Below, piece by piece: positions 1-64,000 of a stretch of 64,000 nucleotides of DNA (positions are counted from its first letter, which is position 1; every line of letters starts with the position of its first letter). Origin of the DNA: Brevundimonas sp. EYE_349 (GTDB lineage Bacteria; Pseudomonadota; Alphaproteobacteria; Caulobacterales; Caulobacteraceae); assembly GCF_023147505.1 (NCBI RefSeq), contig NZ_JAHXPB010000003.1, positions 248,001 to 312,000 of the forward strand. The letters are read 5' to 3'. The notes under the pieces were generated by a model. That model was not told the DNA's origin. It searched no databases and saw only the letters and a list, made by a program, of their open reading frames with translations. A program made the position numbers and the translations under genes.

Positions 1-803
1 GCCTCGCGCGCGGTGGAGCGGGTGTAGGGCGACAGCGGCTCGACCCGCTCGCACGGGACTGCGACCGCGCTGTCGCAGGGCAGCCAGGCGGACCAGTCAT
101 CGTAGCCGGCCTTCAAGGTCTTTTCGATCAGCAGGCCGATGAAGCCGGTGCAGTCGATGAAGAAGTCGCCCGCCACCAGGCGACCGTCCTCCAGCACCAC
201 GCCCGAGACGTCGCCGGCCTGGCTCTGCTGAACCTCGACCACCCGCCCCTCGCATCGCACGACGCCCCGCGCCTCGGCGTAGCGACGCAGGAAGCCGGCA
301 TAGAGGGCGGCGTCGAAATGGTAGGCGTAGCCCAGGCTGGACAGGGGCGACTGCGGCCCGCCCTGCGGATGGACGAAGCGCCCCCGCCGCGCGGCCTGCC
401 ATGCCATCGAATAGGTTTCGAGCGGATCAGCCTGACCCTCGGCGCAGGCCTTCAGCCAGAAGTGATGAAAGGCGACGCCCTCCATATCCACCCCGAAGGC
501 GCCGAACGGATGAAAGTAGCGCTCGCCCTCGCGACGCCAGCCGTCGAACTCGATCCCCAGCTTGAAGGTGGCCTTGGTCTCACGCAGGAAATCCGCCTCG
601 TCGATACCGAGCCGCGCGTTGAACTTCAGGATCTCGGGGATCGTCGCCTCGCCCACGCCGATGATGCCGATGGCCTCGGATTCGACCAGCGTCACCGACT
701 TTCCGGCGCCCTCGAACACATGGGCGAGCGCCGCCGCCGCCATCCAGCCGGCGGTCCCTCCACCGACAATGACGATGCGATCGATGGCCTGTGACGACTG
801 CAT
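1..803 (-). CDS. Flavin-dependent tryptophan halogenase family protein (3' part missing)
   Basis: The protein starts at the ATG at 803 and runs off the left edge, so about 267 N-terminal residues are visible of a family usually near 500. Residues 10-17 form the FAD dinucleotide motif (IVIVGGGTAG). GVGEATIPEI, the TFKLGIEFDGW stretch that carries the presumed catalytic lysine, and the YFHPFG motif follow in family order. The second diagnostic motif, WxWxIP, would lie beyond the edge. Known members use reduced FAD, oxygen and halide to halogenate indoles. In Caulobacterales many such genes sit beside TonB receptors and their substrate is unknown, so the reaction here is inferred only. Family call is firm; substrate is not. 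Confidence 0.9.
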   Translation of the reverse strand, partial: MQSSQAIDRIVIVGGGTAGWMAAAALAHVFEGAGKSVTLVESEAIGIIGVGEATIPEILKFNARLGIDEADFLRETKATFKLGIEFDGWRREGERYFHPFGAFGVDMEGVAFHHFWLKACAEGQADPLETYSMAWQAARRGRFVHPQGGPQSPLSSLGYAYHFDAALYAGFLRRYAEARGVVRCEGRVVEVQQSQAGDVSGVVLEDGRLVAGDFFIDCTGFIGLLIEKTLKAGYDDWSAWLPCDSAVAVPCERVEPLSPYTRSTARE

Positions 804-1114
804 CAACGCAATCCCCCCTGCGGTGCGGTGGACAAGCTGCAGGGCGGTGTCGGGACAACCTGACAACGACCACGCAAGTCATTGATCTGCCCTGCTTGCG
901 CATCGTCATGCAAGTTTGAAGCAAGCTTAGCTTGTCATTCCAACCCATGCGACGCCGTCGGCCCCAGTTTTAGGGAATGTATCCGGTGAGTGCGCCCGCC
1001 GCGTGCGGGAAAATCCCGCCGGATCGCCGCGCATCATTTTGGTTACGGCCCGCCGCTGCGCCGGCGAGGTGGTCTGGATCGGCACATTGACGGACGTCCG
1101 ATCCACTTTCGGCG
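804..1114. other. Intergenic region with two short palindromes
   Basis: No gene is visible here. A perfect inverted repeat CAAGCT-T-AGCTTG at 922-934 lies about 120 bp upstream of the halogenase start and could be an operator. A hairpin GCGGGA-AAA-TCCCGC at 1005-1019 lies about 100 bp past the end of metQ. It has no T-run on the minus strand, so it is not a clear terminator. Confidence 0.3.
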
Positions 1115-1909
1115 CTATCTGGCCGGGACGACGGCCCCTCCATAGGTCCGGCTGATGTAGTCCTTGATCGTCTGGCTGGTCAGGGCGGCGGCCAAGGCCC
1201 TGATGCGCGGGTCGTCGCGATTATCGGCGCGTGTGACGAGGTAGTTCACATACGGGCTGTCGCCGCCTTCCAGCGCGAGAGCGTCGCTGCGCGGATTCAG
1301 ACGAGCGTCGAGCGCATAGTTTGTGTTGATCACCGCCAGATCGACCTGATCCAGCACGCGCGGCAGGGTGGCGGCCTCCAGTTCGCGGAAGCGGAAGCCG
1401 CGCGGATTCCCCGCAATGTCGGCGACCGTCTGCACCGGATCGGCGGCCTTCTTCAAGGTGATGAGGCCGGCGGTCTGCAACAGCAGGAGCGAGCGGCCGG
1501 TGTTGGAGGCGTCGTTCGGCAGGGCGATCTCGGCGCCGTTCGGCAGGGCGGCAAGAGCCTTGTACTTGCGGGAATAGGCGCCCAGCGGCTCGACATGGAC
1601 GCCGGCGACAGTGACCAGGGATGTACCCCGCCCGGCGTTGAACTCGTCCAGATAGGGCTTGGTCTGGAAATAGTTGGCGTCCAGACGCTTCTCGGCCAGT
1701 TGGGTGTTAGGCTGAACATAGTCGTTGAAGACGATGATCTGCAGATCGATCCCCTCCGCAGCCAGGATCGGCTTCACCTGTTCAAGGATTTCTGCGTGAG
1801 GCACGGCGGTCGCGCCGACCTTCAGCGACCCTTCACTCTGCTGCGCCTGACGGCCGCAGGCGGCCAGGGCGAGAACGAGGGCGGAAGCGAGAAACGCGCG
1901 ACGCAGCAT
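1115..1909 (-). CDS. metQ: Methionine ABC transporter substrate-binding lipoprotein
   Basis: A 264-residue NlpA/MetQ-family lipoprotein. The N-terminus is a lipoprotein signal with lipobox LALAAC, so the mature protein begins at Cys18 and is tethered in the periplasm. Family motifs include VGATAVPHAEIL, YVQPNTQLAEKRLDANYFQ, and the NDASNTGRSLLLLQ and NYALDA stretches. It binds methionine (some homologues bind other amino acids) and delivers it to MetI/MetN. It is the last gene of a metN-metI-metQ operon on the minus strand, 16 bp after metI. Its length is normal for the family. The exact ligand is inferred from family and gene order. Confidence 0.92.
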   Translation of the reverse strand: MLRRAFLASALVLALAACGRQAQQSEGSLKVGATAVPHAEILEQVKPILAAEGIDLQIIVFNDYVQPNTQLAEKRLDANYFQTKPYLDEFNAGRGTSLVTVAGVHVEPLGAYSRKYKALAALPNGAEIALPNDASNTGRSLLLLQTAGLITLKKAADPVQTVADIAGNPRGFRFRELEAATLPRVLDQVDLAVINTNYALDARLNPRSDALALEGGDSPYVNYLVTRADNRDDPRIRALAAALTSQTIKDYISRTYGGAVVPAR

Positions 1910-1925
1910 GGAGAGAACCTTCGAC

Positions 1926-2585
1926 TTAACGGTGGGAGACCCTAGCCACCCAGAGGTCGCCGAGCACTTGCAGAATTTGTACGATCACGAGCAGCAGAAC
2001 TACGGTCACCGCCATGACGTCGGTTTGGAACCTCTGATAACCGAACCGGATGGCCAGGTCGCCCAGACCGCCCGCCCCCACCACTCCGGCCATGGCCGTA
2101 TAGCCGACCAGGGCGATGGCGGTGACGGTGGCGCCGGCGATCAGCCCCGGCAGGGCTTCAGGCAGCAGGACACGCCGCACGATCTGCCAGGTCGAGCCGC
2201 CCATGGCCTGGGTCGCCTCGATCATGCCGCGCTCGACTTCGCGCAGGGCCGTCTCAACCAGGCGCGCATAGAAGGGCGCCGCCCCAACGACCAGCGGCGG
2301 AATGGCGCCGGCCACGCCCAGGGACGTGCCGACCAGCAGCACGGTCACCGGCAGCATGACGATCAGAAGGATGATGAAGGGAACCGAGCGCAGCACATTG
2401 ACCACGAAGGACAGCAGGGCATGGCCGAGGCGGTTCTCGAGGATACGCCCGCGTCCCGTCGCATAAAGCGCCACGCCCAGCGGCAGGCCCAGGATGACGG
2501 TGATGACGAGGGAGGCGAAGAGCATCAGCAGGGTGTCGCTCGCGGCCTCGCCCACGATGGTCCAGTCGATGTTTGATCCGAACAT
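1926..2585 (-). CDS. metI: Methionine ABC transporter permease
   Basis: A 219-residue inner-membrane permease with about five hydrophobic segments. It carries the ABC-permease EAA loop around residues 120-140 (IEATQAMGGSTWQIVRRVLLPEALPG), which contacts the ATPase. Its start ATG overlaps the metN stop by one base (TGATG), so translation is probably coupled. MetI forms the channel of the MetNIQ importer. Length and motif spacing are typical. Confidence is high because metN and metQ flank it in the usual order. Confidence 0.93.
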   Translation of the reverse strand: MFGSNIDWTIVGEAASDTLLMLFASLVITVILGLPLGVALYATGRGRILENRLGHALLSFVVNVLRSVPFIILLIVMLPVTVLLVGTSLGVAGAIPPLVVGAAPFYARLVETALREVERGMIEATQAMGGSTWQIVRRVLLPEALPGLIAGATVTAIALVGYTAMAGVVGAGGLGDLAIRFGYQRFQTDVMAVTVVLLLVIVQILQVLGDLWVARVSHR

Positions 2586-3589
2586 CAGGATACGACCTCC
2601 ACTTCGACGCCGTCCGCCCGCAGTCGGGCGAGAGCCGTCTGCGGATCGCCGCCCACCAACGAAATCTCGAGTTGGCCATACGGCTGGTCGCGGAACCGAC
2701 CGATGCGGCCAGCCAGGATGGCGTGATCGACGCCGGTTTCGCGCGAAACCCGGCTCAACACCGGTTCAAAAGTCCGCGCGCCCCGGAACACAAGGCGAGC
2801 CACCAAGCCGCCAACCGGAGGCGGGGTCGCCGCATGGCTCTCGCCCTCGGCCAACAGGCTTCGTGTGGCGGCCGTCCGCGGGTTCAGGAAGACATCGGCG
2901 GTCGCACCGGTCTCGACGATCCGCCCCGCCTCCATCACCGCCACCCGGTCGCAGACCCGGCGCACCACCTCCATCTCGTGGGTGATCAACACCATGGTCA
3001 GGCCCAGATCGCGGTTCAGTTGGTCCAGCAGGGACAGGATGTCTTCGGTCGTCTCGGGATCGAGCGCGCTGGTCGCCTCGTCGCACAGCAGGATGGACGG
3101 TTCGCAGGCCAGGGCGCGAGCGATGCCGACCCTCTGCTTTTGACCGCCGGACAACTGCGCCGGATGTTTGCGAGCGTGTTCGGACAGGCCCAGCCGCTCC
3201 ATCAACTCGTCGACCCGTCTCGCGGTCTCCGCGCGAGAACGCCCCTCCAGCGTAAGAGGCAGGGCGATGTTGTCACGGATGGTGCGGCTGTGCAGCAGGT
3301 TGAAATGCTGAAAGATCATGCCGATCCGGCGACGCGCGGCGCGCAGCGCGGCAGGCTTCAGTCCCATCAGGTCGCGATCATCCACCCAGACCCGACCGGC
3401 GTCGGGTCGTTCCAGCAGATTGATGGTCCGCACAAGGGTCGATTTGCCGGCCCCGGACCGACCGACGACGCCGAACACCTCGCCCGCCCCCACGGTCAGA
3501 TCGACGGCGTCCAGAGCCGTTCGCTCTCCGACGGCGCTGCGGAAGCGCCGGGTGACGCCTTCAAGTTGGATCATGGATCGGTCTGACAT
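2585..3589 (-). CDS. metN: Methionine ABC transporter ATP-binding protein
   Basis: A 334-residue ABC ATPase with Walker A GRSGAGKS near residue 42, signature LSGGQKQRVGIARAL, Walker B ILLCDEATSALD and the H-loop ITHEME. The C-terminal 80 residues match the NIL/ACT-like domain that senses methionine in MetN and inhibits transport. The ATG at 3589 gives MSDRSMIQLEGV; an internal ATG at residue 6 is an alternative. It is the first gene of the metNIQ operon. Only about 80 bp separate it from the upstream gene, and I see no SAM riboswitch there, so control may be from further upstream or by an unrecognised site. Confidence 0.93.
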   Translation of the reverse strand: MSDRSMIQLEGVTRRFRSAVGERTALDAVDLTVGAGEVFGVVGRSGAGKSTLVRTINLLERPDAGRVWVDDRDLMGLKPAALRAARRRIGMIFQHFNLLHSRTIRDNIALPLTLEGRSRAETARRVDELMERLGLSEHARKHPAQLSGGQKQRVGIARALACEPSILLCDEATSALDPETTEDILSLLDQLNRDLGLTMVLITHEMEVVRRVCDRVAVMEAGRIVETGATADVFLNPRTAATRSLLAEGESHAATPPPVGGLVARLVFRGARTFEPVLSRVSRETGVDHAILAGRIGRFRDQPYGQLEISLVGGDPQTALARLRADGVEVEVVS

Positions 3590-3670
3590 TGGGGCGTTCT
3601 AGTGCGATGCGGCGGGATAAGAGGCAAGGACAATGCGCCTGACGCAAGGCGCTGGCATCGATCAGCGAGG

Positions 3671-3907
3671 CTATTCCCGCTCGACAGACGTCGGCCGCGA
3701 CACGCGCCGGACCCTGTCGGTGAGCACCACGAGGATTCGGCTCGCCGTGGTCTTGAACCAGAACGGAAAGACCGCATGAAGAACACAGGCCAGACCCGCC
3801 AGCACCATGGGACCGCCGATCGAGACCGCGACCTTGAAGTGCTGCAAATAGGTCTCGCCACGCTCGGCCGGGTGACGGAGGAAGAGCGACAGCAGACGGG
3901 CCCTCAT
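3671..3907 (-). CDS. DUF6356-like small membrane protein
   Basis: A 78-residue protein starting at the ATG at 3907, which overlaps the stop of the upstream LysR gene by 4 bp (ATGA), so the two are translationally coupled. The sequence HPAERGETYLQHFKVAVSIGGPMVLAGLACVLHAVFPFWF resembles the DUF6356 family: a conserved HP..GETY..H motif followed by one or two membrane segments. Function is unknown. A longer open frame in this phase extends antisense into the LysR gene and is not real. Family assignment rests on memory of the conserved motif. Confidence 0.75.
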   Translation of the reverse strand: MRARLLSLFLRHPAERGETYLQHFKVAVSIGGPMVLAGLACVLHAVFPFWFKTTASRILVVLTDRVRRVSRPTSVERE

Positions 3908-4839
3908 AGTTCGTCCGCCACCACGGCGTCGGCGCGGGCCTCTGCGCGCAACCAGCCGATAAAAGCCTGAGCTTCGGAGCGCAGGACGCCCCGTCGCGTG
4001 ACCAGCCGATAGGCCATGTCTGTCGCCAGATAGCCGTCGGCGAATGGCACCACGAGCCGACCAGACGCCAGATCCTCGGCCACGAAGGCGCGCGGCGCCA
4101 GGGCCAGCCCACGCCCGCGCGCGGCGTCCTCGATGGCGAAGGCCGTCTGATCGAAGCGCGGGCCGGCCGCGGCGTCGATGATCCGGTCCAGCCGCCGCGA
4201 CTTCAGCCAGGCCGCCCAATCCGGCCGCGGCTCCTCCAGCGTTCCTTGTCCGACATGGATCAGCGTATGGTTGGCCAAATCAGCGGGACCGCGCAGGGTC
4301 CCCAGCAGAGCGGGACTGCAGACCGGAATCACCCCGGCTTCAATGAGAACTTCGCTTCGCACGCCCGCATAGTCGCCCCGTCCGTAGCGCACGGCGACGT
4401 CGGCGCGTCCCCCGGCGATGTCGGCCAGTTTCATGTCCGCCGAGATCCAGATTTCGATCTCTGGGTGTTCGGCCGAGAACCGCGCCATGCGCGGCACCAG
4501 CCAGCGCACGGCGAAGGACGGCGGCACGCTGACCGCCAAGGACTGCCGCTGCATCGGCCCATAGACCACATCCGCCGCGCGCTTCAGATGTTCGAAGGCG
4601 TCGCGCAAGTCCGGCAGAAGCCGCTCGCCCAGATCGGTCAGGGCGAGCCCCCCGGCCTCGCGACGGATAAGGGGCGCGCCCGCGTGATCCTCGAGCAAAC
4701 GGACCTGCTGGCTGACGGCCCCCGGCGTAACACCCAATTCCTGAGCGGCCAGCGATACGCTGGACAGCCTGGCCACCGCCTCGAAGGCTTTCAGCGCATT
4801 CAGCGGCGGCAGACGCCGGGTGTCGGACGCCGGGTTCAT
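3904..4839 (-). CDS. LysR-family regulator, GcvA-like
   Basis: A 311-residue LysR regulator. Residues 11-70 are the winged-helix DNA-binding domain (RLPPLNALKAFEAVARLSSVSLAAQELGVTPGAVSQQVRLLE). The PPLNALKAFEA start and VTPGAVSQQV recognition helix are typical of the GcvA-like subgroup, followed by the periplasmic-binding-like effector domain. LysR proteins usually control a neighbouring gene. The coupled DUF6356 gene and the aminotransferase upstream are the nearest candidates. The effector cannot be told from sequence. Confidence 0.9.
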   Translation of the reverse strand: MNPASDTRRLPPLNALKAFEAVARLSSVSLAAQELGVTPGAVSQQVRLLEDHAGAPLIRREAGGLALTDLGERLLPDLRDAFEHLKRAADVVYGPMQRQSLAVSVPPSFAVRWLVPRMARFSAEHPEIEIWISADMKLADIAGGRADVAVRYGRGDYAGVRSEVLIEAGVIPVCSPALLGTLRGPADLANHTLIHVGQGTLEEPRPDWAAWLKSRRLDRIIDAAAGPRFDQTAFAIEDAARGRGLALAPRAFVAEDLASGRLVVPFADGYLATDMAYRLVTRRGVLRSEAQAFIGWLRAEARADAVVADEL

Positions 4840-5007
4840 GACACGCTCGATGGCGCCGACACGGTGCGCGCGGGGAGCGGGAAAAGAAAGGGGTTCGCCA
4901 TGGACGAACCTGTAGAAAAACTACGACCGAATGAGAAGTCTCTAAGCGCTTCCGATCCGACAAAGACCTGGAGTGAAGATCAGCTATCAGCGACAGACCC
5001 CTGAAAT

Positions 5008-5043
5008 CAAAAAGACCGCGCCCCGGGATAAAAGGGCGCGGCC
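5008..5043 (-). terminator. Rho-independent terminator after the aminotransferase gene
   Basis: On the minus strand a GC-rich stem (GGCCGCGCCC pairing with GGGCGCGGTC) with a short AT-rich loop is followed by TTTTTG. It lies about 100 bp past the aminotransferase stop. The rest of the 307-bp gap at 4840-5146 shows no gene and should hold the LysR promoter. Confidence 0.8.
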
Positions 5044-5146
5044 TAGTGCGAGAATGTGCGGCTGCGAGGCGCCCACGCCCCCGTCATAGCGCCCGGCCGT
5101 CCGTCGTCCATCGCAGAACGATTGCCGCGCCGCCCAGAATTTCTAT

Positions 5147-6307
5147 TCAGAGAAGGGCGCGTCTTGCCCGCCCCAATCGTTCGGCGGCTTCATCCAGCAC
5201 GGCGTCGCCCTTGGCGAAACACAAGCGCGCCACGGTGCGGGTCACGGGCTCATTCTCGAAAGCGGACAACGGAATGGCCGCGACGCCGAACTCCTCGACG
5301 ATCCGCCGACAGAAGGCCGTGTCGTCGAGCGCCAGCCCTGACGCCGCCAGGTCCAGACACAGGAAATAGGTGCCCTCGCTGGGCGTGACGACATAGCCCT
5401 CGGCTGTCAGGGCCGCCGAAAGCCGGTCGCGCGACCGTCCCAGGCCGGCCCGCATGTCCTCGAACCACGACCGGGGCCAGGTCAGGCCCGCCGCCACGGC
5501 GGTCTGAAGATTGGGCGGGGTGGAGAAGGTCAAAAACTGGTGCGCCTTGGCCAAGGGCGCGATCAGGTCGGGCGAACCGCAAGCGAATCCGACCTTCCAT
5601 CCGGTCAGGCCGAACATCTTGCCTGCCGAGCCAATCTTGACGACCCGGTCCGCCATACCGGGCGCGGCGAGCAGCGGCCGATGAAGCCGCCCGTCGAAGA
5701 CGACATGCTCCCACACCTCATCGCTGACGACGACCAGATCCCGCCGCACGCAGACGCGGGCCAGGGCCGCGATCTCCTCGGCGTCGAAAACCCGCGCGGC
5801 CGGGTTCAGCGGGTTGTTGACAAGCACCATTCGCGTGCGAGGCCCCACCGCCGCCTCCAGCGCGGCCTCGGTCAACCGCCACGCCGGCGGCTGCAGCGTC
5901 ACGGCCCGCACCACTCCGCCCGCCCGCACGATCAGGGGGCGATAGGCGTCATAGGCCGGCTCCAAGATGATCACCTCGTCGCCGGGCCGGACATTGGCCA
6001 GCAAAGTCGCGGCCAGGGCCTCGGTGGCGCCCGAGGTTATGACCACACCGTCCAACGCCAAGTCCACGCCCTGCAGGCGCCGATAATGCTCGACGACAGC
6101 CTCGCGCAAAATTGGATCGCCGCGCGACGGCGGATACTGGTTCGACCCGTTCAGCACCGCTTCGGCTGCAAGGCGCCGCAGCGCCTCGGGTCCGGGCGCG
6201 TCCGGAAACCCCTGCCCCAGATTGATCGCCCCGTGTTGGCGGGCAAGCCCCGACATGGTCTCGAAGACGGTGACCGGCATGCCGGCGAAGACGGGATGAG
6301 CGCTCAT
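5147..6307 (-). CDS. PLP-dependent class I/II aminotransferase
   Basis: A fold-type I aminotransferase. I choose the ATG at 6307 (MSAHPVFAGMPVTVFETMSGLARQHGAINLGQGFPD, 386 residues) over the upstream in-frame start because family similarity begins there. Visible motifs are NLGQGFPD, NQYPPSRG, the phosphate/PLP region TSGATEALA, NNPLNPAARVF, SDEVWEHVVF and the Schiff-base lysine in IGSAGKMFGLTGWKVG. This pattern matches the kynurenine/methionine aminotransferase group (YbdL- or KAT-like). The substrate may be methionine given the nearby metNIQ genes, but that is only inference. Confidence 0.88.
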   Translation of the reverse strand: MSAHPVFAGMPVTVFETMSGLARQHGAINLGQGFPDAPGPEALRRLAAEAVLNGSNQYPPSRGDPILREAVVEHYRRLQGVDLALDGVVITSGATEALAATLLANVRPGDEVIILEPAYDAYRPLIVRAGGVVRAVTLQPPAWRLTEAALEAAVGPRTRMVLVNNPLNPAARVFDAEEIAALARVCVRRDLVVVSDEVWEHVVFDGRLHRPLLAAPGMADRVVKIGSAGKMFGLTGWKVGFACGSPDLIAPLAKAHQFLTFSTPPNLQTAVAAGLTWPRSWFEDMRAGLGRSRDRLSAALTAEGYVVTPSEGTYFLCLDLAASGLALDDTAFCRRIVEEFGVAAIPLSAFENEPVTRTVARLCFAKGDAVLDEAAERLGRARRALL

Positions 6308-6310
6308 GAC

Positions 6311-6340
6311 GTCACCCAAGCCTGTCGTGGACGGGGTGAC
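6311..6340 (-). promoter_or_regulatory. Hairpin immediately before the aminotransferase start
   Basis: A perfect 7-bp inverted repeat, GTCACCC and GGGTGAC, with a 16-nt loop ends 3 nt before the chosen ATG at 6307. No free Shine-Dalgarno sequence lies between the hairpin and the start. It may limit translation or be an operator. I could not match it to a known methionine-related riboswitch. Confidence 0.35.
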
Positions 6341-6464
6341 AAGTCCGGCCCGTCGAAGCAAAGCGACGCTTTAGGTTTCCTGCCGGCCGCTTCAGTCGAT
6401 CTGGATTGCGAGGCGACCGCCGCGTGCGCCTGATGCCGGGGTGGATACGTCACAGGAGCCCCTC

Positions 6465-6614
6465 ATGTCCGCCAAGCCTTTCGGCCCGTCCCCTCGTTCC
6501 AGCGGCGCCGTGTCGTTCGACCGTGTGCGCGTCGCCGTGGCCTGCGCGCCGCGTGGCGGTTGGACGATCCATAAGCCCCGGCGAATCGAGACGACAACCC
6601 GCCCGGCCCCATAG
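6465..6614 (+). CDS. Possible small protein (49 residues)
   Basis: A short open frame starts at an ATG that follows AGGAG by 6 nt and ends 20 bp from the convergent peptidase gene. It encodes MSAKPFGPSPRSSGAVSFDR and continues arginine-rich, with no recognisable domain. The ribosome site is the only positive evidence, and chance is a real alternative. Confidence 0.25.
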   Translation: MSAKPFGPSPRSSGAVSFDRVRVAVACAPRGGWTIHKPRRIETTTRPAP

Positions 6615-6633
6615 ACGGTCCGGGCGGCGCGCC

Positions 6634-9225
6634 TCACCGCCGCTCGGCGGGGGTCAGATAGTTGGACAGGAACAGGGCGTTGATCAGAAGACGCTCGGTG
6701 CCCAACCAGTATTTGCGATGAGCCGGATCGTCGGCGAACAGCACGACATTGCCCCGCCCGGCGCGCACCGTCTGGGCCCAGACCGACCCAGCGACTGCGC
6801 GGCGCAGACCCTCGGCCAGATAGCCGTTCACGCGCGGCTGATCGTCGATGCGCACGACGTTGGCGAAGGGATCATCGACCGGCCGCAAGACGACGTCCGT
6901 CTCCTTGTTCACCACCAGCGACCGGCCGGTCAGACCGAAGGCCAGCGGATGGGTCACGTCCACATCGGCCGACAGGGCGTTGCCGGACGTGCGTTGCTCC
7001 GACAGATAGTCGCGCCGATCGGCGAAGCTGAGACGGTCGGCCGGGGTCGCGGCCGCCGGGTCGCCCGCTTCTGGCTTCGGCCCCGTCTTGACCAGTCCCT
7101 TGTCGACAGCCCAGGCCGAGGCCGAGCCGTAGGTCACCAGCGACCCGCCACCCTCGACCCAGGCCTTGAGAGCGGCGATGCGCCGATCGCTCCAGTCGTC
7201 ATAGGAACCGCCGGCCAGGACGATGCTCGTATAATCGTCAAGCGGGACCCCGCCGATCTGCGACGGGTCCAGGCGGGTCGCCGGCCAGGCCAGGCGTTCG
7301 CTGAGCGCAAACCAGGTCGAGCCGATCTCGGTCGCATTCACACCCTGCCCCATGATCAAGGCGATCTTCGGCGTGCGAATGCGGCGCACGCTGTCGCTGC
7401 CCAGATCGACACCCGAAAGGCTCTGGCCGGTCGCCAGGCTCCAGGCGTCGACGCCGGCCTGACGCGACGCCGCATCGACCAGAGACCTCAGGGTCGCGGC
7501 GTCCTTTTCCTGACCTGTCGTGGTCACCACCAGGCTGCCGCGCTCGAAGGTCGTCTCGCCTTCGGCCGTGCGCGCGGTGAAGGGCTGAAAGGCGGCGCGC
7601 ACCGACACCCCCTGTCGCAGCAGGGCCGACAGGACGGCGGGCGCGTTCAGGTCGCGCCAGTCGATGGCGTAGGCATAGGCCGCCTCCGCCCCTTTCACCC
7701 CGCCGACGTGGCGCGGGATCGCCGCGACCTGTTCGCCCAGGGCTGGCGCCCGGCGCGCCCGTCCGACCGCCAGACCATAGGCGTCGGCGATGCCGTAAGA
7801 GGTGCTGCCGTAGACGCCGCCCTTCACCTCCGGCGTCGGCTCGAAGATCGAATGGATCAGGCGAAACTGCGGCTGGGCCGAAGGCACGACATAGGCGCTG
7901 TCGGGCCGGAAGGTGCGGCCATCCAGGTTCACCGCCGAGGCCAGACGATAGACTCGAATCCGGTGCCGCTGCAGCAGCTCCAGCGTCTGCGCGGTAAGCC
8001 CAGGATTGGCGGGATCGCCGAAGACGAAGGCCGCGTGGTCGTGCCTGCGCCCCTGCTCCACCGCCGAGCGGAAGAAGTCGCGTTGAAGGTTGCGCAGATA
8101 GTCGCGCTGCTCGACCGCGCCGCGGATGGTGGCCAGGCCGACGGCGGTCTGGTTGCGGATGGTGAAGCGGAACTCCAGCGGGCCGTTGTCGGTGTCCTGC
8201 ACCAGGCCGCGCGAACTGGCCTGCTCGACCGTGACCCCGACCCCGCCATGGAAGTCGGGGTAGGTCGAACCGTACACCGGGGAGAAATTGTCGAAATTCT
8301 CCTTGGTGTAATAGAGCGACCCCAGCCGATCCAGCGCCTGGGCGTGATACCGGGCCAACACCACATTGGCCTCATACGACGCGCGGGGCAGCAGAGGGCT
8401 TTCCATGCTGGCCGGCGAGGGCTCGAAATAATAGGTGCTGCCGGCGCCCATCTCGTGAAAGTCGATCTGGACGTTGGGCAGCCACTGGTGGAACACCTCC
8501 AGCTTGGCCGCCGTCTCACGCTGGGTGACCGCCAGCCAGTCGCGGTTCAGATCGGTGAAATAGTGGTTGGTCCGGCCTGCCGGGAACGGCTCGACATGCT
8601 CCTTGTCGGCGGGGTCGCTGACCGGCGGATTGCTGGCCCAGGCATTGTGCCAGTTGGCGGCGCGGTCGCGACCATCCGGGTTCTGCACCGGATCGATCAG
8701 GATGACGGCCTTGTCGAGCCAATCCCGCGTCTCCGCACTTCGCCCCGCAACCAGATAATAGGCCGTAAGCAGCGCCGCCTCCCCGCTGGAGGTCTCGTTG
8801 CCGTGGACGCCGTAATAGAGGCCGACCACCACCGGCGCAGTCGCATCCGGCGCCGCTGAGGGATCCGCCAGACGCGCGTGCGCGGCCTTCAGGGTCTCGA
8901 TCCGGGCCTGATTGGCCTCCGAGGTGACAATAACCTCCAACAGCGGCCGATCCTCATAGGACCGACCAATCTCGCGCACCGTGATCCGGTCGGACAGGCG
9001 GTCGAGTTCGCGCAGATACTCGACCACCCGGTCGTGCCGCGTATAGCGCGAGCCGATTGGATAGCCGAGAAACTGCTCCGGGCTGGGGATGGCGGGATCC
9101 AGATCCGCAGAAGAGACGGCCGGGAAGTAATAGTCGGACTGGGCCAGGACCGGCGCCGGAACAGCAGACAGGACGACACTGGCCAGAACCACCGAGGCGA
9201 CGCCGCCCATCAGGGCTTTCAACAT
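6634..9225 (-). CDS. Secreted M14-family zinc carboxypeptidase-like protein
   Basis: An 863-residue exported protein with a signal peptide of about 29 residues ending AVPAPVLAQ. Residues 55-370 form an M14 peptidase domain: zinc ligands His141 and Glu144 in GVHGNETSSGE, a third histidine near 257 in QIDFHEMG, the PVQNPDGRDR motif, and a candidate catalytic glutamate in VTVEQASSRG near 343. The C-terminal half resembles the long extension of large M14 proteins, with glutamine-amidotransferase-like folds. It should act in the periplasm on peptides. The TonB receptor gene lies 31 bp upstream on the same strand, so import and digestion of a peptide substrate is a plausible joint role. Confidence 0.9.
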   Translation of the reverse strand: MLKALMGGVASVVLASVVLSAVPAPVLAQSDYYFPAVSSADLDPAIPSPEQFLGYPIGSRYTRHDRVVEYLRELDRLSDRITVREIGRSYEDRPLLEVIVTSEANQARIETLKAAHARLADPSAAPDATAPVVVGLYYGVHGNETSSGEAALLTAYYLVAGRSAETRDWLDKAVILIDPVQNPDGRDRAANWHNAWASNPPVSDPADKEHVEPFPAGRTNHYFTDLNRDWLAVTQRETAAKLEVFHQWLPNVQIDFHEMGAGSTYYFEPSPASMESPLLPRASYEANVVLARYHAQALDRLGSLYYTKENFDNFSPVYGSTYPDFHGGVGVTVEQASSRGLVQDTDNGPLEFRFTIRNQTAVGLATIRGAVEQRDYLRNLQRDFFRSAVEQGRRHDHAAFVFGDPANPGLTAQTLELLQRHRIRVYRLASAVNLDGRTFRPDSAYVVPSAQPQFRLIHSIFEPTPEVKGGVYGSTSYGIADAYGLAVGRARRAPALGEQVAAIPRHVGGVKGAEAAYAYAIDWRDLNAPAVLSALLRQGVSVRAAFQPFTARTAEGETTFERGSLVVTTTGQEKDAATLRSLVDAASRQAGVDAWSLATGQSLSGVDLGSDSVRRIRTPKIALIMGQGVNATEIGSTWFALSERLAWPATRLDPSQIGGVPLDDYTSIVLAGGSYDDWSDRRIAALKAWVEGGGSLVTYGSASAWAVDKGLVKTGPKPEAGDPAAATPADRLSFADRRDYLSEQRTSGNALSADVDVTHPLAFGLTGRSLVVNKETDVVLRPVDDPFANVVRIDDQPRVNGYLAEGLRRAVAGSVWAQTVRAGRGNVVLFADDPAHRKYWLGTERLLINALFLSNYLTPAERR

Positions 9226-9256
9226 GAGAACCTATCAAGAAAAGAATGAGAGACGA

Positions 9257-11890
9257 TCAGAACCGGTAGTCGAAGCCGATACGGAATTGGCGGCCGCGCA
9301 GGTCGTACTGGCTGAAGTCGTAGGGCGCACGAATACCGGGGAATGAGCCGTCATAAGGCGGCTGTTCGTCGGCGATGTTCTCGACCTTGAGGTAGAGCTT
9401 GGCGTTCTCCAGCCCGGACCAGCCGAGGTAGAGGTCGAACTGATTATAGGCGTCGACGCTGGACTGGCCCGCCACGACCGGAACCAGGTCATAGCCGCTG
9501 GTGTAGTACCAGGTCAGATCCGCTTCCAGATCACCCCTGGACCACCCGGCGCGGGTCGTGGCCTTGTCCGCGGGCAGGCTGGCGCCCCGGTTCGTGCCCG
9601 CATAGTCGACCAGCGGCCCGCCGACGGTGACCGGACGGCGATAGTCGATGACATGGGTATAGGCCGTCTGCAGGGCGAAATCGCCCCAGCGGTCGGTGCG
9701 CCAGCGCTGGCTAAACTCGACATCAACGCCCGAGGTCTTCAGTTCGCTCAGGTTCTGATAGCGGTTGTAAACCGCCACCAGCTTGCCGCGCCCATCACGA
9801 ACGACATCGGCGGGATTGTTGGCCTGAACGATGCTGGTTGTGTTGTTGGTCCCGACAAGATGGTCCAGCTCGACCCGATACCAGTCCACGCTCAGGATGG
9901 TGTCGCGCGTCGGCGTGAACACCACGCCGAAGTTGAAGGACCGCGTCTTTTCCGGCTCCAGATCAGTGTTGCCGACGGTGAAGAAGGTCGGGCTTTGGCG
10001 CGAGCCGGGAATGTCGGGATCGAACGGGTCGACGACCGAACCATAGGAGATGTTGGTCGAGGCCGAGTTCTCCGACAGCGAAGGCGCCCGGAAACCCCGC
10101 GACGCGGAGGCGCGCACCAAAACGGCGTCATGCGCCCGCCAGCGCAACCCGACCTTGGGCGAGAAGGCCTCGCCGAAGTCGCTGTAATGGTCGCCACGAC
10201 CCGCGATCTGGACGTCCAGGTTCGACAGCACGGGAACGTTGGCCTCGACATAGACGGCCGCCACATCACGTTCGCCATCCACCGCCGCAATCGCAGGGCG
10301 CACCTGAAGGCCTGCGTCGATCTCGCGCGGATTGCGCGATTCCAGAGATTCGTGCCGGTACTCGATCCCCGCCGCATAGCCGATGGGGCCAGCCGGCAAC
10401 GCCAACACCTCGCCTGAAATCTTGAAGTCCGCCCCATAGAGCGTCGAATCCGCCGGACGCAGGGTGCTCAATCGGATGCCGTCCAGGACGGCCTGCGGCG
10501 TCGCGTTTGGCTCCCATAGGTTCAGCGTGCCGTTCGCCAGCGAGTCGGCCAAGGTGAAACGATTGGCGAAACCGGCCGCGACGCGCTCACGTTCGCGGCT
10601 GGCGCTGGCGAAGACGGCCACCTCCCAATCGAACCGGTCGCCGGTCCCGCGCAAACCGCCCAATGCGCGATAGGCCTGCGACGTATTGGTCTTCAACGAC
10701 TGACCCAGGTCGAAGAAGGTGTATTCGATCGGCACGGCGCGGCCATAAGGATTGTAGGGGTTGTTCGCCGGCAGCAGGTTCGACACCGGCTCGGCCAGAC
10801 CGGTCCGGGCGTTCAGCGCGAACCGCCCGGCCTCCAGCGTGAAATAGGGACTGGAGCCGAAGATCGATGTCCCCTCGATATGGCTGTAGAGCAGTTCGCC
10901 GAAGGCCTCGATTCCCGGCGCGACACGGGCGGTCGCATGGACGTAGGCCTGATAGCGGTCGGTCGACGGGATCAGTGTCGTATAGGGCGCCAGATTGATG
11001 GCGCAGGTGTTCCCCGCCAGGCCATCGATGGGCGCGCTGGCGGTCAGGACCATGCCCTGCGGGCAGGCGCCCTGGGGATCGACGAACGGAACGGATGCGC
11101 CGTTGATAAGGAAGCGCGCGCCCTTGGCGCTCCAGCCGTTCCAGCGGCCGCCGGGGCCGGAATAGACGCCCGACCGGGTCAGATCCCGTTCGTCCTGATC
11201 CAGACGCTGGCGGGTATAGGCTTCCAGGCTGACCAGGACATTGAAACCATCGTCCTCCAGATCGCCATAGCCGCCGACGATCTTGCCCTGCCAGGTGTCC
11301 AGCCCCCCGGCGTCGGACGTGCCATAACTGCCGCCGACTTCCAGTCCCTGGAAGTCCTGGCGGGTGATGACATTGACCACCCCGGCCACCGCGTCAGAAC
11401 CATAGACCGCCGAGGCCCCGTCCTTCAGCACCTCAAGCCTCTGGGTTGCGACGATGGGCAGGGCGTTCAGATTGACGAAGGTGTCCGAAAGGCCGCCTGA
11501 TGGAAAGCCGTAGTTGGCCACCCGGCGGCCGTTCAGCAGCACCAGGGTGTTCTTCTGCGACAGGCCGCGCAAACCGATGCCCGCCGAACCCGAGGCCCAG
11601 CCGCTATTGCTGGTCTCGTTCGACGAGTTGCCGGTGTTGGCCGAGATCGAACGCAGCAGATCGGCGACCGTGACCTTGCCGGACGTGTCCAGTTCCTCAC
11701 GCCCGATGACCTGCACAGGATTTATGCCCTCCGCCGCGGCGCGTCTGATGTTGGATCCAGTGACCACGACATCGGCCACAGTCGCACTTTCAGTGGTCGC
11801 CTGAGCGGGAGCAGCGGACTGAGCATGCGCAAGCGCGGGCAAACCTAGGATCGCGGCGCTGGAGAGAAGCGCCGTGGCGTATTTCGACAT
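9257..11890 (-). CDS. TonB-dependent outer-membrane receptor
   Basis: I start at the ATG at 11890 because it gives a clean signal peptide (MSKYATALLSSAAILGLPALAHAQ). The longer frame to 11995 adds 35 non-signal-like residues. The 877-residue product has a plug domain (VVVTGSNIRR, VTVADLLRSI, LSQKNTLVLLNGRRVANYG, LKDGASAVYGSDAVAGVVNVITR) and a 22-strand-type beta-barrel ending in the aromatic motif FRIGFDYRF. Such receptors import large substrates using TonB energy. The next gene is an M14 peptidase, which suggests a peptide substrate, but none can be named. Confidence 0.93.
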   Translation of the reverse strand: MSKYATALLSSAAILGLPALAHAQSAAPAQATTESATVADVVVTGSNIRRAAAEGINPVQVIGREELDTSGKVTVADLLRSISANTGNSSNETSNSGWASGSAGIGLRGLSQKNTLVLLNGRRVANYGFPSGGLSDTFVNLNALPIVATQRLEVLKDGASAVYGSDAVAGVVNVITRQDFQGLEVGGSYGTSDAGGLDTWQGKIVGGYGDLEDDGFNVLVSLEAYTRQRLDQDERDLTRSGVYSGPGGRWNGWSAKGARFLINGASVPFVDPQGACPQGMVLTASAPIDGLAGNTCAINLAPYTTLIPSTDRYQAYVHATARVAPGIEAFGELLYSHIEGTSIFGSSPYFTLEAGRFALNARTGLAEPVSNLLPANNPYNPYGRAVPIEYTFFDLGQSLKTNTSQAYRALGGLRGTGDRFDWEVAVFASASRERERVAAGFANRFTLADSLANGTLNLWEPNATPQAVLDGIRLSTLRPADSTLYGADFKISGEVLALPAGPIGYAAGIEYRHESLESRNPREIDAGLQVRPAIAAVDGERDVAAVYVEANVPVLSNLDVQIAGRGDHYSDFGEAFSPKVGLRWRAHDAVLVRASASRGFRAPSLSENSASTNISYGSVVDPFDPDIPGSRQSPTFFTVGNTDLEPEKTRSFNFGVVFTPTRDTILSVDWYRVELDHLVGTNNTTSIVQANNPADVVRDGRGKLVAVYNRYQNLSELKTSGVDVEFSQRWRTDRWGDFALQTAYTHVIDYRRPVTVGGPLVDYAGTNRGASLPADKATTRAGWSRGDLEADLTWYYTSGYDLVPVVAGQSSVDAYNQFDLYLGWSGLENAKLYLKVENIADEQPPYDGSFPGIRAPYDFSQYDLRGRQFRIGFDYRF

Positions 11891-11975
11891 GTAGAGACTA
11901 TGTGAGAAGCTGCGGGAGGACCGCGACCTAAGCCGTATTTTCGCCGCAAGCCCTGTGAGTTCGGCTGCATGAACG

Positions 11976-11988
11976 TTAGAAATTCTAA
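11976..11988. promoter_or_regulatory. Palindromic operator candidate upstream of the TonB receptor
   Basis: TTAGAA-A-TTCTAA is a perfect 6+6 palindrome about 86 bp upstream of the receptor start. Its size and position suit a repressor or activator site. No matching regulator gene is adjacent, so the binding protein is unknown. Confidence 0.4.
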
Positions 11989-12048
11989 ACTGCACAGACG
12001 TCTCTATCTGGCGTTGAGTTCACTCTCGCCAGAAGGGTGGCGCCATAC

Positions 12049-12807
12049 TCACCGGTAGGACCTGCGGCTCGCGCGCACCATTTCCTCCACCCAGTTGATC
12101 AGCAGTGTGGCGTACAACCGCTGATCGGCCGGGTCCCGCATCGCATGGGTGGCATCGGGCATGATCCTGTGGCTGAAGGAATTCACGTCCTTGAAAGCGG
12201 CCTGGTAGGACGCGATCACTTCTGGCGGAATACGATCGTCCTTGCCCGACTGCACGATCAGGACATCGCCCTGGAACGCCGCGCAGGCGGCGAGCGCCCT
12301 GTCTTCTCCCGGAGTCCGGCGCTGTTGTCTGTAGGCGCGCACCGCCGCCTTATCGAGCTTGGCCTTGGGCACGTCCCAGTGCTGATCCGGATAGAGGGCC
12401 GGGACACGCAGCGCCAACCAACGCACCGCCCTCGTCTTCGTCAGCAGAGCCGACAAATAGCCCCCGTAGCTTGTGCCGATCACGCCGATCGCGCCCGGAT
12501 CGATCAGCGGCTGAGAAGCCAGATAATCATAGGCGGCCGTCACGTCGTCCAGACCATTCTGCCGAGTGACCTCGTCTCGGCTCGCATCGCTGTCGGCATG
12601 GCCCCTGAGGTCGAATGTGAAACAGATGCAGCCCAGGCGCGCGAGTTCCTCGGCGAGGCCGAGGTCTTCATCCTGGTCGCCGCCCCATCCGTGGACGAAC
12701 AGAAACCCCGGCACGGGCGCTTCGGGCGTCAGGAGCGTGCCGGTCAACCGCTGTCCGTCGACCGACAGTCGAACGCGCCCTTCATCGACCTCTTCAGGCG
12801 CGATCAC
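12049..12807 (-). CDS. Alpha/beta-hydrolase (dienelactone hydrolase/prolyl oligopeptidase type)
   Basis: A 252-residue hydrolase with oxyanion motif FVHGWGG, nucleophile elbow GTSYGGYLSALL (Ser near 112), an acid in QSGKDDRIPPE near 191 and the catalytic His in DATHAMRDP near 220. The start is GTG at 12807, which overlaps the stop of the DUF3182 gene by 4 bp (GTGA), so the two are co-translated. It probably cleaves an ester or amide; no substrate is evident. The constant pairing with DUF3182 suggests a common pathway. Confidence 0.87.
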   Translation of the reverse strand: MIAPEEVDEGRVRLSVDGQRLTGTLLTPEAPVPGFLFVHGWGGDQDEDLGLAEELARLGCICFTFDLRGHADSDASRDEVTRQNGLDDVTAAYDYLASQPLIDPGAIGVIGTSYGGYLSALLTKTRAVRWLALRVPALYPDQHWDVPKAKLDKAAVRAYRQQRRTPGEDRALAACAAFQGDVLIVQSGKDDRIPPEVIASYQAAFKDVNSFSHRIMPDATHAMRDPADQRLYATLLINWVEEMVRASRRSYR

Positions 12808-13949
12808 GCTGTCCTCGTCACATATTTCGTCATCGGTCCGACCTTTGGATCGACCCCCCGGAAATAGATCACATCGTCCGGGCCGACCTCTTCGAGGCCA
12901 TAGACCTCCACCGTTGCGGTTTCGACCGCCGTGAGTTCCGGGGACGCCGCGAAGGCTTCAAGAGCGGCGATCTCGGCGCCGGTCGCGCCGCCGACACGCC
13001 AGGACTGCTCAAGCACGCCGACGCGCCTGCGGCCTCGCGCGTCCTTGCCGGCGAGGACGTCGTAGTTCCGCCGGGTCAGGATCAGATCCGGATAGGCGCG
13101 CTGGGCCGCGTCGTCGAACACGGCCGCGCAACGCACCGCTTCGACCGCTTCACGCGACAATCCGAGGTGGGTCAGACGGTCGAGATCGCCTCTGACGCAT
13201 TTGAGCCTGGACCCGCCGTAAACCTCGCGTCCCTTGTGGTCCGTGGTTTCGCGTTGGTCGCCCACGTAGCTGATGCGCAATCCGCCGACTGAGAGGGTTC
13301 CTACGCTGTAGGTCTCCACGCCGACCAGGTTTTCCTCGAGCACGACGCCGAAGGCGCCGATCTGCGCTTCGTCCTGTTCGGCGATGACAGAGGCGAGCGC
13401 CTGCGGGGTCTCCACGACGGTCTGGCCCAGACCGGCCTTGGCCAGCACGTCCTTGATGCGGACGGGTCCGGTCTCCAGAAGGCGGCGGCCAGCTTCCATC
13501 GCGTCCGCGACGGTGAAGGCGGTGTAGCCGTCCAAAGCCGCGTCGCCCAGACGATCGGCCATGGCGGCGGACCAACCCGCCGGGCAAGCCGCGTCCCGGT
13601 GGATCAGACCATGCGTGATCGCCTTGGTGGCGATAAACCTAAGAGGGACCTTGCCCCCCAGCAGATTGGCCGATGTGAAGGCGGTCCGCGACGCCATGTC
13701 CTCGCCGATCAAGGTGTCACGTGGAACCAGCAGGACGTCGGGGCCGATGTCTTCGGCCTCCGAAACGAGGTCGACGACAGGGAGCCGCAGAAGGGCCGCG
13801 AGGCGTGAGACAAGCATCTGTCTCGACGCCTGGTCGTGCAGGTTTCCCGGATTGTGCCCAGCCGGATCGAAGAGCGCGATGGCCGCAAGCGCCGCGGCGT
13901 TCGTGAAGGAAGGCATCGGGGCGATGCCGAGTGAATCGACGAAGGTCAT
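12804..13949 (-). CDS. DUF3182 family protein
   Basis: A 381-residue protein with the chosen start at the ATG at 13949, preceded by AGGAGG at 11 nt. The longer frame to 14015 adds an arginine-rich, unlikely leader. Motifs GPVRIKDVLAKAGLGQTVV, GVVLEENLVGVETYSVG and ISYVGDQRETTDHKGREVYGGS match what I know as DUF3182, which has an ATP-grasp-like pattern. If so it may ligate a carboxylate to an amine, but activity is unproven. It overlaps the downstream hydrolase gene. Confidence 0.75.
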   Translation of the reverse strand: MTFVDSLGIAPMPSFTNAAALAAIALFDPAGHNPGNLHDQASRQMLVSRLAALLRLPVVDLVSEAEDIGPDVLLVPRDTLIGEDMASRTAFTSANLLGGKVPLRFIATKAITHGLIHRDAACPAGWSAAMADRLGDAALDGYTAFTVADAMEAGRRLLETGPVRIKDVLAKAGLGQTVVETPQALASVIAEQDEAQIGAFGVVLEENLVGVETYSVGTLSVGGLRISYVGDQRETTDHKGREVYGGSRLKCVRGDLDRLTHLGLSREAVEAVRCAAVFDDAAQRAYPDLILTRRNYDVLAGKDARGRRRVGVLEQSWRVGGATGAEIAALEAFAASPELTAVETATVEVYGLEEVGPDDVIYFRGVDPKVGPMTKYVTRTA

Positions 13950-14259
13950 GGCGGTTGGCGCCTCCTGTCGGAGGTCAACCCGAACACGCCTCAACGGTTC
14001 AGAACGCCGGACCATTCTTTTTGCGGACGCTGAAACTGATCAGCCTCTGGCGGCACGCGGCTGGATAGTCGCTCAAGCGGGCCGACGGCAGGCGGACGGG
14101 CGGGGGGCGATGTTCGATATCGTACCGGTGTCGGATGATGTTTCGGGACGTTCGACATCGATCCCGCCGCTGCGACGCCGCGCAGGAACTTGTCGGCCGG
14201 ACGTCGATTACCTCAAGTTGCACAATAACATGGGTAACGCTGATCCACGGAGACGGCGA
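13950..14259. other. Divergent promoter region
   Basis: This 310-bp gap separates the DUF3182 gene (minus) and the PAS/LuxR regulator (plus). Both promoters must lie here. An in-frame open stretch continues upstream of the regulator but lacks family similarity. I see no conserved operator. Confidence 0.4.
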
Positions 14260-16026
14260 ATGATAAACGCGATGGCGGAAGGATTCGAACAGGCGGCCGG
14301 CAGGACCGACGGTCCGAACCCCGACGAGCAAAGTTGGCTGATCCGATCGGTCGAACTGCTGCTCCGGCAAGCCTTTCCAACCTTCATCGTCGTCGGGCGC
14401 GGTGAAGCGACCTACTTCAATGCGGGCTTCCGGGACCTCCTGCTCTCCCCAGCCGCCGTTCAGGGCGCGAAGGTTGAGGACGTCGCGCCGTCTCTCGCCG
14501 CACAGCTTTCCGCCGCATTCGAACGGGGATGGGCGGACGAGCAGACGTCGGCGACCGATCTCCACCTTCACGTCGATCGTCCAGGCGGCGCTCAAGAAAC
14601 CTGGTTGACCGTAGCGATCACGCCGGTCTCTCGCGGCGGCAAGCCCCTCGCCCTTCTCGGCGTCTGTCGCGACGTGACCGAGGAAAGGTCTCTGCGCGCG
14701 CGTCTGAACACAGCGGAAAGCCGCCTCCAATCCCTGGCGGATATTGCGCCGCTCTTTCTCTGGCGGCTGGACGCCCGTGGCGTCGTCCGCTGGATGAACA
14801 CCCGCGCACAAACCTATCTCGGCGTGGGTCTGGCGCAGGCCAAGGCGCAAGGATGGGTCGGCTGGCTCCACCCGACAGAGCGCGACCAGGTTGTGGCGAC
14901 CTGGGGCAGATCGGTCGCCCTCGCCGAGCCCTTCGAAAGCCGACACCGCCTGAGGGACGTCGCCGGCGACTACCGATGGTTCGATATCCGGGCGGCGCCC
15001 CAGTTCGACGAATCGAGAGCGCTGACCGAATGGCACTCAGCGGCCACGGAACTGCTCGAGCCGACATCTTCGCCCTCACCGCGGCGTTTCCTCTGGACCG
15101 CCGACGCCGCCGATGGCGCACGCGACTACCTCGGCGCGAATGCTCAGGCGGGCTGGCCGGATGAACGGAGCGCTCGCGTGACCTGGTCCGATCAGCTCGC
15201 CGCCGTTTTCGAAGTGGATCGCCCCGCTTACGAGTCGGCGCGTCGGACGCTTCAAGCCGGTCAGCCCATGGCGTTGAGCTACCGTGTACTCGCCCGAAAC
15301 GGGGATGTTCTCGCCGTCGACGATGTGGCCCATCCGGTGATCCAAGGCGATGGCGCAATCCGGATGTTCGTCGGTGAAAGCGCGATCCGAGCGCTTCCCC
15401 GGACCGAAATCCTCATGATCGACCCTACGGATCGCGGCCAGCCGCTCGCGCGTCGCTTGCGGGATGCCGGGATCACCGTCCAGACGGTTGTGAGCCTTCC
15501 GTCCCCGCCCCGCACCCGAAAGACGACGAACGCGATCCTCTACTGCTCGTCCTCGACCGTCGCGGACATCCTGGAGATGGCTGACCACGTCAAGCGGACA
15601 TGGCCCCCCGTTCCGCTGGTCGTACTCGGAGATCCTGCGGCGTCGCCGAGCGCCATCATCACCCTGCATCAAGCCGGAGTGACCGATCTGATGTCCTATT
15701 CGGACGATGACGACAGCCACGTCTCGGCGATCCTGAAACACACCGAAAAATATCACGATTTCAACGCGCTCGACGACCTACCTAGTAGAGCTGCCAGGGA
15801 GGCGCTTTCCAGGCTTTCGGACCGCGAGCAGGAGATCCTGTCCCTGGCCGTCGGGGGCGGTACGTCCAAGACGATCGGGCGCGCATTAAACCTTAGTCCG
15901 AGGACGGTCGACTATCATCGTGGAAAGGCTTTGGACAAGCTGGGGCTGCGCACGGTCAGCCAGGCGACAGACCTTTTCACGCCGGAACGGCCCTACCCGA
16001 TCGAACCGAAGACCGTTCGAAAGTAG
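14260..16026 (+). CDS. PAS-domain LuxR-type transcriptional regulator
   Basis: A 588-residue regulator. The start at the ATG at 14260 follows GGAG at 7 nt; an ATG at 14230 is an alternative without a ribosome site. Residues about 25-150 and 155-265 are PAS folds (FIVVGRGEATYFNAGFRDLL; LFLWRLDARGVVRWMNTRAQTYLG). About 390-490 resembles a degenerate receiver (TEILMIDPTDRG) with no clear phospho-aspartate pocket. The C-terminus is a LuxR helix-turn-helix (LSDREQEILSLAVGGGTSKTIGRALNLSPRTVDYHRGKALDKLG). It is the likely controller of the adhesin gene 113 bp downstream; that link is inferred from position. Confidence 0.85.
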   Translation: MINAMAEGFEQAAGRTDGPNPDEQSWLIRSVELLLRQAFPTFIVVGRGEATYFNAGFRDLLLSPAAVQGAKVEDVAPSLAAQLSAAFERGWADEQTSATDLHLHVDRPGGAQETWLTVAITPVSRGGKPLALLGVCRDVTEERSLRARLNTAESRLQSLADIAPLFLWRLDARGVVRWMNTRAQTYLGVGLAQAKAQGWVGWLHPTERDQVVATWGRSVALAEPFESRHRLRDVAGDYRWFDIRAAPQFDESRALTEWHSAATELLEPTSSPSPRRFLWTADAADGARDYLGANAQAGWPDERSARVTWSDQLAAVFEVDRPAYESARRTLQAGQPMALSYRVLARNGDVLAVDDVAHPVIQGDGAIRMFVGESAIRALPRTEILMIDPTDRGQPLARRLRDAGITVQTVVSLPSPPRTRKTTNAILYCSSSTVADILEMADHVKRTWPPVPLVVLGDPAASPSAIITLHQAGVTDLMSYSDDDDSHVSAILKHTEKYHDFNALDDLPSRAAREALSRLSDREQEILSLAVGGGTSKTIGRALNLSPRTVDYHRGKALDKLGLRTVSQATDLFTPERPYPIEPKTVRK

Positions 16027-16070
16027 AACCCTCGCGCGACATCTAGGGATTCGAAAACACGTCACGATTG

Positions 16071-16084
16071 TGTCCGAGCGGACA
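16071..16084. promoter_or_regulatory. Palindrome upstream of the adhesin gene
   Basis: TGTCCG-AG-CGGACA is a perfect 6+6 inverted repeat 56 bp before the adhesin start and 45 bp after the LuxR-type regulator. It is a natural candidate binding site for that regulator. Confidence 0.4.
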
Positions 16085-16139
16085 TTAGCCTCTCCAGTCG
16101 GGAGCCGCCTCTGCGCCTTCCGACGCTGGGAGGTTAGGA

Positions 16140-19100
16140 ATGCAAACTCGTTCGACGCTCGACAGACTGCCGACATTGAGCGGCGCAAACTTGGCGACGC
16201 GGCTGCTGGTCGCCGCCCTCTACGCCTTGGGCGCAGTCTTGCCTCTTGGCGTATTCGCCGCCGCGCCGGCACGGGCGCAGACAAGCATCGTGGACGTCTG
16301 CACGGGCGTCGCGCTCCCAAGGTCCGCGGTCACCGACATTATACGCCCTGTGATCACGGGCATCGCCAGCCCCATCGAAAACAGCGTCAACGGCCTATTG
16401 TCGGTTTTGGCCCCGCGCCTGGCGCTCAACGCGACCACCCTGCTCGACGACGCCGCCCGCGGGCGGGACATCACGTTGCGCGTGCTCGACGTGAACGGCA
16501 ATGTCGTCGATGCAGCCAATAGCTGCATTAACCAGGCCGACGCCTTCACCCTCTCCAACGAGGCGGGGATTTCCATCGGCGGCAACCGGATCACCGGGCT
16601 GGGCTCTGGCGGCGCGGTCGCCATCGCCGGCGAGCTCAACTCCATCGCCTTCGGCAACGGCTCTCGCACTGCGGCCACTTCGGCCGACGCAATCGCCCTG
16701 GGTCGCACGGCCCGCGTGCTGGCTAATGCGGGGCGGTCCGTCGCCCTGGGCGCCGACGCCTCTGTCGGCGTGTCCAACAGCCTGGCGCTGGGCGCCAGCA
16801 GCGCCGCCCTGAGGGGCGCGCTCGCCAACTATGCGGCGACGGGACTGTCCACGCTTCAGACCTCGGTCGGCGAGGTGTCTTTCGGCGCGGCCGGGGCGGA
16901 ACGTCAGCTTACCAACATCGCCGCCGGCTCAGACGACACAGACGCGGTCAACGTCGGCCAGTTGCGTGGGGTGTCGACCAACCTTCAGGCTCTGGCCGAC
17001 TTGGCTGTCACCTATGACGATCTCAGCGCCTCGGTCCTGACGCTTGGGGGACTTGGCGGAACGCGGATCACCAATCTGACGCTGGGCCAGCTGGCCGCCG
17101 GCTCGACCGACGCCGTGACAGGCGGCCAACTGTTCGGCCTGGGATCCAGCTTGGCCGCGGAAATCGGCGGAAGCACCGCCTTCGATCCCGCGACGAGCAC
17201 GATCAACATCGGCCTGACCTACGACGGCGTGGTCTACAGCACGGTGCAACAGGCGCTTGATGCAATCCTCGCCGCGCCCGGCGGCGGAACGCCTTTCCTG
17301 GCGGTCAACTCCGCCCTGGGCGGGGCGCTTGCCGCCGGCGTCAACGCCACAGCCGTCGGACCGGCCGCCTCTGCCGCCGCCGACAACAGCGTGGCCCTGG
17401 GCGCCGCCAGCCTCGCCGATCGCGGGGCCCTGGCTGGCTATGCCGCCCTTGGTCTCAATGCGCTACAGACCTCCGCTGGCGAAGTGTCGCTTGGCGGCGT
17501 CGGTTCGGAGCGTCAGCTAACGCATGTCGCGGCCGGCTCAGAGCTGACAGACGCGGTGAATGTCGGCCAGCTGCTTGGCGTCTCGAACGACCTGCAGGTC
17601 TTGGCCGACATCGCCGTCGCCTATGACGATCCCACGGCGGCCAGCCTGACGTTGGCCGGCGTCGGGGGCACGGTCATTTCCAATGTGTCGGCGGGCGACC
17701 TCGCCGCCGGCTCCACCCAGGCCGTCAACGGCGCCCAGCTGTTCGCGACCAACACCCAGGTTTCGCTGAACACCACGGCCATCACCAATCTAGGGACGGA
17801 TCTCAGCGCCCTGTCCGACACGGCTGTGATGTATGACGACCTGCTGGCCGGTCGCGTGACCCTGGCCGGCGTCAACGGCACGGTTCTCGCCAATGTCGCA
17901 GCCGGCGCCCTGAACGCGACCTCGACCGAGGCCGTCAACGGCGGGCAGCTGTTCGCCACCAACGCCCAGGTCGACATCAATACGAGCGCCATCACCAATC
18001 TGACCACCAATCTCGGCTCCCTGTCCGACACGGCCGTGATGTATGACGACCTGCTTGCCGGTCGCGTGACCTTGGCCGGCGTCAACGGGACCGTGCTCGC
18101 CAATGTCGCCGCCGGCGCTCTGGACGCGACCTCGACCGAGGCCGTCAACGGCGCCCAGCTGTTCGCCACAAACACCCAGGTGGCCCTGAATACCGACGCC
18201 ATCGCAAATATCGCCGCGGTGTCGGCATTGGCGGTCGTCTACGACGATCCCAGCTTCGACACCCTGACGCTGGCCGGCGCCGCCGGCACCACTATCAGCA
18301 ACGTGGCGGCCGGCGAGCTCAGCGCGGCGTCGACCGAAGCGGTCAACGGCGCCCAGCTGTTCGCGACCAACGCCCAGGTGGCGAACAACACCGCCGACGT
18401 CGTCACCAATACGACCGCCATCACGACGATCACCAACAATCTGAACAATGGCGCGGTCGGCGTGGTGCAGTATTCGAACGCGGCCGATCCGACGGTTCCG
18501 AACGGCGGCGTGGCCACCAACGACGTAACGCTCGTCGGCGCCCTGACCGGTCCGGTGGGACTGCATAACGTCGGGGCCGGCCTGATTGCGACCGGGTCAA
18601 CCGATGCGGTCAACGGCGGCCAGGCCTTCGCGCTCGGCCAGAGCCTCGCCACCGGCTTCGGCGGCGGCTCCGCCTTCAATCCGCTGACCAACACCCTGGA
18701 CGTCGCCATCACCTACCAAGGCGTCCAATACGCCAGCATCCAAGGCTTCCTGAACGCCCTGTCGGCGGCTCCGGTCGGCGGCGGCTCCAGCGCCTATCTG
18801 GCCGTCAACTCCAACCTGGCGCCGGCGACTGCTCAAGGTCAGGACGGCGTCGCCGTCGGCCCTGAAGCCCAGGCTGTCGCCGACAACAGCATCGCTCTTG
18901 GCGCAGGCAGCCTTGCGGATCGCACCGCCCAGACCGATTACGTCGCCCTGGGCGTCACGGGCTTGCAATCCTCGGTCGGGTCGGTGTCGTTCGGCTCGGC
19001 GGGCGCCGAACGGCAGCTGACAAACGTCGCCGCGGGCACGGCGGCGACCGATGCGGTCAATGTCGCCCAACTTCAAGGCGTCTCGAACCGCGTAGATGCC

Positions 19101-20183
19101 TTGGCGGGGACCGCCGTATCCTACGACACGACCACCCGCGACACCCTGACCCTTGCAGGGGCCAACGGCACGACCATCACCAATGTCGCCGCAGGGCAGG
19201 TCAACGCGACCTCGACGGACGCCGTCAACGGATCGCAGCTGCACGCCACCAACACCCAGGTCGCGCTCAACACCACGGCGATCACCAATCTGACCAATAA
19301 CATCGCCAACGGCGGCCTGGGCCCCGTGCAATATAGCGACGGCGATGATCCCGAGACGCCGAACGGCGGCGTCCGCTCCGACGACCTGACCCTGGTCGGC
19401 GCCAGCGGCGGCGCGGTGGGCCTGCATAATGTCGCCAACGGCCGTATCGCCGCCGGCTCCACCGACGCCGTCAACGGCGGCCAAATCTATCAACTGGCCT
19501 TCGCGGCGACCAATGCGGTCCAGTACGACACCGACGCGAACGGCGGTCGCACGAACAGCATCACCTTCCAGGGCGGCGACGCCACCGCCCCGGTGACGCT
19601 GAACAATGTCGCGGCCGGCGCGGTTACAGCCACCTCTACAGAGGCGATCAACGGATCACAGCTTTTCCAGACCAACCAGGCCGTCGCGACGGCCCAGACG
19701 ACGGCCGACAACGCGCTCGCTCTGGGTCAAAACTCGCTTCAGTACGCCGATCAAGGCCAGACCCGTGTCGTTCTGGGCCGCAGCAACGGACCTGCCGTCA
19801 CCGTAAGCAACGTCTCGGCCGGGGTCGCCGACACCGACGCCGTCAATGTGCTCCAACTGCGGGAGAGCATGAACGAAGCGATCCAGCAGTCGAACACCTA
19901 CACCGACATGCGGCTGGCGGCGGTCAACTACAATGTCCAGGAAGTCCGCAAGCTGGCCTTCGCCGGCACGGCGGGCGCCCTGGCGGCGGCCGGGATGCCG
20001 CAGATCGCCGAGCGCGGAAAGTCGATGTTCGCGGTCGGCTACGGCGCCTATGAGGGCCAGTCGGCCATGGCCATGGGCTACTCCCGCGCCCTGGGCGACG
20101 GCTCCATGGTCTTCCGGGCCGGCGCCACCTTCGACACCCAGAACCACGTCGGCGCCAACGCCGGGGTCGGCTGGCGGTTCTGA
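16140..20183 (+). CDS. Trimeric autotransporter adhesin (YadA/Hia type)
   Basis: A 1347-residue surface protein preceded by GGGAGG. It has an extended signal region (to about ARAQ at 48) and YadA-like head repeats with spaced ALG motifs (SIAFGNGSRTAA, SVALGADAS, SLALGASSAA). Many neck/connector motifs (TDAVNVGQL, STEAVNGGQLF) follow. The C-terminal 80 residues form the YadA anchor (VRKLAFAGTAGALAAAGMPQ, FAVGYGAYEGQSAMAMGYSR, ending NAGVGWRF). Three copies build one beta-barrel and display a fibre used for attachment or biofilm. Repeats at 17610-18250 suggest length variation. The upstream PAS/LuxR gene probably regulates it. Confidence 0.94.
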   Translation: MQTRSTLDRLPTLSGANLATRLLVAALYALGAVLPLGVFAAAPARAQTSIVDVCTGVALPRSAVTDIIRPVITGIASPIENSVNGLLSVLAPRLALNATTLLDDAARGRDITLRVLDVNGNVVDAANSCINQADAFTLSNEAGISIGGNRITGLGSGGAVAIAGELNSIAFGNGSRTAATSADAIALGRTARVLANAGRSVALGADASVGVSNSLALGASSAALRGALANYAATGLSTLQTSVGEVSFGAAGAERQLTNIAAGSDDTDAVNVGQLRGVSTNLQALADLAVTYDDLSASVLTLGGLGGTRITNLTLGQLAAGSTDAVTGGQLFGLGSSLAAEIGGSTAFDPATSTINIGLTYDGVVYSTVQQALDAILAAPGGGTPFLAVNSALGGALAAGVNATAVGPAASAAADNSVALGAASLADRGALAGYAALGLNALQTSAGEVSLGGVGSERQLTHVAAGSELTDAVNVGQLLGVSNDLQVLADIAVAYDDPTAASLTLAGVGGTVISNVSAGDLAAGSTQAVNGAQLFATNTQVSLNTTAITNLGTDLSALSDTAVMYDDLLAGRVTLAGVNGTVLANVAAGALNATSTEAVNGGQLFATNAQVDINTSAITNLTTNLGSLSDTAVMYDDLLAGRVTLAGVNGTVLANVAAGALDATSTEAVNGAQLFATNTQVALNTDAIANIAAVSALAVVYDDPSFDTLTLAGAAGTTISNVAAGELSAASTEAVNGAQLFATNAQVANNTADVVTNTTAITTITNNLNNGAVGVVQYSNAADPTVPNGGVATNDVTLVGALTGPVGLHNVGAGLIATGSTDAVNGGQAFALGQSLATGFGGGSAFNPLTNTLDVAITYQGVQYASIQGFLNALSAAPVGGGSSAYLAVNSNLAPATAQGQDGVAVGPEAQAVADNSIALGAGSLADRTAQTDYVALGVTGLQSSVGSVSFGSAGAERQLTNVAAGTAATDAVNVAQLQGVSNRVDALAGTAVSYDTTTRDTLTLAGANGTTITNVAAGQVNATSTDAVNGSQLHATNTQVALNTTAITNLTNNIANGGLGPVQYSDGDDPETPNGGVRSDDLTLVGASGGAVGLHNVANGRIAAGSTDAVNGGQIYQLAFAATNAVQYDTDANGGRTNSITFQGGDATAPVTLNNVAAGAVTATSTEAINGSQLFQTNQAVATAQTTADNALALGQNSLQYADQGQTRVVLGRSNGPAVTVSNVSAGVADTDAVNVLQLRESMNEAIQQSNTYTDMRLAAVNYNVQEVRKLAFAGTAGALAAAGMPQIAERGKSMFAVGYGAYEGQSAMAMGYSRALGDGSMVFRAGATFDTQNHVGANAGVGWRF
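17610..18250 (+). repeat. Tandem ~210-bp repeats inside the adhesin gene
   Basis: About three 70-residue units run in frame, marked by the recurring YDDLLAGRVTLAGVNGTVLANV and STEAVNG-QLFATN blocks. The YDD codons sit at about 17621, 17831 and 18041, giving a 210-bp period. The two central units are almost identical in DNA, so slippage or unequal recombination could change copy number without breaking the frame. Confidence 0.85.
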
Positions 20184-20189
20184 CACGGG

Positions 20190-20223
20190 GCGGGGGAATG
20201 GAGGCTTCCCCCGCTCCTTTTCT
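20190..20223 (+). terminator. Rho-independent terminator of the adhesin gene
   Basis: A perfect 9-bp stem GCGGGGGAA/TTCCCCCGC with a 7-nt loop is followed by TCCTTTTCTT, 6 bp after the adhesin stop. Confidence 0.9.
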
Positions 20224-20247
20224 TCAACGCAACGGATCAGAGACAGC

Positions 20248-20466
20248 ATGCATCCCCCTCGCTTTTCCGCGATGAACGACGACGATTTCGCAGCGATGAA
20301 GGTCCGCTTCATTGCGGCAGGCGACAGGCTGACAGATCTTCAGCTCCTGGAACTGGCTGACTGCTACCATGAGATGCTCAGGCAACGCCGGACCGGTCGC
20401 AGACATCAGCCGTCGTTTGGCTCCTCTGACCGAGATCGGATCGCAGCTGAACCTCGGACCTTCTGA
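20248..20466 (+). CDS. Small hypothetical protein
   Basis: A 72-residue frame (64 if it starts at the ATG at 20272, giving MNDDDFAAMKVRFIAAGDR). The middle is a plausible amphipathic helix (LTDLQLLELADCYHEMLRQRR) and the tail is basic and low in order. No family is recognised. It follows the adhesin terminator, so it needs its own promoter. About 150 bp without a gene separate it from the convergent GTPase gene. Confidence 0.45.
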   Translation: MHPPRFSAMNDDDFAAMKVRFIAAGDRLTDLQLLELADCYHEMLRQRRTGRRHQPSFGSSDRDRIAAEPRTF

Positions 20467-20620
20467 CGGCCGACGATGTCTCGCGGCGGCGATCCCGATC
20501 TGCGAGATGCCCCAGATCCAGAAGACGAAAACGACCGCTCCGAAGCGGAAACAAACGGGCTGGGAACTTTCACCTGCCGATCCGCCGACAAGAACGGCAA
20601 CGGCACGACCGGGGCTTTTA

Positions 20621-21838
20621 TCAAGCGGCGGCGCGCGGTCCCCAGTGGGGGAAGGGGTCGTCGAACTTGGCCCAGCCCTTGGGCCCGCGCTCCATCTCGA
20701 ACCGAGTCAGAAGGGCCGCGTCGAACATCGAGGTCAGCAGGTCGCGATACATGTCCTTGCCGATCAGCACGATCTCCTGACGCCGGTCGCCATAGGGGCG
20801 GCGCCAGATCGCCTCGATTGATTTCAACCAGTCCGCGTCGTCGTCGGGCCAGCGGTCGCGCGGCGCCGAGGCCCACCACAGGCCGCCCCACTCATGTTCG
20901 GTCACGGCGCCGGCCTGACTCCAGGACCCCACATAATCCATGCGGCTGGCCAGCCAGAAGAAGCCCTTGGAGCGCCAGACGCCCGGCCATTCCCGGTGCA
21001 GAAGGTCATGGAAACGGCGCGGGTGGAAGGGCCTGCGCGCCCGATAGACAAAGGTGGAGACGCCATATTCCTGGGTCTCGGGCGTGACCTCCCCGCGCAG
21101 GGCCTGAGACCAGCCGGCCGCCTGTTCGGCGCGCGCCATGTCGAACAGGCCCGTGCCGATCACCGCCTTCAACGGGACGGCGCCGCGCACCGCCTCCACG
21201 ATCCGGGCGCGGGGGTTGAACTGGGCCAGCATGGCCCGCAGCACGCCCTTCTGCGTCTCGTCCAGCAGGTCAACCTTGTTCAGCACGATGACGTCGGCGA
21301 ACTCGATCTGGTCGATCAGCAGATTGGCGACCGTGCGCTCGTCGTCCTCGCCCATGTGTTCGCCGCGAGCCTTCAGCCGGTCGGTGGAGGGATAGTCGCG
21401 GTGGAAGTTGAAGGCGTCCACCACCGTCGCCATGGTGTCGATCCGCGCCAGATCCGACAGGCTGAAGCCGTCCTCGTCGCGGAAGTCGAAGGTGGCGGCG
21501 ACCGGCATCGGCTCGGAGATTCCGGTGGATTCGATCAGCAGGTGGTCGAACCGCCCCTCGCGCGCCAGCTTACCCACCTCGATCAGCAGATCCTCGCGCA
21601 GGGTGCAGCAAATGCAGCCGTTCGACATCTCCACCAGCCGCTCCTCGGTGCGCGACAGGTCCGCGCCGCCGCCGTCGCGCACCAGGGCCGCGTCGATGTT
21701 CACCTCGCTCATGTCGTTGACGATCACCGCGACCTTCAAGCCGTCGCGATTGGCCAGCACATGGTTCAGCAGGGTCGTCTTCCCGGCCCCGAGAAAGCCG
21801 GACAGGACTGTGACGGGCAATTTGGGAAAGGCGGACAT
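20621..21838 (-). CDS. COG0523 zinc-chaperone GTPase (CobW/ZigA-like)
   Basis: A 405-residue G3E-family GTPase with Walker [14 protein letters not shown] (residues 14-26), the metal motif GCICCTL with Cys75/77/78, and NKVDL for guanine binding. The C-terminal CobW domain holds [16 protein letters not shown]0523 proteins move metals into apo-enzymes, and the Zur subclass acts in zinc shortage. A Zur-type palindrome lies 48-61 bp upstream, shared with the divergent DUF1826 gene, which strongly supports a zinc role. A direct client enzyme is not evident. Confidence 0.9.
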
Positions 21839-21885
21839 GACGATCTCTCTTGAAGCCTGACAGCGAGGGGGCTAGAAGCGAATGT

Positions 21886-21899
21886 TATGTTATAACATA
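21886..21899. promoter_or_regulatory. Zur-type operator between the GTPase and DUF1826 genes
   Basis: TATGTTATAACATA is a perfect 14-bp palindrome whose ATGTTATAACAT core matches the alphaproteobacterial Zur box as I know it. It lies between two divergent genes, both typical of Zur regulons, so one zinc-loaded Zur dimer pair could repress both. Confidence 0.85.
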
Positions 21900-21918
21900 T
21901 ATAGGCATCAAGGTTTTT

Positions 21919-22488
21919 ATGGCGGTTGGCGCTGTCGTTCAGGGGATGAGTCCCACGGTCTTCACCACCCTGGTCGAACCCCAGGTCAGGATGGCGGTCT
22001 GGTCTCGCCCGGCGCCAGCCGAGGTCGACGGACCGGACGACTTCGAGGCCGTGTGGAACGGCCTGCGGATCGCTTCGTCGGGACCGGCGCCCGGCTGGCT
22101 GATGAACGACATCCTGGGGCTGGGCGACATCCTGTCCGCCGTCAGCGGCGGCCTGACATGGCGGGCGCGCTTCGGCACGGCGACCACGCGCGTCTGCCCC
22201 CGGTTTCACCAGGATGCGATCTCCGTGCGACTGATCGCGACCTACGAAGGGCCCGGCACGGAATGGGCTTTCGCCAGCGATCTCGGCGAGGATATGGACG
22301 CCCGCCGCGCCGAAACACGGGGTCGTATCCGTACCCTGCACCCCGGCGATATCGCCATCTTGAAAGGTTCGGCGCCCGGCTGGGAGTGCTGGCCCGAGTT
22401 TCCTGTCGTGCTGCACCGCTCGCCGCCGGCCAGCCGCAAGGCGATCCGGCGGGTGCTGACCATCGACGTCTTGCAGCCTGAGGGCTAG
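21919..22488 (+). CDS. DUF1826 family protein, zinc-starvation regulon
   Basis: A 189-residue protein. The ATG at 21919 is preceded by AAGG and sits 20 bp after the Zur box; longer frames would run through the operator. The block VCPRFHQDAISVRLIATYEGPGTEWA is the DUF1826 signature, with conserved His and Asp that could bind metal, followed by GDIAILKGSAPGW. The family is widely found next to COG0523 GTPases and Zur sites but has no known activity. It probably helps survive low zinc. Confidence 0.85.
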   Translation: MAVGAVVQGMSPTVFTTLVEPQVRMAVWSRPAPAEVDGPDDFEAVWNGLRIASSGPAPGWLMNDILGLGDILSAVSGGLTWRARFGTATTRVCPRFHQDAISVRLIATYEGPGTEWAFASDLGEDMDARRAETRGRIRTLHPGDIAILKGSAPGWECWPEFPVVLHRSPPASRKAIRRVLTIDVLQPEG

Positions 22489-22925
22489 GGGCTTCGGTGG
22501 TGTCGGAGTGAGCTTCATCACCTCCACTTAGGCGCAAGATCAATCAGCGTGGGGATTTCGCCCGCGCTAGAATGGGCGATCCAAAGAAGCGCCTTCGCTT
22601 CCAGCGACGCCTGGCCGGCGGCCGCTTTCACATGGCTCAACTCTCCGCAACCCTGAGGCCGGAAACGGACACAGGAAACCGCGACTTGGCGTTGCGGTTT
22701 TGATCACATCGACGCTCGCCGCGAGACTTGGATCATGACCTCGAATCCGCCTGCCCGCCCGATCAAAGCCGACTCTCGACGCGGCTTGGCCCAAGGGGGC
22801 TTGGGAGGCTTGGAGGACGAACTTCTCGAAGACGGTCAGGAAGAAGTGTTTTCTCGTGCAGAGGTCGAAAACGGCGCGATCGAACACCACTCCGGTGAAC
22901 CGCCCTGCCCCGACAATTTGCGATC
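22489..22925. other. Intergenic region, possible 64-residue ORF at 22735-22929
   Basis: This 437-bp stretch follows the DUF1826 gene. An ATG at 22735 opens a plus-strand frame (MTSNPPARPIKADSRRG, then an acidic stretch) whose stop overlaps the next start by 4 bp (ATGA). The overlap favours a real leader gene, but there is no good ribosome site and no known family. Confidence 0.3.
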
Positions 22926-23531
22926 ATGACCGCCGGTCTGAAAAAACCGATACCTTCCAACGCCGCGCATCTCTGTATCGATATGCAGCGACTGTTCGTG
23001 GAAACCACAGAATGGCGAGCGCCGTGGGCGGAATGCATTCTGCCGGTCATTGTCGAGCTTTGCGAAGCTCGACCGGATCGCGTCTGGTTCACCCGCTTCA
23101 TTCCCGCCGCCAACCCAGCCGACGCCGTCGGCGCATGGGTCGGCTACTGGGAACACTGGTCGTCGATGACGCTCGAAGCGCTTGACCCGGGCCTGATCGA
23201 CCTCGCCCCGCCCCTTCAGCGATTTGCGCGGCACGAGCGTGTGGTGGACAAGCGCGCCTATTCGCCCTGGTTCGGCGCCGCGTTGCACGAAAAATTGCAG
23301 CAGGCCGGCGTCGACACGATCCTGATCACCGGCGCCGAAACCGATGTGTGTGTTCTCGCCGCCGTGCTGGGCGCCGTCGATCTCGGCTATCGCGTGGTCG
23401 TGGTCACGGATGCAGTTTGCAGTTCGGCCGATGGGCCGCACGACAACCTGCTCGCCCTCTACAGCGACCGATTCAGCCAGCAGGTGGAAACTGCGGACAG
23501 CCAAGAGGTGCTGTCGAGCTGGCGCGGATGA
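22926..23531 (+). CDS. Isochorismatase-fold cysteine hydrolase
   Basis: A 201-residue hydrolase with the complete catalytic triad: Asp19 in LCIDMQRLF, Lys109 in RVVDKRAYSPW and Cys142 in ITGAETDVCVLA. The fold includes nicotinamidase, isochorismatase and N-carbamoyl hydrolases; the sequence does not point to one substrate. It is the first gene of a three-gene chain with 4-bp ATGA overlaps (next start 23528). The link to a glycosidase two genes on is unusual and unexplained. Confidence 0.9.
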   Translation: MTAGLKKPIPSNAAHLCIDMQRLFVETTEWRAPWAECILPVIVELCEARPDRVWFTRFIPAANPADAVGAWVGYWEHWSSMTLEALDPGLIDLAPPLQRFARHERVVDKRAYSPWFGAALHEKLQQAGVDTILITGAETDVCVLAAVLGAVDLGYRVVVVTDAVCSSADGPHDNLLALYSDRFSQQVETADSQEVLSSWRG

Positions 23532-23812
23532 AGTCCGGCCCTTCCATTCTCAGCTACCAGATTCGCTACGTTGAGGGCGGGGATCCCGAGACGCTGATCG
23601 CGGCCGATATGACCGACGCCATGCGCCAGGCCCGCCAGCGCGCCGAACTTAATGGGGCGGCCCTCGCCCTGTGGCGCGACGGTGTGCTGATCGCCGAATG
23701 CCCGCCTTCAACGACCGCCTCGGTCAATGACGGACCATCCGACCTTATCGCCCAGCTAGTCGAGGCGGGCGTCTATGTCTTCCCCGCCCCAGCGCAAGCG
23801 AGGCGGGAATGA
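23528..23812 (+). CDS. Hypothetical 94-residue protein in the hydrolase-glycosidase operon
   Basis: The start overlaps the isochorismatase stop by 4 bp and its own stop overlaps the glycosidase start by 4 bp (23809-23812), so it is almost certainly translated. The text reads YQIRYVEGGDPETLIAADMTDAMRQARQRAELNGAALALWRDGVLIAE, a likely compact beta-alpha-beta domain. A longer upstream frame in this phase is antisense to nothing real and ignores the overlap. No family is recognised. Confidence 0.75.
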   Translation: MKSGPSILSYQIRYVEGGDPETLIAADMTDAMRQARQRAELNGAALALWRDGVLIAECPPSTTASVNDGPSDLIAQLVEAGVYVFPAPAQARRE

Positions 23813-25893
23813 CGACCGGCAAATCCGTTCCGGACTGGCGACCGATCAGTCCGCCGGAAGAGCGCGGCGCCCGAGATGGCGCACTTCCCGCCTATGTGGC
23901 CAACGGCATGATCGGATTGCGCGTACGGGAGATGGCGCTCGCCCCGGGCATGACCATTGTCAACGGCGTCGTCGGCGAAGACCCGGAACGCCGTATCGAG
24001 GCCGGCGCGCCGGTCCCCTATCCGCTGGAAGCCGATGTTTGCATCAATGGCGTCTGGCTGTCGGACCAGCCCTGGTGCGTGGGCGACCTGCGCCAAACCT
24101 ATGATTTCGCGACCGCCGAACTGACCAGCCGCTGGCGCGCCCATATGGCTGGCGTGATCGCCGATATCGAGGTCGTCACATTCGCCAGCCGCACGGCGCC
24201 AGCCGTGGTCATGCAGGAGGTCTCCGTGCGGCCGGACGCGCCATGCCACATCCGCCTGCGCGCCCGAACCTCGACCGCCGATCTGCGAGGGCGGGTTGTT
24301 CGGCGCCGAACCGACACGCCCGGAGAGACAGAACCCGCCTGCGACGGCTCTCTGCTGTGGTCGACCGAAGGCGACCTGTCGACCTGCGGGATCGCGCTGT
24401 GGACGGAGGCGGAGCCGGCGGCCGGACGTGACGTGACGCGCTGGGATGCGTCAGGCCCGCTGCAAACCACCTACGATTTGGGCCGGGTAGGCAAGCTCGG
24501 CGCGCGCCTACGGCAGATGGCGGCCCTGGTTCCATCCCTGATCCATGCGCGACCCGACGAAGAGGCGGTGCGTCGGGTCGCGCGCGCGGCGCAGACCGGG
24601 TTCGAGCTGCTGCGTTCCCGCAACCGCGACGCCTGGCGTGAGCTGTGGCGGGGTCGGATCGTCGTGACGGGCGCAGAGCCGACGCATCAGGCCCTGATCG
24701 ACGCGGCCTTCTTCTATCTGAACAGCTCGGTCCACGCCGCCTCGCCCGCCGCGACCTCGATCTTCGGCCTGGCCGCCTGGCGCGACTACTCCTACTATTT
24801 CGGCCATGTGATGTGGGACATCGACGCCTTCTGCGTGCCGCCTTTGATCCTGAGCCAACCTGATGCGGCGCGCGCCTTGCTGGACTTTCGATCGCGCGGC
24901 CTAGCGGCGGCGGCGTCTAATGCGCGGCTGTCCGGTCGTCAGGGTCTTCAGTTCCCGTGGGAAGCGGCGCCTTTGACGGGGCAGGAGGCGACGCCTGGCG
25001 GCGGTTCGGGGGCCGCGCATGAGGATCACGGCTCTCTACACGTGGCGCGCGCCTTCAGCCTGTTCGCAGACGCCACCGGGGACGAGGCCTTCTTGCGCGA
25101 ACAGGCCTGGCCCGTGTTGGAAGGCGTCGCGGACTGGATCGTCAGTCGATTGACCCTGACGGGCCGCGGCTACGAACTGAAACGCGCCACGGGACCGGCG
25201 GAGGTTCCCGATCCACCGGACAACGACGCCTTCACCTTGATGTTGGCCGACGATGTGCTGTCGCGAGCCATCGACGCCGCGCGGTCTCTGGGACGAACGC
25301 CGCCCGCATCGTGGCAAGCCATTCGCGAAAACCTGTATCTTCCGATCCGGTCGGACGGAGCGATCGCGGCCCACGACGACTTCCGCGTCGACGAGCCCAA
25401 GGGCGCGACGCCCTCGCCGTTGGCGGGTCTGTTTCCCGGCGGACACCGAGCCGAGCCAGCGACGGCGCGCCGTACGCTCGAACTCTATCTGTCTCACTGG
25501 CAGGCCTATGTCGGCGCGCCGATGTTCCCGGCGCTCTATGCCGCCTGGGCCGCGATGGCGGGGGACCGGGCGTCGGCCCTTGAGCTGTTCGACGCCGGAT
25601 ACGCCGCCTATGACGCCGGCCGTTTCCACCAATGCTTGGAATACCGTCCAGACCATCCGGACAGCGAAACGGCGGCAGGCCCCTTCTTCGCCAATCTGGG
25701 CGGCATGCTGATGGGATTGATCTATGGTCTGACGGGGCTGGAGGCGCGAGGCGAGCCGACGGCCTGGCCGACGCGGGCCGCCATATTGCCGTCGGGCTGG
25801 AAGGCCATCACGATTGAGCGGATATGGCTGGGCGACCGATGCGTTCGCCTGAACGCCGAGCATGGGGCGCGGGCCAGCCTCACCTCGCTCTGA
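23809..25893 (+). CDS. GH65-like glycoside hydrolase/phosphorylase
   Basis: A 694-residue protein resembling the PGGHG/acid-trehalase branch of family GH65. An N-terminal beta-sandwich (to about 270) is followed by an (alpha/alpha)6 barrel: YYFGHVMWDIDAFCVPPLIL, ARALLDFRSRGL, GLQFPWEAAPLTGQEATP. The KRATGPAEVPDPPDNDAFT stretch matches the usual GPDE acid-base loop, with the glutamate kept and Asp changed to Ala. No signal peptide is visible, so it acts in the cytoplasm, perhaps on a disaccharide or glucosyl conjugate. Whether it hydrolyses or phosphorolyses cannot be told. Confidence 0.8.
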   Translation: MTTGKSVPDWRPISPPEERGARDGALPAYVANGMIGLRVREMALAPGMTIVNGVVGEDPERRIEAGAPVPYPLEADVCINGVWLSDQPWCVGDLRQTYDFATAELTSRWRAHMAGVIADIEVVTFASRTAPAVVMQEVSVRPDAPCHIRLRARTSTADLRGRVVRRRTDTPGETEPACDGSLLWSTEGDLSTCGIALWTEAEPAAGRDVTRWDASGPLQTTYDLGRVGKLGARLRQMAALVPSLIHARPDEEAVRRVARAAQTGFELLRSRNRDAWRELWRGRIVVTGAEPTHQALIDAAFFYLNSSVHAASPAATSIFGLAAWRDYSYYFGHVMWDIDAFCVPPLILSQPDAARALLDFRSRGLAAAASNARLSGRQGLQFPWEAAPLTGQEATPGGGSGAAHEDHGSLHVARAFSLFADATGDEAFLREQAWPVLEGVADWIVSRLTLTGRGYELKRATGPAEVPDPPDNDAFTLMLADDVLSRAIDAARSLGRTPPASWQAIRENLYLPIRSDGAIAAHDDFRVDEPKGATPSPLAGLFPGGHRAEPATARRTLELYLSHWQAYVGAPMFPALYAAWAAMAGDRASALELFDAGYAAYDAGRFHQCLEYRPDHPDSETAAGPFFANLGGMLMGLIYGLTGLEARGEPTAWPTRAAILPSGWKAITIERIWLGDRCVRLNAEHGARASLTSL

Positions 25894-25931
25894 CCGGCAG
25901 GACGAGGGAGGCCCCGACGGCGGCGATCCCC

Positions 25932-26648
25932 TCAGGCCGCCCTGGAGGACGTCGAGACCGCCTCCCCCTTGACCTCCGGCGCGTGCCGCAAGCAGCAGGC
26001 GTGGGCGGCCAGCACGGCGCGATCCAGCACAATGGTTCGGCCGCGCACCGTGCGGATCGCGCCCGCCGTCCGCAGGGTCTGGCACGCGCCGTTGACGCTG
26101 CTTCGGCGCAGGCTCAGCATTTCGCCGACAGCGGCCTGACACAGGGGCACATCGGCCCCATTGCAGGCGGCATCCATTTCCAGCAGCAGGCTGGCCACAC
26201 GCGATACGGCCGGATGCGCCATGGCGCAGGCCAGCCGCCCCTCCAGGATGCGCGTTCGCCGAACGCCTGCGGACAGCAGGAACCGCAGCCCCTCGTCGCC
26301 CGCCTCTCGCAGGAAGCCGACGAGCGGCGCCCGATACAGCGTTCCCCCCGTCAACCAGCGCCCTGACGCGCCCCCGCCCAGGTCAACCAGATCACCCGCC
26401 GCCGCGACCCCGGCGTTGACCCTGCTCTGATCCACCCGCAGCAGCAGACAACCGGACAGGACCACACCGATCTCACCGTCAGGTGTGAACGGATCGCCAG
26501 CGCCCGGCGCGCGGATTTCGCCCAAGCGAAGAGCGCGGCTGCGCCGTTCGAACGACAGGGGTTCAAACGCGCGCCACAGGCTTAGGACGTCTTCGCGCAA
26601 GGGCTGGGGGTCGGTCAGCGTATCGTCGGATGTCGGGAGAACGGCCAT
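25932..26648 (-). CDS. Crp/Fnr-family transcriptional regulator
   Basis: A 238-residue regulator with a divergent cyclic-nucleotide-like domain (about 30-140) and a C-terminal winged helix (PLCQAAVGEMLSLRRSSVNGACQTLRTAGAIRTVRGRTIVLD). The N-domain lacks the residues that bind cAMP, and no cysteine cluster of the FNR type is present, so the signal is unknown. It faces the glycosidase operon (convergent) and lies downstream of the manganese catalase gene. A stress or redox role is inferred from neighbours only. Confidence 0.85.
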   Translation of the reverse strand: MAVLPTSDDTLTDPQPLREDVLSLWRAFEPLSFERRSRALRLGEIRAPGAGDPFTPDGEIGVVLSGCLLLRVDQSRVNAGVAAAGDLVDLGGGASGRWLTGGTLYRAPLVGFLREAGDEGLRFLLSAGVRRTRILEGRLACAMAHPAVSRVASLLLEMDAACNGADVPLCQAAVGEMLSLRRSSVNGACQTLRTAGAIRTVRGRTIVLDRAVLAAHACCLRHAPEVKGEAVSTSSRAA

Positions 26649-26721
26649 CCCTCAACAATACGTCCCTAACGAACCGCCGCATTCACATGCGTTAAGCCGC
26701 GTCTTGTCAGAATAACGTCAT

Positions 26722-27630
26722 TCAGTCTTCGTCGTCTTCGAAACGCGTGGTGGACCCCGCGCCCGGCCCGGCCCCCAGATCGGCGCCGGTGACCGGATTG
26801 CTGTCCGGATCGGACGTGGTGCGAAGCGCGAACGCCGTCACACTGTCGGTTTGCGCGGGCGATAAGGCCACGCTGGCCGACCCGTCGCCGCCGTCGACGG
26901 CGGACTGGGCGTCGCGATCGTCGACGAACTCCCACTGTTCGCCCTGATTCCAGGGGCCGCGCGCATCGCCCTCGCCCTGGGACATGTCATAGTATTTGTC
27001 GGCGAAGTCCGGCAGACCGCCCAGCTTGCCGGCCGGGAAGTTCGGCTCCATCGCGTACAGGGCCTTTTCGAACGACTTTTGGTGGGCGACCTCGCGGGTC
27101 ATCAGAAAGGCCAGGGCGTCCTTCACGCCGGGATCGTCGGTGCAGTTGATCAGCCGCTCATAGACGATCTTGGCCCGCGACTCGGCGGCGATGTTGGAGC
27201 GCAGGTCGCAGGCCGGATCGCCGATGGAGTCGATGTAGGCCGCCGTCCACGGCACGCCGGCCGAGTTCACCAGAGCGGGCGCGCCGCCGTAGAGGATCGA
27301 GGTGGTGTGGCTTTCGCCGCCCGCGTTCAGAGAAGCGTAGAGGTCGGCCTCCTCCATCGCAGCCTCGGCCAGATGGCCCTTGATGCCTCGGTTCAGCATC
27401 GACACGATCGATCCGATCACTTCCAGGTGGCTGAGTTCTTCGGTGGCGATGTCCAGGAGCATGTCCTTGCGGCCGGGATCTTCGTCCGCCAGCGCCTGGG
27501 TGAAATAGCGCATGGCGGCGGCCAGCTCGCCCTGCGGCCCGCCGAACTGTTCGAGCATCAGCGTCGCCAGGCCGGGGTTCGGCTCGGAGACGCGGACGGT
27601 GTACATCAGTCTCTTATTGTGCATGAACAT
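26722..27630 (-). CDS. Manganese (non-heme) catalase
   Basis: A 302-residue di-manganese catalase with likely ligands in GPQGELAAAMRY, ATEELSHLEVIGS, AAESRAKIVYERL and TREVAHQKSFEKAL. It converts hydrogen peroxide to water and oxygen in the cytoplasm. I place the start at the ATG at 27630 (MFMHNKRLMYTVRVSEPNPG), after AGAGGA, rather than at the longer frame that would cross the promoter. The C-terminal tail is acidic and disordered, as in homologues. An EcfG-type promoter sits about 30 bp upstream, indicating general-stress control. Confidence 0.93.
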   Translation of the reverse strand: MFMHNKRLMYTVRVSEPNPGLATLMLEQFGGPQGELAAAMRYFTQALADEDPGRKDMLLDIATEELSHLEVIGSIVSMLNRGIKGHLAEAAMEEADLYASLNAGGESHTTSILYGGAPALVNSAGVPWTAAYIDSIGDPACDLRSNIAAESRAKIVYERLINCTDDPGVKDALAFLMTREVAHQKSFEKALYAMEPNFPAGKLGGLPDFADKYYDMSQGEGDARGPWNQGEQWEFVDDRDAQSAVDGGDGSASVALSPAQTDSVTAFALRTTSDPDSNPVTGADLGAGPGAGSTTRFEDDED

Positions 27631-27660
27631 TGGGGATGGTCCTCTCAATTCAGTCGAGGT

Positions 27661-27685
27661 AACCGGGCCTCGGATCGCCTGTTCC
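27661..27685 (-). promoter_or_regulatory. EcfG-type general stress promoter of the catalase gene
   Basis: On the minus strand GGAAC (27685-27681), a 17-nt spacer and GTT (27663-27661) match the alphaproteobacterial sigma-EcfG pattern. Transcription should start about 20 bp before the catalase ATG, leaving room only for the ribosome site. Confidence 0.75.
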
Positions 27686-27773
27686 GAAGGTCGCTTGTTG
27701 GGCTTTAGGCCCTGAACAGCGAGGCTTGTTCGCCGCTTCCATAAGCCATGCACGGAATTGGACACTCGGAACG

Positions 27774-27791
27774 GGCCGCCGAAAGGCGGCC
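27774..27791 (+). promoter_or_regulatory. Stable GAAA-tetraloop hairpin upstream of the hemerythrin gene
   Basis: GGCCGCC-GAAA-GGCGGCC forms a perfect 7-bp stem in the leader of the divergent stress operon, followed by TTGAACCTTCTTTT and then GAGGAGG. A GGAAC at 27768-27772 precedes it, but no GTT follows at the right distance, so an EcfG promoter here is only weakly supported. The hairpin could act as an attenuator or stabiliser. Confidence 0.45.
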
Positions 27792-27818
27792 TTGAACCTT
27801 CTTTTCGAGGAGGTCTCC

Positions 27819-28364
27819 ATGTCTATTGTCGACAAGGCGCTCGCCGCCGTCACGCCGCAACCCAGCGAAGAAAAACGCGCCCAGGCGACGGCGAAAGCCC
27901 GGGCCGCCGCCTCGCCCGGGGACTGGCTGTCGATGGTGCTGGATCACCATGACGAAATCCGGTCAGCTTTCGCCGCCGGGCGCGCAGCGACCGGCGCGGC
28001 GGATCGCACGGCGGCGTTCAAGGCGCTCGCTCTGGTGCTGAACGGCCATTCGCTGGCCGAGGAGCTGGTTCTGTATCCTGCCATGGGTCAGGCCGGCGAA
28101 AAGATGCACGCCGCCCACGCCTATCTGGAACAGACCACCGCCAAGGCGCAGATGGCCGAGCTTGAGAACATCGCGCCGTCCAAACAGGCCTGGCTGGACA
28201 AGTGGGAGCATATCGAAGGCGCTGTCCTGACCCACATGTTCGAAGAAGAGAGCGATTGGTTCCCGAGGCTGAAAGCCAAGGGCGAGCATCAGCCGCGTCT
28301 AGGAGCCCGCTACGCCGAGGAGTTCGGCCGCTATGTCGGCGCGCCGACGTCCCAAGCCGCCTGA
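27819..28364 (+). CDS. Hemerythrin HHE-domain protein
   Basis: A 181-residue four-helix protein; the ATG at 27819 follows GAGGAGG. Likely iron ligands are in VLDHHDEIRSAF, LNGHSLAEELVLYPAM, HAAHAYLEQTT and HIEGAVLTHMFEEESDWFP. Such proteins bind a di-iron centre and respond to oxygen, nitric oxide or peroxide. It opens an operon with a SRPBCC protein (33 bp gap) and a zinc dehydrogenase (18 bp gap), divergent from the catalase, so it very likely belongs to the same stress response. Confidence 0.88.
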   Translation: MSIVDKALAAVTPQPSEEKRAQATAKARAAASPGDWLSMVLDHHDEIRSAFAAGRAATGAADRTAAFKALALVLNGHSLAEELVLYPAMGQAGEKMHAAHAYLEQTTAKAQMAELENIAPSKQAWLDKWEHIEGAVLTHMFEEESDWFPRLKAKGEHQPRLGARYAEEFGRYVGAPTSQAA

Positions 28365-28397
28365 TTCCGACTGTTCAACGAAAAGGAGGCATCGACC

Positions 28398-28964
28398 ATG
28401 GCCGAACCCCTATCGACCGACGCCGACGTTCAATCGCCGGCCTTCAACGACAAGGACGAGGTGGAGGGCGCCTATGACGCCACCAGCGTCCGCGCCGTCA
28501 TGATCAACCGGCCGCGTCAGGACCTGTACGACTACTGGCGCGACTTCCGAAACCTGCCCAGCTTCATGGAAAACGTGAAGGCGGTCGATGTGCTGGGCGA
28601 TGCCCGTTCGAGCTGGACGGTCGCCGGCCCCGCCGGGGCCGAGATCGAACTGGTCAGCGAGATCACCGAGGACCGGCCCGGCGAATACATCGCCTGGCGA
28701 TCGACCGAAGACAGCGACATCGACCATGAGGGCTGGATCGAGTTTCGCGACAACGCCTTTGGTCGCGGCACGGAGGTCCGGGTCCTGATCAGCTACGACC
28801 CACCCGCCGGCGCGGTCGGCAAGCTGGTCGCCAAGGTGATGCAGCGCGAGCCTCGGGTTCAGGCTCGGCGCGAGCTGCGGCGCTTCAAACAGCTGATGGA
28901 GACGGGTGAAATCTCGACGTCCAAGGCCCCCAACGCGGGGCCGCGCGCCGACCGTCATTTCTGA
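28398..28964 (+). CDS. SRPBCC-family cyclase/COQ10-like protein
   Basis: A 188-residue soluble protein whose core (VRAVMINRPRQDLYDYWRDFRNLPSFMENVKAVDVL to RVLISYDPPAGAVGKLVAKVM) fits the START/SRPBCC helix-grip fold that binds hydrophobic ligands, close to polyketide-cyclase/COQ10 types. It lacks a signal peptide. AAGGAGG lies 8 nt before the ATG. In stress-induced operons such proteins are common, but the ligand is unknown. Confidence 0.85.
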   Translation: MAEPLSTDADVQSPAFNDKDEVEGAYDATSVRAVMINRPRQDLYDYWRDFRNLPSFMENVKAVDVLGDARSSWTVAGPAGAEIELVSEITEDRPGEYIAWRSTEDSDIDHEGWIEFRDNAFGRGTEVRVLISYDPPAGAVGKLVAKVMQREPRVQARRELRRFKQLMETGEISTSKAPNAGPRADRHF

Positions 28965-28982
28965 TCCCCGGAAGGAAATCCC

Positions 28983-30161
28983 ATGCGCGCCTTGACCTGG
29001 CACGGCAAACACAATGTTCAGGTGGACACGGTTCCCGACCCGCAGATCGTCAATCCACGCGACGCGATCATCAAGATCACGGCGACGGCCATCTGCGGTT
29101 CTGACCTTCACCTCTACGACAGCGTTATTCCCGGCATGTCGAACGGCGACATCCTGGGCCACGAGTTCATGGGCGAGGTGGTCGAGATCGGCCGGGGCCA
29201 CACCAGCCTTCAGGTCGGGCAGAAGGTGGTCGTCCCGTTCGTGATCGCCTGCGGCTCCTGCTTCCACTGCGGCAAGCAGCAGTTTTCGGCCTGCGACAAC
29301 TCCAATCCGGCGGACAAGTCCGACGCCTCGGAGATCGCCTATGGCTATCCGGCCGCCGGCCTGTTCGGCTACTCGCACCTGACGGGCGGCTATGCCGGCG
29401 GTCAGGCGGAATATGTCCGCGTCCCCTATTCCGACATCGGCCCGATCGTGGTTCCCGACGGCATCGAGGACGAGCGGGTGCTGTTCCTGTCCGATATCTT
29501 CCCGACCGGCTGGATGGCGGCCGAGAACGCCGAGATCGAGCCCGGCGACACCGTAGCGATCTGGGGCTGCGGCCCGGTCGGCCTGTTCGCGATCAAGAGC
29601 GCCAAACTGATGGGCGCAGGCCGCATCATCGCGATCGACCACCACCCACGCCGGCTGGCCTTGGCCAAGGCCAATGGGGCGGAGGTCCTAAACTATCACG
29701 AGGTGAAAGTGCGCGAAGCCCTGATGGAGATGACCGCCGGCATCGGCCCCGACGCCTGTATCGACGCCGTCGGCATGGAGGCGCACGGCTTCGCCCCCGA
29801 TAACCTCATCGATGCGGTCAAGCAGGAGACCAAACTGGGCACCGATCGCCAGCATGTGCTGCGCGAAACCCTGATGGCGTGTCGGAAGGGCGGACGCGTC
29901 TCGATTCCCGGCGTCTACGGCGGCATCGGCGACAAACTGCCGATCGGCGCGCTCATGCAGAAGGGCCTGACCATCAAGACCGGCCAGACCCATGTTCAGA
30001 AATATCTGCCCGCGCTTTTGCAACTCATCCTGGACGGCAAGATCGACACGACCGATCTCATCAGCCACCGGCTGCCGCTGGAGCAGGCGCCGGAGGCCTA
30101 CAAGAACTTTCACGACAATCCGAACGAATGGACCAAGGTGGTGCTGACGCCGCACGGATGA
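28983..30161 (+). CDS. Zinc-dependent alcohol/formaldehyde dehydrogenase
   Basis: A 392-residue medium-chain dehydrogenase. Catalytic zinc ligands are in [11 protein letters not shown] and GHEFMGEV. The structural-zinc cysteines are in [15 protein letters not shown], and the Rossmann motif is [18 protein letters not shown]. The long insert and C-terminal [19 protein letters not shown] resemble the glutathione-independent formaldehyde dehydrogenase-like branch. It probably oxidises an aldehyde or alcohol using NAD(P) in the cytoplasm. It ends the hemerythrin-SRPBCC operon. Confidence 0.9.
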
Positions 30162-30250
30162 GGATCGCAAGGGACGTTCGCCTCACCCCACTCGCCTGGG
30201 CGGCCGCGTCCCTTGCACCCTGCTGATCGGGGACAGATCCGGTGCGGTCG

Positions 30251-30472
30251 TCACCGTTCGGCGTAGACAAGGCGTCCCTCGAATACGGGCGAGCCCTCGG
30301 CGTCGCGGACCGCGATCACGAGGGTCGCATCGCCACCGTCGCGCGCATCGACGAACATTTCCGCAAGCGCCTCGCGGGCCAACCGGCGCGCAGCCGTCGC
30401 GGTCGCGCAGTCGACGCCGATCGGGTCGCGTCGCGCGCCTGTCTGATCGATCGTATCGAAGAAATATCGCAT
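30251..30472 (-). CDS. DUF6894-like small protein
   Basis: A 73-residue protein starting at the ATG at 30472, one base after the Crp-like regulator stop. MRYFFDTID then D..G...A....A...AREALAEM and DARDGGDATLVIAVRDAEGSPVFEGRLVY match the pattern of the DUF6894 family, small proteins common in Alphaproteobacteria with no assigned function. It is the second gene of a two-gene operon. Confidence 0.75.
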   Translation of the reverse strand: MRYFFDTIDQTGARRDPIGVDCATATAARRLAREALAEMFVDARDGGDATLVIAVRDAEGSPVFEGRLVYAER

Positions 30473-30473
30473 C

Positions 30474-31202
30474 TCAGACCTTGGCGTTCGGCTTGGTGCC
30501 TCGGAGGTGAAGGTAGCTCGGGTCGAAACCCGCAAACGCCGCAAGGCGTTCGACGTTCGGAATCCTTACGTATCGCCCTGCGGTCTGGATCAGATTCTCT
30601 CCCCGCAGGGCCATGAGGGTGCGGTTGACATGGACCGGGCTCATCGCCGTCATGTCGGCCAGCTGCGTCTGCGTCAGGGGCATTTCCAACCCGTCCGGGT
30701 CTGCGGCGCCGATGGCGCCAAGGCGCACATGGAGCTCGCAGATCAGATGCGCCAGACGCTGATCGGCAGGCCGCTGGCCGATGTTGACCAGCCATTCGCG
30801 AAGGGTGCCTTCGTCAGCCAAGGTCGCCCAGTTGAACGCGAGATTGATCCTCGGGTTTTCCGTCAGACGGTTAATGGACGCCGGAGTGATCTGCGCCACC
30901 TTGGCGTTGGTCAGGACCCCGATGCCATGATCCATCTCCGTCAGTATCTGGACATGCAGATCGCACATGTCTCCGGGGACGAAGATCGCCATCACCTGAC
31001 GCTGTCCCCCATCCAGCAGCTTGTAGCGGCATCCCCATCCCTCAAGCACCACGTGCACGTTGCGCGGGACATCGCCTTGGGGCGACACATCCTCTCCGGC
31101 CTTGAACGCGCAAACGTCCTGGACCGCGGCGCGCAGCTCGGCCCGATCGTCATCAGTCAGGTCTGCGCCGTGCTCGAGCTTGCGGATGAAGGGGTCGATC
31201 AT
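30474..31202 (-). CDS. Crp/Fnr-family transcriptional regulator
   Basis: A 242-residue regulator. I start at the ATG at 31202 (MIDPFIRKLEHGADLTDDDRAEL) because the longer frame adds an unlikely leader. A cNMP-fold domain (about 25-140, with VHVVLEGWGCRYKLLDGGQRQVMAIFVPGDMCDL) is followed by a winged helix (MPLTQTQLADMTAMSPVHVNRTLMALRGENLI). This type is abundant in Rhizobiales and Caulobacterales, with unknown ligands. It is co-transcribed with the DUF6894 gene. Confidence 0.88.
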   Translation of the reverse strand: MIDPFIRKLEHGADLTDDDRAELRAAVQDVCAFKAGEDVSPQGDVPRNVHVVLEGWGCRYKLLDGGQRQVMAIFVPGDMCDLHVQILTEMDHGIGVLTNAKVAQITPASINRLTENPRINLAFNWATLADEGTLREWLVNIGQRPADQRLAHLICELHVRLGAIGAADPDGLEMPLTQTQLADMTAMSPVHVNRTLMALRGENLIQTAGRYVRIPNVERLAAFAGFDPSYLHLRGTKPNAKV

Positions 31203-31302
31203 GCTGCTCGCCTCGTCGTTCCAGCCCGACCTTAACCGGAGCACGCGAAGATTGCACCTTCGCTAACGCCCGAACGGTGATCCGCAAAAGCGTCGGCGCT
31301 TA

Positions 31303-31335
31303 ACGCAGGTTAGTGAGAGGAAGGCGTACCTGCGT
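31303..31335 (+). promoter_or_regulatory. Inverted repeat upstream of a small membrane-protein gene
   Basis: ACGCAGGT and ACCTGCGT form a perfect 8-bp inverted repeat with a 17-nt loop that contains the purine-rich AGAGGAAGG. It lies 12 bp before the ATG at 31348 and about 100 bp from the divergent Crp-like gene. It may be an operator, or an RNA hairpin hiding a ribosome site. Confidence 0.4.
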
Positions 31336-31347
31336 CATCGGTGACGA

Positions 31348-31494
31348 ATGGCGATGTTCTCTGGCCCGAAACTTCGACGCGCGCGGTGCTCAAACGGCCG
31401 CTTCGGCCGCTTGACGGCTTGGTTCATCGCGCTGGCCTGCGCCGGCGTCGCGACGGCTCTGGTCGTCGATACGCTGATACGGCTTCAAGGCTGA
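31348..31494 (+). CDS. Small single-pass membrane protein (48 residues)
   Basis: A short frame with a basic N-terminus followed by a clear membrane segment, LTAWFIALACAGVATALVVDTLI. The ribosome site is poor (GGTGA), and a GTG in another frame competes. The hydrophobic segment bounded by charges is the main evidence that it is real. No family is recognised. Confidence 0.4.
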   Translation: MAMFSGPKLRRARCSNGRFGRLTAWFIALACAGVATALVVDTLIRLQG

Positions 31495-31636
31495 CGGCCC
31501 GACGCATCGCCGCCGAACGCGTCTTGCGCGCCGCATCCGCACGGGGCCGCTGGGCGCGAAGGCCGCCCCGTTGAAGCGCCGTCCGACTCCACAAACCGTC
31601 GTCGCCGTGTCAGCCTTGGCGCCGGGAGGACTGAAG

Positions 31637-31828
31637 ATGGCGACGCGGAAGACCCTCATCAAAGCGCGGGCCTGGGTCCGCCTCCAGCCCTTAGAGCCGC
31701 TCGCCCGACGACAGGTCTTGCGGTCATCCTGGCGGCTCTCGACGCGGCGCCGGAAACCCGCAGGCACCCTCGCTGACGCGATCAAGGCCGAGGCCGGGCA
31801 GGCCTTCGACAAGGAGGCGATCGCCTGA
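31637..31828 (+). CDS. Small basic hypothetical protein
   Basis: A 63-residue protein. The ATG at 31637 follows GGGAGGA at 7 nt, a stronger start than the in-frame one at 31571. Sequence MATRKTLIKARAWVRLQPL is arginine-rich, ending in an alpha-helical TLADAIKAEAGQAFDKEAIA. It ends one base before the next gene, so they form an operon. Function unknown. Confidence 0.55.
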   Translation: MATRKTLIKARAWVRLQPLEPLARRQVLRSSWRLSTRRRKPAGTLADAIKAEAGQAFDKEAIA

Positions 31829-31829
31829 T

Positions 31830-32285
31830 ATGGCCGCCAAGCTGAAGGTCTTCGCCTGGTCCGACGGCTTTCACGCCTTCACCGTCGCCACGACGTCGCG
31901 ACCGAAGGCGCTTGAAGCCTGGGGCTCCAAGCAGGACCTTTTCGCGACCGGCCTGGCCCGCCCGCTCACGGGCGGTCCCGACTATGACGCCGCCTTGGCC
32001 GCCCCGGGCGAGGTGATCACGCGCAGTCTTGCGATCGATCTCGGCAAGATCGGCAAGGCCAGGCGATCCAGGACGCGCGGGCCGTCAAGGGCGAAGGCCG
32101 CCAGGATCAAAACGCTGCAAGCCGCGCTCGCCGATCTGGACCAGAGCCACCAGGCGGCGATGGCCGATTTCGACGCTCAACAGACCGCGCTTGATGCAGC
32201 GCGACGAAAGGCGAAGGCCCGCCATGCGACGGATCGCCAAACCCTGTTGGCGGATTTGGAGGCGGTCAGGGCCTCGGCCCAATAA
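31830..32285 (+). CDS. Hypothetical protein with C-terminal coiled coil
   Basis: A 151-residue protein preceded by AAGGAGG inside the upstream gene. Residues 1-75 (KLKVFAWSDGFHAFTVATTSRPKALEAWG, LATGLARPL-like, APGEVITRS) look like a small globular domain I have seen annotated only as hypothetical in Caulobacterales and sphingomonads. Residues 85-150 form an alanine-rich coiled coil (LQAALADLDQSHQAAMADFDAQQTALDAAR). About 290 bp without a gene follow before the IS remnants. Confidence 0.7.
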   Translation: MAAKLKVFAWSDGFHAFTVATTSRPKALEAWGSKQDLFATGLARPLTGGPDYDAALAAPGEVITRSLAIDLGKIGKARRSRTRGPSRAKAARIKTLQAALADLDQSHQAAMADFDAQQTALDAARRKAKARHATDRQTLLADLEAVRASAQ

Positions 32286-32574
32286 TCGAACCCCGCCACA
32301 ACCGACTCGGCCGGACCGGACCCGCCGAACAGATCGATCTGCCCTGGCGCGGCGCGACAAGGCCAGTCGATCGGCGCCGCAGCCCGCCGTCACCAGATTG
32401 GACACGCTCACGCCCACCAGGTGCACGCGCCCGGCTTGGTGGATGGAGGGACCGAACCCGCAGCCGGCCGAGGTCGCTTAACGCCTCGCACGAGGCGACG
32501 GGCTCGGACAGAGATGGGCTGCGGGTCGATAGCGCGCGATGTAAAGAAGGCGGTCGGCGCCGCCGATCATCCTG

Positions 32575-32798
32575 TATCGAACGAAGACACCGCTTTCACT
32601 CCAACGCTTTAGCGATTGTAGAGCGTCGTACGCGGCGCATAGGCCGCTGGCTCATCCCGCCAGCGCAGCCCGTTGCGGCTGACGAAGACGATCCGCTCCA
32701 CACCTACGCTCATCTAGCCGGGGCTTGCCGTGGTTCTTGTTGAAATAGGGTTCTTGCCGAGCCATCTGCTCGTTCGCCGGCCAATACAGGCTAATCAT
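32575..32798 (-). pseudogene. IS5-family transposase fragment, N-terminal part
   Basis: From the ATG at 32798 the frame reads MISLYWPANEQMARQEPYFN then KNHGKPRLDERR, the usual start of an IS5-family transposase. A frameshift near 32715 moves it to IVFVSRNGLRWRDEPAAYAP and TTLYNR, and a second near 32605 to KRWSESGVFVRY, after which similarity stops. It is clearly broken. It lies downstream of a C-terminal fragment of the same family, so the two cannot be one intact copy. Confidence 0.8.
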
Positions 32799-32869
32799 AT
32801 CCAGACTCCTTCGGAGCCTGAATCAGATCGCAAGCCTCACATCGACAGGAGCGATCCTAGGCTCAGGAC

Positions 32870-33224
32870 TCATAGCCAGAAGAGCACCCTGCCCGCGAGG
32901 GCTATGGCGGACAGGAAGACGTTCGGGCAGCGATCATAGCGCGTGGCGACCCGTCGCCAGTCCTTCAGCCTGCCGACCCGAAGGGCGGCGCGTAGCAGCC
33001 AACATGATCTCGATGCGGTTGCGCCGTTTGTAGCGGCGCTTGTCGTAGCGGATCGGTTCGGTGCGAGTTTTGCGGCCTGGGATGCACGGCGTGATCCCCT
33101 TGGCCTGCAAGGCGTCCCGGAACCAGTCGGCGTCGTAGCCCCCGCCTCCCAGAAGCCACTGGGCGCGTGGCAGGCTGTCCAGAAGAGCGGCAGCGCCGAT
33201 GTAGTCGCTGACCTGACCCTCCTA
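32870..33224 (-). pseudogene. IS5-family transposase fragment, C-terminal part
   Basis: The frame around 33220-33000 reads VSDYIGAAALLDSLPRAQW, LLGGGGYDADWFRDALQ and YDKRRYKRRNRIEIM, the DDE-domain end of an IS5-family transposase. A frameshift near 33000 puts the tail GRLKDWRRVATRYDRC...FLSAIALA in another frame, ending at 32870. The N-terminal two thirds are missing; an IS1182 remnant abuts its upstream side. Confidence 0.82.
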
Positions 33225-33234
33225 GCGGCCACAA

Positions 33235-33654
33235 TGAGTCGAGGCCGTGTAAAAACGTGCTGAGCGACGGCGGGGCGGAGGTTGAGACGAAGCCCAGGAC
33301 GCCTCCTGCTCACGCTCTGATGGCTTCCATCAGCGGCTTGGTTCCCAGCACGGCCATTCCCCCCTTCATGTTGTAGGCCAGGATGTGGAGGCTGATCTGG
33401 GTCTTCACGTTGGGTAGTCGCTTCATCAGGAAGTGGGTGTGGCCCATCCAGGCCTTGATCGTGCCGAACGGATGTTCGACCAGGCTTCGCCTTTCGCGCA
33501 TGGCTCGGGGCCTGAGGTCCATCCGGGCCTGGAGCGCATCGATCACCGCTTCATGCTCCCACCGCGTGACCTTTCGTTCGACCGCAGGCGTGCACTGAGC
33601 CTTGATGCTGCAGCCTGAACAACTGGCTCTGTCCCAGTATCGATGCAGCGTCAT
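33235..33654 (-). pseudogene. IS1182-family transposase fragment with its right end
   Basis: A C-terminal transposase piece (coding 33310-33654) with CSGCSIKAQCTPAVERK, VTRWEHEAVIDALQARMD and VEHPFGTIKAWMGHTHFLMK, the DDE_Tnp_1 tail of IS1182. The N-terminal three quarters are absent. Downstream, CGTTTTTACACGGCC near 33237-33251 looks like an IS1182 terminal repeat next to the broken IS5 gene, suggesting IS1182 inserted there and was then truncated on its other side. Confidence 0.8.
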
Positions 33655-33676
33655 GCCCGATACACAGCATGCGCAG

Positions 33677-33725
33677 CCTGCGCAGCTCTTAGCTTGTTCT
33701 GAGCAGGTTTTAACTTGTCCCGAAA
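33677..33725 (-). repeat. Lone right end of a second Tn7-like element
   Basis: Read on the minus strand from 33725, this segment aligns with the right end of the 21-kb element read from 54794. Without gaps, 25 of the first 35 positions are identical, including GCTCAGAAC and AGCT, and GCGCAG recurs just after. It points outward to the right, directly against the left target duplication. No transposase genes belong to it, so it is the stump of an earlier insertion. Confidence 0.75.
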
Positions 33726-33729
33726 ACAA
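33725..33729. repeat. Left target-site duplication (AACAA)
   Basis: AACAA lies directly before the left end of the element and is repeated at 54795-54799. Five base pairs is the duplication length made by Tn7-type transposition. Its first base may also be the last base of the lone right end. Confidence 0.8.
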
Positions 33730-33852
33730 TATCGGGACCACTTAACAGTGGCTCACCCGAACACGATAGGCGCTGGGGTTGAGAAAATCGACCACTTAGC
33801 GAGACCAGCTAAGAGCGCCTCAAACTGGCGCAAAACCACCTAAGACCTGCTC
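33730..33852 (+). repeat. Left transposon end with TnsB-binding repeats
   Basis: Repeated motifs follow the terminus: GGGACCACTTAACAGTGGC (33734-33752), CGACCACTTAGCGAGACC with GACCAGCTAAGAGCGCC (33789-33819) and AAACCACCTAAGACCTGC (33832-33849). The shared core is ACCACYTAA. Multiple spaced copies at each end are typical TnsB sites. Confidence 0.8.
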
Positions 33853-33889
33853 AGTCGGTTTCCTCGCGGGGACGGCGCTTCCCGCTCGC

Positions 33890-34207
33890 TCAATGCAGGC
33901 CCGCGTTTCGCCGCTCATGATCGATGAGGGAAAGCAGCTCGCGAAGGGGCTTCTCCATGGTCTCGAGCTTGATGGCTTGAAGTCGACCACCTCGACCGGA
34001 GGCGGATAGCATCGCCTCAAGCACGGCGTCCGAATGCCTCATGAGCTCAACCAGGTTTTCGCCGCTTGGACCGTTGCGCGCTTCGAACCAGTTCTTCACG
34101 GCCCGCTCGTTGGCGTTGGTTATTCGGCTGACGATCTTGCGCGACGAAAGCGAAGAGCCCCATTCATGGTGCAGGGCGTCAGCGATGAGCTTCGGGAAGG
34201 CGTCCAT
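33890..34207 (-). CDS. Putative helix-turn-helix DNA-binding protein
   Basis: A 105-residue protein starting MDAFPKLIADALHHEWGSSL at 34207 (an ATG one codon earlier is equally possible), with GTGAGG upstream. The stretch SSRKIVSRITNANERAVKNWFEARNGPSGENLVELMRHSDAVLEAML is a helix-turn-helix pattern common in alphaproteobacterial mobile elements. It is the gene nearest the left end and faces a recombinase operon. The inverted repeat between them (34233-34275) is its likely operator, so it probably represses itself and that operon. Confidence 0.75.
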   Translation of the reverse strand: MDAFPKLIADALHHEWGSSLSSRKIVSRITNANERAVKNWFEARNGPSGENLVELMRHSDAVLEAMLSASGRGGRLQAIKLETMEKPLRELLSLIDHERRNAGLH

Positions 34208-34232
34208 CATACACCTCACAGACCGGAAATTG

Positions 34233-34275
34233 TTTTCCGATTTTGGACCGAAGTTTTCAGTCCATTTTCGGAAAA
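34233..34275. promoter_or_regulatory. Long imperfect palindrome between HTH and recombinase genes
   Basis: TTTTCCGATTTTGGAC (34233-34248) and GTCCATTTTCGGAAAA (34260-34275) are inverted copies with 13 of 16 positions paired and an 11-bp spacer. The AT-rich site lies in the divergent promoter region of the HTH and recombinase genes, where an operator is expected. Confidence 0.65.
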
Positions 34276-34380
34276 GACTTTCGCTTCCGCTGTCAGTACG
34301 CCGCTTCGCTGACCGCATCGTGAAGGTGCGGAGCTTGTGCGTGCGAGATGGACCGACAGCGAGTTCAGCACGAAGGCGAG

Positions 34381-35907
34381 ATGAAGCGCTCCGTGCGTGC
34401 GGCTCAGTATGTCCGCATGTCTACCGAGCATCAGAAATACTCGACTGAGAACCAGGCGGAGGCGATCGCGGCCTACGCTGCCCGGCGCGGGTTCGAGATC
34501 GTCCGCACCTATGAGGACGCCGGCAAGAGCGGGCTGCGGATGGATGGCCGCGCGGGGCTTCAGAAGCTGATCGCCGACGTCCGGAGCGGCTCGACCGATT
34601 TCAACGCCATTCTGGTCTACGACGTCAGTCGATGGGGCCGCTTCCAGGACTCCGACGAGAGCGCCTACTACGAGTTCATCTGTCGCGAGGCCGGCCTGGC
34701 GGTCCACTACTGCGCCGAGCAGTTCGAGAACGATGGCAGCCTGAGCGCGACGGTCATCAAGAGCATGAAGCGCGCGATGGCCGGCGAGTACAGCCGCGAG
34801 CTATCGGCCAAGGTGTTTGCAGGCCAGTGCCGCCTTATCACCTTGGGCTACAGGCAAGGCGGCCCCGCCGGATACGGCCTGCGCCGCCAGCTCATCGATG
34901 AGCACGGTGCTCCGAAAGGCCTTCTGGAACGTGGTGAGCAGAAGAGCTTGCAAACCGACCGGGTGGTGCTGACACCAGGCCCACCCGAAGAGGTGGAGGT
35001 GGTCCGCCGCCTCTATAGGCTCTTCGTGCTGCAGCAGCGATCCGAGGCTGAGATTGCCGCTCAGCTGAACGCCGAGGGATTGCGTACGGATCTGGGGCAC
35101 CCGTGGACGCGCGCCACCGTCCACCAGGTGCTGACCAATGAGAAGTACATCGGCAACAACATCTACAATCGCCGCTCCTTCAAACTGAAGGCGAAGCGGG
35201 TCACGAATACCCCGGACATGTGGGTGCGCAAGGACGGCGCCTTCGAGGGCATCGTCGATGCGGACTTTTTCGACGCCGCTCAGCGCATCATCCAGGCGCG
35301 AAGCGCACGGTTCAGCGACGAGGAGTTGCTCGCCAGACTGTCCCAGCTCCTTGAGAACAAGGGCTTCCTCTCAGGCCTTATCATCGATGAAGTCGATGAG
35401 ATGCCATCCACGTCCGTCTATCGGAAGCGCTTCGGCAGCCTTCTAAGGGCGTATCAGCTGGTCGGTTACTCCCCCAGCCGGGACTTCCGCTACATCGAGA
35501 CGAACCGCGCGCTGCGGGCCATGCACCCGGACGTAGTCGCCTCCGTGGTGGAGGGGCTGCACGCCGCCGGCGGCCACGCCGACGTTGATGCGAACGGGCT
35601 CCTTAAGATCAATGCTGAGTTCAGCGCCTCGATCATCATCGCGCGCTGTCTAGAGACGCCTGCAGGCGGTCTGCGATGGAAGCTCAGACTCGACCAGGGG
35701 CTGAGGCCGAACCTCACCATCGCAGTGCGGATGGAGCCCGGCAACACGGAGATCCGGGACTACTACCTCCTGCCTTGGATTGAGTACGGCGCTGATCCGA
35801 GCCTGCGCTTGGCGCCCGACAACGGCCTGCTGCTCGACACCTTCCGTTTCGACGAGCTTGGGCCCTTCTACGACCTTGCTAGGCGCACGGAGCTTGCCGC
35901 CGCATGA
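34381..35907 (+). CDS. Serine recombinase of the resolvase/invertase family
   Basis: A 508-residue recombinase; the ATG at 34381 (MKRSVRAAQYVRMSTEHQKY) follows AAGGCGAG and fits the family better than the one at 34348. The resolvase domain has catalytic Ser14 in YVRMSTEHQ, then YEDAGKSGLRMDGRAGLQKLI and YDVSRWGRFQDSDE. A Recombinase domain (GYRQGGPAGYGLRRQL to EKYIGNNIYNR) and a long C-terminal part follow. It heads a three-gene operon with two ParB-like genes (ATGA overlap at 35904). It may resolve, invert or excise DNA; its target is unknown. Confidence 0.92.
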   Translation: MKRSVRAAQYVRMSTEHQKYSTENQAEAIAAYAARRGFEIVRTYEDAGKSGLRMDGRAGLQKLIADVRSGSTDFNAILVYDVSRWGRFQDSDESAYYEFICREAGLAVHYCAEQFENDGSLSATVIKSMKRAMAGEYSRELSAKVFAGQCRLITLGYRQGGPAGYGLRRQLIDEHGAPKGLLERGEQKSLQTDRVVLTPGPPEEVEVVRRLYRLFVLQQRSEAEIAAQLNAEGLRTDLGHPWTRATVHQVLTNEKYIGNNIYNRRSFKLKAKRVTNTPDMWVRKDGAFEGIVDADFFDAAQRIIQARSARFSDEELLARLSQLLENKGFLSGLIIDEVDEMPSTSVYRKRFGSLLRAYQLVGYSPSRDFRYIETNRALRAMHPDVVASVVEGLHAAGGHADVDANGLLKINAEFSASIIIARCLETPAGGLRWKLRLDQGLRPNLTIAVRMEPGNTEIRDYYLLPWIEYGADPSLRLAPDNGLLLDTFRFDELGPFYDLARRTELAAA

Positions 35908-36776
35908 CAGACGCACCTGAAATCCGGCTGATCCCCGTCAATCAGATCACGGTCCTGAACCCGCGAGCGCGCAACAAGCGCGTGTTCCAGGAGCTGGTCA
36001 CCAGCATCGAGCATCTTGGCTTGAAGAAGCCCATCACCGTGAGCCCTCGGCCCGGCCGATCTCGCTATGATCTTGTCTGCGGCCAGGGGCGGCTCGAGGC
36101 CTTCATCGCTCTTGGCCAAGACCAGATTCCAGCGATCATTGTCGATGCGTCAGAGGACGACTGTTTCGTCATGAGCCTCGTGGAGAACCTCGCTCGTCGG
36201 CAGCACACGTCGCTCGAGCTGGTGCGGGCCATCGGAGCGCTTAGGGAAAGGGGCTACTCGATCGATGAGATCGCTGCGAAGGTCGACTTCGGTCCTGACT
36301 ACATCAGCGCGATCTGCCACTTGCTGGAGAACGGCGAAGAGAAGCTGATCTCCGCGGTTGAACGCGGCGTGATCCCTCACACCATCGCCATGGAGATCGC
36401 CAAAGCAAAAGAAGGCGATGTTCAGCAGGCCCTGGCCCAGGCGTACGAAGAGAAATCGATACCCGGCAATCAGGTTCTCGCGATCCGCCAGATCATCAAT
36501 CAGCGAAACACCAGCGGCAAAGGCATTCACAGGACGACGAAGTTCAGTCGGAAGCCGACAACGGCGGGTGCTCTCATCCGCTCCCTTCAGCGCGAGACCG
36601 AACGGAGGCAGTCCTTCGCGCGTCGGGCTTCGCTGACACGTTCCAGGTTGGTGTTCGTCACCAACGCCTTGAGGCATCTGCTCAGCGAGGAGCGTTTCCA
36701 GTCCCTGATGAAGGCCGAGGGCCTGCACACGCTTCCAACAGCGCTGGCGTCGCGGTTGGCCCAGGAGCGGAGCTGA
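35904..36776 (+). CDS. ParB/RepB-like protein 1
   Basis: A 290-residue ParB-family protein: IRLIPVNQITVLNPRARNKRVFQELVTSIEHLGLKKPITV, the ParB box VCGQGRLEAFIALGQ, and MSLVENLARRQHTSLE. The HTH region (YSIDEIAAKVDFGPDYISAICHLL) and a basic C-terminal part follow. The ParB box reads GQGR where classic ParB proteins have GERR, so CTP use is uncertain. It overlaps the recombinase by 4 bp and the second ParB gene by 1 bp. No ParA is nearby, so this is probably not plasmid partition. Confidence 0.85.
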   Translation: MTDAPEIRLIPVNQITVLNPRARNKRVFQELVTSIEHLGLKKPITVSPRPGRSRYDLVCGQGRLEAFIALGQDQIPAIIVDASEDDCFVMSLVENLARRQHTSLELVRAIGALRERGYSIDEIAAKVDFGPDYISAICHLLENGEEKLISAVERGVIPHTIAMEIAKAKEGDVQQALAQAYEEKSIPGNQVLAIRQIINQRNTSGKGIHRTTKFSRKPTTAGALIRSLQRETERRQSFARRASLTRSRLVFVTNALRHLLSEERFQSLMKAEGLHTLPTALASRLAQERS

Positions 36777-37666
36777 TGCACGCAGTCAAGATCGCGTTTG
36801 AGCAGCGCGTCCGGCTCCTGCCGCTCGAGCAGATATTGCCGTCGAAGATGCTGACGGCCTCGGTCATCGACTCGGTGAAGTATCGAAGAATCGCCGCATC
36901 GGTGGCTGAGGTGGGTCTGGTTGAACCTCTCGTCGTGGCGCAGGTGAAGCCGGGAAGCACCTATACCCTGCTGGACGGCCATGTCCGTCTAAGCATCCTG
37001 AAAGAACACGGCGTTGAACGAGCGCGCTGCGTCGTGTCGTCCGATGACGAGGCCTTCACCTACAACAAGCGGGTCAACCGGCTGGCGACAATCCAAGAGC
37101 ACTACATGATCGTCCGGGCCATCGAGCGTGGCGTCTCAGAAGAGAAGTTGGCGCGCGCTCTCAACGTCGACATCGGTTCCATCAGGAGCAGGCGACAGCT
37201 TTTGAATGGCATCCATGATGACGTGGCCGAGCTCCTCAAGGACAAGCCCGTCGGGATCCAGACCTTCAGCAAGCTGCGCAAGATGAAGCCCATCCGACAG
37301 CTGGAGGTCGCGGAGCTGATGGTGTCGGCCAACAACTTCAGCGCCAGCTACGCCCGCGCTCTGCTGGTCACAACCAAGGCGACCGACCTCGTGAATCCAC
37401 AAGCGAAGGCCGTCCCTGGCCTAAGCCCTGAGCAGATCGATCGGCTGCAGCGCGAGCTCGATGCGGGGTCCCATGACTACCACGAGCTGGAGGCGTCGTT
37501 TGGCGACGACACCCTCGTGCTGGTCATCGCGGCAGGGTTTCTGGAGCGGCTCCTGTCTCGTCCTGCCATCGATGCCTACCTGGCCGACGCGCATCCAGAG
37601 ATGTTGCAGAACTTCCGTTCGATCGTAGCGGCGGCGTCTCTCGATCAGACGGCTCAAGCCGCCTGA
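36776..37666 (+). CDS. ParB/RepB-like protein 2 (RepB C-terminal type)
   Basis: A 296-residue protein with a ParB-like N-terminus (VRLLPLEQILPSKMLTASVIDSVKYRRIAASVAEVGLVEPLVV, then YTLLDGHVRLSILKEHGVE) and a region seen in proteins annotated with the plasmid RepB C-terminal domain. The nucleotide box is changed to DGHVRL. It completes the recombinase-ParB-ParB operon. The three genes are tightly overlapping and so are likely to work as one system. Its role is unknown. Confidence 0.8.
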   Translation: MHAVKIAFEQRVRLLPLEQILPSKMLTASVIDSVKYRRIAASVAEVGLVEPLVVAQVKPGSTYTLLDGHVRLSILKEHGVERARCVVSSDDEAFTYNKRVNRLATIQEHYMIVRAIERGVSEEKLARALNVDIGSIRSRRQLLNGIHDDVAELLKDKPVGIQTFSKLRKMKPIRQLEVAELMVSANNFSASYARALLVTTKATDLVNPQAKAVPGLSPEQIDRLQRELDAGSHDYHELEASFGDDTLVLVIAAGFLERLLSRPAIDAYLADAHPEMLQNFRSIVAAASLDQTAQAA

Positions 37667-37996
37667 CCAAAGTGCGTTTGGGGACCGGGACCCAATAAGC
37701 GCCGGGACCGTCGGAGAAGCCGCCGTGTGGGGCGGATCAAGGACGGTGGCGGGGATGACGGCGATCCCGTTCGGAGCCCGCTAGGCTGGTCGACATCTGG
37801 CTAGCCGGAGTCGGCGGTTGGGATAGGATCACATGAATCTGCTTCAGCCGCCGGCTTCTTGAGCGCGTCGAAAGCGGTCATACACCGATTTCCGGCGCGG
37901 TCGTTTACGCGCCGCCTTCTCAGGTCTCGGCGCCACCTCTCGCGCGCGGCGGACGTCGATAAATGATGCTCCACGCTGGGGCTGGCAGCGTTTCGA
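37667..37996. other. Intergenic region between convergent cargo operons
   Basis: No gene is supported here. The plus-strand recombinase operon ends at 37666 and the minus-strand restriction enzyme ends at 37997. Small GC hairpins occur, but no T-run follows them on either strand. Confidence 0.4.
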
Positions 37997-40900
37997 TCAA
38001 GCGACCCGGCGCAGGTAGTACCGTCCGTCGGAGCGGCTGATCGCGCCGGTGCGCTCCAGCGACAGCAATATGCTGATAATCGGCTGTCTAGCGCGCATCC
38101 CTTGGGTGAAGCGGCTGGCGAGCTCTTCCAAGGACAGCCCCCGGTCTGCGTTGGCGAGAACGGCCATGATTGCGCCCGCTCGCTCAATGCCGTTGCCGGG
38201 GAACTCAGGTCGCTCCTCTCCGGCGTCCACCTCAAGATTCATCTCGACGTCTTCTTCAGCCGTCACGGTCGTGTGCACCGCCTGGTACTCAGGCCTGAGC
38301 CATTTTATATCGCCTTCGGCCTCTTGCGCGGCTCTAGCGGCGTTTAGGTCGACAAGCCGCTTGAACATGTCTTCCGCTAGGAGATCGGTAGGCCAGCCGT
38401 ATGCCTCCGCAGTCGCGGCATCGATCTGATCATGAAGCTCGAGAATTCGAGACGCGAGGCCCGCGTCGTGTATTGCCCGTTCCACTGTTGACAGTGGCGG
38501 CTCAGTCGGATCGCGCCGCAAGGCTCTCAAGCGCTCCACGACGTTGTAGAGCCCGGTCATGGTCAACGCGGGGTGGCTTTCGATGCGCTCCTTACGGAGG
38601 CTGTCCAGGGTCTCGCCGAGATCCGCCAACCTTTCCCCCTGCTCGCCGTCAAGATCGGGGAAGGGAAACTGCGGGAATATCTCGGTGTTGTTGAAACGAG
38701 GACGATCCTCTAACGTCCCCCCGAAATAACGACACCAAGCATGATGCGCGGATGACGATAAAACAGCGAGGACAGCCGCACTGCTGCTAGTAACCGCGTA
38801 AGCCATGGCGTCGGGAATGACGTCGTTGGCGACGAAGACGAATGGTCGATGCTTAGCGGTGTAAGGAGTGGCAATGAAACGCGGCAGCCCCTCGATCGCC
38901 TGTCTCATTGTCTTCGCTGGCGCTGCATATCGCCACCAGCGCTTTTTGCGCGAGGGATTCCGGTTCAATTCCCGCTCGGGCTTCACCGTTAGCAGGAGAC
39001 GTTGGTAGATCTCGGGATATAGACGTCTTACCTGGTCCTCGTCCAAATCTTCAACATCTATGATGTATCCGTGGGACAGCCGATCAGTGAGATCATCTCC
39101 GATGATGTAGGGACGGATACGTTTATCACGCACCGCAAATTCAAACCCTGTCATGTCCGCCGGCGATAGCTTGAAGCCGTCGTTGCCCGGCACTACTCCC
39201 TGAAAGCACATGGACCGATTGCTTTTGAGGGGCTTGACCCGCCCTCTTGCGTCCGAGGCGGTCAGGTCGCTGAAGAGACTTTCCACCTCAGTGATCCGCA
39301 AGGATCGGGCGTCATTCTTCTTCTTCAATGTTCCCAGGCGGAGAGGACCGGTGTGGTGGGGCCCCGCGCAGACTGTCAGTGAGATACGGACACTGGCTCC
39401 GTCTTTGTCCTCGACCCAAGGATGATCGGCGACCGCGAAGATGAGTTTGGGCGCTCGACGCGCAGTTAGAGCTTGTTCAACAGCCACGCGGGAATATTGC
39501 TGGGTGATGCTATTTGTCGTGACCAGGCCGAACCGTTTAGTCGCGCCTTCGCCTACTGACCTTGCGGCTTTGACCCACCAATACATGACGATGTCCGCCG
39601 TGCCGGGAATGTCTGGATAGGCCGCCAAAACTGCGTCGCGGTATTCATCGCCTAGACGATCCCGCATGACGCGGATGCCGATGAAAGGCGGGTTGCCGAC
39701 GATGAATTCGGCTGGAGGCCACTGGCGTTCGCGGGGATTGATATAGCGCCAAACCGGCACCTGTACGCTTGTGTCTGGGGTCTTCCTGCCCGTAACCGGA
39801 TGCAGCATCTTGGTCTCGCCGTCCCATCGGGTGCGCTGCGTGCCGTCTTCGAGCAGCACGGGCTCGCGATGATCCCAGTCCAGGATGGCGTCCTTCACTT
39901 CAATGTTGCCATAGGCCTGAAGCACGGGATCGGATGGCGCGGCTCCGCCAGCGTTGCGAAGGTTCCACTGGAGATAGCCGATCCACAAGACGAGTTCGGA
40001 AATCGCCGCAGCCCGCGGGTTCAACTCTAGTCCGAGAAACTGGTGAGGGTCGACCGTTTCACCTTGGAACCCGAGTCGCGCGGTTCCCTCGCCCAATCCG
40101 CCAAGCGCATCCAGGACCTCGCCCTCAAGGCGCTTCATCAGCTCGAGAGTGACGTACAAGAAGTTCCCAGTCCCACACGCAGGATCGAGGATTTTTACGG
40201 TGGCGAGACGATGGTGAAAGTCGGCGGCGATCTTGCGAGCATCAGCCAAGCGTCCCTTCGAACGCGCTTCGTCCATTGCGGCTTGAGCCGCGTTCCACTC
40301 TTGGCGAAGCGGCTCGATCACCGTGATGACAACAAGGCGCTCGACGTAGGACCGGGGTGTAAAATGGGCGCCGAGCTTTGCGCGGTCCTTTGCGCTTAGC
40401 GCGCGCTCCAGAAGCGCGCCGAAGATCGAGGGATCAACTTCGGTCCAGCGCTTGGATGCAGCCGCACGCAGATGTCCGATGTCGGCCGGCTTCAGTTCAA
40501 AGACAGTTGCATCTTGGAACAGTTTGCCATTGAAGCGGCGGACTGTCTGCTCGAACGCGTAGGCGAAGGTACCAGTGTCCATGGCGGACCAAAGCTGACC
40601 AACCAAGTTGGGGAATAGCTCGGGCTGCTGCTCGCAGCGCGCCAGAAGGTTTTCGAACGCCTTCTCGGGAAGGAGGCCCGCGTCTTCGGCGAACATGGTG
40701 AAAAGGCATCGCATCAAGAACATGGCGACAGCCTCTGGATCGTTGCCCTCGCTCTCCAAGGTGGTTGATACCTTTGCGAGGCTGGCCGCCACCTCTCGGG
40801 TGACTGCCTCGGTCCGCTTCGACGGGTCTAGCGCGGACGGCTTCGTCCAGATCATGCGCAGGAACTCGCGCGTATCCTCGCGTTTCAGGTCGTCGAGATA

Positions 40901-41419
40901 AATCCTGAAGCGAGACTGATCGGGAAATTGAGAATAGTTGCGACCTCGTCCGCTGAAATCTGCGAAGACCTCAAAGCAGTTTCCGACGTCGCAGGTGATA
41001 AGGAATGGAGGCCAGTCGTGGTCGTCGGGCAGCGCGCGCGCGTAGTCCTCAGCCTGTCGTCTGGCGTTTAGCATGAGGACATCCCAAGAGCGCCGCGTTG
41101 AGCGCTGGCCGTCCGTCGGCTCGACCGATTCCATACGCTCGACGGCCTTCGGCTGTCCTCGCTCGCGGCTCTGCTTGGCCTCCAGAACAAAGCAGCCGCG
41201 CTTGTAGAGATCGATCCGGCCTGTGCTGCTTCCAGAGACTGGGTCATGGAAGCGAACTGCACGCTCAAAGACATAGTCGTTCAGAGCGCTGTCAGCCCGC
41301 GCGGGATGGGGGCGCTGCACGCCGATTAGATCGCAGAGCTCGCTGAGAAACAGGGCATAGTTAGCCCGCTCAGCCCCTTCAGAAGCCGTCCAACGCTTGA
41401 TGAATTCCTCGACGACCAT
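37997..41419 (-). CDS. MmeI-like type IIL restriction-modification enzyme
   Basis: With the ATG at 41419 the protein has 1140 residues. The nuclease motif is Asp70-X9-Glu80-X-Lys82 (RIDLYKRGCFVLEAKQS), the same pattern and numbering as I know for MmeI. The longer frame begins with GTG and shifts this by six. The methyltransferase core has ILDPACGTGNFLYVTLEL (motif I, near 405) and VGNPPFIG (motif IV), then a target-recognition region. One chain therefore cuts and methylates adenine. It lies downstream of the tns-HNH operon and probably protects the host or stabilises the element. It is longer than MmeI; a lone methyltransferase is less likely. Confidence 0.88.
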   Translation of the reverse strand: MVVEEFIKRWTASEGAERANYALFLSELCDLIGVQRPHPARADSALNDYVFERAVRFHDPVSGSSTGRIDLYKRGCFVLEAKQSRERGQPKAVERMESVEPTDGQRSTRRSWDVLMLNARRQAEDYARALPDDHDWPPFLITCDVGNCFEVFADFSGRGRNYSQFPDQSRFRIYLDDLKREDTREFLRMIWTKPSALDPSKRTEAVTREVAASLAKVSTTLESEGNDPEAVAMFLMRCLFTMFAEDAGLLPEKAFENLLARCEQQPELFPNLVGQLWSAMDTGTFAYAFEQTVRRFNGKLFQDATVFELKPADIGHLRAAASKRWTEVDPSIFGALLERALSAKDRAKLGAHFTPRSYVERLVVITVIEPLRQEWNAAQAAMDEARSKGRLADARKIAADFHHRLATVKILDPACGTGNFLYVTLELMKRLEGEVLDALGGLGEGTARLGFQGETVDPHQFLGLELNPRAAAISELVLWIGYLQWNLRNAGGAAPSDPVLQAYGNIEVKDAILDWDHREPVLLEDGTQRTRWDGETKMLHPVTGRKTPDTSVQVPVWRYINPRERQWPPAEFIVGNPPFIGIRVMRDRLGDEYRDAVLAAYPDIPGTADIVMYWWVKAARSVGEGATKRFGLVTTNSITQQYSRVAVEQALTARRAPKLIFAVADHPWVEDKDGASVRISLTVCAGPHHTGPLRLGTLKKKNDARSLRITEVESLFSDLTASDARGRVKPLKSNRSMCFQGVVPGNDGFKLSPADMTGFEFAVRDKRIRPYIIGDDLTDRLSHGYIIDVEDLDEDQVRRLYPEIYQRLLLTVKPERELNRNPSRKKRWWRYAAPAKTMRQAIEGLPRFIATPYTAKHRPFVFVANDVIPDAMAYAVTSSSAAVLAVLSSSAHHAWCRYFGGTLEDRPRFNNTEIFPQFPFPDLDGEQGERLADLGETLDSLRKERIESHPALTMTGLYNVVERLRALRRDPTEPPLSTVERAIHDAGLASRILELHDQIDAATAEAYGWPTDLLAEDMFKRLVDLNAARAAQEAEGDIKWLRPEYQAVHTTVTAEEDVEMNLEVDAGEERPEFPGNGIERAGAIMAVLANADRGLSLEELASRFTQGMRARQPIISILLSLERTGAISRSDGRYYLRRVA

Positions 41420-41611
41420 GGCCCCCCGCCTTCGCACGCACTGATTGGTAGGGCAGCCTCGTTAATCGATCGCTTACCACGCGACAAACGCCTCCAAATG
41501 AGGTCGAGCTGACAGGTCCTGGCGCGGATTCTGCCCGCTGCTTGGGCTGCCAAGAATGCCGCTTAGGCGAAGAGCGGGCCCCCGCGCCCGTGAACGACGC
41601 GGAGCTGGAGA

Positions 41612-41977
41612 TCAATCCTTACCCTGGCGTTCAACGACGAAGGTCGCGCGCTTGTGCATTTCCAATCGCCACCGATCGGCAGCTGCCGGGGAATACAGTC
41701 GCTCTAACACCAAAGCATGCCAGATGCGGTCGCATCCGGTGGGGGGATCAGACCCTCGTCGCGTGTTGCAAGCGAAGTGCTTAAGCAGCCCATTGATCAG
41801 GCTATGGCCACCGCCTCGGCATTTTGGCACGACGTGATCATAGGTCGGATAGCTAGGGCGATCTCGCGGAAAGCCCCGCTTGAGGCTCATCGGCTCGCCA
41901 CATCCTGCGCAGCGCCCATTCTGAGCCCAATGCAGAATCCGACGCTGCCGGACCCGACGCTTAACCTCATCGTTCAT
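41612..41977 (-). CDS. Small HNH-endonuclease-like protein coupled to tniQ
   Basis: A 121-residue protein starting at the ATG at 41977, which overlaps the tniQ stop by 4 bp (ATGA). Motifs are CAGCGEPM, YDHVVPKCRGGGHSLINGLL and HFACNTRRG. They give the HNH core Asp-His...Asn...His/Asn, with one zinc cysteine replaced by histidine (HFAC for CxxC). No methylase is fused. Because translation is coupled to tniQ, it may act in transposition or targeting, or be a hitchhiking nuclease. Confidence 0.82.
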   Translation of the reverse strand: MNDEVKRRVRQRRILHWAQNGRCAGCGEPMSLKRGFPRDRPSYPTYDHVVPKCRGGGHSLINGLLKHFACNTRRGSDPPTGCDRIWHALVLERLYSPAAADRWRLEMHKRATFVVERQGKD

Positions 41978-43860
41978 TGACCGGCCACCATCCAGCTCTC
42001 CATGAGAGCACGATCGTAAAAGCCTTGCCCCAAGCTCCCGCCTGCGGTGAAGGCCTGCAGCTCCGGCCAAAGTTGTGCTGGCGATTTTCCTATCCGGGCC
42101 GCGATCTCTCGTGTTGTGATCAGCTGCCGCCCTAACGCTTCAACTTCTGGCCGGCCATACACGGCGGCGCCTTTCGCGATTATCGGTGTGAGGTACTTTC
42201 GATAACGCAGCCAGCTCACGTCTTGAGCCGTACAGTTGAGGTGCTCTTCTACCTCCGACGGCGTCATTTCCTCACGCCGCCACTCGGCCAGGTCGCCAGC
42301 TTGAAAAGCGAAGGGGCGCCCACCTTCCGAGCCCCCCATGAGGATGTGCCGCGCCGTCACTGGATGAACTCTCAGGTCAATGATGCGATTGTCGGGGCGA
42401 CCGCGTCGCAGCCCCCCTGGAAGTTCTCCGTTCAGCGCGGCTCTAAGGAGCCGAGCCCATGGCTTTGGCCTACCTCCAACGCCCTGCATGACTTCTCGAA
42501 GAGGCACGTCTTCGTCAGAAGCGTCAGACATCGCCGCATCGGCCACCTGGCTCACAAGGGTTTTTGCGCTTTCGCGCGTGATGTGAAGGCCGTCATAAAC
42601 TAACTTCGCCGCAGCGCTCGTCGTTTCAGCTATAAGGCCGAGCCCAAGCAACTGCTCCACCGCTGAACGCTGGAGACCGGTGCGCGATTGAAATTCTCTC
42701 AAGGACATTTGTGCTCTCAGCTCATCGCGCATTCGGTCCACGTGAGTTTTCAGGAATGAGCCGTGCGTTCGGTGTTCGCCTCCAATCGTCACTTCATTAG
42801 GCAGGAGACCAGAACTGGCGAGCAACCGGACGTCGCGACGCTCGACCCGCAGCAAGCCGGCGGCCTGGGTGGTGCTAAGCCAGTTTGCCTCCCAGCCGGG
42901 CGTTATGTTGCCTCTGTCGGGCCGCCCATACTGCAGAATTTTGATCACGTCGGCTCTCACGGCGGGCCTGAGCGAGAACCGCAGCAGAGTCTCGAGGCGC
43001 TTGCGAAACGCCGACACGACCTCATCACCATGCTGACGAAGGTCCCAGTGGGCGCGATGGAAATCGAGGAGGAACTGGCCAGCCGCCGCGACATCGCAGA
43101 CTTCCAGATTTACACGTCCACGTATGTCGGGATCCCTCATCACCCTAAGCGGGCGGGCGATGGCGAGGATCAAGTCGTAAACGTCTGTTGGGCAGCGAGC
43201 GGCGTAGATTGGCGGCAAGGCCATCATCGACCTTTCCTGCGCGGCTTCGTCGCCGAATAGCCCAAGAACCCAAGTCAGCGCCCTGCGGTCCGGTCGAGGT
43301 ACGGTTTGACGCTTGGCATCCGAGACAGGCGTTCTGCAATGACCGCAGATGTGGAGCGCGGTTGCGCTCATCCAGGTGAGGTGTTGGCATCCACGTCTCG
43401 GGCACCGATCGATCAACATCTCCCAAGTAACCGGACAGAAGCCCAGGTCTTTCACCATCCATATGGCTTGGTCGGGATCGCCAGCTGCATGTCGCGGGGG
43501 CACCCGCCGTATACCGCTCTCTATTTGACCGGGCGTCAGCCAAACACCGCCGAGGCGTCGGCGACCGCCCTGCGGACCTTCCACACCCCACAGCCTGGCC
43601 CACGCATCGGGGGGTGCCGCGAAGCGTTCGAATAGTTGATCGGCGACCTTCCCGACCTTGTCGATACAATTTCCTGCCAACGTGACGTTGAGGCCTAGCG
43701 ATTTGAAGATGGGCCAAATTCCTGGGAGGAAGTTGGGCTCTACGTTTCGAAGCAGGTATCCCGGAAGAGTTTCGCCGGGCGCAGGTATGACGGGGAAGAG
43801 CATGCTCTTCCCCGTCTCCTGACGCGCCGTCGCCGGCAGCAAGTCAGATGAGCTAGGCAT
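41974..43860 (-). CDS. tniQ: TniQ/TnsD-like target-selection protein
   Basis: A 628-residue protein; the start at 43860 overlaps the tnsC stop by 8 bp, while the longer frame runs antisense-like into tnsC. The N-terminus LFPVIPAPGETLPGYLLRNVE is the TniQ start. A zinc finger follows (CPRRGCQHLTWMSATALHIC and GHC) near 160-185, then a long C-terminal part with several helix-turn-helix-like blocks (WLSTTQAAGLLRVERRDVRLL; MTPSEVEEHLNCTAQDVSWL). Size suits TnsD-type proteins that bind DNA directly. The tRNA-Arg at the right end is the likely target. Confidence 0.9.
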   Translation of the reverse strand: MPSSSDLLPATARQETGKSMLFPVIPAPGETLPGYLLRNVEPNFLPGIWPIFKSLGLNVTLAGNCIDKVGKVADQLFERFAAPPDAWARLWGVEGPQGGRRRLGGVWLTPGQIESGIRRVPPRHAAGDPDQAIWMVKDLGFCPVTWEMLIDRCPRRGCQHLTWMSATALHICGHCRTPVSDAKRQTVPRPDRRALTWVLGLFGDEAAQERSMMALPPIYAARCPTDVYDLILAIARPLRVMRDPDIRGRVNLEVCDVAAAGQFLLDFHRAHWDLRQHGDEVVSAFRKRLETLLRFSLRPAVRADVIKILQYGRPDRGNITPGWEANWLSTTQAAGLLRVERRDVRLLASSGLLPNEVTIGGEHRTHGSFLKTHVDRMRDELRAQMSLREFQSRTGLQRSAVEQLLGLGLIAETTSAAAKLVYDGLHITRESAKTLVSQVADAAMSDASDEDVPLREVMQGVGGRPKPWARLLRAALNGELPGGLRRGRPDNRIIDLRVHPVTARHILMGGSEGGRPFAFQAGDLAEWRREEMTPSEVEEHLNCTAQDVSWLRYRKYLTPIIAKGAAVYGRPEVEALGRQLITTREIAARIGKSPAQLWPELQAFTAGGSLGQGFYDRALMESWMVAGQ

Positions 43861-44791
43861 CCGACAGCTTCCGGAACGGATTGGTCTTGGCGAAGGCCTG
43901 TGGGATGGCCCAGCGATCCACGGCCAACGCCAGGTCGTAGAGTTCCAACCGGGTCGCGCCACGACGGATGGCGATATCCAGCGCTGCAAGAAACAGTCGA
44001 GATACACGGCCTACGACGCCTTTTGAGACCTCAAACAGTCCGGGCAAAAGTCCCGCCTCACCGAGGCATGAAGGCTCGGGGAGTATATCCTGCGCGACGA
44101 TGACGGCCTCCAGCTTCGCCACAAACGCAGCGAACAGGCGCCGATCTTCCGCACTTTTGCTGTTCAGAGGATCCAGATCGCACGGCGCTAGGAGCCGGCC
44201 ATTCAGCTGAAGGTTGCGCTTGAACATTTGTTCGGCGTCATCGGTGCCGAGGAACACCATCGGGACAACGCCGCCATCAAGCATGCCTTTTAGGGTGTCT
44301 GTGACATCGTTGTTTTGGCCGTTGCGGTAGTTTAGATGCTGCACCTCATCAACGATCAGTAACTCGGTTCTAAATCGTTCAATGCAGGCAAAAGCACGCC
44401 GCTTGAGAGTGAGCTCGTTTCCGTACGCAACATACGGATCATCGAACTCGTTAAGAATCGACGTCATGAGTTTCTTGGAAGTGCACGCTTTCTCTAAGTT
44501 GATCTTCAGGATCGGCACGAAGGTGTCGGTACGAGGCCTTCGTCGCTGCACCAAGTCAATGTAGGCCTCGGCTGCCGTGGATTTCCCCGAACCGGTTGGA
44601 GCAAGGATGCGTAGTCCCATCTGGGGCTTGCCGATGGTTCTCCTTCCAAGCTTCTGCAGGTAGTCGAAGCGATCATGAAGCTCGACGTGCTTGGGGTAAG
44701 GGACGAATATCGATTTGAAGCGCTCAAGTTTTTCGGCGACGATGTCGTTCAAGTCAGCGGCCGACGGCGGATCGGTAAAATCCTCGCTCAT
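43853..44791 (-). CDS. tnsC: TnsC/TniB-like AAA+ transposition regulator
   Basis: A 312-residue AAA+ ATPase with Walker A APTGSGKST (65-73), Walker B ELLIVDEVQHL near 150 and sensor region MVFLGTDDAEQMF. The ATG at 44791 overlaps the tnsB stop (ATGA) and follows AAGGAA; an upstream in-frame ATG at 44806 is less good. TnsC links the target protein TniQ to the TnsAB transposase and enforces target immunity. Its size is close to TniB. Confidence 0.93.
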   Translation of the reverse strand: MSEDFTDPPSAADLNDIVAEKLERFKSIFVPYPKHVELHDRFDYLQKLGRRTIGKPQMGLRILAPTGSGKSTAAEAYIDLVQRRRPRTDTFVPILKINLEKACTSKKLMTSILNEFDDPYVAYGNELTLKRRAFACIERFRTELLIVDEVQHLNYRNGQNNDVTDTLKGMLDGGVVPMVFLGTDDAEQMFKRNLQLNGRLLAPCDLDPLNSKSAEDRRLFAAFVAKLEAVIVAQDILPEPSCLGEAGLLPGLFEVSKGVVGRVSRLFLAALDIAIRRGATRLELYDLALAVDRWAIPQAFAKTNPFRKLSDA

Positions 44792-46956
44792 TGGAATTCC
44801 TTCCATTCATCGCCACCGTGATCGAATACCGGAAATGCTCCTGTCTCAGGCTCACACGATGTTTGCTGGGGCCGACTGTGAGCGGGCTTTCGCTTTCTTC
44901 CCCTAGGCAGCCGCACGGGCTTAATGCCGTCGTCTGAACGCTCGTTGGCGAGGGCATTGGTGGGCACGATGGGGGCCATGCCGTCATGACGGGGCTCCGC
45001 AAAGGCGATCCTCATGCCCTTACCTGCGAGTTGCTCAATCCGAGGAGAGGACAACAGGCGCGCTGCAGTACGCTTGCGTCGGCCAAACTGACCATCCGGC
45101 CACGCCTCCTCGAAGGCATCCTTCAATGCGATGGTCGATTCCGCCTCCTTCGCGGCGCGCTCATCGCCCCCTTCGCGCTTCCATTCGCTGATCCGTTGGT
45201 GCCGCCAAAGGGACAAGCCGCCCGCGTACTCAGGATCTACGCACGGCAGCGTGACGAACTGGCCAGCCGGAGCATCCCAAACGTGGATCTCACCTAAATT
45301 GGCCGGGTTGTATTTAAACGTCACCTTGGCCCGGGCCGAGCCTTCAGCCTTGCCGCGAACCGGCTCACGTGCGGCTAGCTTCTCCAAAAGCGGGCCAGTG
45401 ATCGCGGGGTCATGATACTGCAAATTGAAGATGGAGACGCCAGACCTAGAAAGAGTACGGGTCTCATAAGCGCCGGCCATCTTGTCGAGCTGCTGCTCAT
45501 CGCTGATGACCTGGATCCCGCATTCCCGAACACCTTCAGACCAAATGCGCACAGGTGCGGCGCCGAGCGTCCGGTGTTGGTGAAGGTGATAGGTGCTGAT
45601 CGTCGCCCAGATGAGCTTTTCCAGCTGATCCAGGGTTAAGACTGCGTCCTTCCGCGGATCGAGTTCCCACGCGCGTAGCTGAGCGATTGGAAATGTCGCT
45701 CCAGGGAGTTTGCGATTCAGCATCGAGTTCAGCGTGCCGAAAAAGCGCTCGACAACGGCCTTGTAGGTTGGAGAGCGGGTCGGCGCCCACCTCACGGTCG
45801 TGCCGATGTCTGTCATCGCTGCTTCGAACGATGTGCCCGAAAACTCCCACCCGTTGTCGACAACGATTTCGTCAAACTTGCCGAAAATGTCCTCCAGTTC
45901 GGGATTGTCGGGGTATCGCTCGCGCAGGTGAAGCTTGGGGCGGTTCGCTCGCTTGATGCACTCCATCACTGCGAAGAGAGATGGAGGTTCGAATGAAAGG
46001 ACCCATCCGACGATGCAGCGAGAATGAACGTCGATCAGGACCGTCAACGTGGGCCGTCCTAACAGCCTCCACCCCTTGGCGTTGATCACTGCGAAGCAGT
46101 CTAGGATCGTGTGATCCATCGCGCCCAGTAACAGCGGGCGGTTGGACACCAGCCCTTTCCCGCAGGCTTTGAAGCGCTTGTCAGCCTCCTTTGGCCCGTA
46201 CTTGGCGGCGACCGTCTCCCAGCACTCGGTCAAGCGTACGTGGAGGCGAAAGCTTTCCTTGCTGGGAACCGCCAGCACCCGGCGTTCGTGACGGCCAAGC
46301 CACCTATTGATCCTGGCAACTCTCGTACAAAGGCGTGCATACGCTTCGCCGATGCTGGTCCCTCGCTCGGCCCAGTAGGCCATAGCGCATCGATGCATCT
46401 GCCGGTGGATACTCGGAGCGAGGCGCAGCGATCGAGGTACCCGGCTAGACATGCTGGTCATCGACCGGAGCTTGCGTAGTCCCGGAGCCCCGCGGTCGTT
46501 TAGCCACCGCCGGACGGTCGAGGGAGCAGGTTGCCGATGCTTGTCCAACTGCAGTGGCTTAGCCTTCCAAATCGAGGCGACTGCTCGCCTCAAGCCTTGG
46601 TCGCTGCGCGAATAATGACCCATGCGATCCAGACCGATCAGTACCGCTTGGCGAACGAACGCACGGGGGTCTCGCGCAATGATCGCTTCGAAGCTGTCCT
46701 CTCGGCGCTCCGCGATTCTTCGAGCTTTCGAACCGCCGACGGCGTCGATGCGCCGAGCCGATCCTGAAGCTATCTGCGCCTTAAGCCACGCCATGGTGGG
46801 CGATACGACCCCTCCGTCCCCAATCTGCACCTGATAGGGTGTTGACGTCCGTTCCGAGCGCAGCAGTAGGAAGCCGCCGCCCATTACCTGCTCGAGATAG
46901 TGGCGCTCACCGTCGATCTCCCAGAGCTCGCCGGTCTTCAGTTGAATGTCGATCAT
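44788..46956 (-). CDS. tnsB: TnsB-like DDE transposase
   Basis: A 722-residue transposase. N-terminal DNA-binding helices bind the end repeats. The catalytic triad is visible: Asp281 in LLGAMDHTILDC, Asp367 in EIVVDNGWEFSG and Glu403 in YKAVVERFFGTLNSML. A Mu-type beta-barrel domain and a C-terminal tail, which binds TnsC in homologues, follow. It joins the 3' ends of the element to the target. It overlaps tnsA by 4 bp and tnsC by 4 bp in the same operon. Intact residues suggest an active element. Confidence 0.95.
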   Translation of the reverse strand: MIDIQLKTGELWEIDGERHYLEQVMGGGFLLLRSERTSTPYQVQIGDGGVVSPTMAWLKAQIASGSARRIDAVGGSKARRIAERREDSFEAIIARDPRAFVRQAVLIGLDRMGHYSRSDQGLRRAVASIWKAKPLQLDKHRQPAPSTVRRWLNDRGAPGLRKLRSMTSMSSRVPRSLRLAPSIHRQMHRCAMAYWAERGTSIGEAYARLCTRVARINRWLGRHERRVLAVPSKESFRLHVRLTECWETVAAKYGPKEADKRFKACGKGLVSNRPLLLGAMDHTILDCFAVINAKGWRLLGRPTLTVLIDVHSRCIVGWVLSFEPPSLFAVMECIKRANRPKLHLRERYPDNPELEDIFGKFDEIVVDNGWEFSGTSFEAAMTDIGTTVRWAPTRSPTYKAVVERFFGTLNSMLNRKLPGATFPIAQLRAWELDPRKDAVLTLDQLEKLIWATISTYHLHQHRTLGAAPVRIWSEGVRECGIQVISDEQQLDKMAGAYETRTLSRSGVSIFNLQYHDPAITGPLLEKLAAREPVRGKAEGSARAKVTFKYNPANLGEIHVWDAPAGQFVTLPCVDPEYAGGLSLWRHQRISEWKREGGDERAAKEAESTIALKDAFEEAWPDGQFGRRKRTAARLLSSPRIEQLAGKGMRIAFAEPRHDGMAPIVPTNALANERSDDGIKPVRLPRGRKRKPAHSRPQQTSCEPETGAFPVFDHGGDEWKEFQ

Positions 46957-47774
46957 TGGACCGCCTCCAGCCGACCGGCGGGGGTCTGCGTGGTGACCGC
47001 TACGACTTCGCTATCGATGCTGAGCCGATCCGAAAGGTCGATACGAACGATCCGGCCAACCATCATCGCCTTCAACTTGGCCATTCCTACGGGTCGGCCA
47101 CCGATGAGATCAGCCAGTGATCCGAGGGCTTGGCTACCGCCGCAGGCGTCCAGACGGTCGAGCACGCAGTACACATCCGTCTCGCCGTAGTTCGCAAGGC
47201 GCCAGGACTGAACGTCCTGGACGTTGTCGAAACATATCCGGGGCTCGAATAGCGCTTCACGATACATCACTCGAAAGCGCCACCCGATCTGGCGGCAAAC
47301 TTCGGCTACACAGTCGAGTTTGAGCGCGTAATCGAGATCCTTCTGGAAACGCCGATCATTCTTGATCTCGACGACTTCCACTACGCCGCTATCGAGCAGG
47401 CGTACGGCGTCGGCTATGTACGTCCGCTTCTCGCCGTCGAGAACGAACTCGAACCGAAACGGCTGGGCGCGGTAGTCAACGACTGCTGTGTCGACCTCGC
47501 TGTGCATCAGGAAGGCGCGCTCGTTCATTCCTTCGAATGGAAACGCCCGGCCAGCCTTCCTGCTGGCGTAAGCGCCTGTCGTGATGCGCCGGCGACCGGT
47601 GATGATGGTTCGGATCGGCTGACCCTTGGGCGTGATCACCAAAGTGGCGGAGGCCGCGAGGGCCTCCCAGCACCATGCTGTGACGGCAGGCGTTGCGACC
47701 TGTTCCAACGCATGGGCCAGGGTATCGGCCTGCATACTGGCAGGCGTGCGAGGGTTATGAGCGATGTTCGTCAT
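46953..47774 (-). CDS. tnsA: TnsA-like endonuclease
   Basis: A 273-residue protein starting at the ATG at 47774, with GGAG 7 nt before it; an ATG four codons earlier lacks a ribosome site. The restriction-like core has Glu85 (MNERAFLMHSEVD), Asp122 (RTYIADAVRLL) and Glu136-x-Lys138 (VEVVEIKNDRRFQKD). TnsA cuts the 5' ends so that transposition is cut-and-paste without cointegrates. It is the first gene of the tnsA-tnsB-tnsC-tniQ-hnh operon. Confidence 0.93.
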   Translation of the reverse strand: MTNIAHNPRTPASMQADTLAHALEQVATPAVTAWCWEALAASATLVITPKGQPIRTIITGRRRITTGAYASRKAGRAFPFEGMNERAFLMHSEVDTAVVDYRAQPFRFEFVLDGEKRTYIADAVRLLDSGVVEVVEIKNDRRFQKDLDYALKLDCVAEVCRQIGWRFRVMYREALFEPRICFDNVQDVQSWRLANYGETDVYCVLDRLDACGGSQALGSLADLIGGRPVGMAKLKAMMVGRIVRIDLSDRLSIDSEVVAVTTQTPAGRLEAVQ

Positions 47775-47849
47775 CCTCAACTCCATTGATTTTGATGAAG
47801 TTAGGAACCGTGCAAGCGAAGGCGGCCGGCCTCACTTGGAAGGCCGTTG

Positions 47850-47954
47850 ACTTCGTATCTCATTGAGGAGATGCTATGCTCATCGTGATCAAACGAAGGG
47901 ACCTTGCGTGGTTCCCAACAGAAGCCCGGGGGGCCAGCCCCGGGTTTTGTTGTT
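47850..47954 (+). ncRNA. Candidate short transcript ending in a terminator
   Basis: A TTGACT element at 47848-47853 and a weak -10 precede a perfect 7-bp stem CCCGGGG/CCCCGGG with a 6-nt loop (47925-47944) and a TTTTGTTGTTT run on the plus strand. No plus-strand gene follows before 48426. A small open frame (ATG at 47876 after GAGGAG) crosses the hairpin. The unit is divergent from tnsA. It could be a small RNA, an attenuated leader or a tiny gene. Confidence 0.4.
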
Positions 47955-48425
47955 TCCGCTTCCAAGCAACGGATCCTATTGGATTTTTTAGGGCGGCCTC
48001 ACGTCTTCCTCCGCGACTGCTATGGGCGAGGCGAGGCGCGATCTAATAAGAGCATCGCAAAGGACTCACCGCTGGACGGGCGGGATTTTCGCAGGCCAAT
48101 AGCCAAGAGTCCAAAGTAATAATTTTGCTTATCGGCGGAGTAGACGGGTCGGAAGCTTATATATGTTCTTTGCAATATTTGGCGCGGACGGAGGGTCGAG
48201 GATCGGGCGTCAGTTCTAAGCCAGATCCACTTGAATCATGATCGGCCGTTTGGCGACATCCGCATTCCGCTCAACCGCCGCATGGCGCCAAGAGCGGACC
48301 TTGGCGTCCTGTCGATAAGCCGACATTCAATCGCCAATGGGCGCATGACTGGCGATTGCTTCACCCGCATGTATTTGGACAGGCGACGAGTCAACGCGCT
48401 GGAATGTGCCCCACGGCGATCAACC
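47955..48425. other. Intergenic cargo region without a recognised gene
   Basis: About 470 bp between the candidate short transcript and the 3' end of a membrane-protein gene. It contains an AT-rich patch (about 48110-48175) unlike its surroundings. Short frames on both strands have no recognisable family. It may be decayed cargo. Confidence 0.4.
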
Positions 48426-49016
48426 TCAAGCGCCGAGACGGCGCCTACCCAACACAAGAAATGCGTCCAACTGTTGGGTCAGTTTATCGGACGCGTCGTT
48501 AAGGAAGGCAGCATCGGTCTCCCACTGTTCCCGCCGCGCTTCTGCTCGAACGGAATACCAACCGCCATCACCGGCCTTGGGCATGGAGCGTCGCGCTAGT
48601 TCGGTCCGGAAAGACTGAAGCGCCTCTAGGACCGGCGCCCATGCCTTTTCCAGTGTCTTGTCCAAAAAGCGATAGTCCGGTCCTTCCCAGACGGCGACCT
48701 CACGCAGTCCGCTGAAGTCGGACCACTGGAAGTCTTCGCTCATCTCCATCGACCGCAGATTGGCCCGCTCCTTCTGCGAAAGGGTATTTTCGATAAGGGC
48801 CATAAGCCGAAGATCGTGCGGGTGCCGCGCCACCAAGGCGCGGCCTTCCGAAACGGCCCAAAGGGTGAAGGCGACGACAAACGCTGAAGCGCGATCCCAT
48901 TCGAAGGTCCACCCCGCGCCCGGGGCCAGGAGCACAGCTAGGGCAAGCAGGGTAGCGAAGGCGGCGGAGAGCCGCACGGGAGCCGAGCTAATCTGCTCCA
49001 TGACTTTGTAAAGCAT
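48426..49016 (-). CDS. Hypothetical membrane protein with two N-terminal helices
   Basis: A 196-residue protein starting at about 49016 (MLYKVMEQISSAPVRLSAAF; the ATG at 49001 is possible). Two membrane segments (LSAAFATLLALAVLLAPGAGW; ASAFVVAFTLWAVSEG) are followed by a soluble domain of about 130 residues with EMSEDFQWSDFSGLREVAVWEG and a C-terminal helix. No family is recognised. It lies 131 bp after another small membrane protein of similar layout, so the two may be a pair. Confidence 0.7.
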   Translation of the reverse strand: MLYKVMEQISSAPVRLSAAFATLLALAVLLAPGAGWTFEWDRASAFVVAFTLWAVSEGRALVARHPHDLRLMALIENTLSQKERANLRSMEMSEDFQWSDFSGLREVAVWEGPDYRFLDKTLEKAWAPVLEALQSFRTELARRSMPKAGDGGWYSVRAEARREQWETDAAFLNDASDKLTQQLDAFLVLGRRRLGA

Positions 49017-49147
49017 CGCCAGCCTGCAGAATTTTGAACAACACGCCAAACTGGCCGGTTGAACGATCAACGGTCAATGGGCGCTGCAGCCGAGTAGGAA
49101 ACGACGGCTTACAAGCCTGCGGTCTTGATCGATCGGGACGCGAAGTT

Positions 49148-49822
49148 TCAGCGACCTAGAAACCTAGTCGGCCATCCCTCCTTAGGCGTCTTTGGCCGCG
49201 GCCAGATCGACTCCACTTCGCGCTGTTGGAACTGCCAGTGTTCGAAGTGATCACCCGAGTACGTCGGCTTTAGCGTGATCTGTTGCGGAGCCCCGTTTCG
49301 GATCGCGTGGGTGTTGATGATGGCGGCCTCGAAATAGCCTGGCGAAATTCGCCTAAGCGGCCCTGGATGACCGAAGAGCTGCTGGCGGGCATAGGCGTTC
49401 AGCTTCCCTGTCGTGAGGATATCGAGCAGTTCAAACTGCAAGTCGCGATCAGTCACGGCGCGTCGGCTCTGCGCCCACTCGGTTTCCATCGTGAGGTATT
49501 CGACCAGATCAGGAAGCGAGATCATTTCCGCTCTGCGCGACGGCAGGTTTTGCCGGGAAACGGCGAACCGGACAGCGCCGATCGTTACGACACCGCCCAC
49601 GACGAAGGCGTAGAGGTGTGTGGCCACTGGATGAACGAGATAGCCGACCATGGCGACGAGCAGTCCAGAAAGCCATCGCAGGGAGGGCTCAACCAAGGTC
49701 CAAGCCCGGTTGAGTTGGGTGTCTTCCAGAATGGAAGCGATATTCTCGTTGAACGCCGCAAGCAGGATCAAACCACCGATGGCGGTCCCAAGCCCGACTG
49801 CTCCCCGTTTTCGATTCGCCAT
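49148..49822 (-). CDS. Hypothetical membrane protein downstream of qat
   Basis: A 224-residue protein with a basic start (MANRKRG), two or three membrane segments (AVGLGTAIGGLILLAAF; LSGLLVAMVGYLVHPVATHLYAFVVGGVVTIG) and a soluble C-terminal domain (EMISLPDLVEYLTMETEWAQ, then FGHPGPLRRISPGYFEAAII). No family is recognised. It shares its direction with qatABCD, 113 bp downstream of qatD. It could be a sensor or effector partner or independent cargo. Confidence 0.7.
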   Translation of the reverse strand: MANRKRGAVGLGTAIGGLILLAAFNENIASILEDTQLNRAWTLVEPSLRWLSGLLVAMVGYLVHPVATHLYAFVVGGVVTIGAVRFAVSRQNLPSRRAEMISLPDLVEYLTMETEWAQSRRAVTDRDLQFELLDILTTGKLNAYARQQLFGHPGPLRRISPGYFEAAIINTHAIRNGAPQQITLKPTYSGDHFEHWQFQQREVESIWPRPKTPKEGWPTRFLGR

Positions 49823-49935
49823 CTGGTAGAGATATTACCCCAGTGCGGATCGACCAAGAAAAGCGGCGAGTCACCAGATCCAAGACATCTCGGGTGCGCC
49901 ACCGATCCCGATCTAAGTGGCCCCGAGCGCGGTGC

Positions 49936-50700
49936 CTATTGGCTGGTGTCGCTCGGTGTCGCCACGCTCAATGCCGACAGCTTTCGGAAGTTGTTCTCCA
50001 GCTGTGAGGTGACCGCAGACTCCGGCTCCGCCCAGAGCTGCGCTAGGACCGGCACGACTAAGCTTGCCTCCCAAGGATATAGAGGCTTCCCGTTGTTCAG
50101 CCCAAAAGGGCCATCGGTTTCAGGCAGCAGTTTGTCGCGCGGCATCAAGGCGACGGCCCGCCGAGCACGGTCCGAACGGAGCATGGCCGGACCTACTGAA
50201 AACCAGCATCCGATTTCGGCGGCCCTGGCGATTTCGCGCGGCGAGCCCACGAACCAGTGAAGGACCGGGCGGCCCGCCAACGGTTCGGCTTCTAGGAGAT
50301 CAAGCACTAGGCGCGCAGCGTCGCGGCTATGGAGGGAGATCGTCTTTCCGCCCGCGCGTGCGCACAGGATGAGAATGTCCATGAGGATACCCGTCTGGAT
50401 ATCGAGGGTGTCACGGTGGGGTCTGGAACCGTCCAGGCCAACCTCGCCGACATAGGCAGTCTTCGAAAGGAGAGTCTCGAACAGAGGCAACTCAGCAGCC
50501 CGGGCAGCCGCAAGTTCGGGATGAAGCCCTAGAGCCGTCCGGATCCGACTATTTGGCGGAGCCAGTGCCGCCGTTCCGAGGAAGGCGCTCGGTGTCGTGG
50601 TGACCGAGAGGGCGTAGACGCCCCGGTTCGCGACTTCACATGCCACGGCTTGCGGGTCTGGAAATAGGTCTAGGTGGCAATGGAAATCGACTATCGCCAT
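49936..50700 (-). CDS. qatD: QatD, TatD-like nuclease of the Qat defence system
   Basis: A 254-residue TatD-like metal hydrolase. Metal ligands are visible in VDFHCHLDLFPDP, TALGLHPE, VGEVGLDGS, SLHSRDAA and PETDGPF. Its start overlaps the qatC stop by 10 bp. TatD proteins are 3'-5' DNA exonucleases. In Qat this subunit is the nuclease-like part and is needed for anti-phage protection as I know it. The gene is last of four in the usual order A-B-C-D. Confidence 0.88.
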   Translation of the reverse strand: MAIVDFHCHLDLFPDPQAVACEVANRGVYALSVTTTPSAFLGTAALAPPNSRIRTALGLHPELAAARAAELPLFETLLSKTAYVGEVGLDGSRPHRDTLDIQTGILMDILILCARAGGKTISLHSRDAARLVLDLLEAEPLAGRPVLHWFVGSPREIARAAEIGCWFSVGPAMLRSDRARRAVALMPRDKLLPETDGPFGLNNGKPLYPWEASLVVPVLAQLWAEPESAVTSQLENNFRKLSALSVATPSDTSQ

Positions 50701-51959
50701 CGAACCGTTTCAAGAAACGCGCTTACTTCGGCCAACCCTCTATCCACCGTTCCGATGATCGTGGCCCGCCTCAGGGGATCACTCGGTAGTGGGCCAGCAG
50801 CCGCTACCCATCGTTCAACGGCCGCCGGGTCGAGGTGCCCGCGCCGAGCACCTGCTAGAAGCGCAGACAGTACGTCGTCATTGTCCTTTGATCGGTCAAG
50901 CCTAGCGGCGTAGCCCCGCTCCGTCATGTCCGGCACACCCGACGCGTGGAAGGATGCCCGGCGAATGAGGCAAGGAATGCAGCGCCCACACTGCTTGTTC
51001 AGCCGCTTGCCCTTGCCGCAAGAGTAGGACCCTGAAGCCAGGAGGCCGAGTTGAGGGTGATCGCATTCGGCTAGCATCTCACCCTTCGTCTTTCCCTCGA
51101 AAATATTGTGAAGCCGAACGTGAATGCCGACGGCATCTAGAATTTCGCTCAGCTCCTTGAGCAGGTGCGGGTGAGTAGTCCTCGTGCTCAAGGAGCCGAG
51201 ACGACGTCTCGTGAGCGGCGGATTGATCGCGATGAAGCCGTTTTCCGGCACGATCACCTCACCCAACCCGAGAGCTGACGCGGCCAGGGCACCGTAGGCA
51301 AAGAAGATGAGCGACCGCCCCCGTGTCGATCCTTCGTAGGGGGCCCGCCATTTTTCGCTGACCCGCCCCTCAAAGCGGTGCTGCGACAGGCCTATGGCCT
51401 CAGATAGGGAGACTTGAGGCGAAATTTCTTTTGGAGACCCTTGGCTCACCAAGAGGGGAGTGCGTCCTTCGGCCTGCAGTTTGATCGCCCCAAGCAAACT
51501 GTCGAGCCCCCCTGAGAAGAGGCAAATGCAGTCCCGGTCCGTCAGCTGTGGCGGGAACGCTGGTGCTTCATCGCCGTCGGGCGAAAAGGAGAGGTGCCAG
51601 ATATCGCCGGTGAGGAACCGGAAAGCCGCCGCGAGGCGCTCACGATGGGGCTCCCAAATGACCGGATTCTGGACAGCCACATCGACAGAAATCACGCGGG
51701 TCCACCCGTCTTCCGACGCGCTTCGCAAGACGAACCGATCAGCCGCGAATATCGACATCGCGATGGAAAGAAAGTCCCAGGCTAGCTGCGAAGGAGGACG
51801 CGGTAGACCCCGGCGAACCTGGTCGCGCAGGTTTGCGCCCAGCCCGGGCAGGTCTCTGCTGCCAGAGTGAAATAGAGCCACCCCCAGCCGGTCCGCTCCG
51901 TTGTGAAAGGCGGCGGCTCGAGGAGCATCAGGGGTCGCGCGGATTGCTGTCCCTACCAT
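50691..51959 (-). CDS. qatC: QatC, QueC-like protein of the Qat defence system
   Basis: A 422-residue protein with a PP-loop ATPase motif CICLFSGGLDSLLGAIKL near 150 and a cysteine cluster (SYSCGKGKRLNKQCGRCIPC) near 330 matching the zinc site of QueC, the 7-cyano-7-deazaguanine synthase. N- and C-terminal extensions set it apart from housekeeping QueC. Its ATG overlaps the qatB stop by 7 bp. It may modify a nucleobase or protein end during defence; the real reaction is not known from sequence. Confidence 0.88.
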   Translation of the reverse strand: MVGTAIRATPDAPRAAAFHNGADRLGVALFHSGSRDLPGLGANLRDQVRRGLPRPPSQLAWDFLSIAMSIFAADRFVLRSASEDGWTRVISVDVAVQNPVIWEPHRERLAAAFRFLTGDIWHLSFSPDGDEAPAFPPQLTDRDCICLFSGGLDSLLGAIKLQAEGRTPLLVSQGSPKEISPQVSLSEAIGLSQHRFEGRVSEKWRAPYEGSTRGRSLIFFAYGALAASALGLGEVIVPENGFIAINPPLTRRRLGSLSTRTTHPHLLKELSEILDAVGIHVRLHNIFEGKTKGEMLAECDHPQLGLLASGSYSCGKGKRLNKQCGRCIPCLIRRASFHASGVPDMTERGYAARLDRSKDNDDVLSALLAGARRGHLDPAAVERWVAAAGPLPSDPLRRATIIGTVDRGLAEVSAFLETVRWR

Positions 51960-52738
51960 GTCGCCATCTCCGCGATCACGTCGGCCGCGATCTGCCTGAC
52001 CAGGATTTCGATGTTGGCTTGACTAAGAGGACCAGCGGCCTGCTGGAGCACCGGAGTAGCCTTTACATCCGTCAACTCCCTGACGATGTCTCTCAGATCG
52101 TTCTCTCGCGAGACCGCTTGTGCCGGGGGAATGTTCGCCGCTGCCTGCCCTTGTTCCACCGCTACCGCAGCGAACACCATCTCGGCTACGAAGCAGCGCA
52201 TGGCCACGACGACCGTATAGTCATCCAATGCTGTGGGATCGAACTGATCAGCCCCGGCCAGCGCCTCGGCGAGCGATTCCGCCAGTGAGGCTCTTATCGT
52301 GTCCTCATCCAAAATGCCCGGCGGACAAAATGCATCTACAATGGCCGCAATGGCGTCGACCACAGGCTGACCGGCCAGTGTGCTGATGTCGAAGGATCCA
52401 GGAGTAGGCCCTTCGCCGCGCCCAGCTCCAGAAAGCGCACCGAAGACTTGGCCTCCTATACGGGCGGCGCGTCCGAGACGTGCCGCCCCAGCTGCTCCCC
52501 CTCCTGCGGAACCGCGAGCATAGTGTCCCAGCGCGCGGCGTCCGATGCGCTCGTCCCCGGTCTTTAGATAGTCCTTCAGGGCACGCCTAAGCCCCGTCGT
52601 TCTTCGCGGTTCCAGTACCTCTTCGTTTTGGGGAGGCTGCGGTTGCGGCACCCCAGTGGGAGGAGGGTCCTGCTCAGCCCAAGAGGGGATCAAAGGCGAT
52701 CCCGGTTTGGCTGACGGCTTCGATTGAGATGTTCCCAT
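51953..52738 (-). CDS. qatB: QatB protein of the Qat defence system
   Basis: A 261-residue protein with a proline-rich N-terminus (PLIPSWAEQDPPPTGVPQPQ) and a glycine/alanine-rich middle (LGHYARGSAGGGAAGAARLG). A helical C-terminal half (about 120-261) follows. There is no enzyme motif. Its start directly follows the qatA stop (TAAATG). The call rests mostly on its place between qatA and qatC; QatB has no known domain outside this system. Its role is probably substrate or adaptor protein. Confidence 0.82.
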   Translation of the reverse strand: MGTSQSKPSAKPGSPLIPSWAEQDPPPTGVPQPQPPQNEEVLEPRRTTGLRRALKDYLKTGDERIGRRALGHYARGSAGGGAAGAARLGRAARIGGQVFGALSGAGRGEGPTPGSFDISTLAGQPVVDAIAAIVDAFCPPGILDEDTIRASLAESLAEALAGADQFDPTALDDYTVVVAMRCFVAEMVFAAVAVEQGQAAANIPPAQAVSRENDLRDIVRELTDVKATPVLQQAAGPLSQANIEILVRQIAADVIAEMATW

Positions 52739-54499
52739 TTAGCCTCCCTCGGCTGCGAAGCCCTTAGCCTTGAGCAAGGCCTTCACGCCGGCTTGCATCG
52801 TCTTGGTCTGTAGCGTGCTCGTGAAGGCTCGAAGGTCTGTCTTCAGTTCGGCCGACGTTTCCGCCAGGATGATCGCGCCATGGATGCCTTGCACCTTTTT
52901 CGTCCAGTCCTCTTCTCGGAGATGAGCGACAAGGGAAGTCATGACGGCCTTCGCGTCCACCGGTGAGAGGTTTCCGATCACGCCAATGGCGGCGGGCGAA
53001 TTGATGCTGTTCACACCAAGAAGAGCCTGGAAGGCAGATTTCGCGGCCTCACTCAGACCTGTCCGGCCGCGCGCCGGAGCCATCACATCACGGCTCAGGA
53101 ATACTGCTGGCCGAAGAGCCGCGACATTCTCGAAGTGCGGCTCCATTTCTTGCCATTCCGCAATGAAGGGCTCGTACTTTTTCCATTCGGGCGGCGTTTC
53201 GGGCCGCTCGCCCTTCAGCTTGTCGTGCGGCATTAGGTACTTGTCGGCATTGGCCTCTTCCATGACCAGCCGATAGAGCTTCTGCGCCGCGAGCGCGTCC
53301 GTGCTTCGCTCGAAGACCGCAAGTTTCGCTAAGGTTGCTAAATCCACGTTCATCTTCCGATCAGCCGCTAGAGTCTGCCGGAGTGTGATGGCGTTCAGAA
53401 GTCGCTTTACGATCCGGGGATTGCCGTTGATCGTGGGTGCCGTCGCCAGAATCGGCGCCAGCCTGTCGCAGACGGCCAGTTCATCGAGGAGACCGACGGG
53501 ACTCCCCGCCACGGTGTTGATTTCCTGACGGGTGAATGTGGCTCCCGTCCAGCTCGCCTGGAGGGCTACGAGCAAAACGGCTTGAACTTCGCCGAGTTTG
53601 GTAGGCGCGGTCTTACCGACAAATAGCGAATACATGTACGCGCGGACATCCTCGGCCCCAACCTGAGGCACCCGCATTGGCACCTGTATGACCTTGTCCA
53701 AGTAGTCGTGGACGTGCTGCGCGTTCGGATCACTGAAATGTTTCGCGACGGAATGGCGGATCATGTCCTCATCAGCCGCAATGACGAAGGCTGTCCCTTC
53801 GATGAAGAGGAACAGTCTTATCGCTTCAAGGGTCCCGATTGCGACGTCGGGAAGGCATCGGTCGAGGTTGTCGATGAACAGGACAAGCGGTCGCCCAAGG
53901 TCAGAGAGAATTTCCGCGAACTCCTCACGGAAAGCGGCGATTTCTTTGGGCGGGGTTCTTGCCTCGGCCGGCTTAACCAGTTTGGACCAAGCGTCGGCCA
54001 CCTGTTTCCCACCGCTTTTCAGATCCTCGATGTCCGAAGCGTCGCCTTGGCCAGAGACCATTGCGCCGATAGCGCTCCCTGCGCTGGTCAACAGACCCGG
54101 CGGCACGCCAAGCGCCATTCCCAATCCGACATCAGCAGCCATGCCGAGCGCTCGGAAATAGTTGATCCGAGACGCGAAGCTCTTTGCCTTATTTAGCAAC
54201 CCCTCATCGGCCTTGGCCTCCTTCAGAAGGCGCTCTGCTACCACCTCCATAAGAGCGGCTTTGGAGTCGTCGTAGCCTTGGTATAGCCAAGCGTCGAACT
54301 TGATAATGATGGGCGCAGGGTTTGTTTGGGCCAATCGGCTTTCGACGAGGCGCAGCACGGTCGACTTGCCGGTGCCCCAAGTTCCGAATACTCCAATGGA
54401 GACTGGCAACAAATCAGGGCGAGTCGCGAGCACTGCAATTTGCTCAGCAACCTCGGTAAAGTTCAAAAAATCCTGGTCGCTCTCGCTATCGCGCCACAT
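52739..54499 (-). CDS. qatA: QatA, KAP-family P-loop NTPase of the Qat defence system
   Basis: A 586-residue KAP NTPase: Walker A GVFGTWGTGKSTVLRLVES (about 38-56), an insertion with hydrophobic helices near 120-150 (AADVGLGMALGVPPGLLTSA) that may touch the membrane, and Walker B RPLVLFIDNLDRCLPD near 215 with AFVIAADEDMIRHSV. The rest is helical. It is the first gene of qatABCD and should drive the system with ATP. The 295 bp between its start and the transposon end contain its promoter and show no further gene. Confidence 0.9.
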   Translation of the reverse strand: MWRDSESDQDFLNFTEVAEQIAVLATRPDLLPVSIGVFGTWGTGKSTVLRLVESRLAQTNPAPIIIKFDAWLYQGYDDSKAALMEVVAERLLKEAKADEGLLNKAKSFASRINYFRALGMAADVGLGMALGVPPGLLTSAGSAIGAMVSGQGDASDIEDLKSGGKQVADAWSKLVKPAEARTPPKEIAAFREEFAEILSDLGRPLVLFIDNLDRCLPDVAIGTLEAIRLFLFIEGTAFVIAADEDMIRHSVAKHFSDPNAQHVHDYLDKVIQVPMRVPQVGAEDVRAYMYSLFVGKTAPTKLGEVQAVLLVALQASWTGATFTRQEINTVAGSPVGLLDELAVCDRLAPILATAPTINGNPRIVKRLLNAITLRQTLAADRKMNVDLATLAKLAVFERSTDALAAQKLYRLVMEEANADKYLMPHDKLKGERPETPPEWKKYEPFIAEWQEMEPHFENVAALRPAVFLSRDVMAPARGRTGLSEAAKSAFQALLGVNSINSPAAIGVIGNLSPVDAKAVMTSLVAHLREEDWTKKVQGIHGAIILAETSAELKTDLRAFTSTLQTKTMQAGVKALLKAKGFAAEGG

Positions 54500-54749
54500 G
54501 TATTCCCCCGAACCTTAACCATACAACTATTGCGGTAGAGATTCCTAGGCCTTCGTCCGGAACGACGGTAGGGCGTAGCGGGATACCCGCCGCGTCAACC
54601 CAACCTGCATAGCAGGTGCGGCTTCGCCACAGGGTATGACCCGGCGGTCTGCAAGCGGTCCTTCCGAACGTCCGCGATGGGTCAGGAGCGGCCGATCGTG
54701 CCCGGCAGCGGGCGAACGACGTATGTCAACCATACCAAGTGCAGATTCT

Positions 54750-54794
54750 GCGCCACTTAAGCTGGTTCTGAGCCAGCGTTAGGTGGTCTCGACA
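54750..54794 (-). repeat. Right transposon end with TnsB-binding repeats
   Basis: Read inward from 54794 the end begins TGTCGAGACCACCTAACGC, followed by GGCTCAGAACCAGCTTAAG and TGGCGCAG. Two copies of the ACCASYTAA-like motif are adjacent, unlike the spaced copies of the left end, as in other Tn7-like elements with asymmetric ends. Confidence 0.8.
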
Positions 54795-54799
54795 AACAA
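54795..54799. repeat. Right target-site duplication (AACAA)
   Basis: The 5-bp direct repeat of 33725-33729. Only CA separates it from the 3' CCA end of the tRNA-Arg gene. Confidence 0.8.
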
Positions 54800-54801
54800 C
54801 A

Positions 54802-54878
54802 TGGCGACCCCGGGAGGACTCCAACCTCCGACCTCGGCTTTAGGAAAGCCTTGCTCTATGCAGCTGAGCTACGGGGCC
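54802..54878 (-). tRNA. tRNA-Arg (anticodon CCT)
   Basis: A 77-nt cloverleaf on the minus strand. Acceptor GGCCCCG pairs with CGGGGTC (one G-T), followed by G73 and an encoded CCA. The D-arm is GCTC/GAGC, the anticodon loop TTCCTAA has anticodon CCT, and the T-arm is GGAGG/CCTCC. Position -7 from the transposon end suggests it is the attachment site. The insertion leaves the tRNA intact but replaces its downstream terminator region. The following 220 bp to the cheE gene contain no gene. Confidence 0.95.
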
Positions 54879-55098
54879 ACGGGCGATGACCTAGCGATTT
54901 GCGGGCGGGTGGGGAAGCGGTCGGAGCGGTCGGGCGACGAAAAAGTGGGGTGCACGTCCCAAATGGAGGATACAGGCCACTTGTGGTTAAGGCCGGTTAA
55001 TCTACCAGATATCGCGGTGAACAAAGGACGAATGGGGCGGTGTCGGCGATTCGGTCCTGATTCGTTTCGCGCTTGTTCCGCCAGTCACGGCCGGTGCG

Positions 55099-55569
55099 TT
55101 AATCCACGGGAGGGACGTGTGCGGTCAGGGCGTTCAGCCCTTCCAAAAGGCGTTTGGATTCAGGCGTGGGCTGGCCGGCGTCGGCCAGGGTGATCCGCAG
55201 CACGCGGACATGGACCTCGACAGAGGGCCAGGACCAGACGCCGGCGGCGCGCATGCGATCGGCGATTTCGCACAGGCTGAAGGCCGCATCGAAGAAGGTC
55301 GGCACATCCAGAAAGCCGGCCATGTCGACCATGGCCGACGCGCAAGCGTAGACCTGCGCCGGGGCCTCGGCCGGACGGCTGGCGCAAAGGCCCTCCACGG
55401 CGTCGATCTTGCTCTTCAGCAGCGAGAACACATGGTCGCGCTGGCCTTCCAGGGCCTGATTGGCGCGGGATTCGGCCTCGGCGATCAGCCGTCCGCCGGG
55501 GCGGGCCATCTGACGCTGCAGCGAGGTATGGACCTTACGGATGATGGGCTTGGCCGGCGCGTCCGTCAC
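55099..55569 (-). CDS. cheE: CheE, chemotaxis-cluster protein
   Basis: A 156-residue helical protein (TSLQRQMARPGGRLIAEAESRANQALEGQRDHVFSLLKSKIDAV, then AMVDMAGFLDVPTFFDAAFSLCEIADRM). The start is GTG at 55569 and overlaps the cheY stop by 4 bp (GTGA). It has no enzymatic motif. Its identity comes from position as the last gene of the Caulobacter-type cluster. A role in tuning the response has been proposed for CheE-like proteins; I cannot confirm it from sequence. Confidence 0.82.
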   Translation of the reverse strand: MTDAPAKPIIRKVHTSLQRQMARPGGRLIAEAESRANQALEGQRDHVFSLLKSKIDAVEGLCASRPAEAPAQVYACASAMVDMAGFLDVPTFFDAAFSLCEIADRMRAAGVWSWPSVEVHVRVLRITLADAGQPTPESKRLLEGLNALTAHVPPVD

Positions 55570-56153
55570 AGACTGACCTTCATCGGTTTCATCATCATGT
55601 CGATGGCGTCCTGATCCATATTCTCTTCCACCGCCTCGCCCAGTTCGCCGGACAGGTCCCCCTCGCGCCGGCCGTCGCCGGTCGGCGGGCCGTAGTTGCG
55701 CACCCGACGGTCGGGCCCGACGTAGTGGGCGGCGTCGACGAAATCGCGGTCCTCGCCGCCCAGCCAGACGATGCGTTTAAGCAGAAGAGCGGGCGACAGG
55801 GGCTTGGCCACGATGAAGCTGGCGCCGCAGTCGCGGCCCTGATGCACCTTGGCCTGGGACGCATGACCCAGGATCATGATGACGGGGACGTATCGGGTCG
55901 GCGTCGGAGCGTCGCGGCGCAGCCAGCGCACGAACTCGTAGCCATCCATCTCCGGCATGATGCAGTCGATCAGGATCAGATCGACGGCGCGACGGGCCAG
56001 CAGTTCGACCGCCCCTTGCGCCGAGTTGCATTTGATCTGCTCCTTGCAGCCGAAGCCCTGGACGATGGAGGCCAGCATATCCAAGGACGTGGGCTGATCG
56101 TCGATCAGGAGGACCGTGGTATGCGCCAGATTGACCCGGTCGTTCTTTGTCAT
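55566..56153 (-). CDS. CheY-like receiver with C-terminal extension (third CheY of cluster)
   Basis: A 195-residue protein. Receiver domain 12-130 has the acidic pair in VLLIDDQ, phospho-acceptor Asp63 in LILIDCIMPEMDGYEF and the lysine in VAKPLSP. A further 65 residues (YVGPDRRVRNYGPPTGDGRR, acidic middle, MMMKPMKVSL) form a tail not found in CheY1/2. It follows cheU by 4 bp and is coupled to cheE. It corresponds by position to CheYIII of Caulobacter. Confidence 0.85.
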   Translation of the reverse strand: MTKNDRVNLAHTTVLLIDDQPTSLDMLASIVQGFGCKEQIKCNSAQGAVELLARRAVDLILIDCIMPEMDGYEFVRWLRRDAPTPTRYVPVIMILGHASQAKVHQGRDCGASFIVAKPLSPALLLKRIVWLGGEDRDFVDAAHYVGPDRRVRNYGPPTGDGRREGDLSGELGEAVEENMDQDAIDMMMKPMKVSL

Positions 56154-56157
56154 GACA

Positions 56158-56508
56158 TCAGAACAGCATCAGGTCGCCGGCGTCGGCGCCTGCGCCGGAG
56201 ATCGGGCGATGCTGGCCGGCGGCGGGCCGCAGGCGGCCGGCCATGTCGGCGAGCGGCACCTGGCTGACGGCGTCGGACGGGCTGGCGCCGCCGCTCAACA
56301 GCCGCAGAACGCCGGACAGGGCCTCGATGCGCTGGGTCAGGGCGTCCAGCGCCTGGGCCTGGGTCAGGGCGTGCGAACGCTCATCGGGCGGCGCGTGGCG
56401 GACCAGGTCGCCGACCAGGGCCTCGATCCCGTCGACGCCCTGGCGCACCCGCATCAGCTCGTCGGAGACGGCGGCCAGCAGATCGGCGTGGTCGGACGGG
56501 GCGCTCAT
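56158..56508 (-). CDS. cheU: CheU, small chemotaxis-cluster protein
   Basis: A 116-residue mostly helical protein (HADLLAAVSDELMRVRQGVDGIEALVGDLVRHAP, LTQRIEALSGVLRLLSGGASP) ending with a short tail. No catalytic motif is visible. It is placed two bases after cheD and four before the third cheY, exactly where cheU lies in Caulobacter. The name is positional; function is unknown. Confidence 0.8.
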   Translation of the reverse strand: MSAPSDHADLLAAVSDELMRVRQGVDGIEALVGDLVRHAPPDERSHALTQAQALDALTQRIEALSGVLRLLSGGASPSDAVSQVPLADMAGRLRPAAGQHRPISGAGADAGDLMLF

Positions 56509-56510
56509 GG

Positions 56511-57053
56511 TCAGAACAGTTCCAGCGCGCCGGCGCCGACCGGGGCTGCGACGGGCGCGGGCCTGGGCGCGACCACGTCGGTCACGGCGCGTTGCAGGGC
56601 GCGACCGGCGACGGGCCAGTAGTGCAGGCGTCGTCCGCCGTCGCCGCGCAGACTGCCGCCCACCACGCGAATCCCCTCGTCGCGCAGGAAGCGTTCGGCG
56701 AAGTCGGCGTTGGCGCGGCCGACGTCGCGCAGACTGTCGAACATCCGCCCGCCGCCGAACAGCTTGGCCTCCAGCCGTTCGCGACGCCCGCCGGCCTTGA
56801 GCAGGTCATTGATCAGCAGTTCCATGGCGTAGGCCCCGTAGCGGCGGCCCGCATCCGTCCCCGCCCCTGCGCCTTCAGGCAGCAGGAAGTGGTTCATGCC
56901 GCCGACGCCCGCCAGGGGGTCGCGCAAACACATGGCCACGCACGAGCCCAGGATGGTGCTGAGGACGACGTTGGGATCGGACGTGATGAAATGTTCGCCC
57001 TGACCGACGTGAACCCGTGTCTCCACGCTGTCTGTCACGGCCGATGAGGTCAT
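56511..57053 (-). CDS. cheD: Chemoreceptor glutamine deamidase CheD
   Basis: A 180-residue deamidase: [46 protein letters not shown] holds the catalytic Cys (GSCVA) and His (MNHFLLP). The third residue of the triad lies in the [23 protein letters not shown] part. It converts specific receptor glutamines to glutamates so that they can be methylated. Its ATG overlaps the cheY2 stop by 4 bp. Confidence 0.93.
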
Positions 57054-57439
57054 GTCAGCGGTCCGAAGACGGCTTCCAGCTTGCCCTTCAGCTGGGCGAC
57101 CGTGAAGGGTTTGACCAGATAGTTGTTCACGCCGAACTGCACCGCGCGCTGCACCAATTCGCGGTCGGCGCGGCCGGTCAGCATGATGAAGGCGGTCTTG
57201 GACGTAGGCGGGTGGGCGCGGACGGCGCGCAGCAGGCCCAGGCCGTCCAGGTTCGGCATATTGTAGTCCGAGATGATCAGATGGGCGGGCTTGGTGACGA
57301 TTTCGCGCAGAGCGATCTCGCCGTCGGCCGCCTCGCGGATATCGCGCACGCCGAGCTGCTGAAGACTGGTTCGAACCAGGGAGCGCATGGTCATCTGATC
57401 ATCGACGACCAGACATTGCAGAGCAGCGGCGGCGGGCAT
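57050..57439 (-). CDS. cheY: Chemotaxis response regulator CheY (second of cluster)
   Basis: A 129-residue single receiver: acidic pair in [12 protein letters not shown], phospho-acceptor Asp58 in [16 protein letters not shown], Thr in IMLTGRAD and Lys in [16 protein letters not shown]. Phosphorylated by CheA, it binds the flagellar motor or related targets. It lies 15 bp after cheB and overlaps cheD. Confidence 0.93.
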
Positions 57440-57454
57440 GGTTACGCTCCCGAT

Positions 57455-58492
57455 CTAGGCGACTGATCGTGCGGCCGGATCGGCGCACGATTCGAGAATG
57501 GCGGGTGACAGGCGGTGCAGCGGCAACTGGCGCTCCACGGCGCCCAGGTCGAAGGCGGCCTTGGGCATGCCATAGACGACGCAGGACGCTTCGTCCTGGC
57601 CCAGGGTGCGACCGCCGGCCTGGCGCATGGCCAACAGGCCCTTTGCGCCGTCGCGGCCCATGCCGGTCAGGATGACGCCCGTCATCGGACGCTTCAGCCG
57701 CACGACGGATTCGAACAGAACGTCGACGGACGGTCGATGGCCGTTGACCGGATCGCTGGGGACCAACCGACAGCGCGGGGTCAGGCCGGGCGAGACCTCC
57801 AGATGGGTCGCGCCGCCGGGCGCCAGATAGATGTGGCCAGGCTGAAGCGGCGCGCCGTCCACGGCCTCGGTCACGGTCGGGGCGCAGACGCGGTCCAGAC
57901 GAGCGGCGAAACTGGCGGTGAAGGTCGCCGGCATATGCTGGGTGATGACGGTGGCGGGGCAGTTGGCGGGAAAGCCGCTGAGCACGGTCAGCAGGGCCTC
58001 GACCCCGCCGGTGGACGAGCCGATGGCCAGGACATGATCGGGTGCGGGGCGATAGGCGCGCGGGGCCTCGGCGGCGGCCGGCGTGTCGCCCCTGGCGCGG
58101 ACGCGCGAGCGGGCGGCGGTCTTCACCTTGCCGATCAGGTCGTGGAAGGCGCCGACGCTGGCGACCGCCGGCTTGGCCACCGCGTCCACGGCCCCGATCT
58201 CCAGCGCGGCCAGGGTCACGTCGGTCCCGGCGGCCGTCAGGGTCGAGACCATGACCACCGGCATCGGCCGCAGCCGCATGATCTTTTCCAGGAACTCCAG
58301 CCCGTTCATATTGGGCATCTCGACGTCCAGTGTGATGACGTCGGGGTTCAGGGCCTTGATGGCCGCGCGCGCCTCGATGGGATCGGCGGCCGTGCCGACG
58401 ACCTCTATCTCCGGGTCAGACTTGAGCGCGGCCGAGATCAGGCCGCGCATGGTCAGGCTGTCGTCGACGACCAGGACGCGCACGGGGCTCAT
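57455..58492 (-). CDS. cheB: Chemotaxis methylesterase CheB
   Basis: A 345-residue protein starting at the ATG at 58492, which overlaps the cheR stop (ATGA); a longer frame is antisense-like sequence inside cheR. The receiver domain has phospho-acceptor Asp56 ([13 protein letters not shown]). The methylesterase domain has the catalytic Ser in [11 protein letters not shown], His in ITQHMPATF and Asp in [12 protein letters not shown]. It removes methyl groups from receptors when phosphorylated by CheA, giving adaptation. Confidence 0.95.
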
Positions 58493-59349
58493 GCGGCCGC
58501 CAGGCGATAGGTGGTCAGGCCGGCGGTCTGCAACTGGCTGGTTGCGGGCCCTGACACCCGTTCGGAATGGCCGATGTAGAGGGTGGCGCCGGGCGTCATC
58601 AGGGGCGTGAAGCGCCGCCACACCCGTTCCTGGGTCGCGTCGTCGAAATAGATGACCACGTTGCGGCAGAAGATGACGTCGAACCGGCCCTTCATCGGCC
58701 AATCGCCGATCAGGTTCAGTTCCTTGAAGCTGACCAAACGCTTCAGCTGCTGGCCCGCCGTCCACTGTCCGCGGTCGGCGCGGTCGAAATATTTGCGCCA
58801 CAGGGTGACGGGGGCCGGCTCCAGCGCCTCTTCGGAATAGGTCCCGTCATGGCCCTGCGCGACCATGTTGGGATCGATGTCGGTGGCCAGGATCCGAACG
58901 TCCAGGTCCGCCGCCTCGGGCAGGGCCTGGAGCACAGTCAGGGCCATGGAATACGGCTCCTGCCCGTTCGAACAGGCCGCCGACCATAGGCGCACCCGCC
59001 CGCCGGCGCGGGCGCGCGCGGCCAGTTCCGGCATGACCCGGTCGCGCAGGTCGTCGAAATGGTGCGGCTCGCGATAGAAGCGGGTGACATTGGTGGTCAG
59101 GGCCGCCGTCATCTTCTGACGTTCGTCCACCCCGCCCACCCCCTCGATCAGGGCGCAGTAGTCGCGAAAGCTGGTCAGACCCAGGGTCCGCAGCCGCTTG
59201 GCCAGGCGCGAATAGACCAGGGCCGCCTTGCCCTCGTTCAGGGCGATGCCCGCGTGGGCGTGCAGCATTTCGGCGATGTGGCGGAAATCATCCGCGGTGA
59301 AGACGAACTCCCCCTCGACGATAGATCCCCGACCGGCGGCGGCGTTCAT
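58489..59349 (-). CDS. cheR: Chemotaxis methyltransferase CheR
   Basis: A 286-residue SAM-dependent methyltransferase: N-terminal helical domain ([33 protein letters not shown]), then [17 protein letters not shown], the SAM motif [19 protein letters not shown] and [11 protein letters not shown], and [25 protein letters not shown]. It methylates receptor glutamates. The receptor at the cluster start ends in WEEF, a CheR-docking pentapeptide type. It overlaps cheW and cheB by 4 bp each. Confidence 0.95.
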
Positions 59350-59801
59350 GCGGCTTCGGCCTCGACCTGCGGCAGGATGTGATCCAGTTCGATCAGGCTG
59401 ATCATGCGGCCGTCGATGGAGAAGATGCCCTTGACGAAGGTCTTCACGCGGTCGCTGGCGACATCGGGCGTCGGCTGGACCGCCGCCTCGCTCATCTGCA
59501 GGATGTCGGACACGGCGTCGACCAGCAGGCCGACCATCCGGCCGCCGATGTGGGCGACCATGATGACGTGGCGGGCCGTCGGCTCGGACGTCTCGAGCCC
59601 GAAACGCGCGCCCAGGTCGATGATGGGCAGGACGGTGCCGCGCAGGTTGATCACGCCCTTCATATAGCCGGGCGAACGCGGCAGGGGCGTCGCCGGCGTC
59701 CAGCCGCGGATCTCGCGCACCGACATGATGTCGACGCAGAACTCCTGGGCGCCGATGCGGAAGGCGATCAGTTCGCGCTGGGGGTCTTTGGCTTCGGTCA
59801 T
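59346..59801 (-). CDS. cheW: Chemotaxis coupling protein CheW
   Basis: A 151-residue Che[60 protein letters not shown] matches the family consensus. It holds CheA and the chemoreceptors together in polar arrays. It starts 3 bp after the cheA stop, as expected for coupled translation. Confidence 0.95.
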
Positions 59802-59804
59802 GAA

Positions 59805-62018
59805 TCAGCTCGCAAGCTTGAGGTCGGGGCGGGCCGCCTTGCGGCGCATGTCGGCGACAAGAACGTCGATATCGAGGATCAGGGCGACGCGGCCGTCGCC
59901 CAGGATGGTGGCGGCGGCGACGCCTTCCACCGGCTGGTAGTTGGTCTCCAGGCTCTTGATGACGACCTGGCGCTGGCCCTGGATCGCCTCGAAAAGCAGG
60001 GCTGCCTGCTGACCACCCTCGGTCTCGACCACTACGGCGACGCCGCCGGTGGGATCGATGGGCGTGCTGCTGAAGCCCATGATGAAGGCCACGTCGATCA
60101 GCGGCAGGAAGCGGTCGCGGAAACGGATGACCGGATCGACGCCGCCGACATGGTGCAGATCGACAGCCTGGGGCGTCAGGCTTTCGACGATGGCGGGCAG
60201 CGGCGCGATCAGGGTCTGCTCGGCGGCGGTGACGACCATCCCGTCCATCACCGCCAGGGTCAGCGGCAGGCTGAGGGTGAAGGTCGAGCCCTTGCCCGGA
60301 ACCGAGCTGATGGAGATGCGGCCGCCCAGGGCCTGGATCGAACGTTTGACCACGTCCATGCCCACGCCACGGCCCGAAATGTCGGACACCACGGCGGCGG
60401 TGGAGAAGCCGGGCGCGAAAATCAGATTGTCGACCTGTTCGTCGCTGAGCGCGGCGTCGGGCGCGATCAGACCCTTGTCCACGGCGATCTTCCTGACCCG
60501 CTCGCGATTGATGCCGCGTCCGTCGTCGGCGATTTCGATGACGATCCGACCCGAGCGGTGCAGGGCGGCCAGACGCACCGTTCCTTCGGCCGGCTTGCCG
60601 GCGGCGACACGCTCCTCGGGCGTTTCCAGCCCATGGTCGATGGCGTTGCGGAGCATGTGGGTGATCGGCTCGGCCAGGCGTTCGACCACGGTCTTGTCAA
60701 CCTCGGTATCCTCGCCGGCCGTGACCAGGCGAACCTGTTTGGAGACCATGTCCGCGACCTCGCGCACCAGTCGCGGCATACGCTGGAACACCGATTTCAC
60801 CGGCTGGGCGCGGATGGCCATGACGCTGTCCTGAATCTCGCGCGTCAGAAGCTCCAGATCCTCCATGCCGAGCGCGATGCCCGAGGACCGGGCCAGGCCG
60901 CTTTCCAGCACGCGCTGGGACAGCATGGCCTGCTGGATGACCAGTTCCCCCACCACGTTTATCAGACGATCCACCCGATCCAGATCGACCCGGATCGTGA
61001 CGGGCGCGGCGGCCGAGGCGGCGGGCGTCGCCATCGGCATGGCGGCCGGGGCCGGTTCAGGCGCGGGGGCGACGAAGGCCGGGATTTCGGGCACGGCTTC
61101 GGACGCCGCCTCCGGTACGAGGTCAGCCACAGCGCCGGTCGCGCGGGCCAGCAGGGCGGCGATGTCCAGATCGTCGGCGGCGGGCAGGATCGCGGCTGGC
61201 TCGTCCTCAAAGACAACGGCGGCGGCGGAAGCATCAGGGACGGCGTCGGACGCCTCGCCCAGCGGCGTGATGGTCAGGTCGCAGTCGCTTTCCACGAAGT
61301 CGAAAACCTCGCGCACCTCGGCCTCGTCCACATCGGCCGACAGATCGACAGTCCAGGTCAGGCAGCCGTCTTCGACCGACAGGGCGTCCAGCGTGGGAAC
61401 CGCGCTGTCGTCCAGGTTGACCTGGGTCGGGCCAAGCCGTCCCAGTTCGCGCAGCAGCAGGCCCGCCTCGTTGGCGTTGGCGTACATCCGCCCCATCGGC
61501 CTGAACACGATCCGCCACCCGGCAGGGGCGGCGCCCATGGGCGCGGCGGGTTCGTCCAACGCCATATCGAAAGCCATGGGGGTGAAGCCGAAGTCGTCGT
61601 CTTCCTCCATGACGGGCGGCGGAGCCTCGCCGCCATGCGTCAGGACCTCCAGTTCGCCGACCAGGGCGGCCGAGCGCGCCTCGTCCACCGGCGGGATCAG
61701 CCCCTGGGCGGCCTGGATATGATCGGCCAGCACGTCGGAGGCGCGCAGCAGGGTCTTGATCGTGACCGCGTCGCACGGTTTCCGGCCCGCGCGCAACTCG
61801 TCCATCAGGGTTTCGAACACATGGGCGAACCGGACCAGCGCCTCCAGCCCGAAGGCCCCCGCCCCGCCCTTGACGGAGTGGACGGCGCGGAAGACGGCGT
61901 TGATCGTCTCCAGGTCCGTCTGCCCCTGCTCAAGCAGCATCAGCTTGGCCTCCAGGTCCGCGAGCAGTTCGTCGCATTCCTGGAAGAAGGTGGCTTTGAT
62001 GGATTCGAAGGCGTCCAT
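59805..62018 (-). CDS. cheA: Chemotaxis histidine kinase CheA
   Basis: A 737-residue kinase. The Hpt domain has the phospho-acceptor His47 in FRAVHSVKGGAGAF. A P2 region and a low-complexity Pro/Ala linker (about 230-340) follow. Next come the dimerisation domain with VDRLINVVGELVIQQAML, the ATPase (HMLRNAIDHGLE, IADDGRGINRERV, GRGVGMDVVK) and a C-terminal CheW-like domain. It senses receptor state and phosphorylates the CheY proteins and CheB. Confidence 0.96.
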   Translation of the reverse strand: MDAFESIKATFFQECDELLADLEAKLMLLEQGQTDLETINAVFRAVHSVKGGAGAFGLEALVRFAHVFETLMDELRAGRKPCDAVTIKTLLRASDVLADHIQAAQGLIPPVDEARSAALVGELEVLTHGGEAPPPVMEEDDDFGFTPMAFDMALDEPAAPMGAAPAGWRIVFRPMGRMYANANEAGLLLRELGRLGPTQVNLDDSAVPTLDALSVEDGCLTWTVDLSADVDEAEVREVFDFVESDCDLTITPLGEASDAVPDASAAAVVFEDEPAAILPAADDLDIAALLARATGAVADLVPEAASEAVPEIPAFVAPAPEPAPAAMPMATPAASAAAPVTIRVDLDRVDRLINVVGELVIQQAMLSQRVLESGLARSSGIALGMEDLELLTREIQDSVMAIRAQPVKSVFQRMPRLVREVADMVSKQVRLVTAGEDTEVDKTVVERLAEPITHMLRNAIDHGLETPEERVAAGKPAEGTVRLAALHRSGRIVIEIADDGRGINRERVRKIAVDKGLIAPDAALSDEQVDNLIFAPGFSTAAVVSDISGRGVGMDVVKRSIQALGGRISISSVPGKGSTFTLSLPLTLAVMDGMVVTAAEQTLIAPLPAIVESLTPQAVDLHHVGGVDPVIRFRDRFLPLIDVAFIMGFSSTPIDPTGGVAVVVETEGGQQAALLFEAIQGQRQVVIKSLETNYQPVEGVAAATILGDGRVALILDIDVLVADMRRKAARPDLKLAS

Positions 62019-62045
62019 TGATTGCGGGTCCGGCGGGCGTGTCGA

Positions 62046-62411
62046 TCAGGCCGCGACGCGGCGAACGGCGTCCACCAGCTTTGCGGGGTCGAAGGGTTTG
62101 ACGATCCAGCCCGTGGCGCCGGCCGCGCGGGCGCGCGCCTTCTTCTCGACATCGCTTTCGGTGGTCAGGACCAGGACGGGCGTGGCGCGGTGGTTCGGAT
62201 CGGCGCGCACGCCCTCGATCACCCCGAACCCGTCCATGCGCGGCATGTTGATGTCGGTGATGACGACGTCGGCGCCCCGCGCGGCCAGGGTTTCCAGACC
62301 GTCGATCCCGTCCACGGCCTGGATCACGGTATAGCCCGCATCCTCCAGCGCCAGCAACAGCATGTCCCGCATGGTGCGCGAATCGTCGATCGTCAAAACG
62401 GTCTTGGTCAC
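62046..62411 (-). CDS. cheY: Chemotaxis response regulator CheY (first of cluster)
   Basis: A 121-residue single receiver. I start at the GTG at 62411 (giving MTKTVLTIDDSRTMRDML), which overlaps the STAS gene stop by 4 bp (GTGA). An earlier ATG at 62552 would add a leader antisense to nothing real. Acidic pair 9-10, phospho-acceptor Asp53 in VVITDINMPRMDGFG, Thr in LVLTTES and Lys in WIVKPFDP are all present. Confidence 0.93.
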   Translation of the reverse strand: MTKTVLTIDDSRTMRDMLLLALEDAGYTVIQAVDGIDGLETLAARGADVVITDINMPRMDGFGVIEGVRADPNHRATPVLVLTTESDVEKKARARAAGATGWIVKPFDPAKLVDAVRRVAA

Positions 62412-62683
62412 GCTTGAGCCCCTTCGTTGATCAGATCGGGCGCGCCGAAAGCCGCCCATTGTTCGCCCAAAGGTTGCGACACAGAACCTAACCTTAGGTT
62501 GACGCCATCGGCGGCCCAGGTTCGGGCGGCCGACAGCAGCACCTGAAGGCAAAGACCACCCAGCCGCTGGACGCCGGAGGCGTCCAGCACCAGGTCGCGG
62601 CCGCGTCGCGCCAGGAGCTCGGCCTTCAGCGGCGCCGCCGCCTTCAGGTCCAGGATTTCGGGCAGAACCAGCAGATCGGCCAT
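62408..62683 (-). CDS. STAS-domain protein of the chemotaxis cluster
   Basis: A 91-residue STAS protein (MADLLVLPEILDLKAAAPLKAELLARRGRDLVLDASGVQRLGGLCLQVLLSAARTW). Its start overlaps the receptor stop by one base (TGATG). The usual phosphorylatable serine region (DASGVQRLGG) is conserved in type. In Caulobacter the gene at this place is called cheX. It is probably a regulator of the pathway, with unknown detail. Confidence 0.88.
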   Translation of the reverse strand: MADLLVLPEILDLKAAAPLKAELLARRGRDLVLDASGVQRLGGLCLQVLLSAARTWAADGVNLRLGSVSQPLGEQWAAFGAPDLINEGAQA

Positions 62684-64000
62684 CAGAACTCCTCCCATCC
62701 GTCTTCGGTAGGCGCGGGTTGCGGCTTCAGGGCGGCGCCGCCGCGTCCCAGGGTCTTCAGCGCGGCGACCATTCGGCTGGGCGCGGACGGGGCGGATGCG
62801 CGCGGCGGTGCGACCGGGGCCATCCGCAACGGGCTTTCGCCGACCCGGAACTGGGCCACCGAGGCCTGCAGGCTTTCCGCTTCCTGGGCCAGCGAATGGC
62901 TGGCGGCGGTGGACTGTTCGACCATGGCGGCGTTCTGCTGGGTGACCTGATCCATCTGGTTCACGGCCGTATTGACCTGGGCCAGGCCGACGGCCTGCTC
63001 CTGGGCCGAGGCGGCGATTTCGGTGACCAGGCTGTCGATCTCGGCGACCCGGTCCACGATCCGTTGCAGCGCCTCCCCGGTCTCGCCGACCAGTTTGACG
63101 CCCGCGCCGACCTGGCCCGTCGAGGCCGAGATCAGGGTCTTGATCTCCTTGGCGGCCTCGGCCGAACGCTGGGCCAGGGCGCGAACCTCCGACGCCACGA
63201 CCGCGAAGCCGCGACCGGCGTCGCCAGCCCGCGCCGCCTCCACTCCCGCGTTCAAGGCCAGAAGGTTGGTCTGGAAGGCGATCTCGTCGATCACCCCGAT
63301 GATCTGGCTGATCTGCGACGAGGAGGTCTCGATGGCCGTCATGGCGGAGACGGCGTCGCGCACCACCACGCCGCTTTTCTCGGCGTCGCCGCGCGCGGCC
63401 TGGACGACATCCGACGCCTGGCGCGCGCCCGAGGCGGTCTTGTTCACCGTGGCGGTGATCTGATCCAGGGCTGCGGCGGTCTCTTCCAGGCTGGCGGCCT
63501 GTTGTTCGGTGCGTCGCGACAGGTCGTCGGCGGCCTGGCTGATCTCGCCCGCGCCCGAGCGGATGCCCGCCACATTGGCGACGACCACAGACACCGCGCC
63601 CTGAAGCTGGGCGATGGCGGCGTTGAAGTCGGACTTCAACCGCTCGGCTCGCGGCGCCACCTCCAGGGTGAAGCGGTGCGTCAGATCCCCGTTCGCCATG
63701 GCCGACAGGCCGGTGGCCAGGGCCTCGAGGGCCGCCTTGTCCTCGGCCGCGATCCTGGCCTTCTCCGCCTCGTTGGCCGCACGCTCCTGCTCAGACAGCG
63801 AACGCTGGGCCAGGGCTTCCTGTTCGATGCGCATTTTTTCGACGGCGGCGTCGCGGAAGGCCACGACAGCCTGGCTCATCTTGCCGAACTCATCCTTGCG
63901 GTTCGCCCCGGAAATCTGGATCCCCGTGTCGCCCGCCATCAGCTTCTGCATATGGCCGATGATGGCGAACAGCGGACGCACGATCGCGCGCGAGGTCAGG
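62683..64000 (-). CDS. mcpA: Methyl-accepting chemotaxis protein (5' part missing)
   Basis: The gene continues beyond the right edge; the in-frame ATG at 63981 lies inside the HAMP region (IVRPLFAIIGHMQKLMAGDTGIQ) and is not the true start. Visible parts are the HAMP domain, methylation helices and the signalling hairpin (EIAFQTNLLALNAGVEAARAGDAGRGFAVVASEVRALAQRSAEAAKEIKTLI). The C-terminus DGWEEF is a CheR/CheB docking tail. It heads the cluster as McpA does in Caulobacter; the ligand domain lies outside the window. Confidence 0.92.
   Translation of the reverse strand, partial: LTSRAIVRPLFAIIGHMQKLMAGDTGIQISGANRKDEFGKMSQAVVAFRDAAVEKMRIEQEALAQRSLSEQERAANEAEKARIAAEDKAALEALATGLSAMANGDLTHRFTLEVAPRAERLKSDFNAAIAQLQGAVSVVVANVAGIRSGAGEISQAADDLSRRTEQQAASLEETAAALDQITATVNKTASGARQASDVVQAARGDAEKSGVVVRDAVSAMTAIETSSSQISQIIGVIDEIAFQTNLLALNAGVEAARAGDAGRGFAVVASEVRALAQRSAEAAKEIKTLISASTGQVGAGVKLVGETGEALQRIVDRVAEIDSLVTEIAASAQEQAVGLAQVNTAVNQMDQVTQQNAAMVEQSTAASHSLAQEAESLQASVAQFRVGESPLRMAPVAPPRASAPSAPSRMVAALKTLGRGGAALKPQPAPTEDGWEEF

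Follow-up and report, generated by a model that had tools for sequence, protein, structure and literature searches.

A complete Tn7-like transposon occupies positions 33730–54794 (21,065 bp) of the window, the 64,000-nucleotide stretch of Brevundimonas sp. EYE_349 DNA that was analysed. Its tnsA-tnsB-tnsC-tniQ genes are intact and it is inserted 2 bp past a tRNA-Arg(CCT) gene, to which it likely homes by means of TniQ, its predicted target selector; we give this reading a probability of a little under nine in ten. The ends, the duplications, the empty site, the recurrent tRNA target, the stacking of elements and both ends of a second copy are all read directly from sequence.

The left end of the transposon starts with a terminal TnsB-type site on the plus strand (33730–33755), followed by further sites starting at 33797 and 33828, i.e. 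67 and 98 bp inside the end; in the element of Brevundimonas naejangsanensis (G051) the internal sites are located at 68 and 99 bp. The right end contains a terminal site on the minus strand (54769–54794), the only one there to pass the site threshold with which a second right-end site, at 21 bp, was found in the G051, G049 and G045 elements. When the right end is read on the reverse strand, the two termini are identical at 21 of 26 positions, and each is bordered by a 5-bp duplication of AACAA (33725–33729 and 54795–54799), as the original prediction had it. This AACAA plus two further base pairs separate the right end from the encoded CCA of tRNA-Arg(CCT) (54802–54878, minus strand), the 3' end of which faces the transposon. 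The tRNA gene, which is the target gene predicted at the edge of the element, is intact and is a recurrent attachment site.

The tns operon runs on the minus strand. The endonuclease gene tnsA (46953–47786) has a Pfam TnsA-like amino-terminus above the cut-off and invariant E97, D126, E140 and K142, which we take to be the known catalytic triad residues; no solved TnsA matched it at E 0.01. The DDE transposase gene tnsB (44788–46956) is recognised by Pfam, with the rve core below and Mu-transpos_C above the cut-off, matches the TnsB of Tn6677 (E 1e-43) and has invariant D281, D367 and E403. The AAA+ regulator gene tnsC (43853–44806) contains TniB and AAA domains, matches the TnsC of Tn6677 (E 4.3e-11) and has invariant K75, D153 and E154; comparison with the sequences of solved relatives thus also recognises TnsB and TnsC. 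The predicted target selector, TniQ (41974–43860, start set from homologue P0001), has 628 amino acids. It was not matched by the Pfam TniQ domain; a profile of its family matches solved TniQs with a best E of 6.9e-7, and a structure model fits TniQ folds. The model predicts a TniQ core followed by winged helices in residues 320–628. All four genes are open, and the predicted operon with its catalytic residues is borne out, by Pfam and invariant residues for TnsA, TnsB and TnsC and by profile and fold for TniQ. Directly after tniQ, an HNH endonuclease gene is located (41612–41977, minus strand; Pfam match below cut-off), with relatives 74–77% identical in the G049, G051 and G176 elements. The assignment as Tn7-like, which was also predicted, is based on the presence in an operon of TnsA, TnsB, TnsC and a TniQ/TnsD-family protein, on the 5-bp duplication, on the repeated TnsB-type sites in the ends and on the recurrent attachment site. 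No TnsE match was found among the scanned genes of the element, two of which have no match at all. Members of the Tn5053/Tn402 family carry TniABQ without TnsA; membership of that family was rejected, as TnsA is present and conserved.

The cargo bears out, by family match, the predicted defence-carrying nature of the element, with genes that are predicted to form two anti-phage systems. A Qat system (49936–54499, minus strand) is made up of qatD (49936–50700), qatC (50691–51959), qatB (51953–52738) and qatA (52739–54499), recognised by PADLOC with best E-values of 4.8e-40 to 4.2e-178, while an MmeI-like type IIG restriction-modification enzyme is encoded at 37997–41437 (minus strand; Pfam, PADLOC). 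The two genes at 48426–49070 and 49148–49822 (minus strand) match nothing in Pfam, PADLOC or PHROGs. Related elements carry different defence genes: G051 has DRT3a/b together with an OLD-like match, G049 has PD-Lambda-4 A along with a weak match to type IIG, and G003 has a Pycsar cyclase. Among nine proteins scanned from four elements, six have a match at E 1e-10 and three have none.

Next to the left end lies a module of a small gene of 142 amino acids (33890–34318, minus strand; weakly matching an uncharacterised phage family), a 519-residue serine recombinase with Resolvase and Recombinase domains (34348–35907, plus strand), a ParB/RepB-like protein (35904–36776, plus strand) and a second, RepB-like protein (36776–37666, plus strand), the last two identified by Pfam and kept in four other elements. 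The same gene order is present in the window, G176, G241, G254 and G239, with recombinase copies 73–82% identical in the four other elements. The module adjoins the left end in the window, G176, G241 and G239, and in G254 the closest site resembling an end lies a further 1.4 kb out. Of this module, G051 and G045 have just a recombinase, and a less similar one (40% and 47%). Because TnsA is intact, there is in principle no need for a cointegrate resolver; the module may serve a second route of targeting, or regulation.

When the element and one AACAA are removed, the joined flanks align to Brevundimonas G039 over 217 columns with 86% identity. The alignment contains four gap letters, none closer than about 60 bp to the junction. 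The proposed empty-site refutation thus fails, although the five bases of the duplication differ in G039, where the right end of an older element abuts the tRNA. One point needs correcting: the left flank does not consist of ordinary chromosomal sequence. The stretch at 33634–33725 (minus strand; end score 29.0), which abuts the left end, is what remains of an older, related element's right end. It is 88% identical across 92 columns to the right end that adjoins tRNA-Arg in G039, and therefore the newer element likely entered between the older one and the tRNA. Stacking is also observed in three other genomes. In G243, the two loci are arranged as right end, CGATA, left end, and then right end, CGATA, tRNA. 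In G241 and G239, the end of another element is located directly behind the left end, with weaker scores (15.7 and 13.2, respectively); for G239 the stacking was also assessed by visual comparison with the G257 right end.

A search for TnsB at E 1e-60 over 390 genomes of the family (Caulobacteraceae, going by its named members) gave matches in 28 genomes, in 31 rows that correspond to 30 loci once the broken G024 gene is joined. Twenty-one of these loci were placed behind a tRNA gene, with the end next to the tRNA lying on the tnsA side, 19 of them behind tRNA-Arg(CCT) (the window, G051, G024, G019, G003, G205, G176, G298, G251, G257, G337, G240, G175, the second locus of G243, G312, G194, G255, G241 and G239) and two behind a tRNA(CAT) (G045 and G049), called tRNA-Met by ARAGORN, though CAT can also be read as tRNA-Ile. 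Two of the tRNA-Arg(CCT) users, G019 (B. intermedia) and G051, are assigned to the same genus as the window genome. Nine loci have no placement: the second of G176, the first of G243 (which has the second locus in front of it), G254, G220 and G120 (contig ends), and G187, G372, G347 and G247. For genomes newly found by the TnsB search, tRNA genes were looked for on the tnsA side only, and orientation there is not an independent result. Including a second copy in the window genome, described below, there are 22 placed insertions. Matching duplications at both ends are present in nine, eight of them at tRNA genes (the copy in the window, G051, G049, G045, G176, G241, G239 and G243) and one in a TonB-receptor gene; in the other 13, the right end was paired with the tns genes by nearness, in G024 on different contigs. 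The gap between the CCA and the duplication is 0–2 bp in 15 of the 21 loci placed at tRNA genes, and elsewhere −1 (G312), 3 (G175), 4 (G194), 6 (G257), 9 (G239) or 10 bp (G241). Weak end scores, to be read against a random background of up to 8.9, were obtained for G255 (6.4), G240 (9.6), G257 (13.2), G312 (13.5), G194 (13.9) and G243 (15.0), the last of which is backed by the matching CGATA on both sides.

A weight matrix built from eight confirmed ends was scored beside tRNA-Arg in 58 of the 61 genomes of the genus, G005, G040 and G054 being without a usable flank. Thirteen genomes score 20.2–39.5, two of which (the window genome and G051) had supplied ends to the matrix, and the other 45 score at most 4.6. 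Eleven of the 13 ends lie 0–2 bp from the tRNA-Arg gene, with G033 at 6 and G059 at 13 bp. The element of C. endophyticus (G239) adjoins sequence matching tRNA-Arg(CCT) from the anticodon loop to the CCA only; therefore, the 3' half of the gene may suffice as a target. Trees of nine TnsBs and of twenty TniQs, both of which drew a long-branch warning from the program, place the two tRNA(CAT) users together in a single well-supported clade within the tRNA-Arg users, consistent with a single change. The placement of the elements is consistent with the TniQ/TnsD protein itself selecting the tRNA gene.

Both ends of the transposon recur elsewhere in the same genome, the left end at C17:1–127 and the right end at C21:1–126, each identical to the window. 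The proposed search for the same ends at other loci thus found them in other copies, this one included. ACATC is present beside each end, forming a new 5-bp duplication, and the flanks rejoin into one open frame. The rejoined gene is 86% identical to an uninterrupted homologue in G009 over 595 bp with no gaps (97% protein identity over 398 residues), and this homologue is a TonB-dependent receptor according to Pfam. The site has no detectable likeness to the tRNA, and this is the sole placed insertion away from a tRNA gene. As the genome has a single TnsB match, the operon in the window is the likely mover of the second copy. The element has likely moved recently, and the prediction that it is active gains support at the sequence level from the identical ends, the separate duplication and the single TnsB.

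The second copy might also be an assembly artefact or the product of a strain mixture, since both of its junctions are at contig ends and its middle was not assembled apart. However, the 127-bp overlap is common to two other pairs of contig ends, C17/C2 and C20/C6, and is probably an assembler signature, such as a repeat would leave in a k=127 graph. Furthermore, the flanks are the halves of one gene around a fresh duplication, and in this assembly only these two halves and two more distant paralogues were found, with no intact receptor allele; an artefact or mixture is unlikely. That the element is a relic that no longer moves is less likely still. Decay is common in the family, with no TnsB match in seven of the 13 genus genomes that have an element end at tRNA-Arg, but here all core genes have open frames, the two copies have identical ends over the 126–127 bp that can be compared and each is flanked by a perfect duplication.

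Insertion at the tRNA gene could be the work of the left-end serine recombinase rather than of TniQ, in the manner of many integrases. The recombinase and its two ParB/RepB-like neighbours are carried by five elements, that of the window and four others, and lie close to the left end in four of them at least; moreover, passages of PMC11406308 describe tRNA genes as common integration sites of mobile elements. Against this, the borders of the elements are TnsB-type ends with varying 5-bp duplications and no shared core, and the G049 element, without a match to this recombinase at E 1e-6, nevertheless sits at a tRNA gene with exact ends and a duplication, which makes placement by the recombinase highly improbable. 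An RNA-guided, CRISPR-associated transposon (CAST) with a guide matching the tRNA gene, as in type V-K, would agree with the frequency of tRNA attachment sites among CASTs (passages of PMC11406308) and with a TnsB whose closest solved relatives by sequence are those of type I-F3. No array-like CRISPR repeats were found in the element, however, and there is no Cas match for its 16 main genes with Pfam or for nine of these with PADLOC; on this basis CRISPR association was rejected, and an RNA-guided element is an extremely remote prospect.

In the mechanism that we favour, homing by TniQ, the predicted TniQ would bind the 3' half of the tRNA gene, its winged helices (residues 320–628) reading the DNA, and recruit TnsC and the TnsA-TnsB transposase, which would move the element by cut-and-paste. 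The copy in the TonB-receptor gene would be a rare untargeted insertion by the same machinery, and the Qat and type IIG cargo, going by family names, would defend the host and so help to keep the element. A bolder and rather doubtful extension is that this Caulobacteraceae family of Tn7-like elements targets the final ~45 bp of tRNA genes using a TniQ that has acquired an array of MerR/BldC-like winged helices and stacks into defence islands, the recombinase-ParB-RepB module being a new target selector or a cointegrate resolver on a non-tRNA route, of which the TonB copy would be the first trace.

The element represents a CRISPR-free system with a single TniQ, whose one operon likely accounts for both precise homing beside a tRNA gene and an escaped insertion within one genome. 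Related TniQs with two different tRNA targets (Arg-CCT and CAT), together with a target that is naturally half a tRNA gene, offer a way to test how TniQ reads DNA, and the stacking of transposons is a way in which a tRNA gene can gather defence islands. No printed account of these elements was found in the open-licence literature.

Tn7 of Escherichia coli has TnsABC with TnsD, and TnsE; it makes a 5-bp duplication and inserts with its right end towards the attachment gene, leaving that gene intact. The window element likewise has TnsA, TnsB, TnsC, a TniQ-family selector and a 5-bp duplication, but its attachment gene is tRNA-Arg, which the right end abuts, and not glmS, its cargo is located on both sides of the tns operon and no TnsE is recognised. 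Its TnsB scores 52.7 bits to the TnsB of Tn7 versus 152.9 to that of Tn6677. The type I-F3 systems (Tn6677, PseCAST) provide the nearest solved TnsB and TnsC and have the same TniQ core fold, but the 628-residue TniQ of the window is longer than the solved chains of I-F3 type (394–432 residues, subtype labels partly assigned), and neither Cascade genes nor a CRISPR were found in the element. Tn7-like insertion beside tRNA genes is already known from passages of PMC8649781, PMC10293859 and PMC11406308, the latter two describing a TniQ/TnsD protein that directs it in type I-B2 and I-D elements, PmcCAST and CyCAST. CyCAST inserts 30–33 nt beyond tRNA-Leu (passage of PMC10293859) and TnsA and TnsB are fused in its subfamily (passage of PMC11406308), whereas here each has its own gene and the duplication mostly starts 0–2 bp after the CCA. 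The G176 element of Brevundimonas sp. M20 shares with the window element the tRNA-Arg(CCT) site, the left-end module (79–83% identity, 60% for part of the small gene), tniQ (66%) and the HNH gene (77%), while its duplication is TAGCG and its host is another species.

The right end of the transposon (33730–54794) faces the tRNA-Arg(CCT) gene. In genomes G007, G009, G020, G033, G039, G043 and G052, an element end faces this same tRNA gene, in each case in a genome without a TnsB match; these ends may belong either to decayed elements or to helper-dependent ones. At two other loci, L109 (genome G059) and L179 (genome G241), a second, truncated end tip is located between the right end and the tRNA-Arg gene. 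The extra tip in G241 is consistent with a newer element having inserted into the right end of an older one, a few bases in from its edge. Genome G176 contains a second, different TnsB (contig C1, 2631627–2633735), about 25 kb from its first and 42% identical to the TnsB of the window element; a scan of 40 kb on its tnsA side revealed neither an end-like site nor a tRNA.

To the left of the element, the window carries insertion-sequence scraps at 32858–33690: whole or partial copies of 32858–33213 are present elsewhere in the same genome (91–96% identity), while the stretch 33310–33741 includes the tail end of an IS1182-type transposase. A long repetitive open frame (16140–20183) resembles a trimeric autotransporter surface protein and may encode one. 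Inside the element, two genes between tnsA and the Qat defence cargo (48426–49822) have no family match in Pfam, PADLOC or PHROGs.

Behind tniQ, an HNH gene is found in the window (41612–41977) and at the loci L065 (8104–8469) and L062 (11272–11637). Between elements, the HNH identity is 74–77%, while that of tniQ is only about 34%, a difference in sequence conservation that may reflect either exchange of the HNH gene or a stronger constraint on it.
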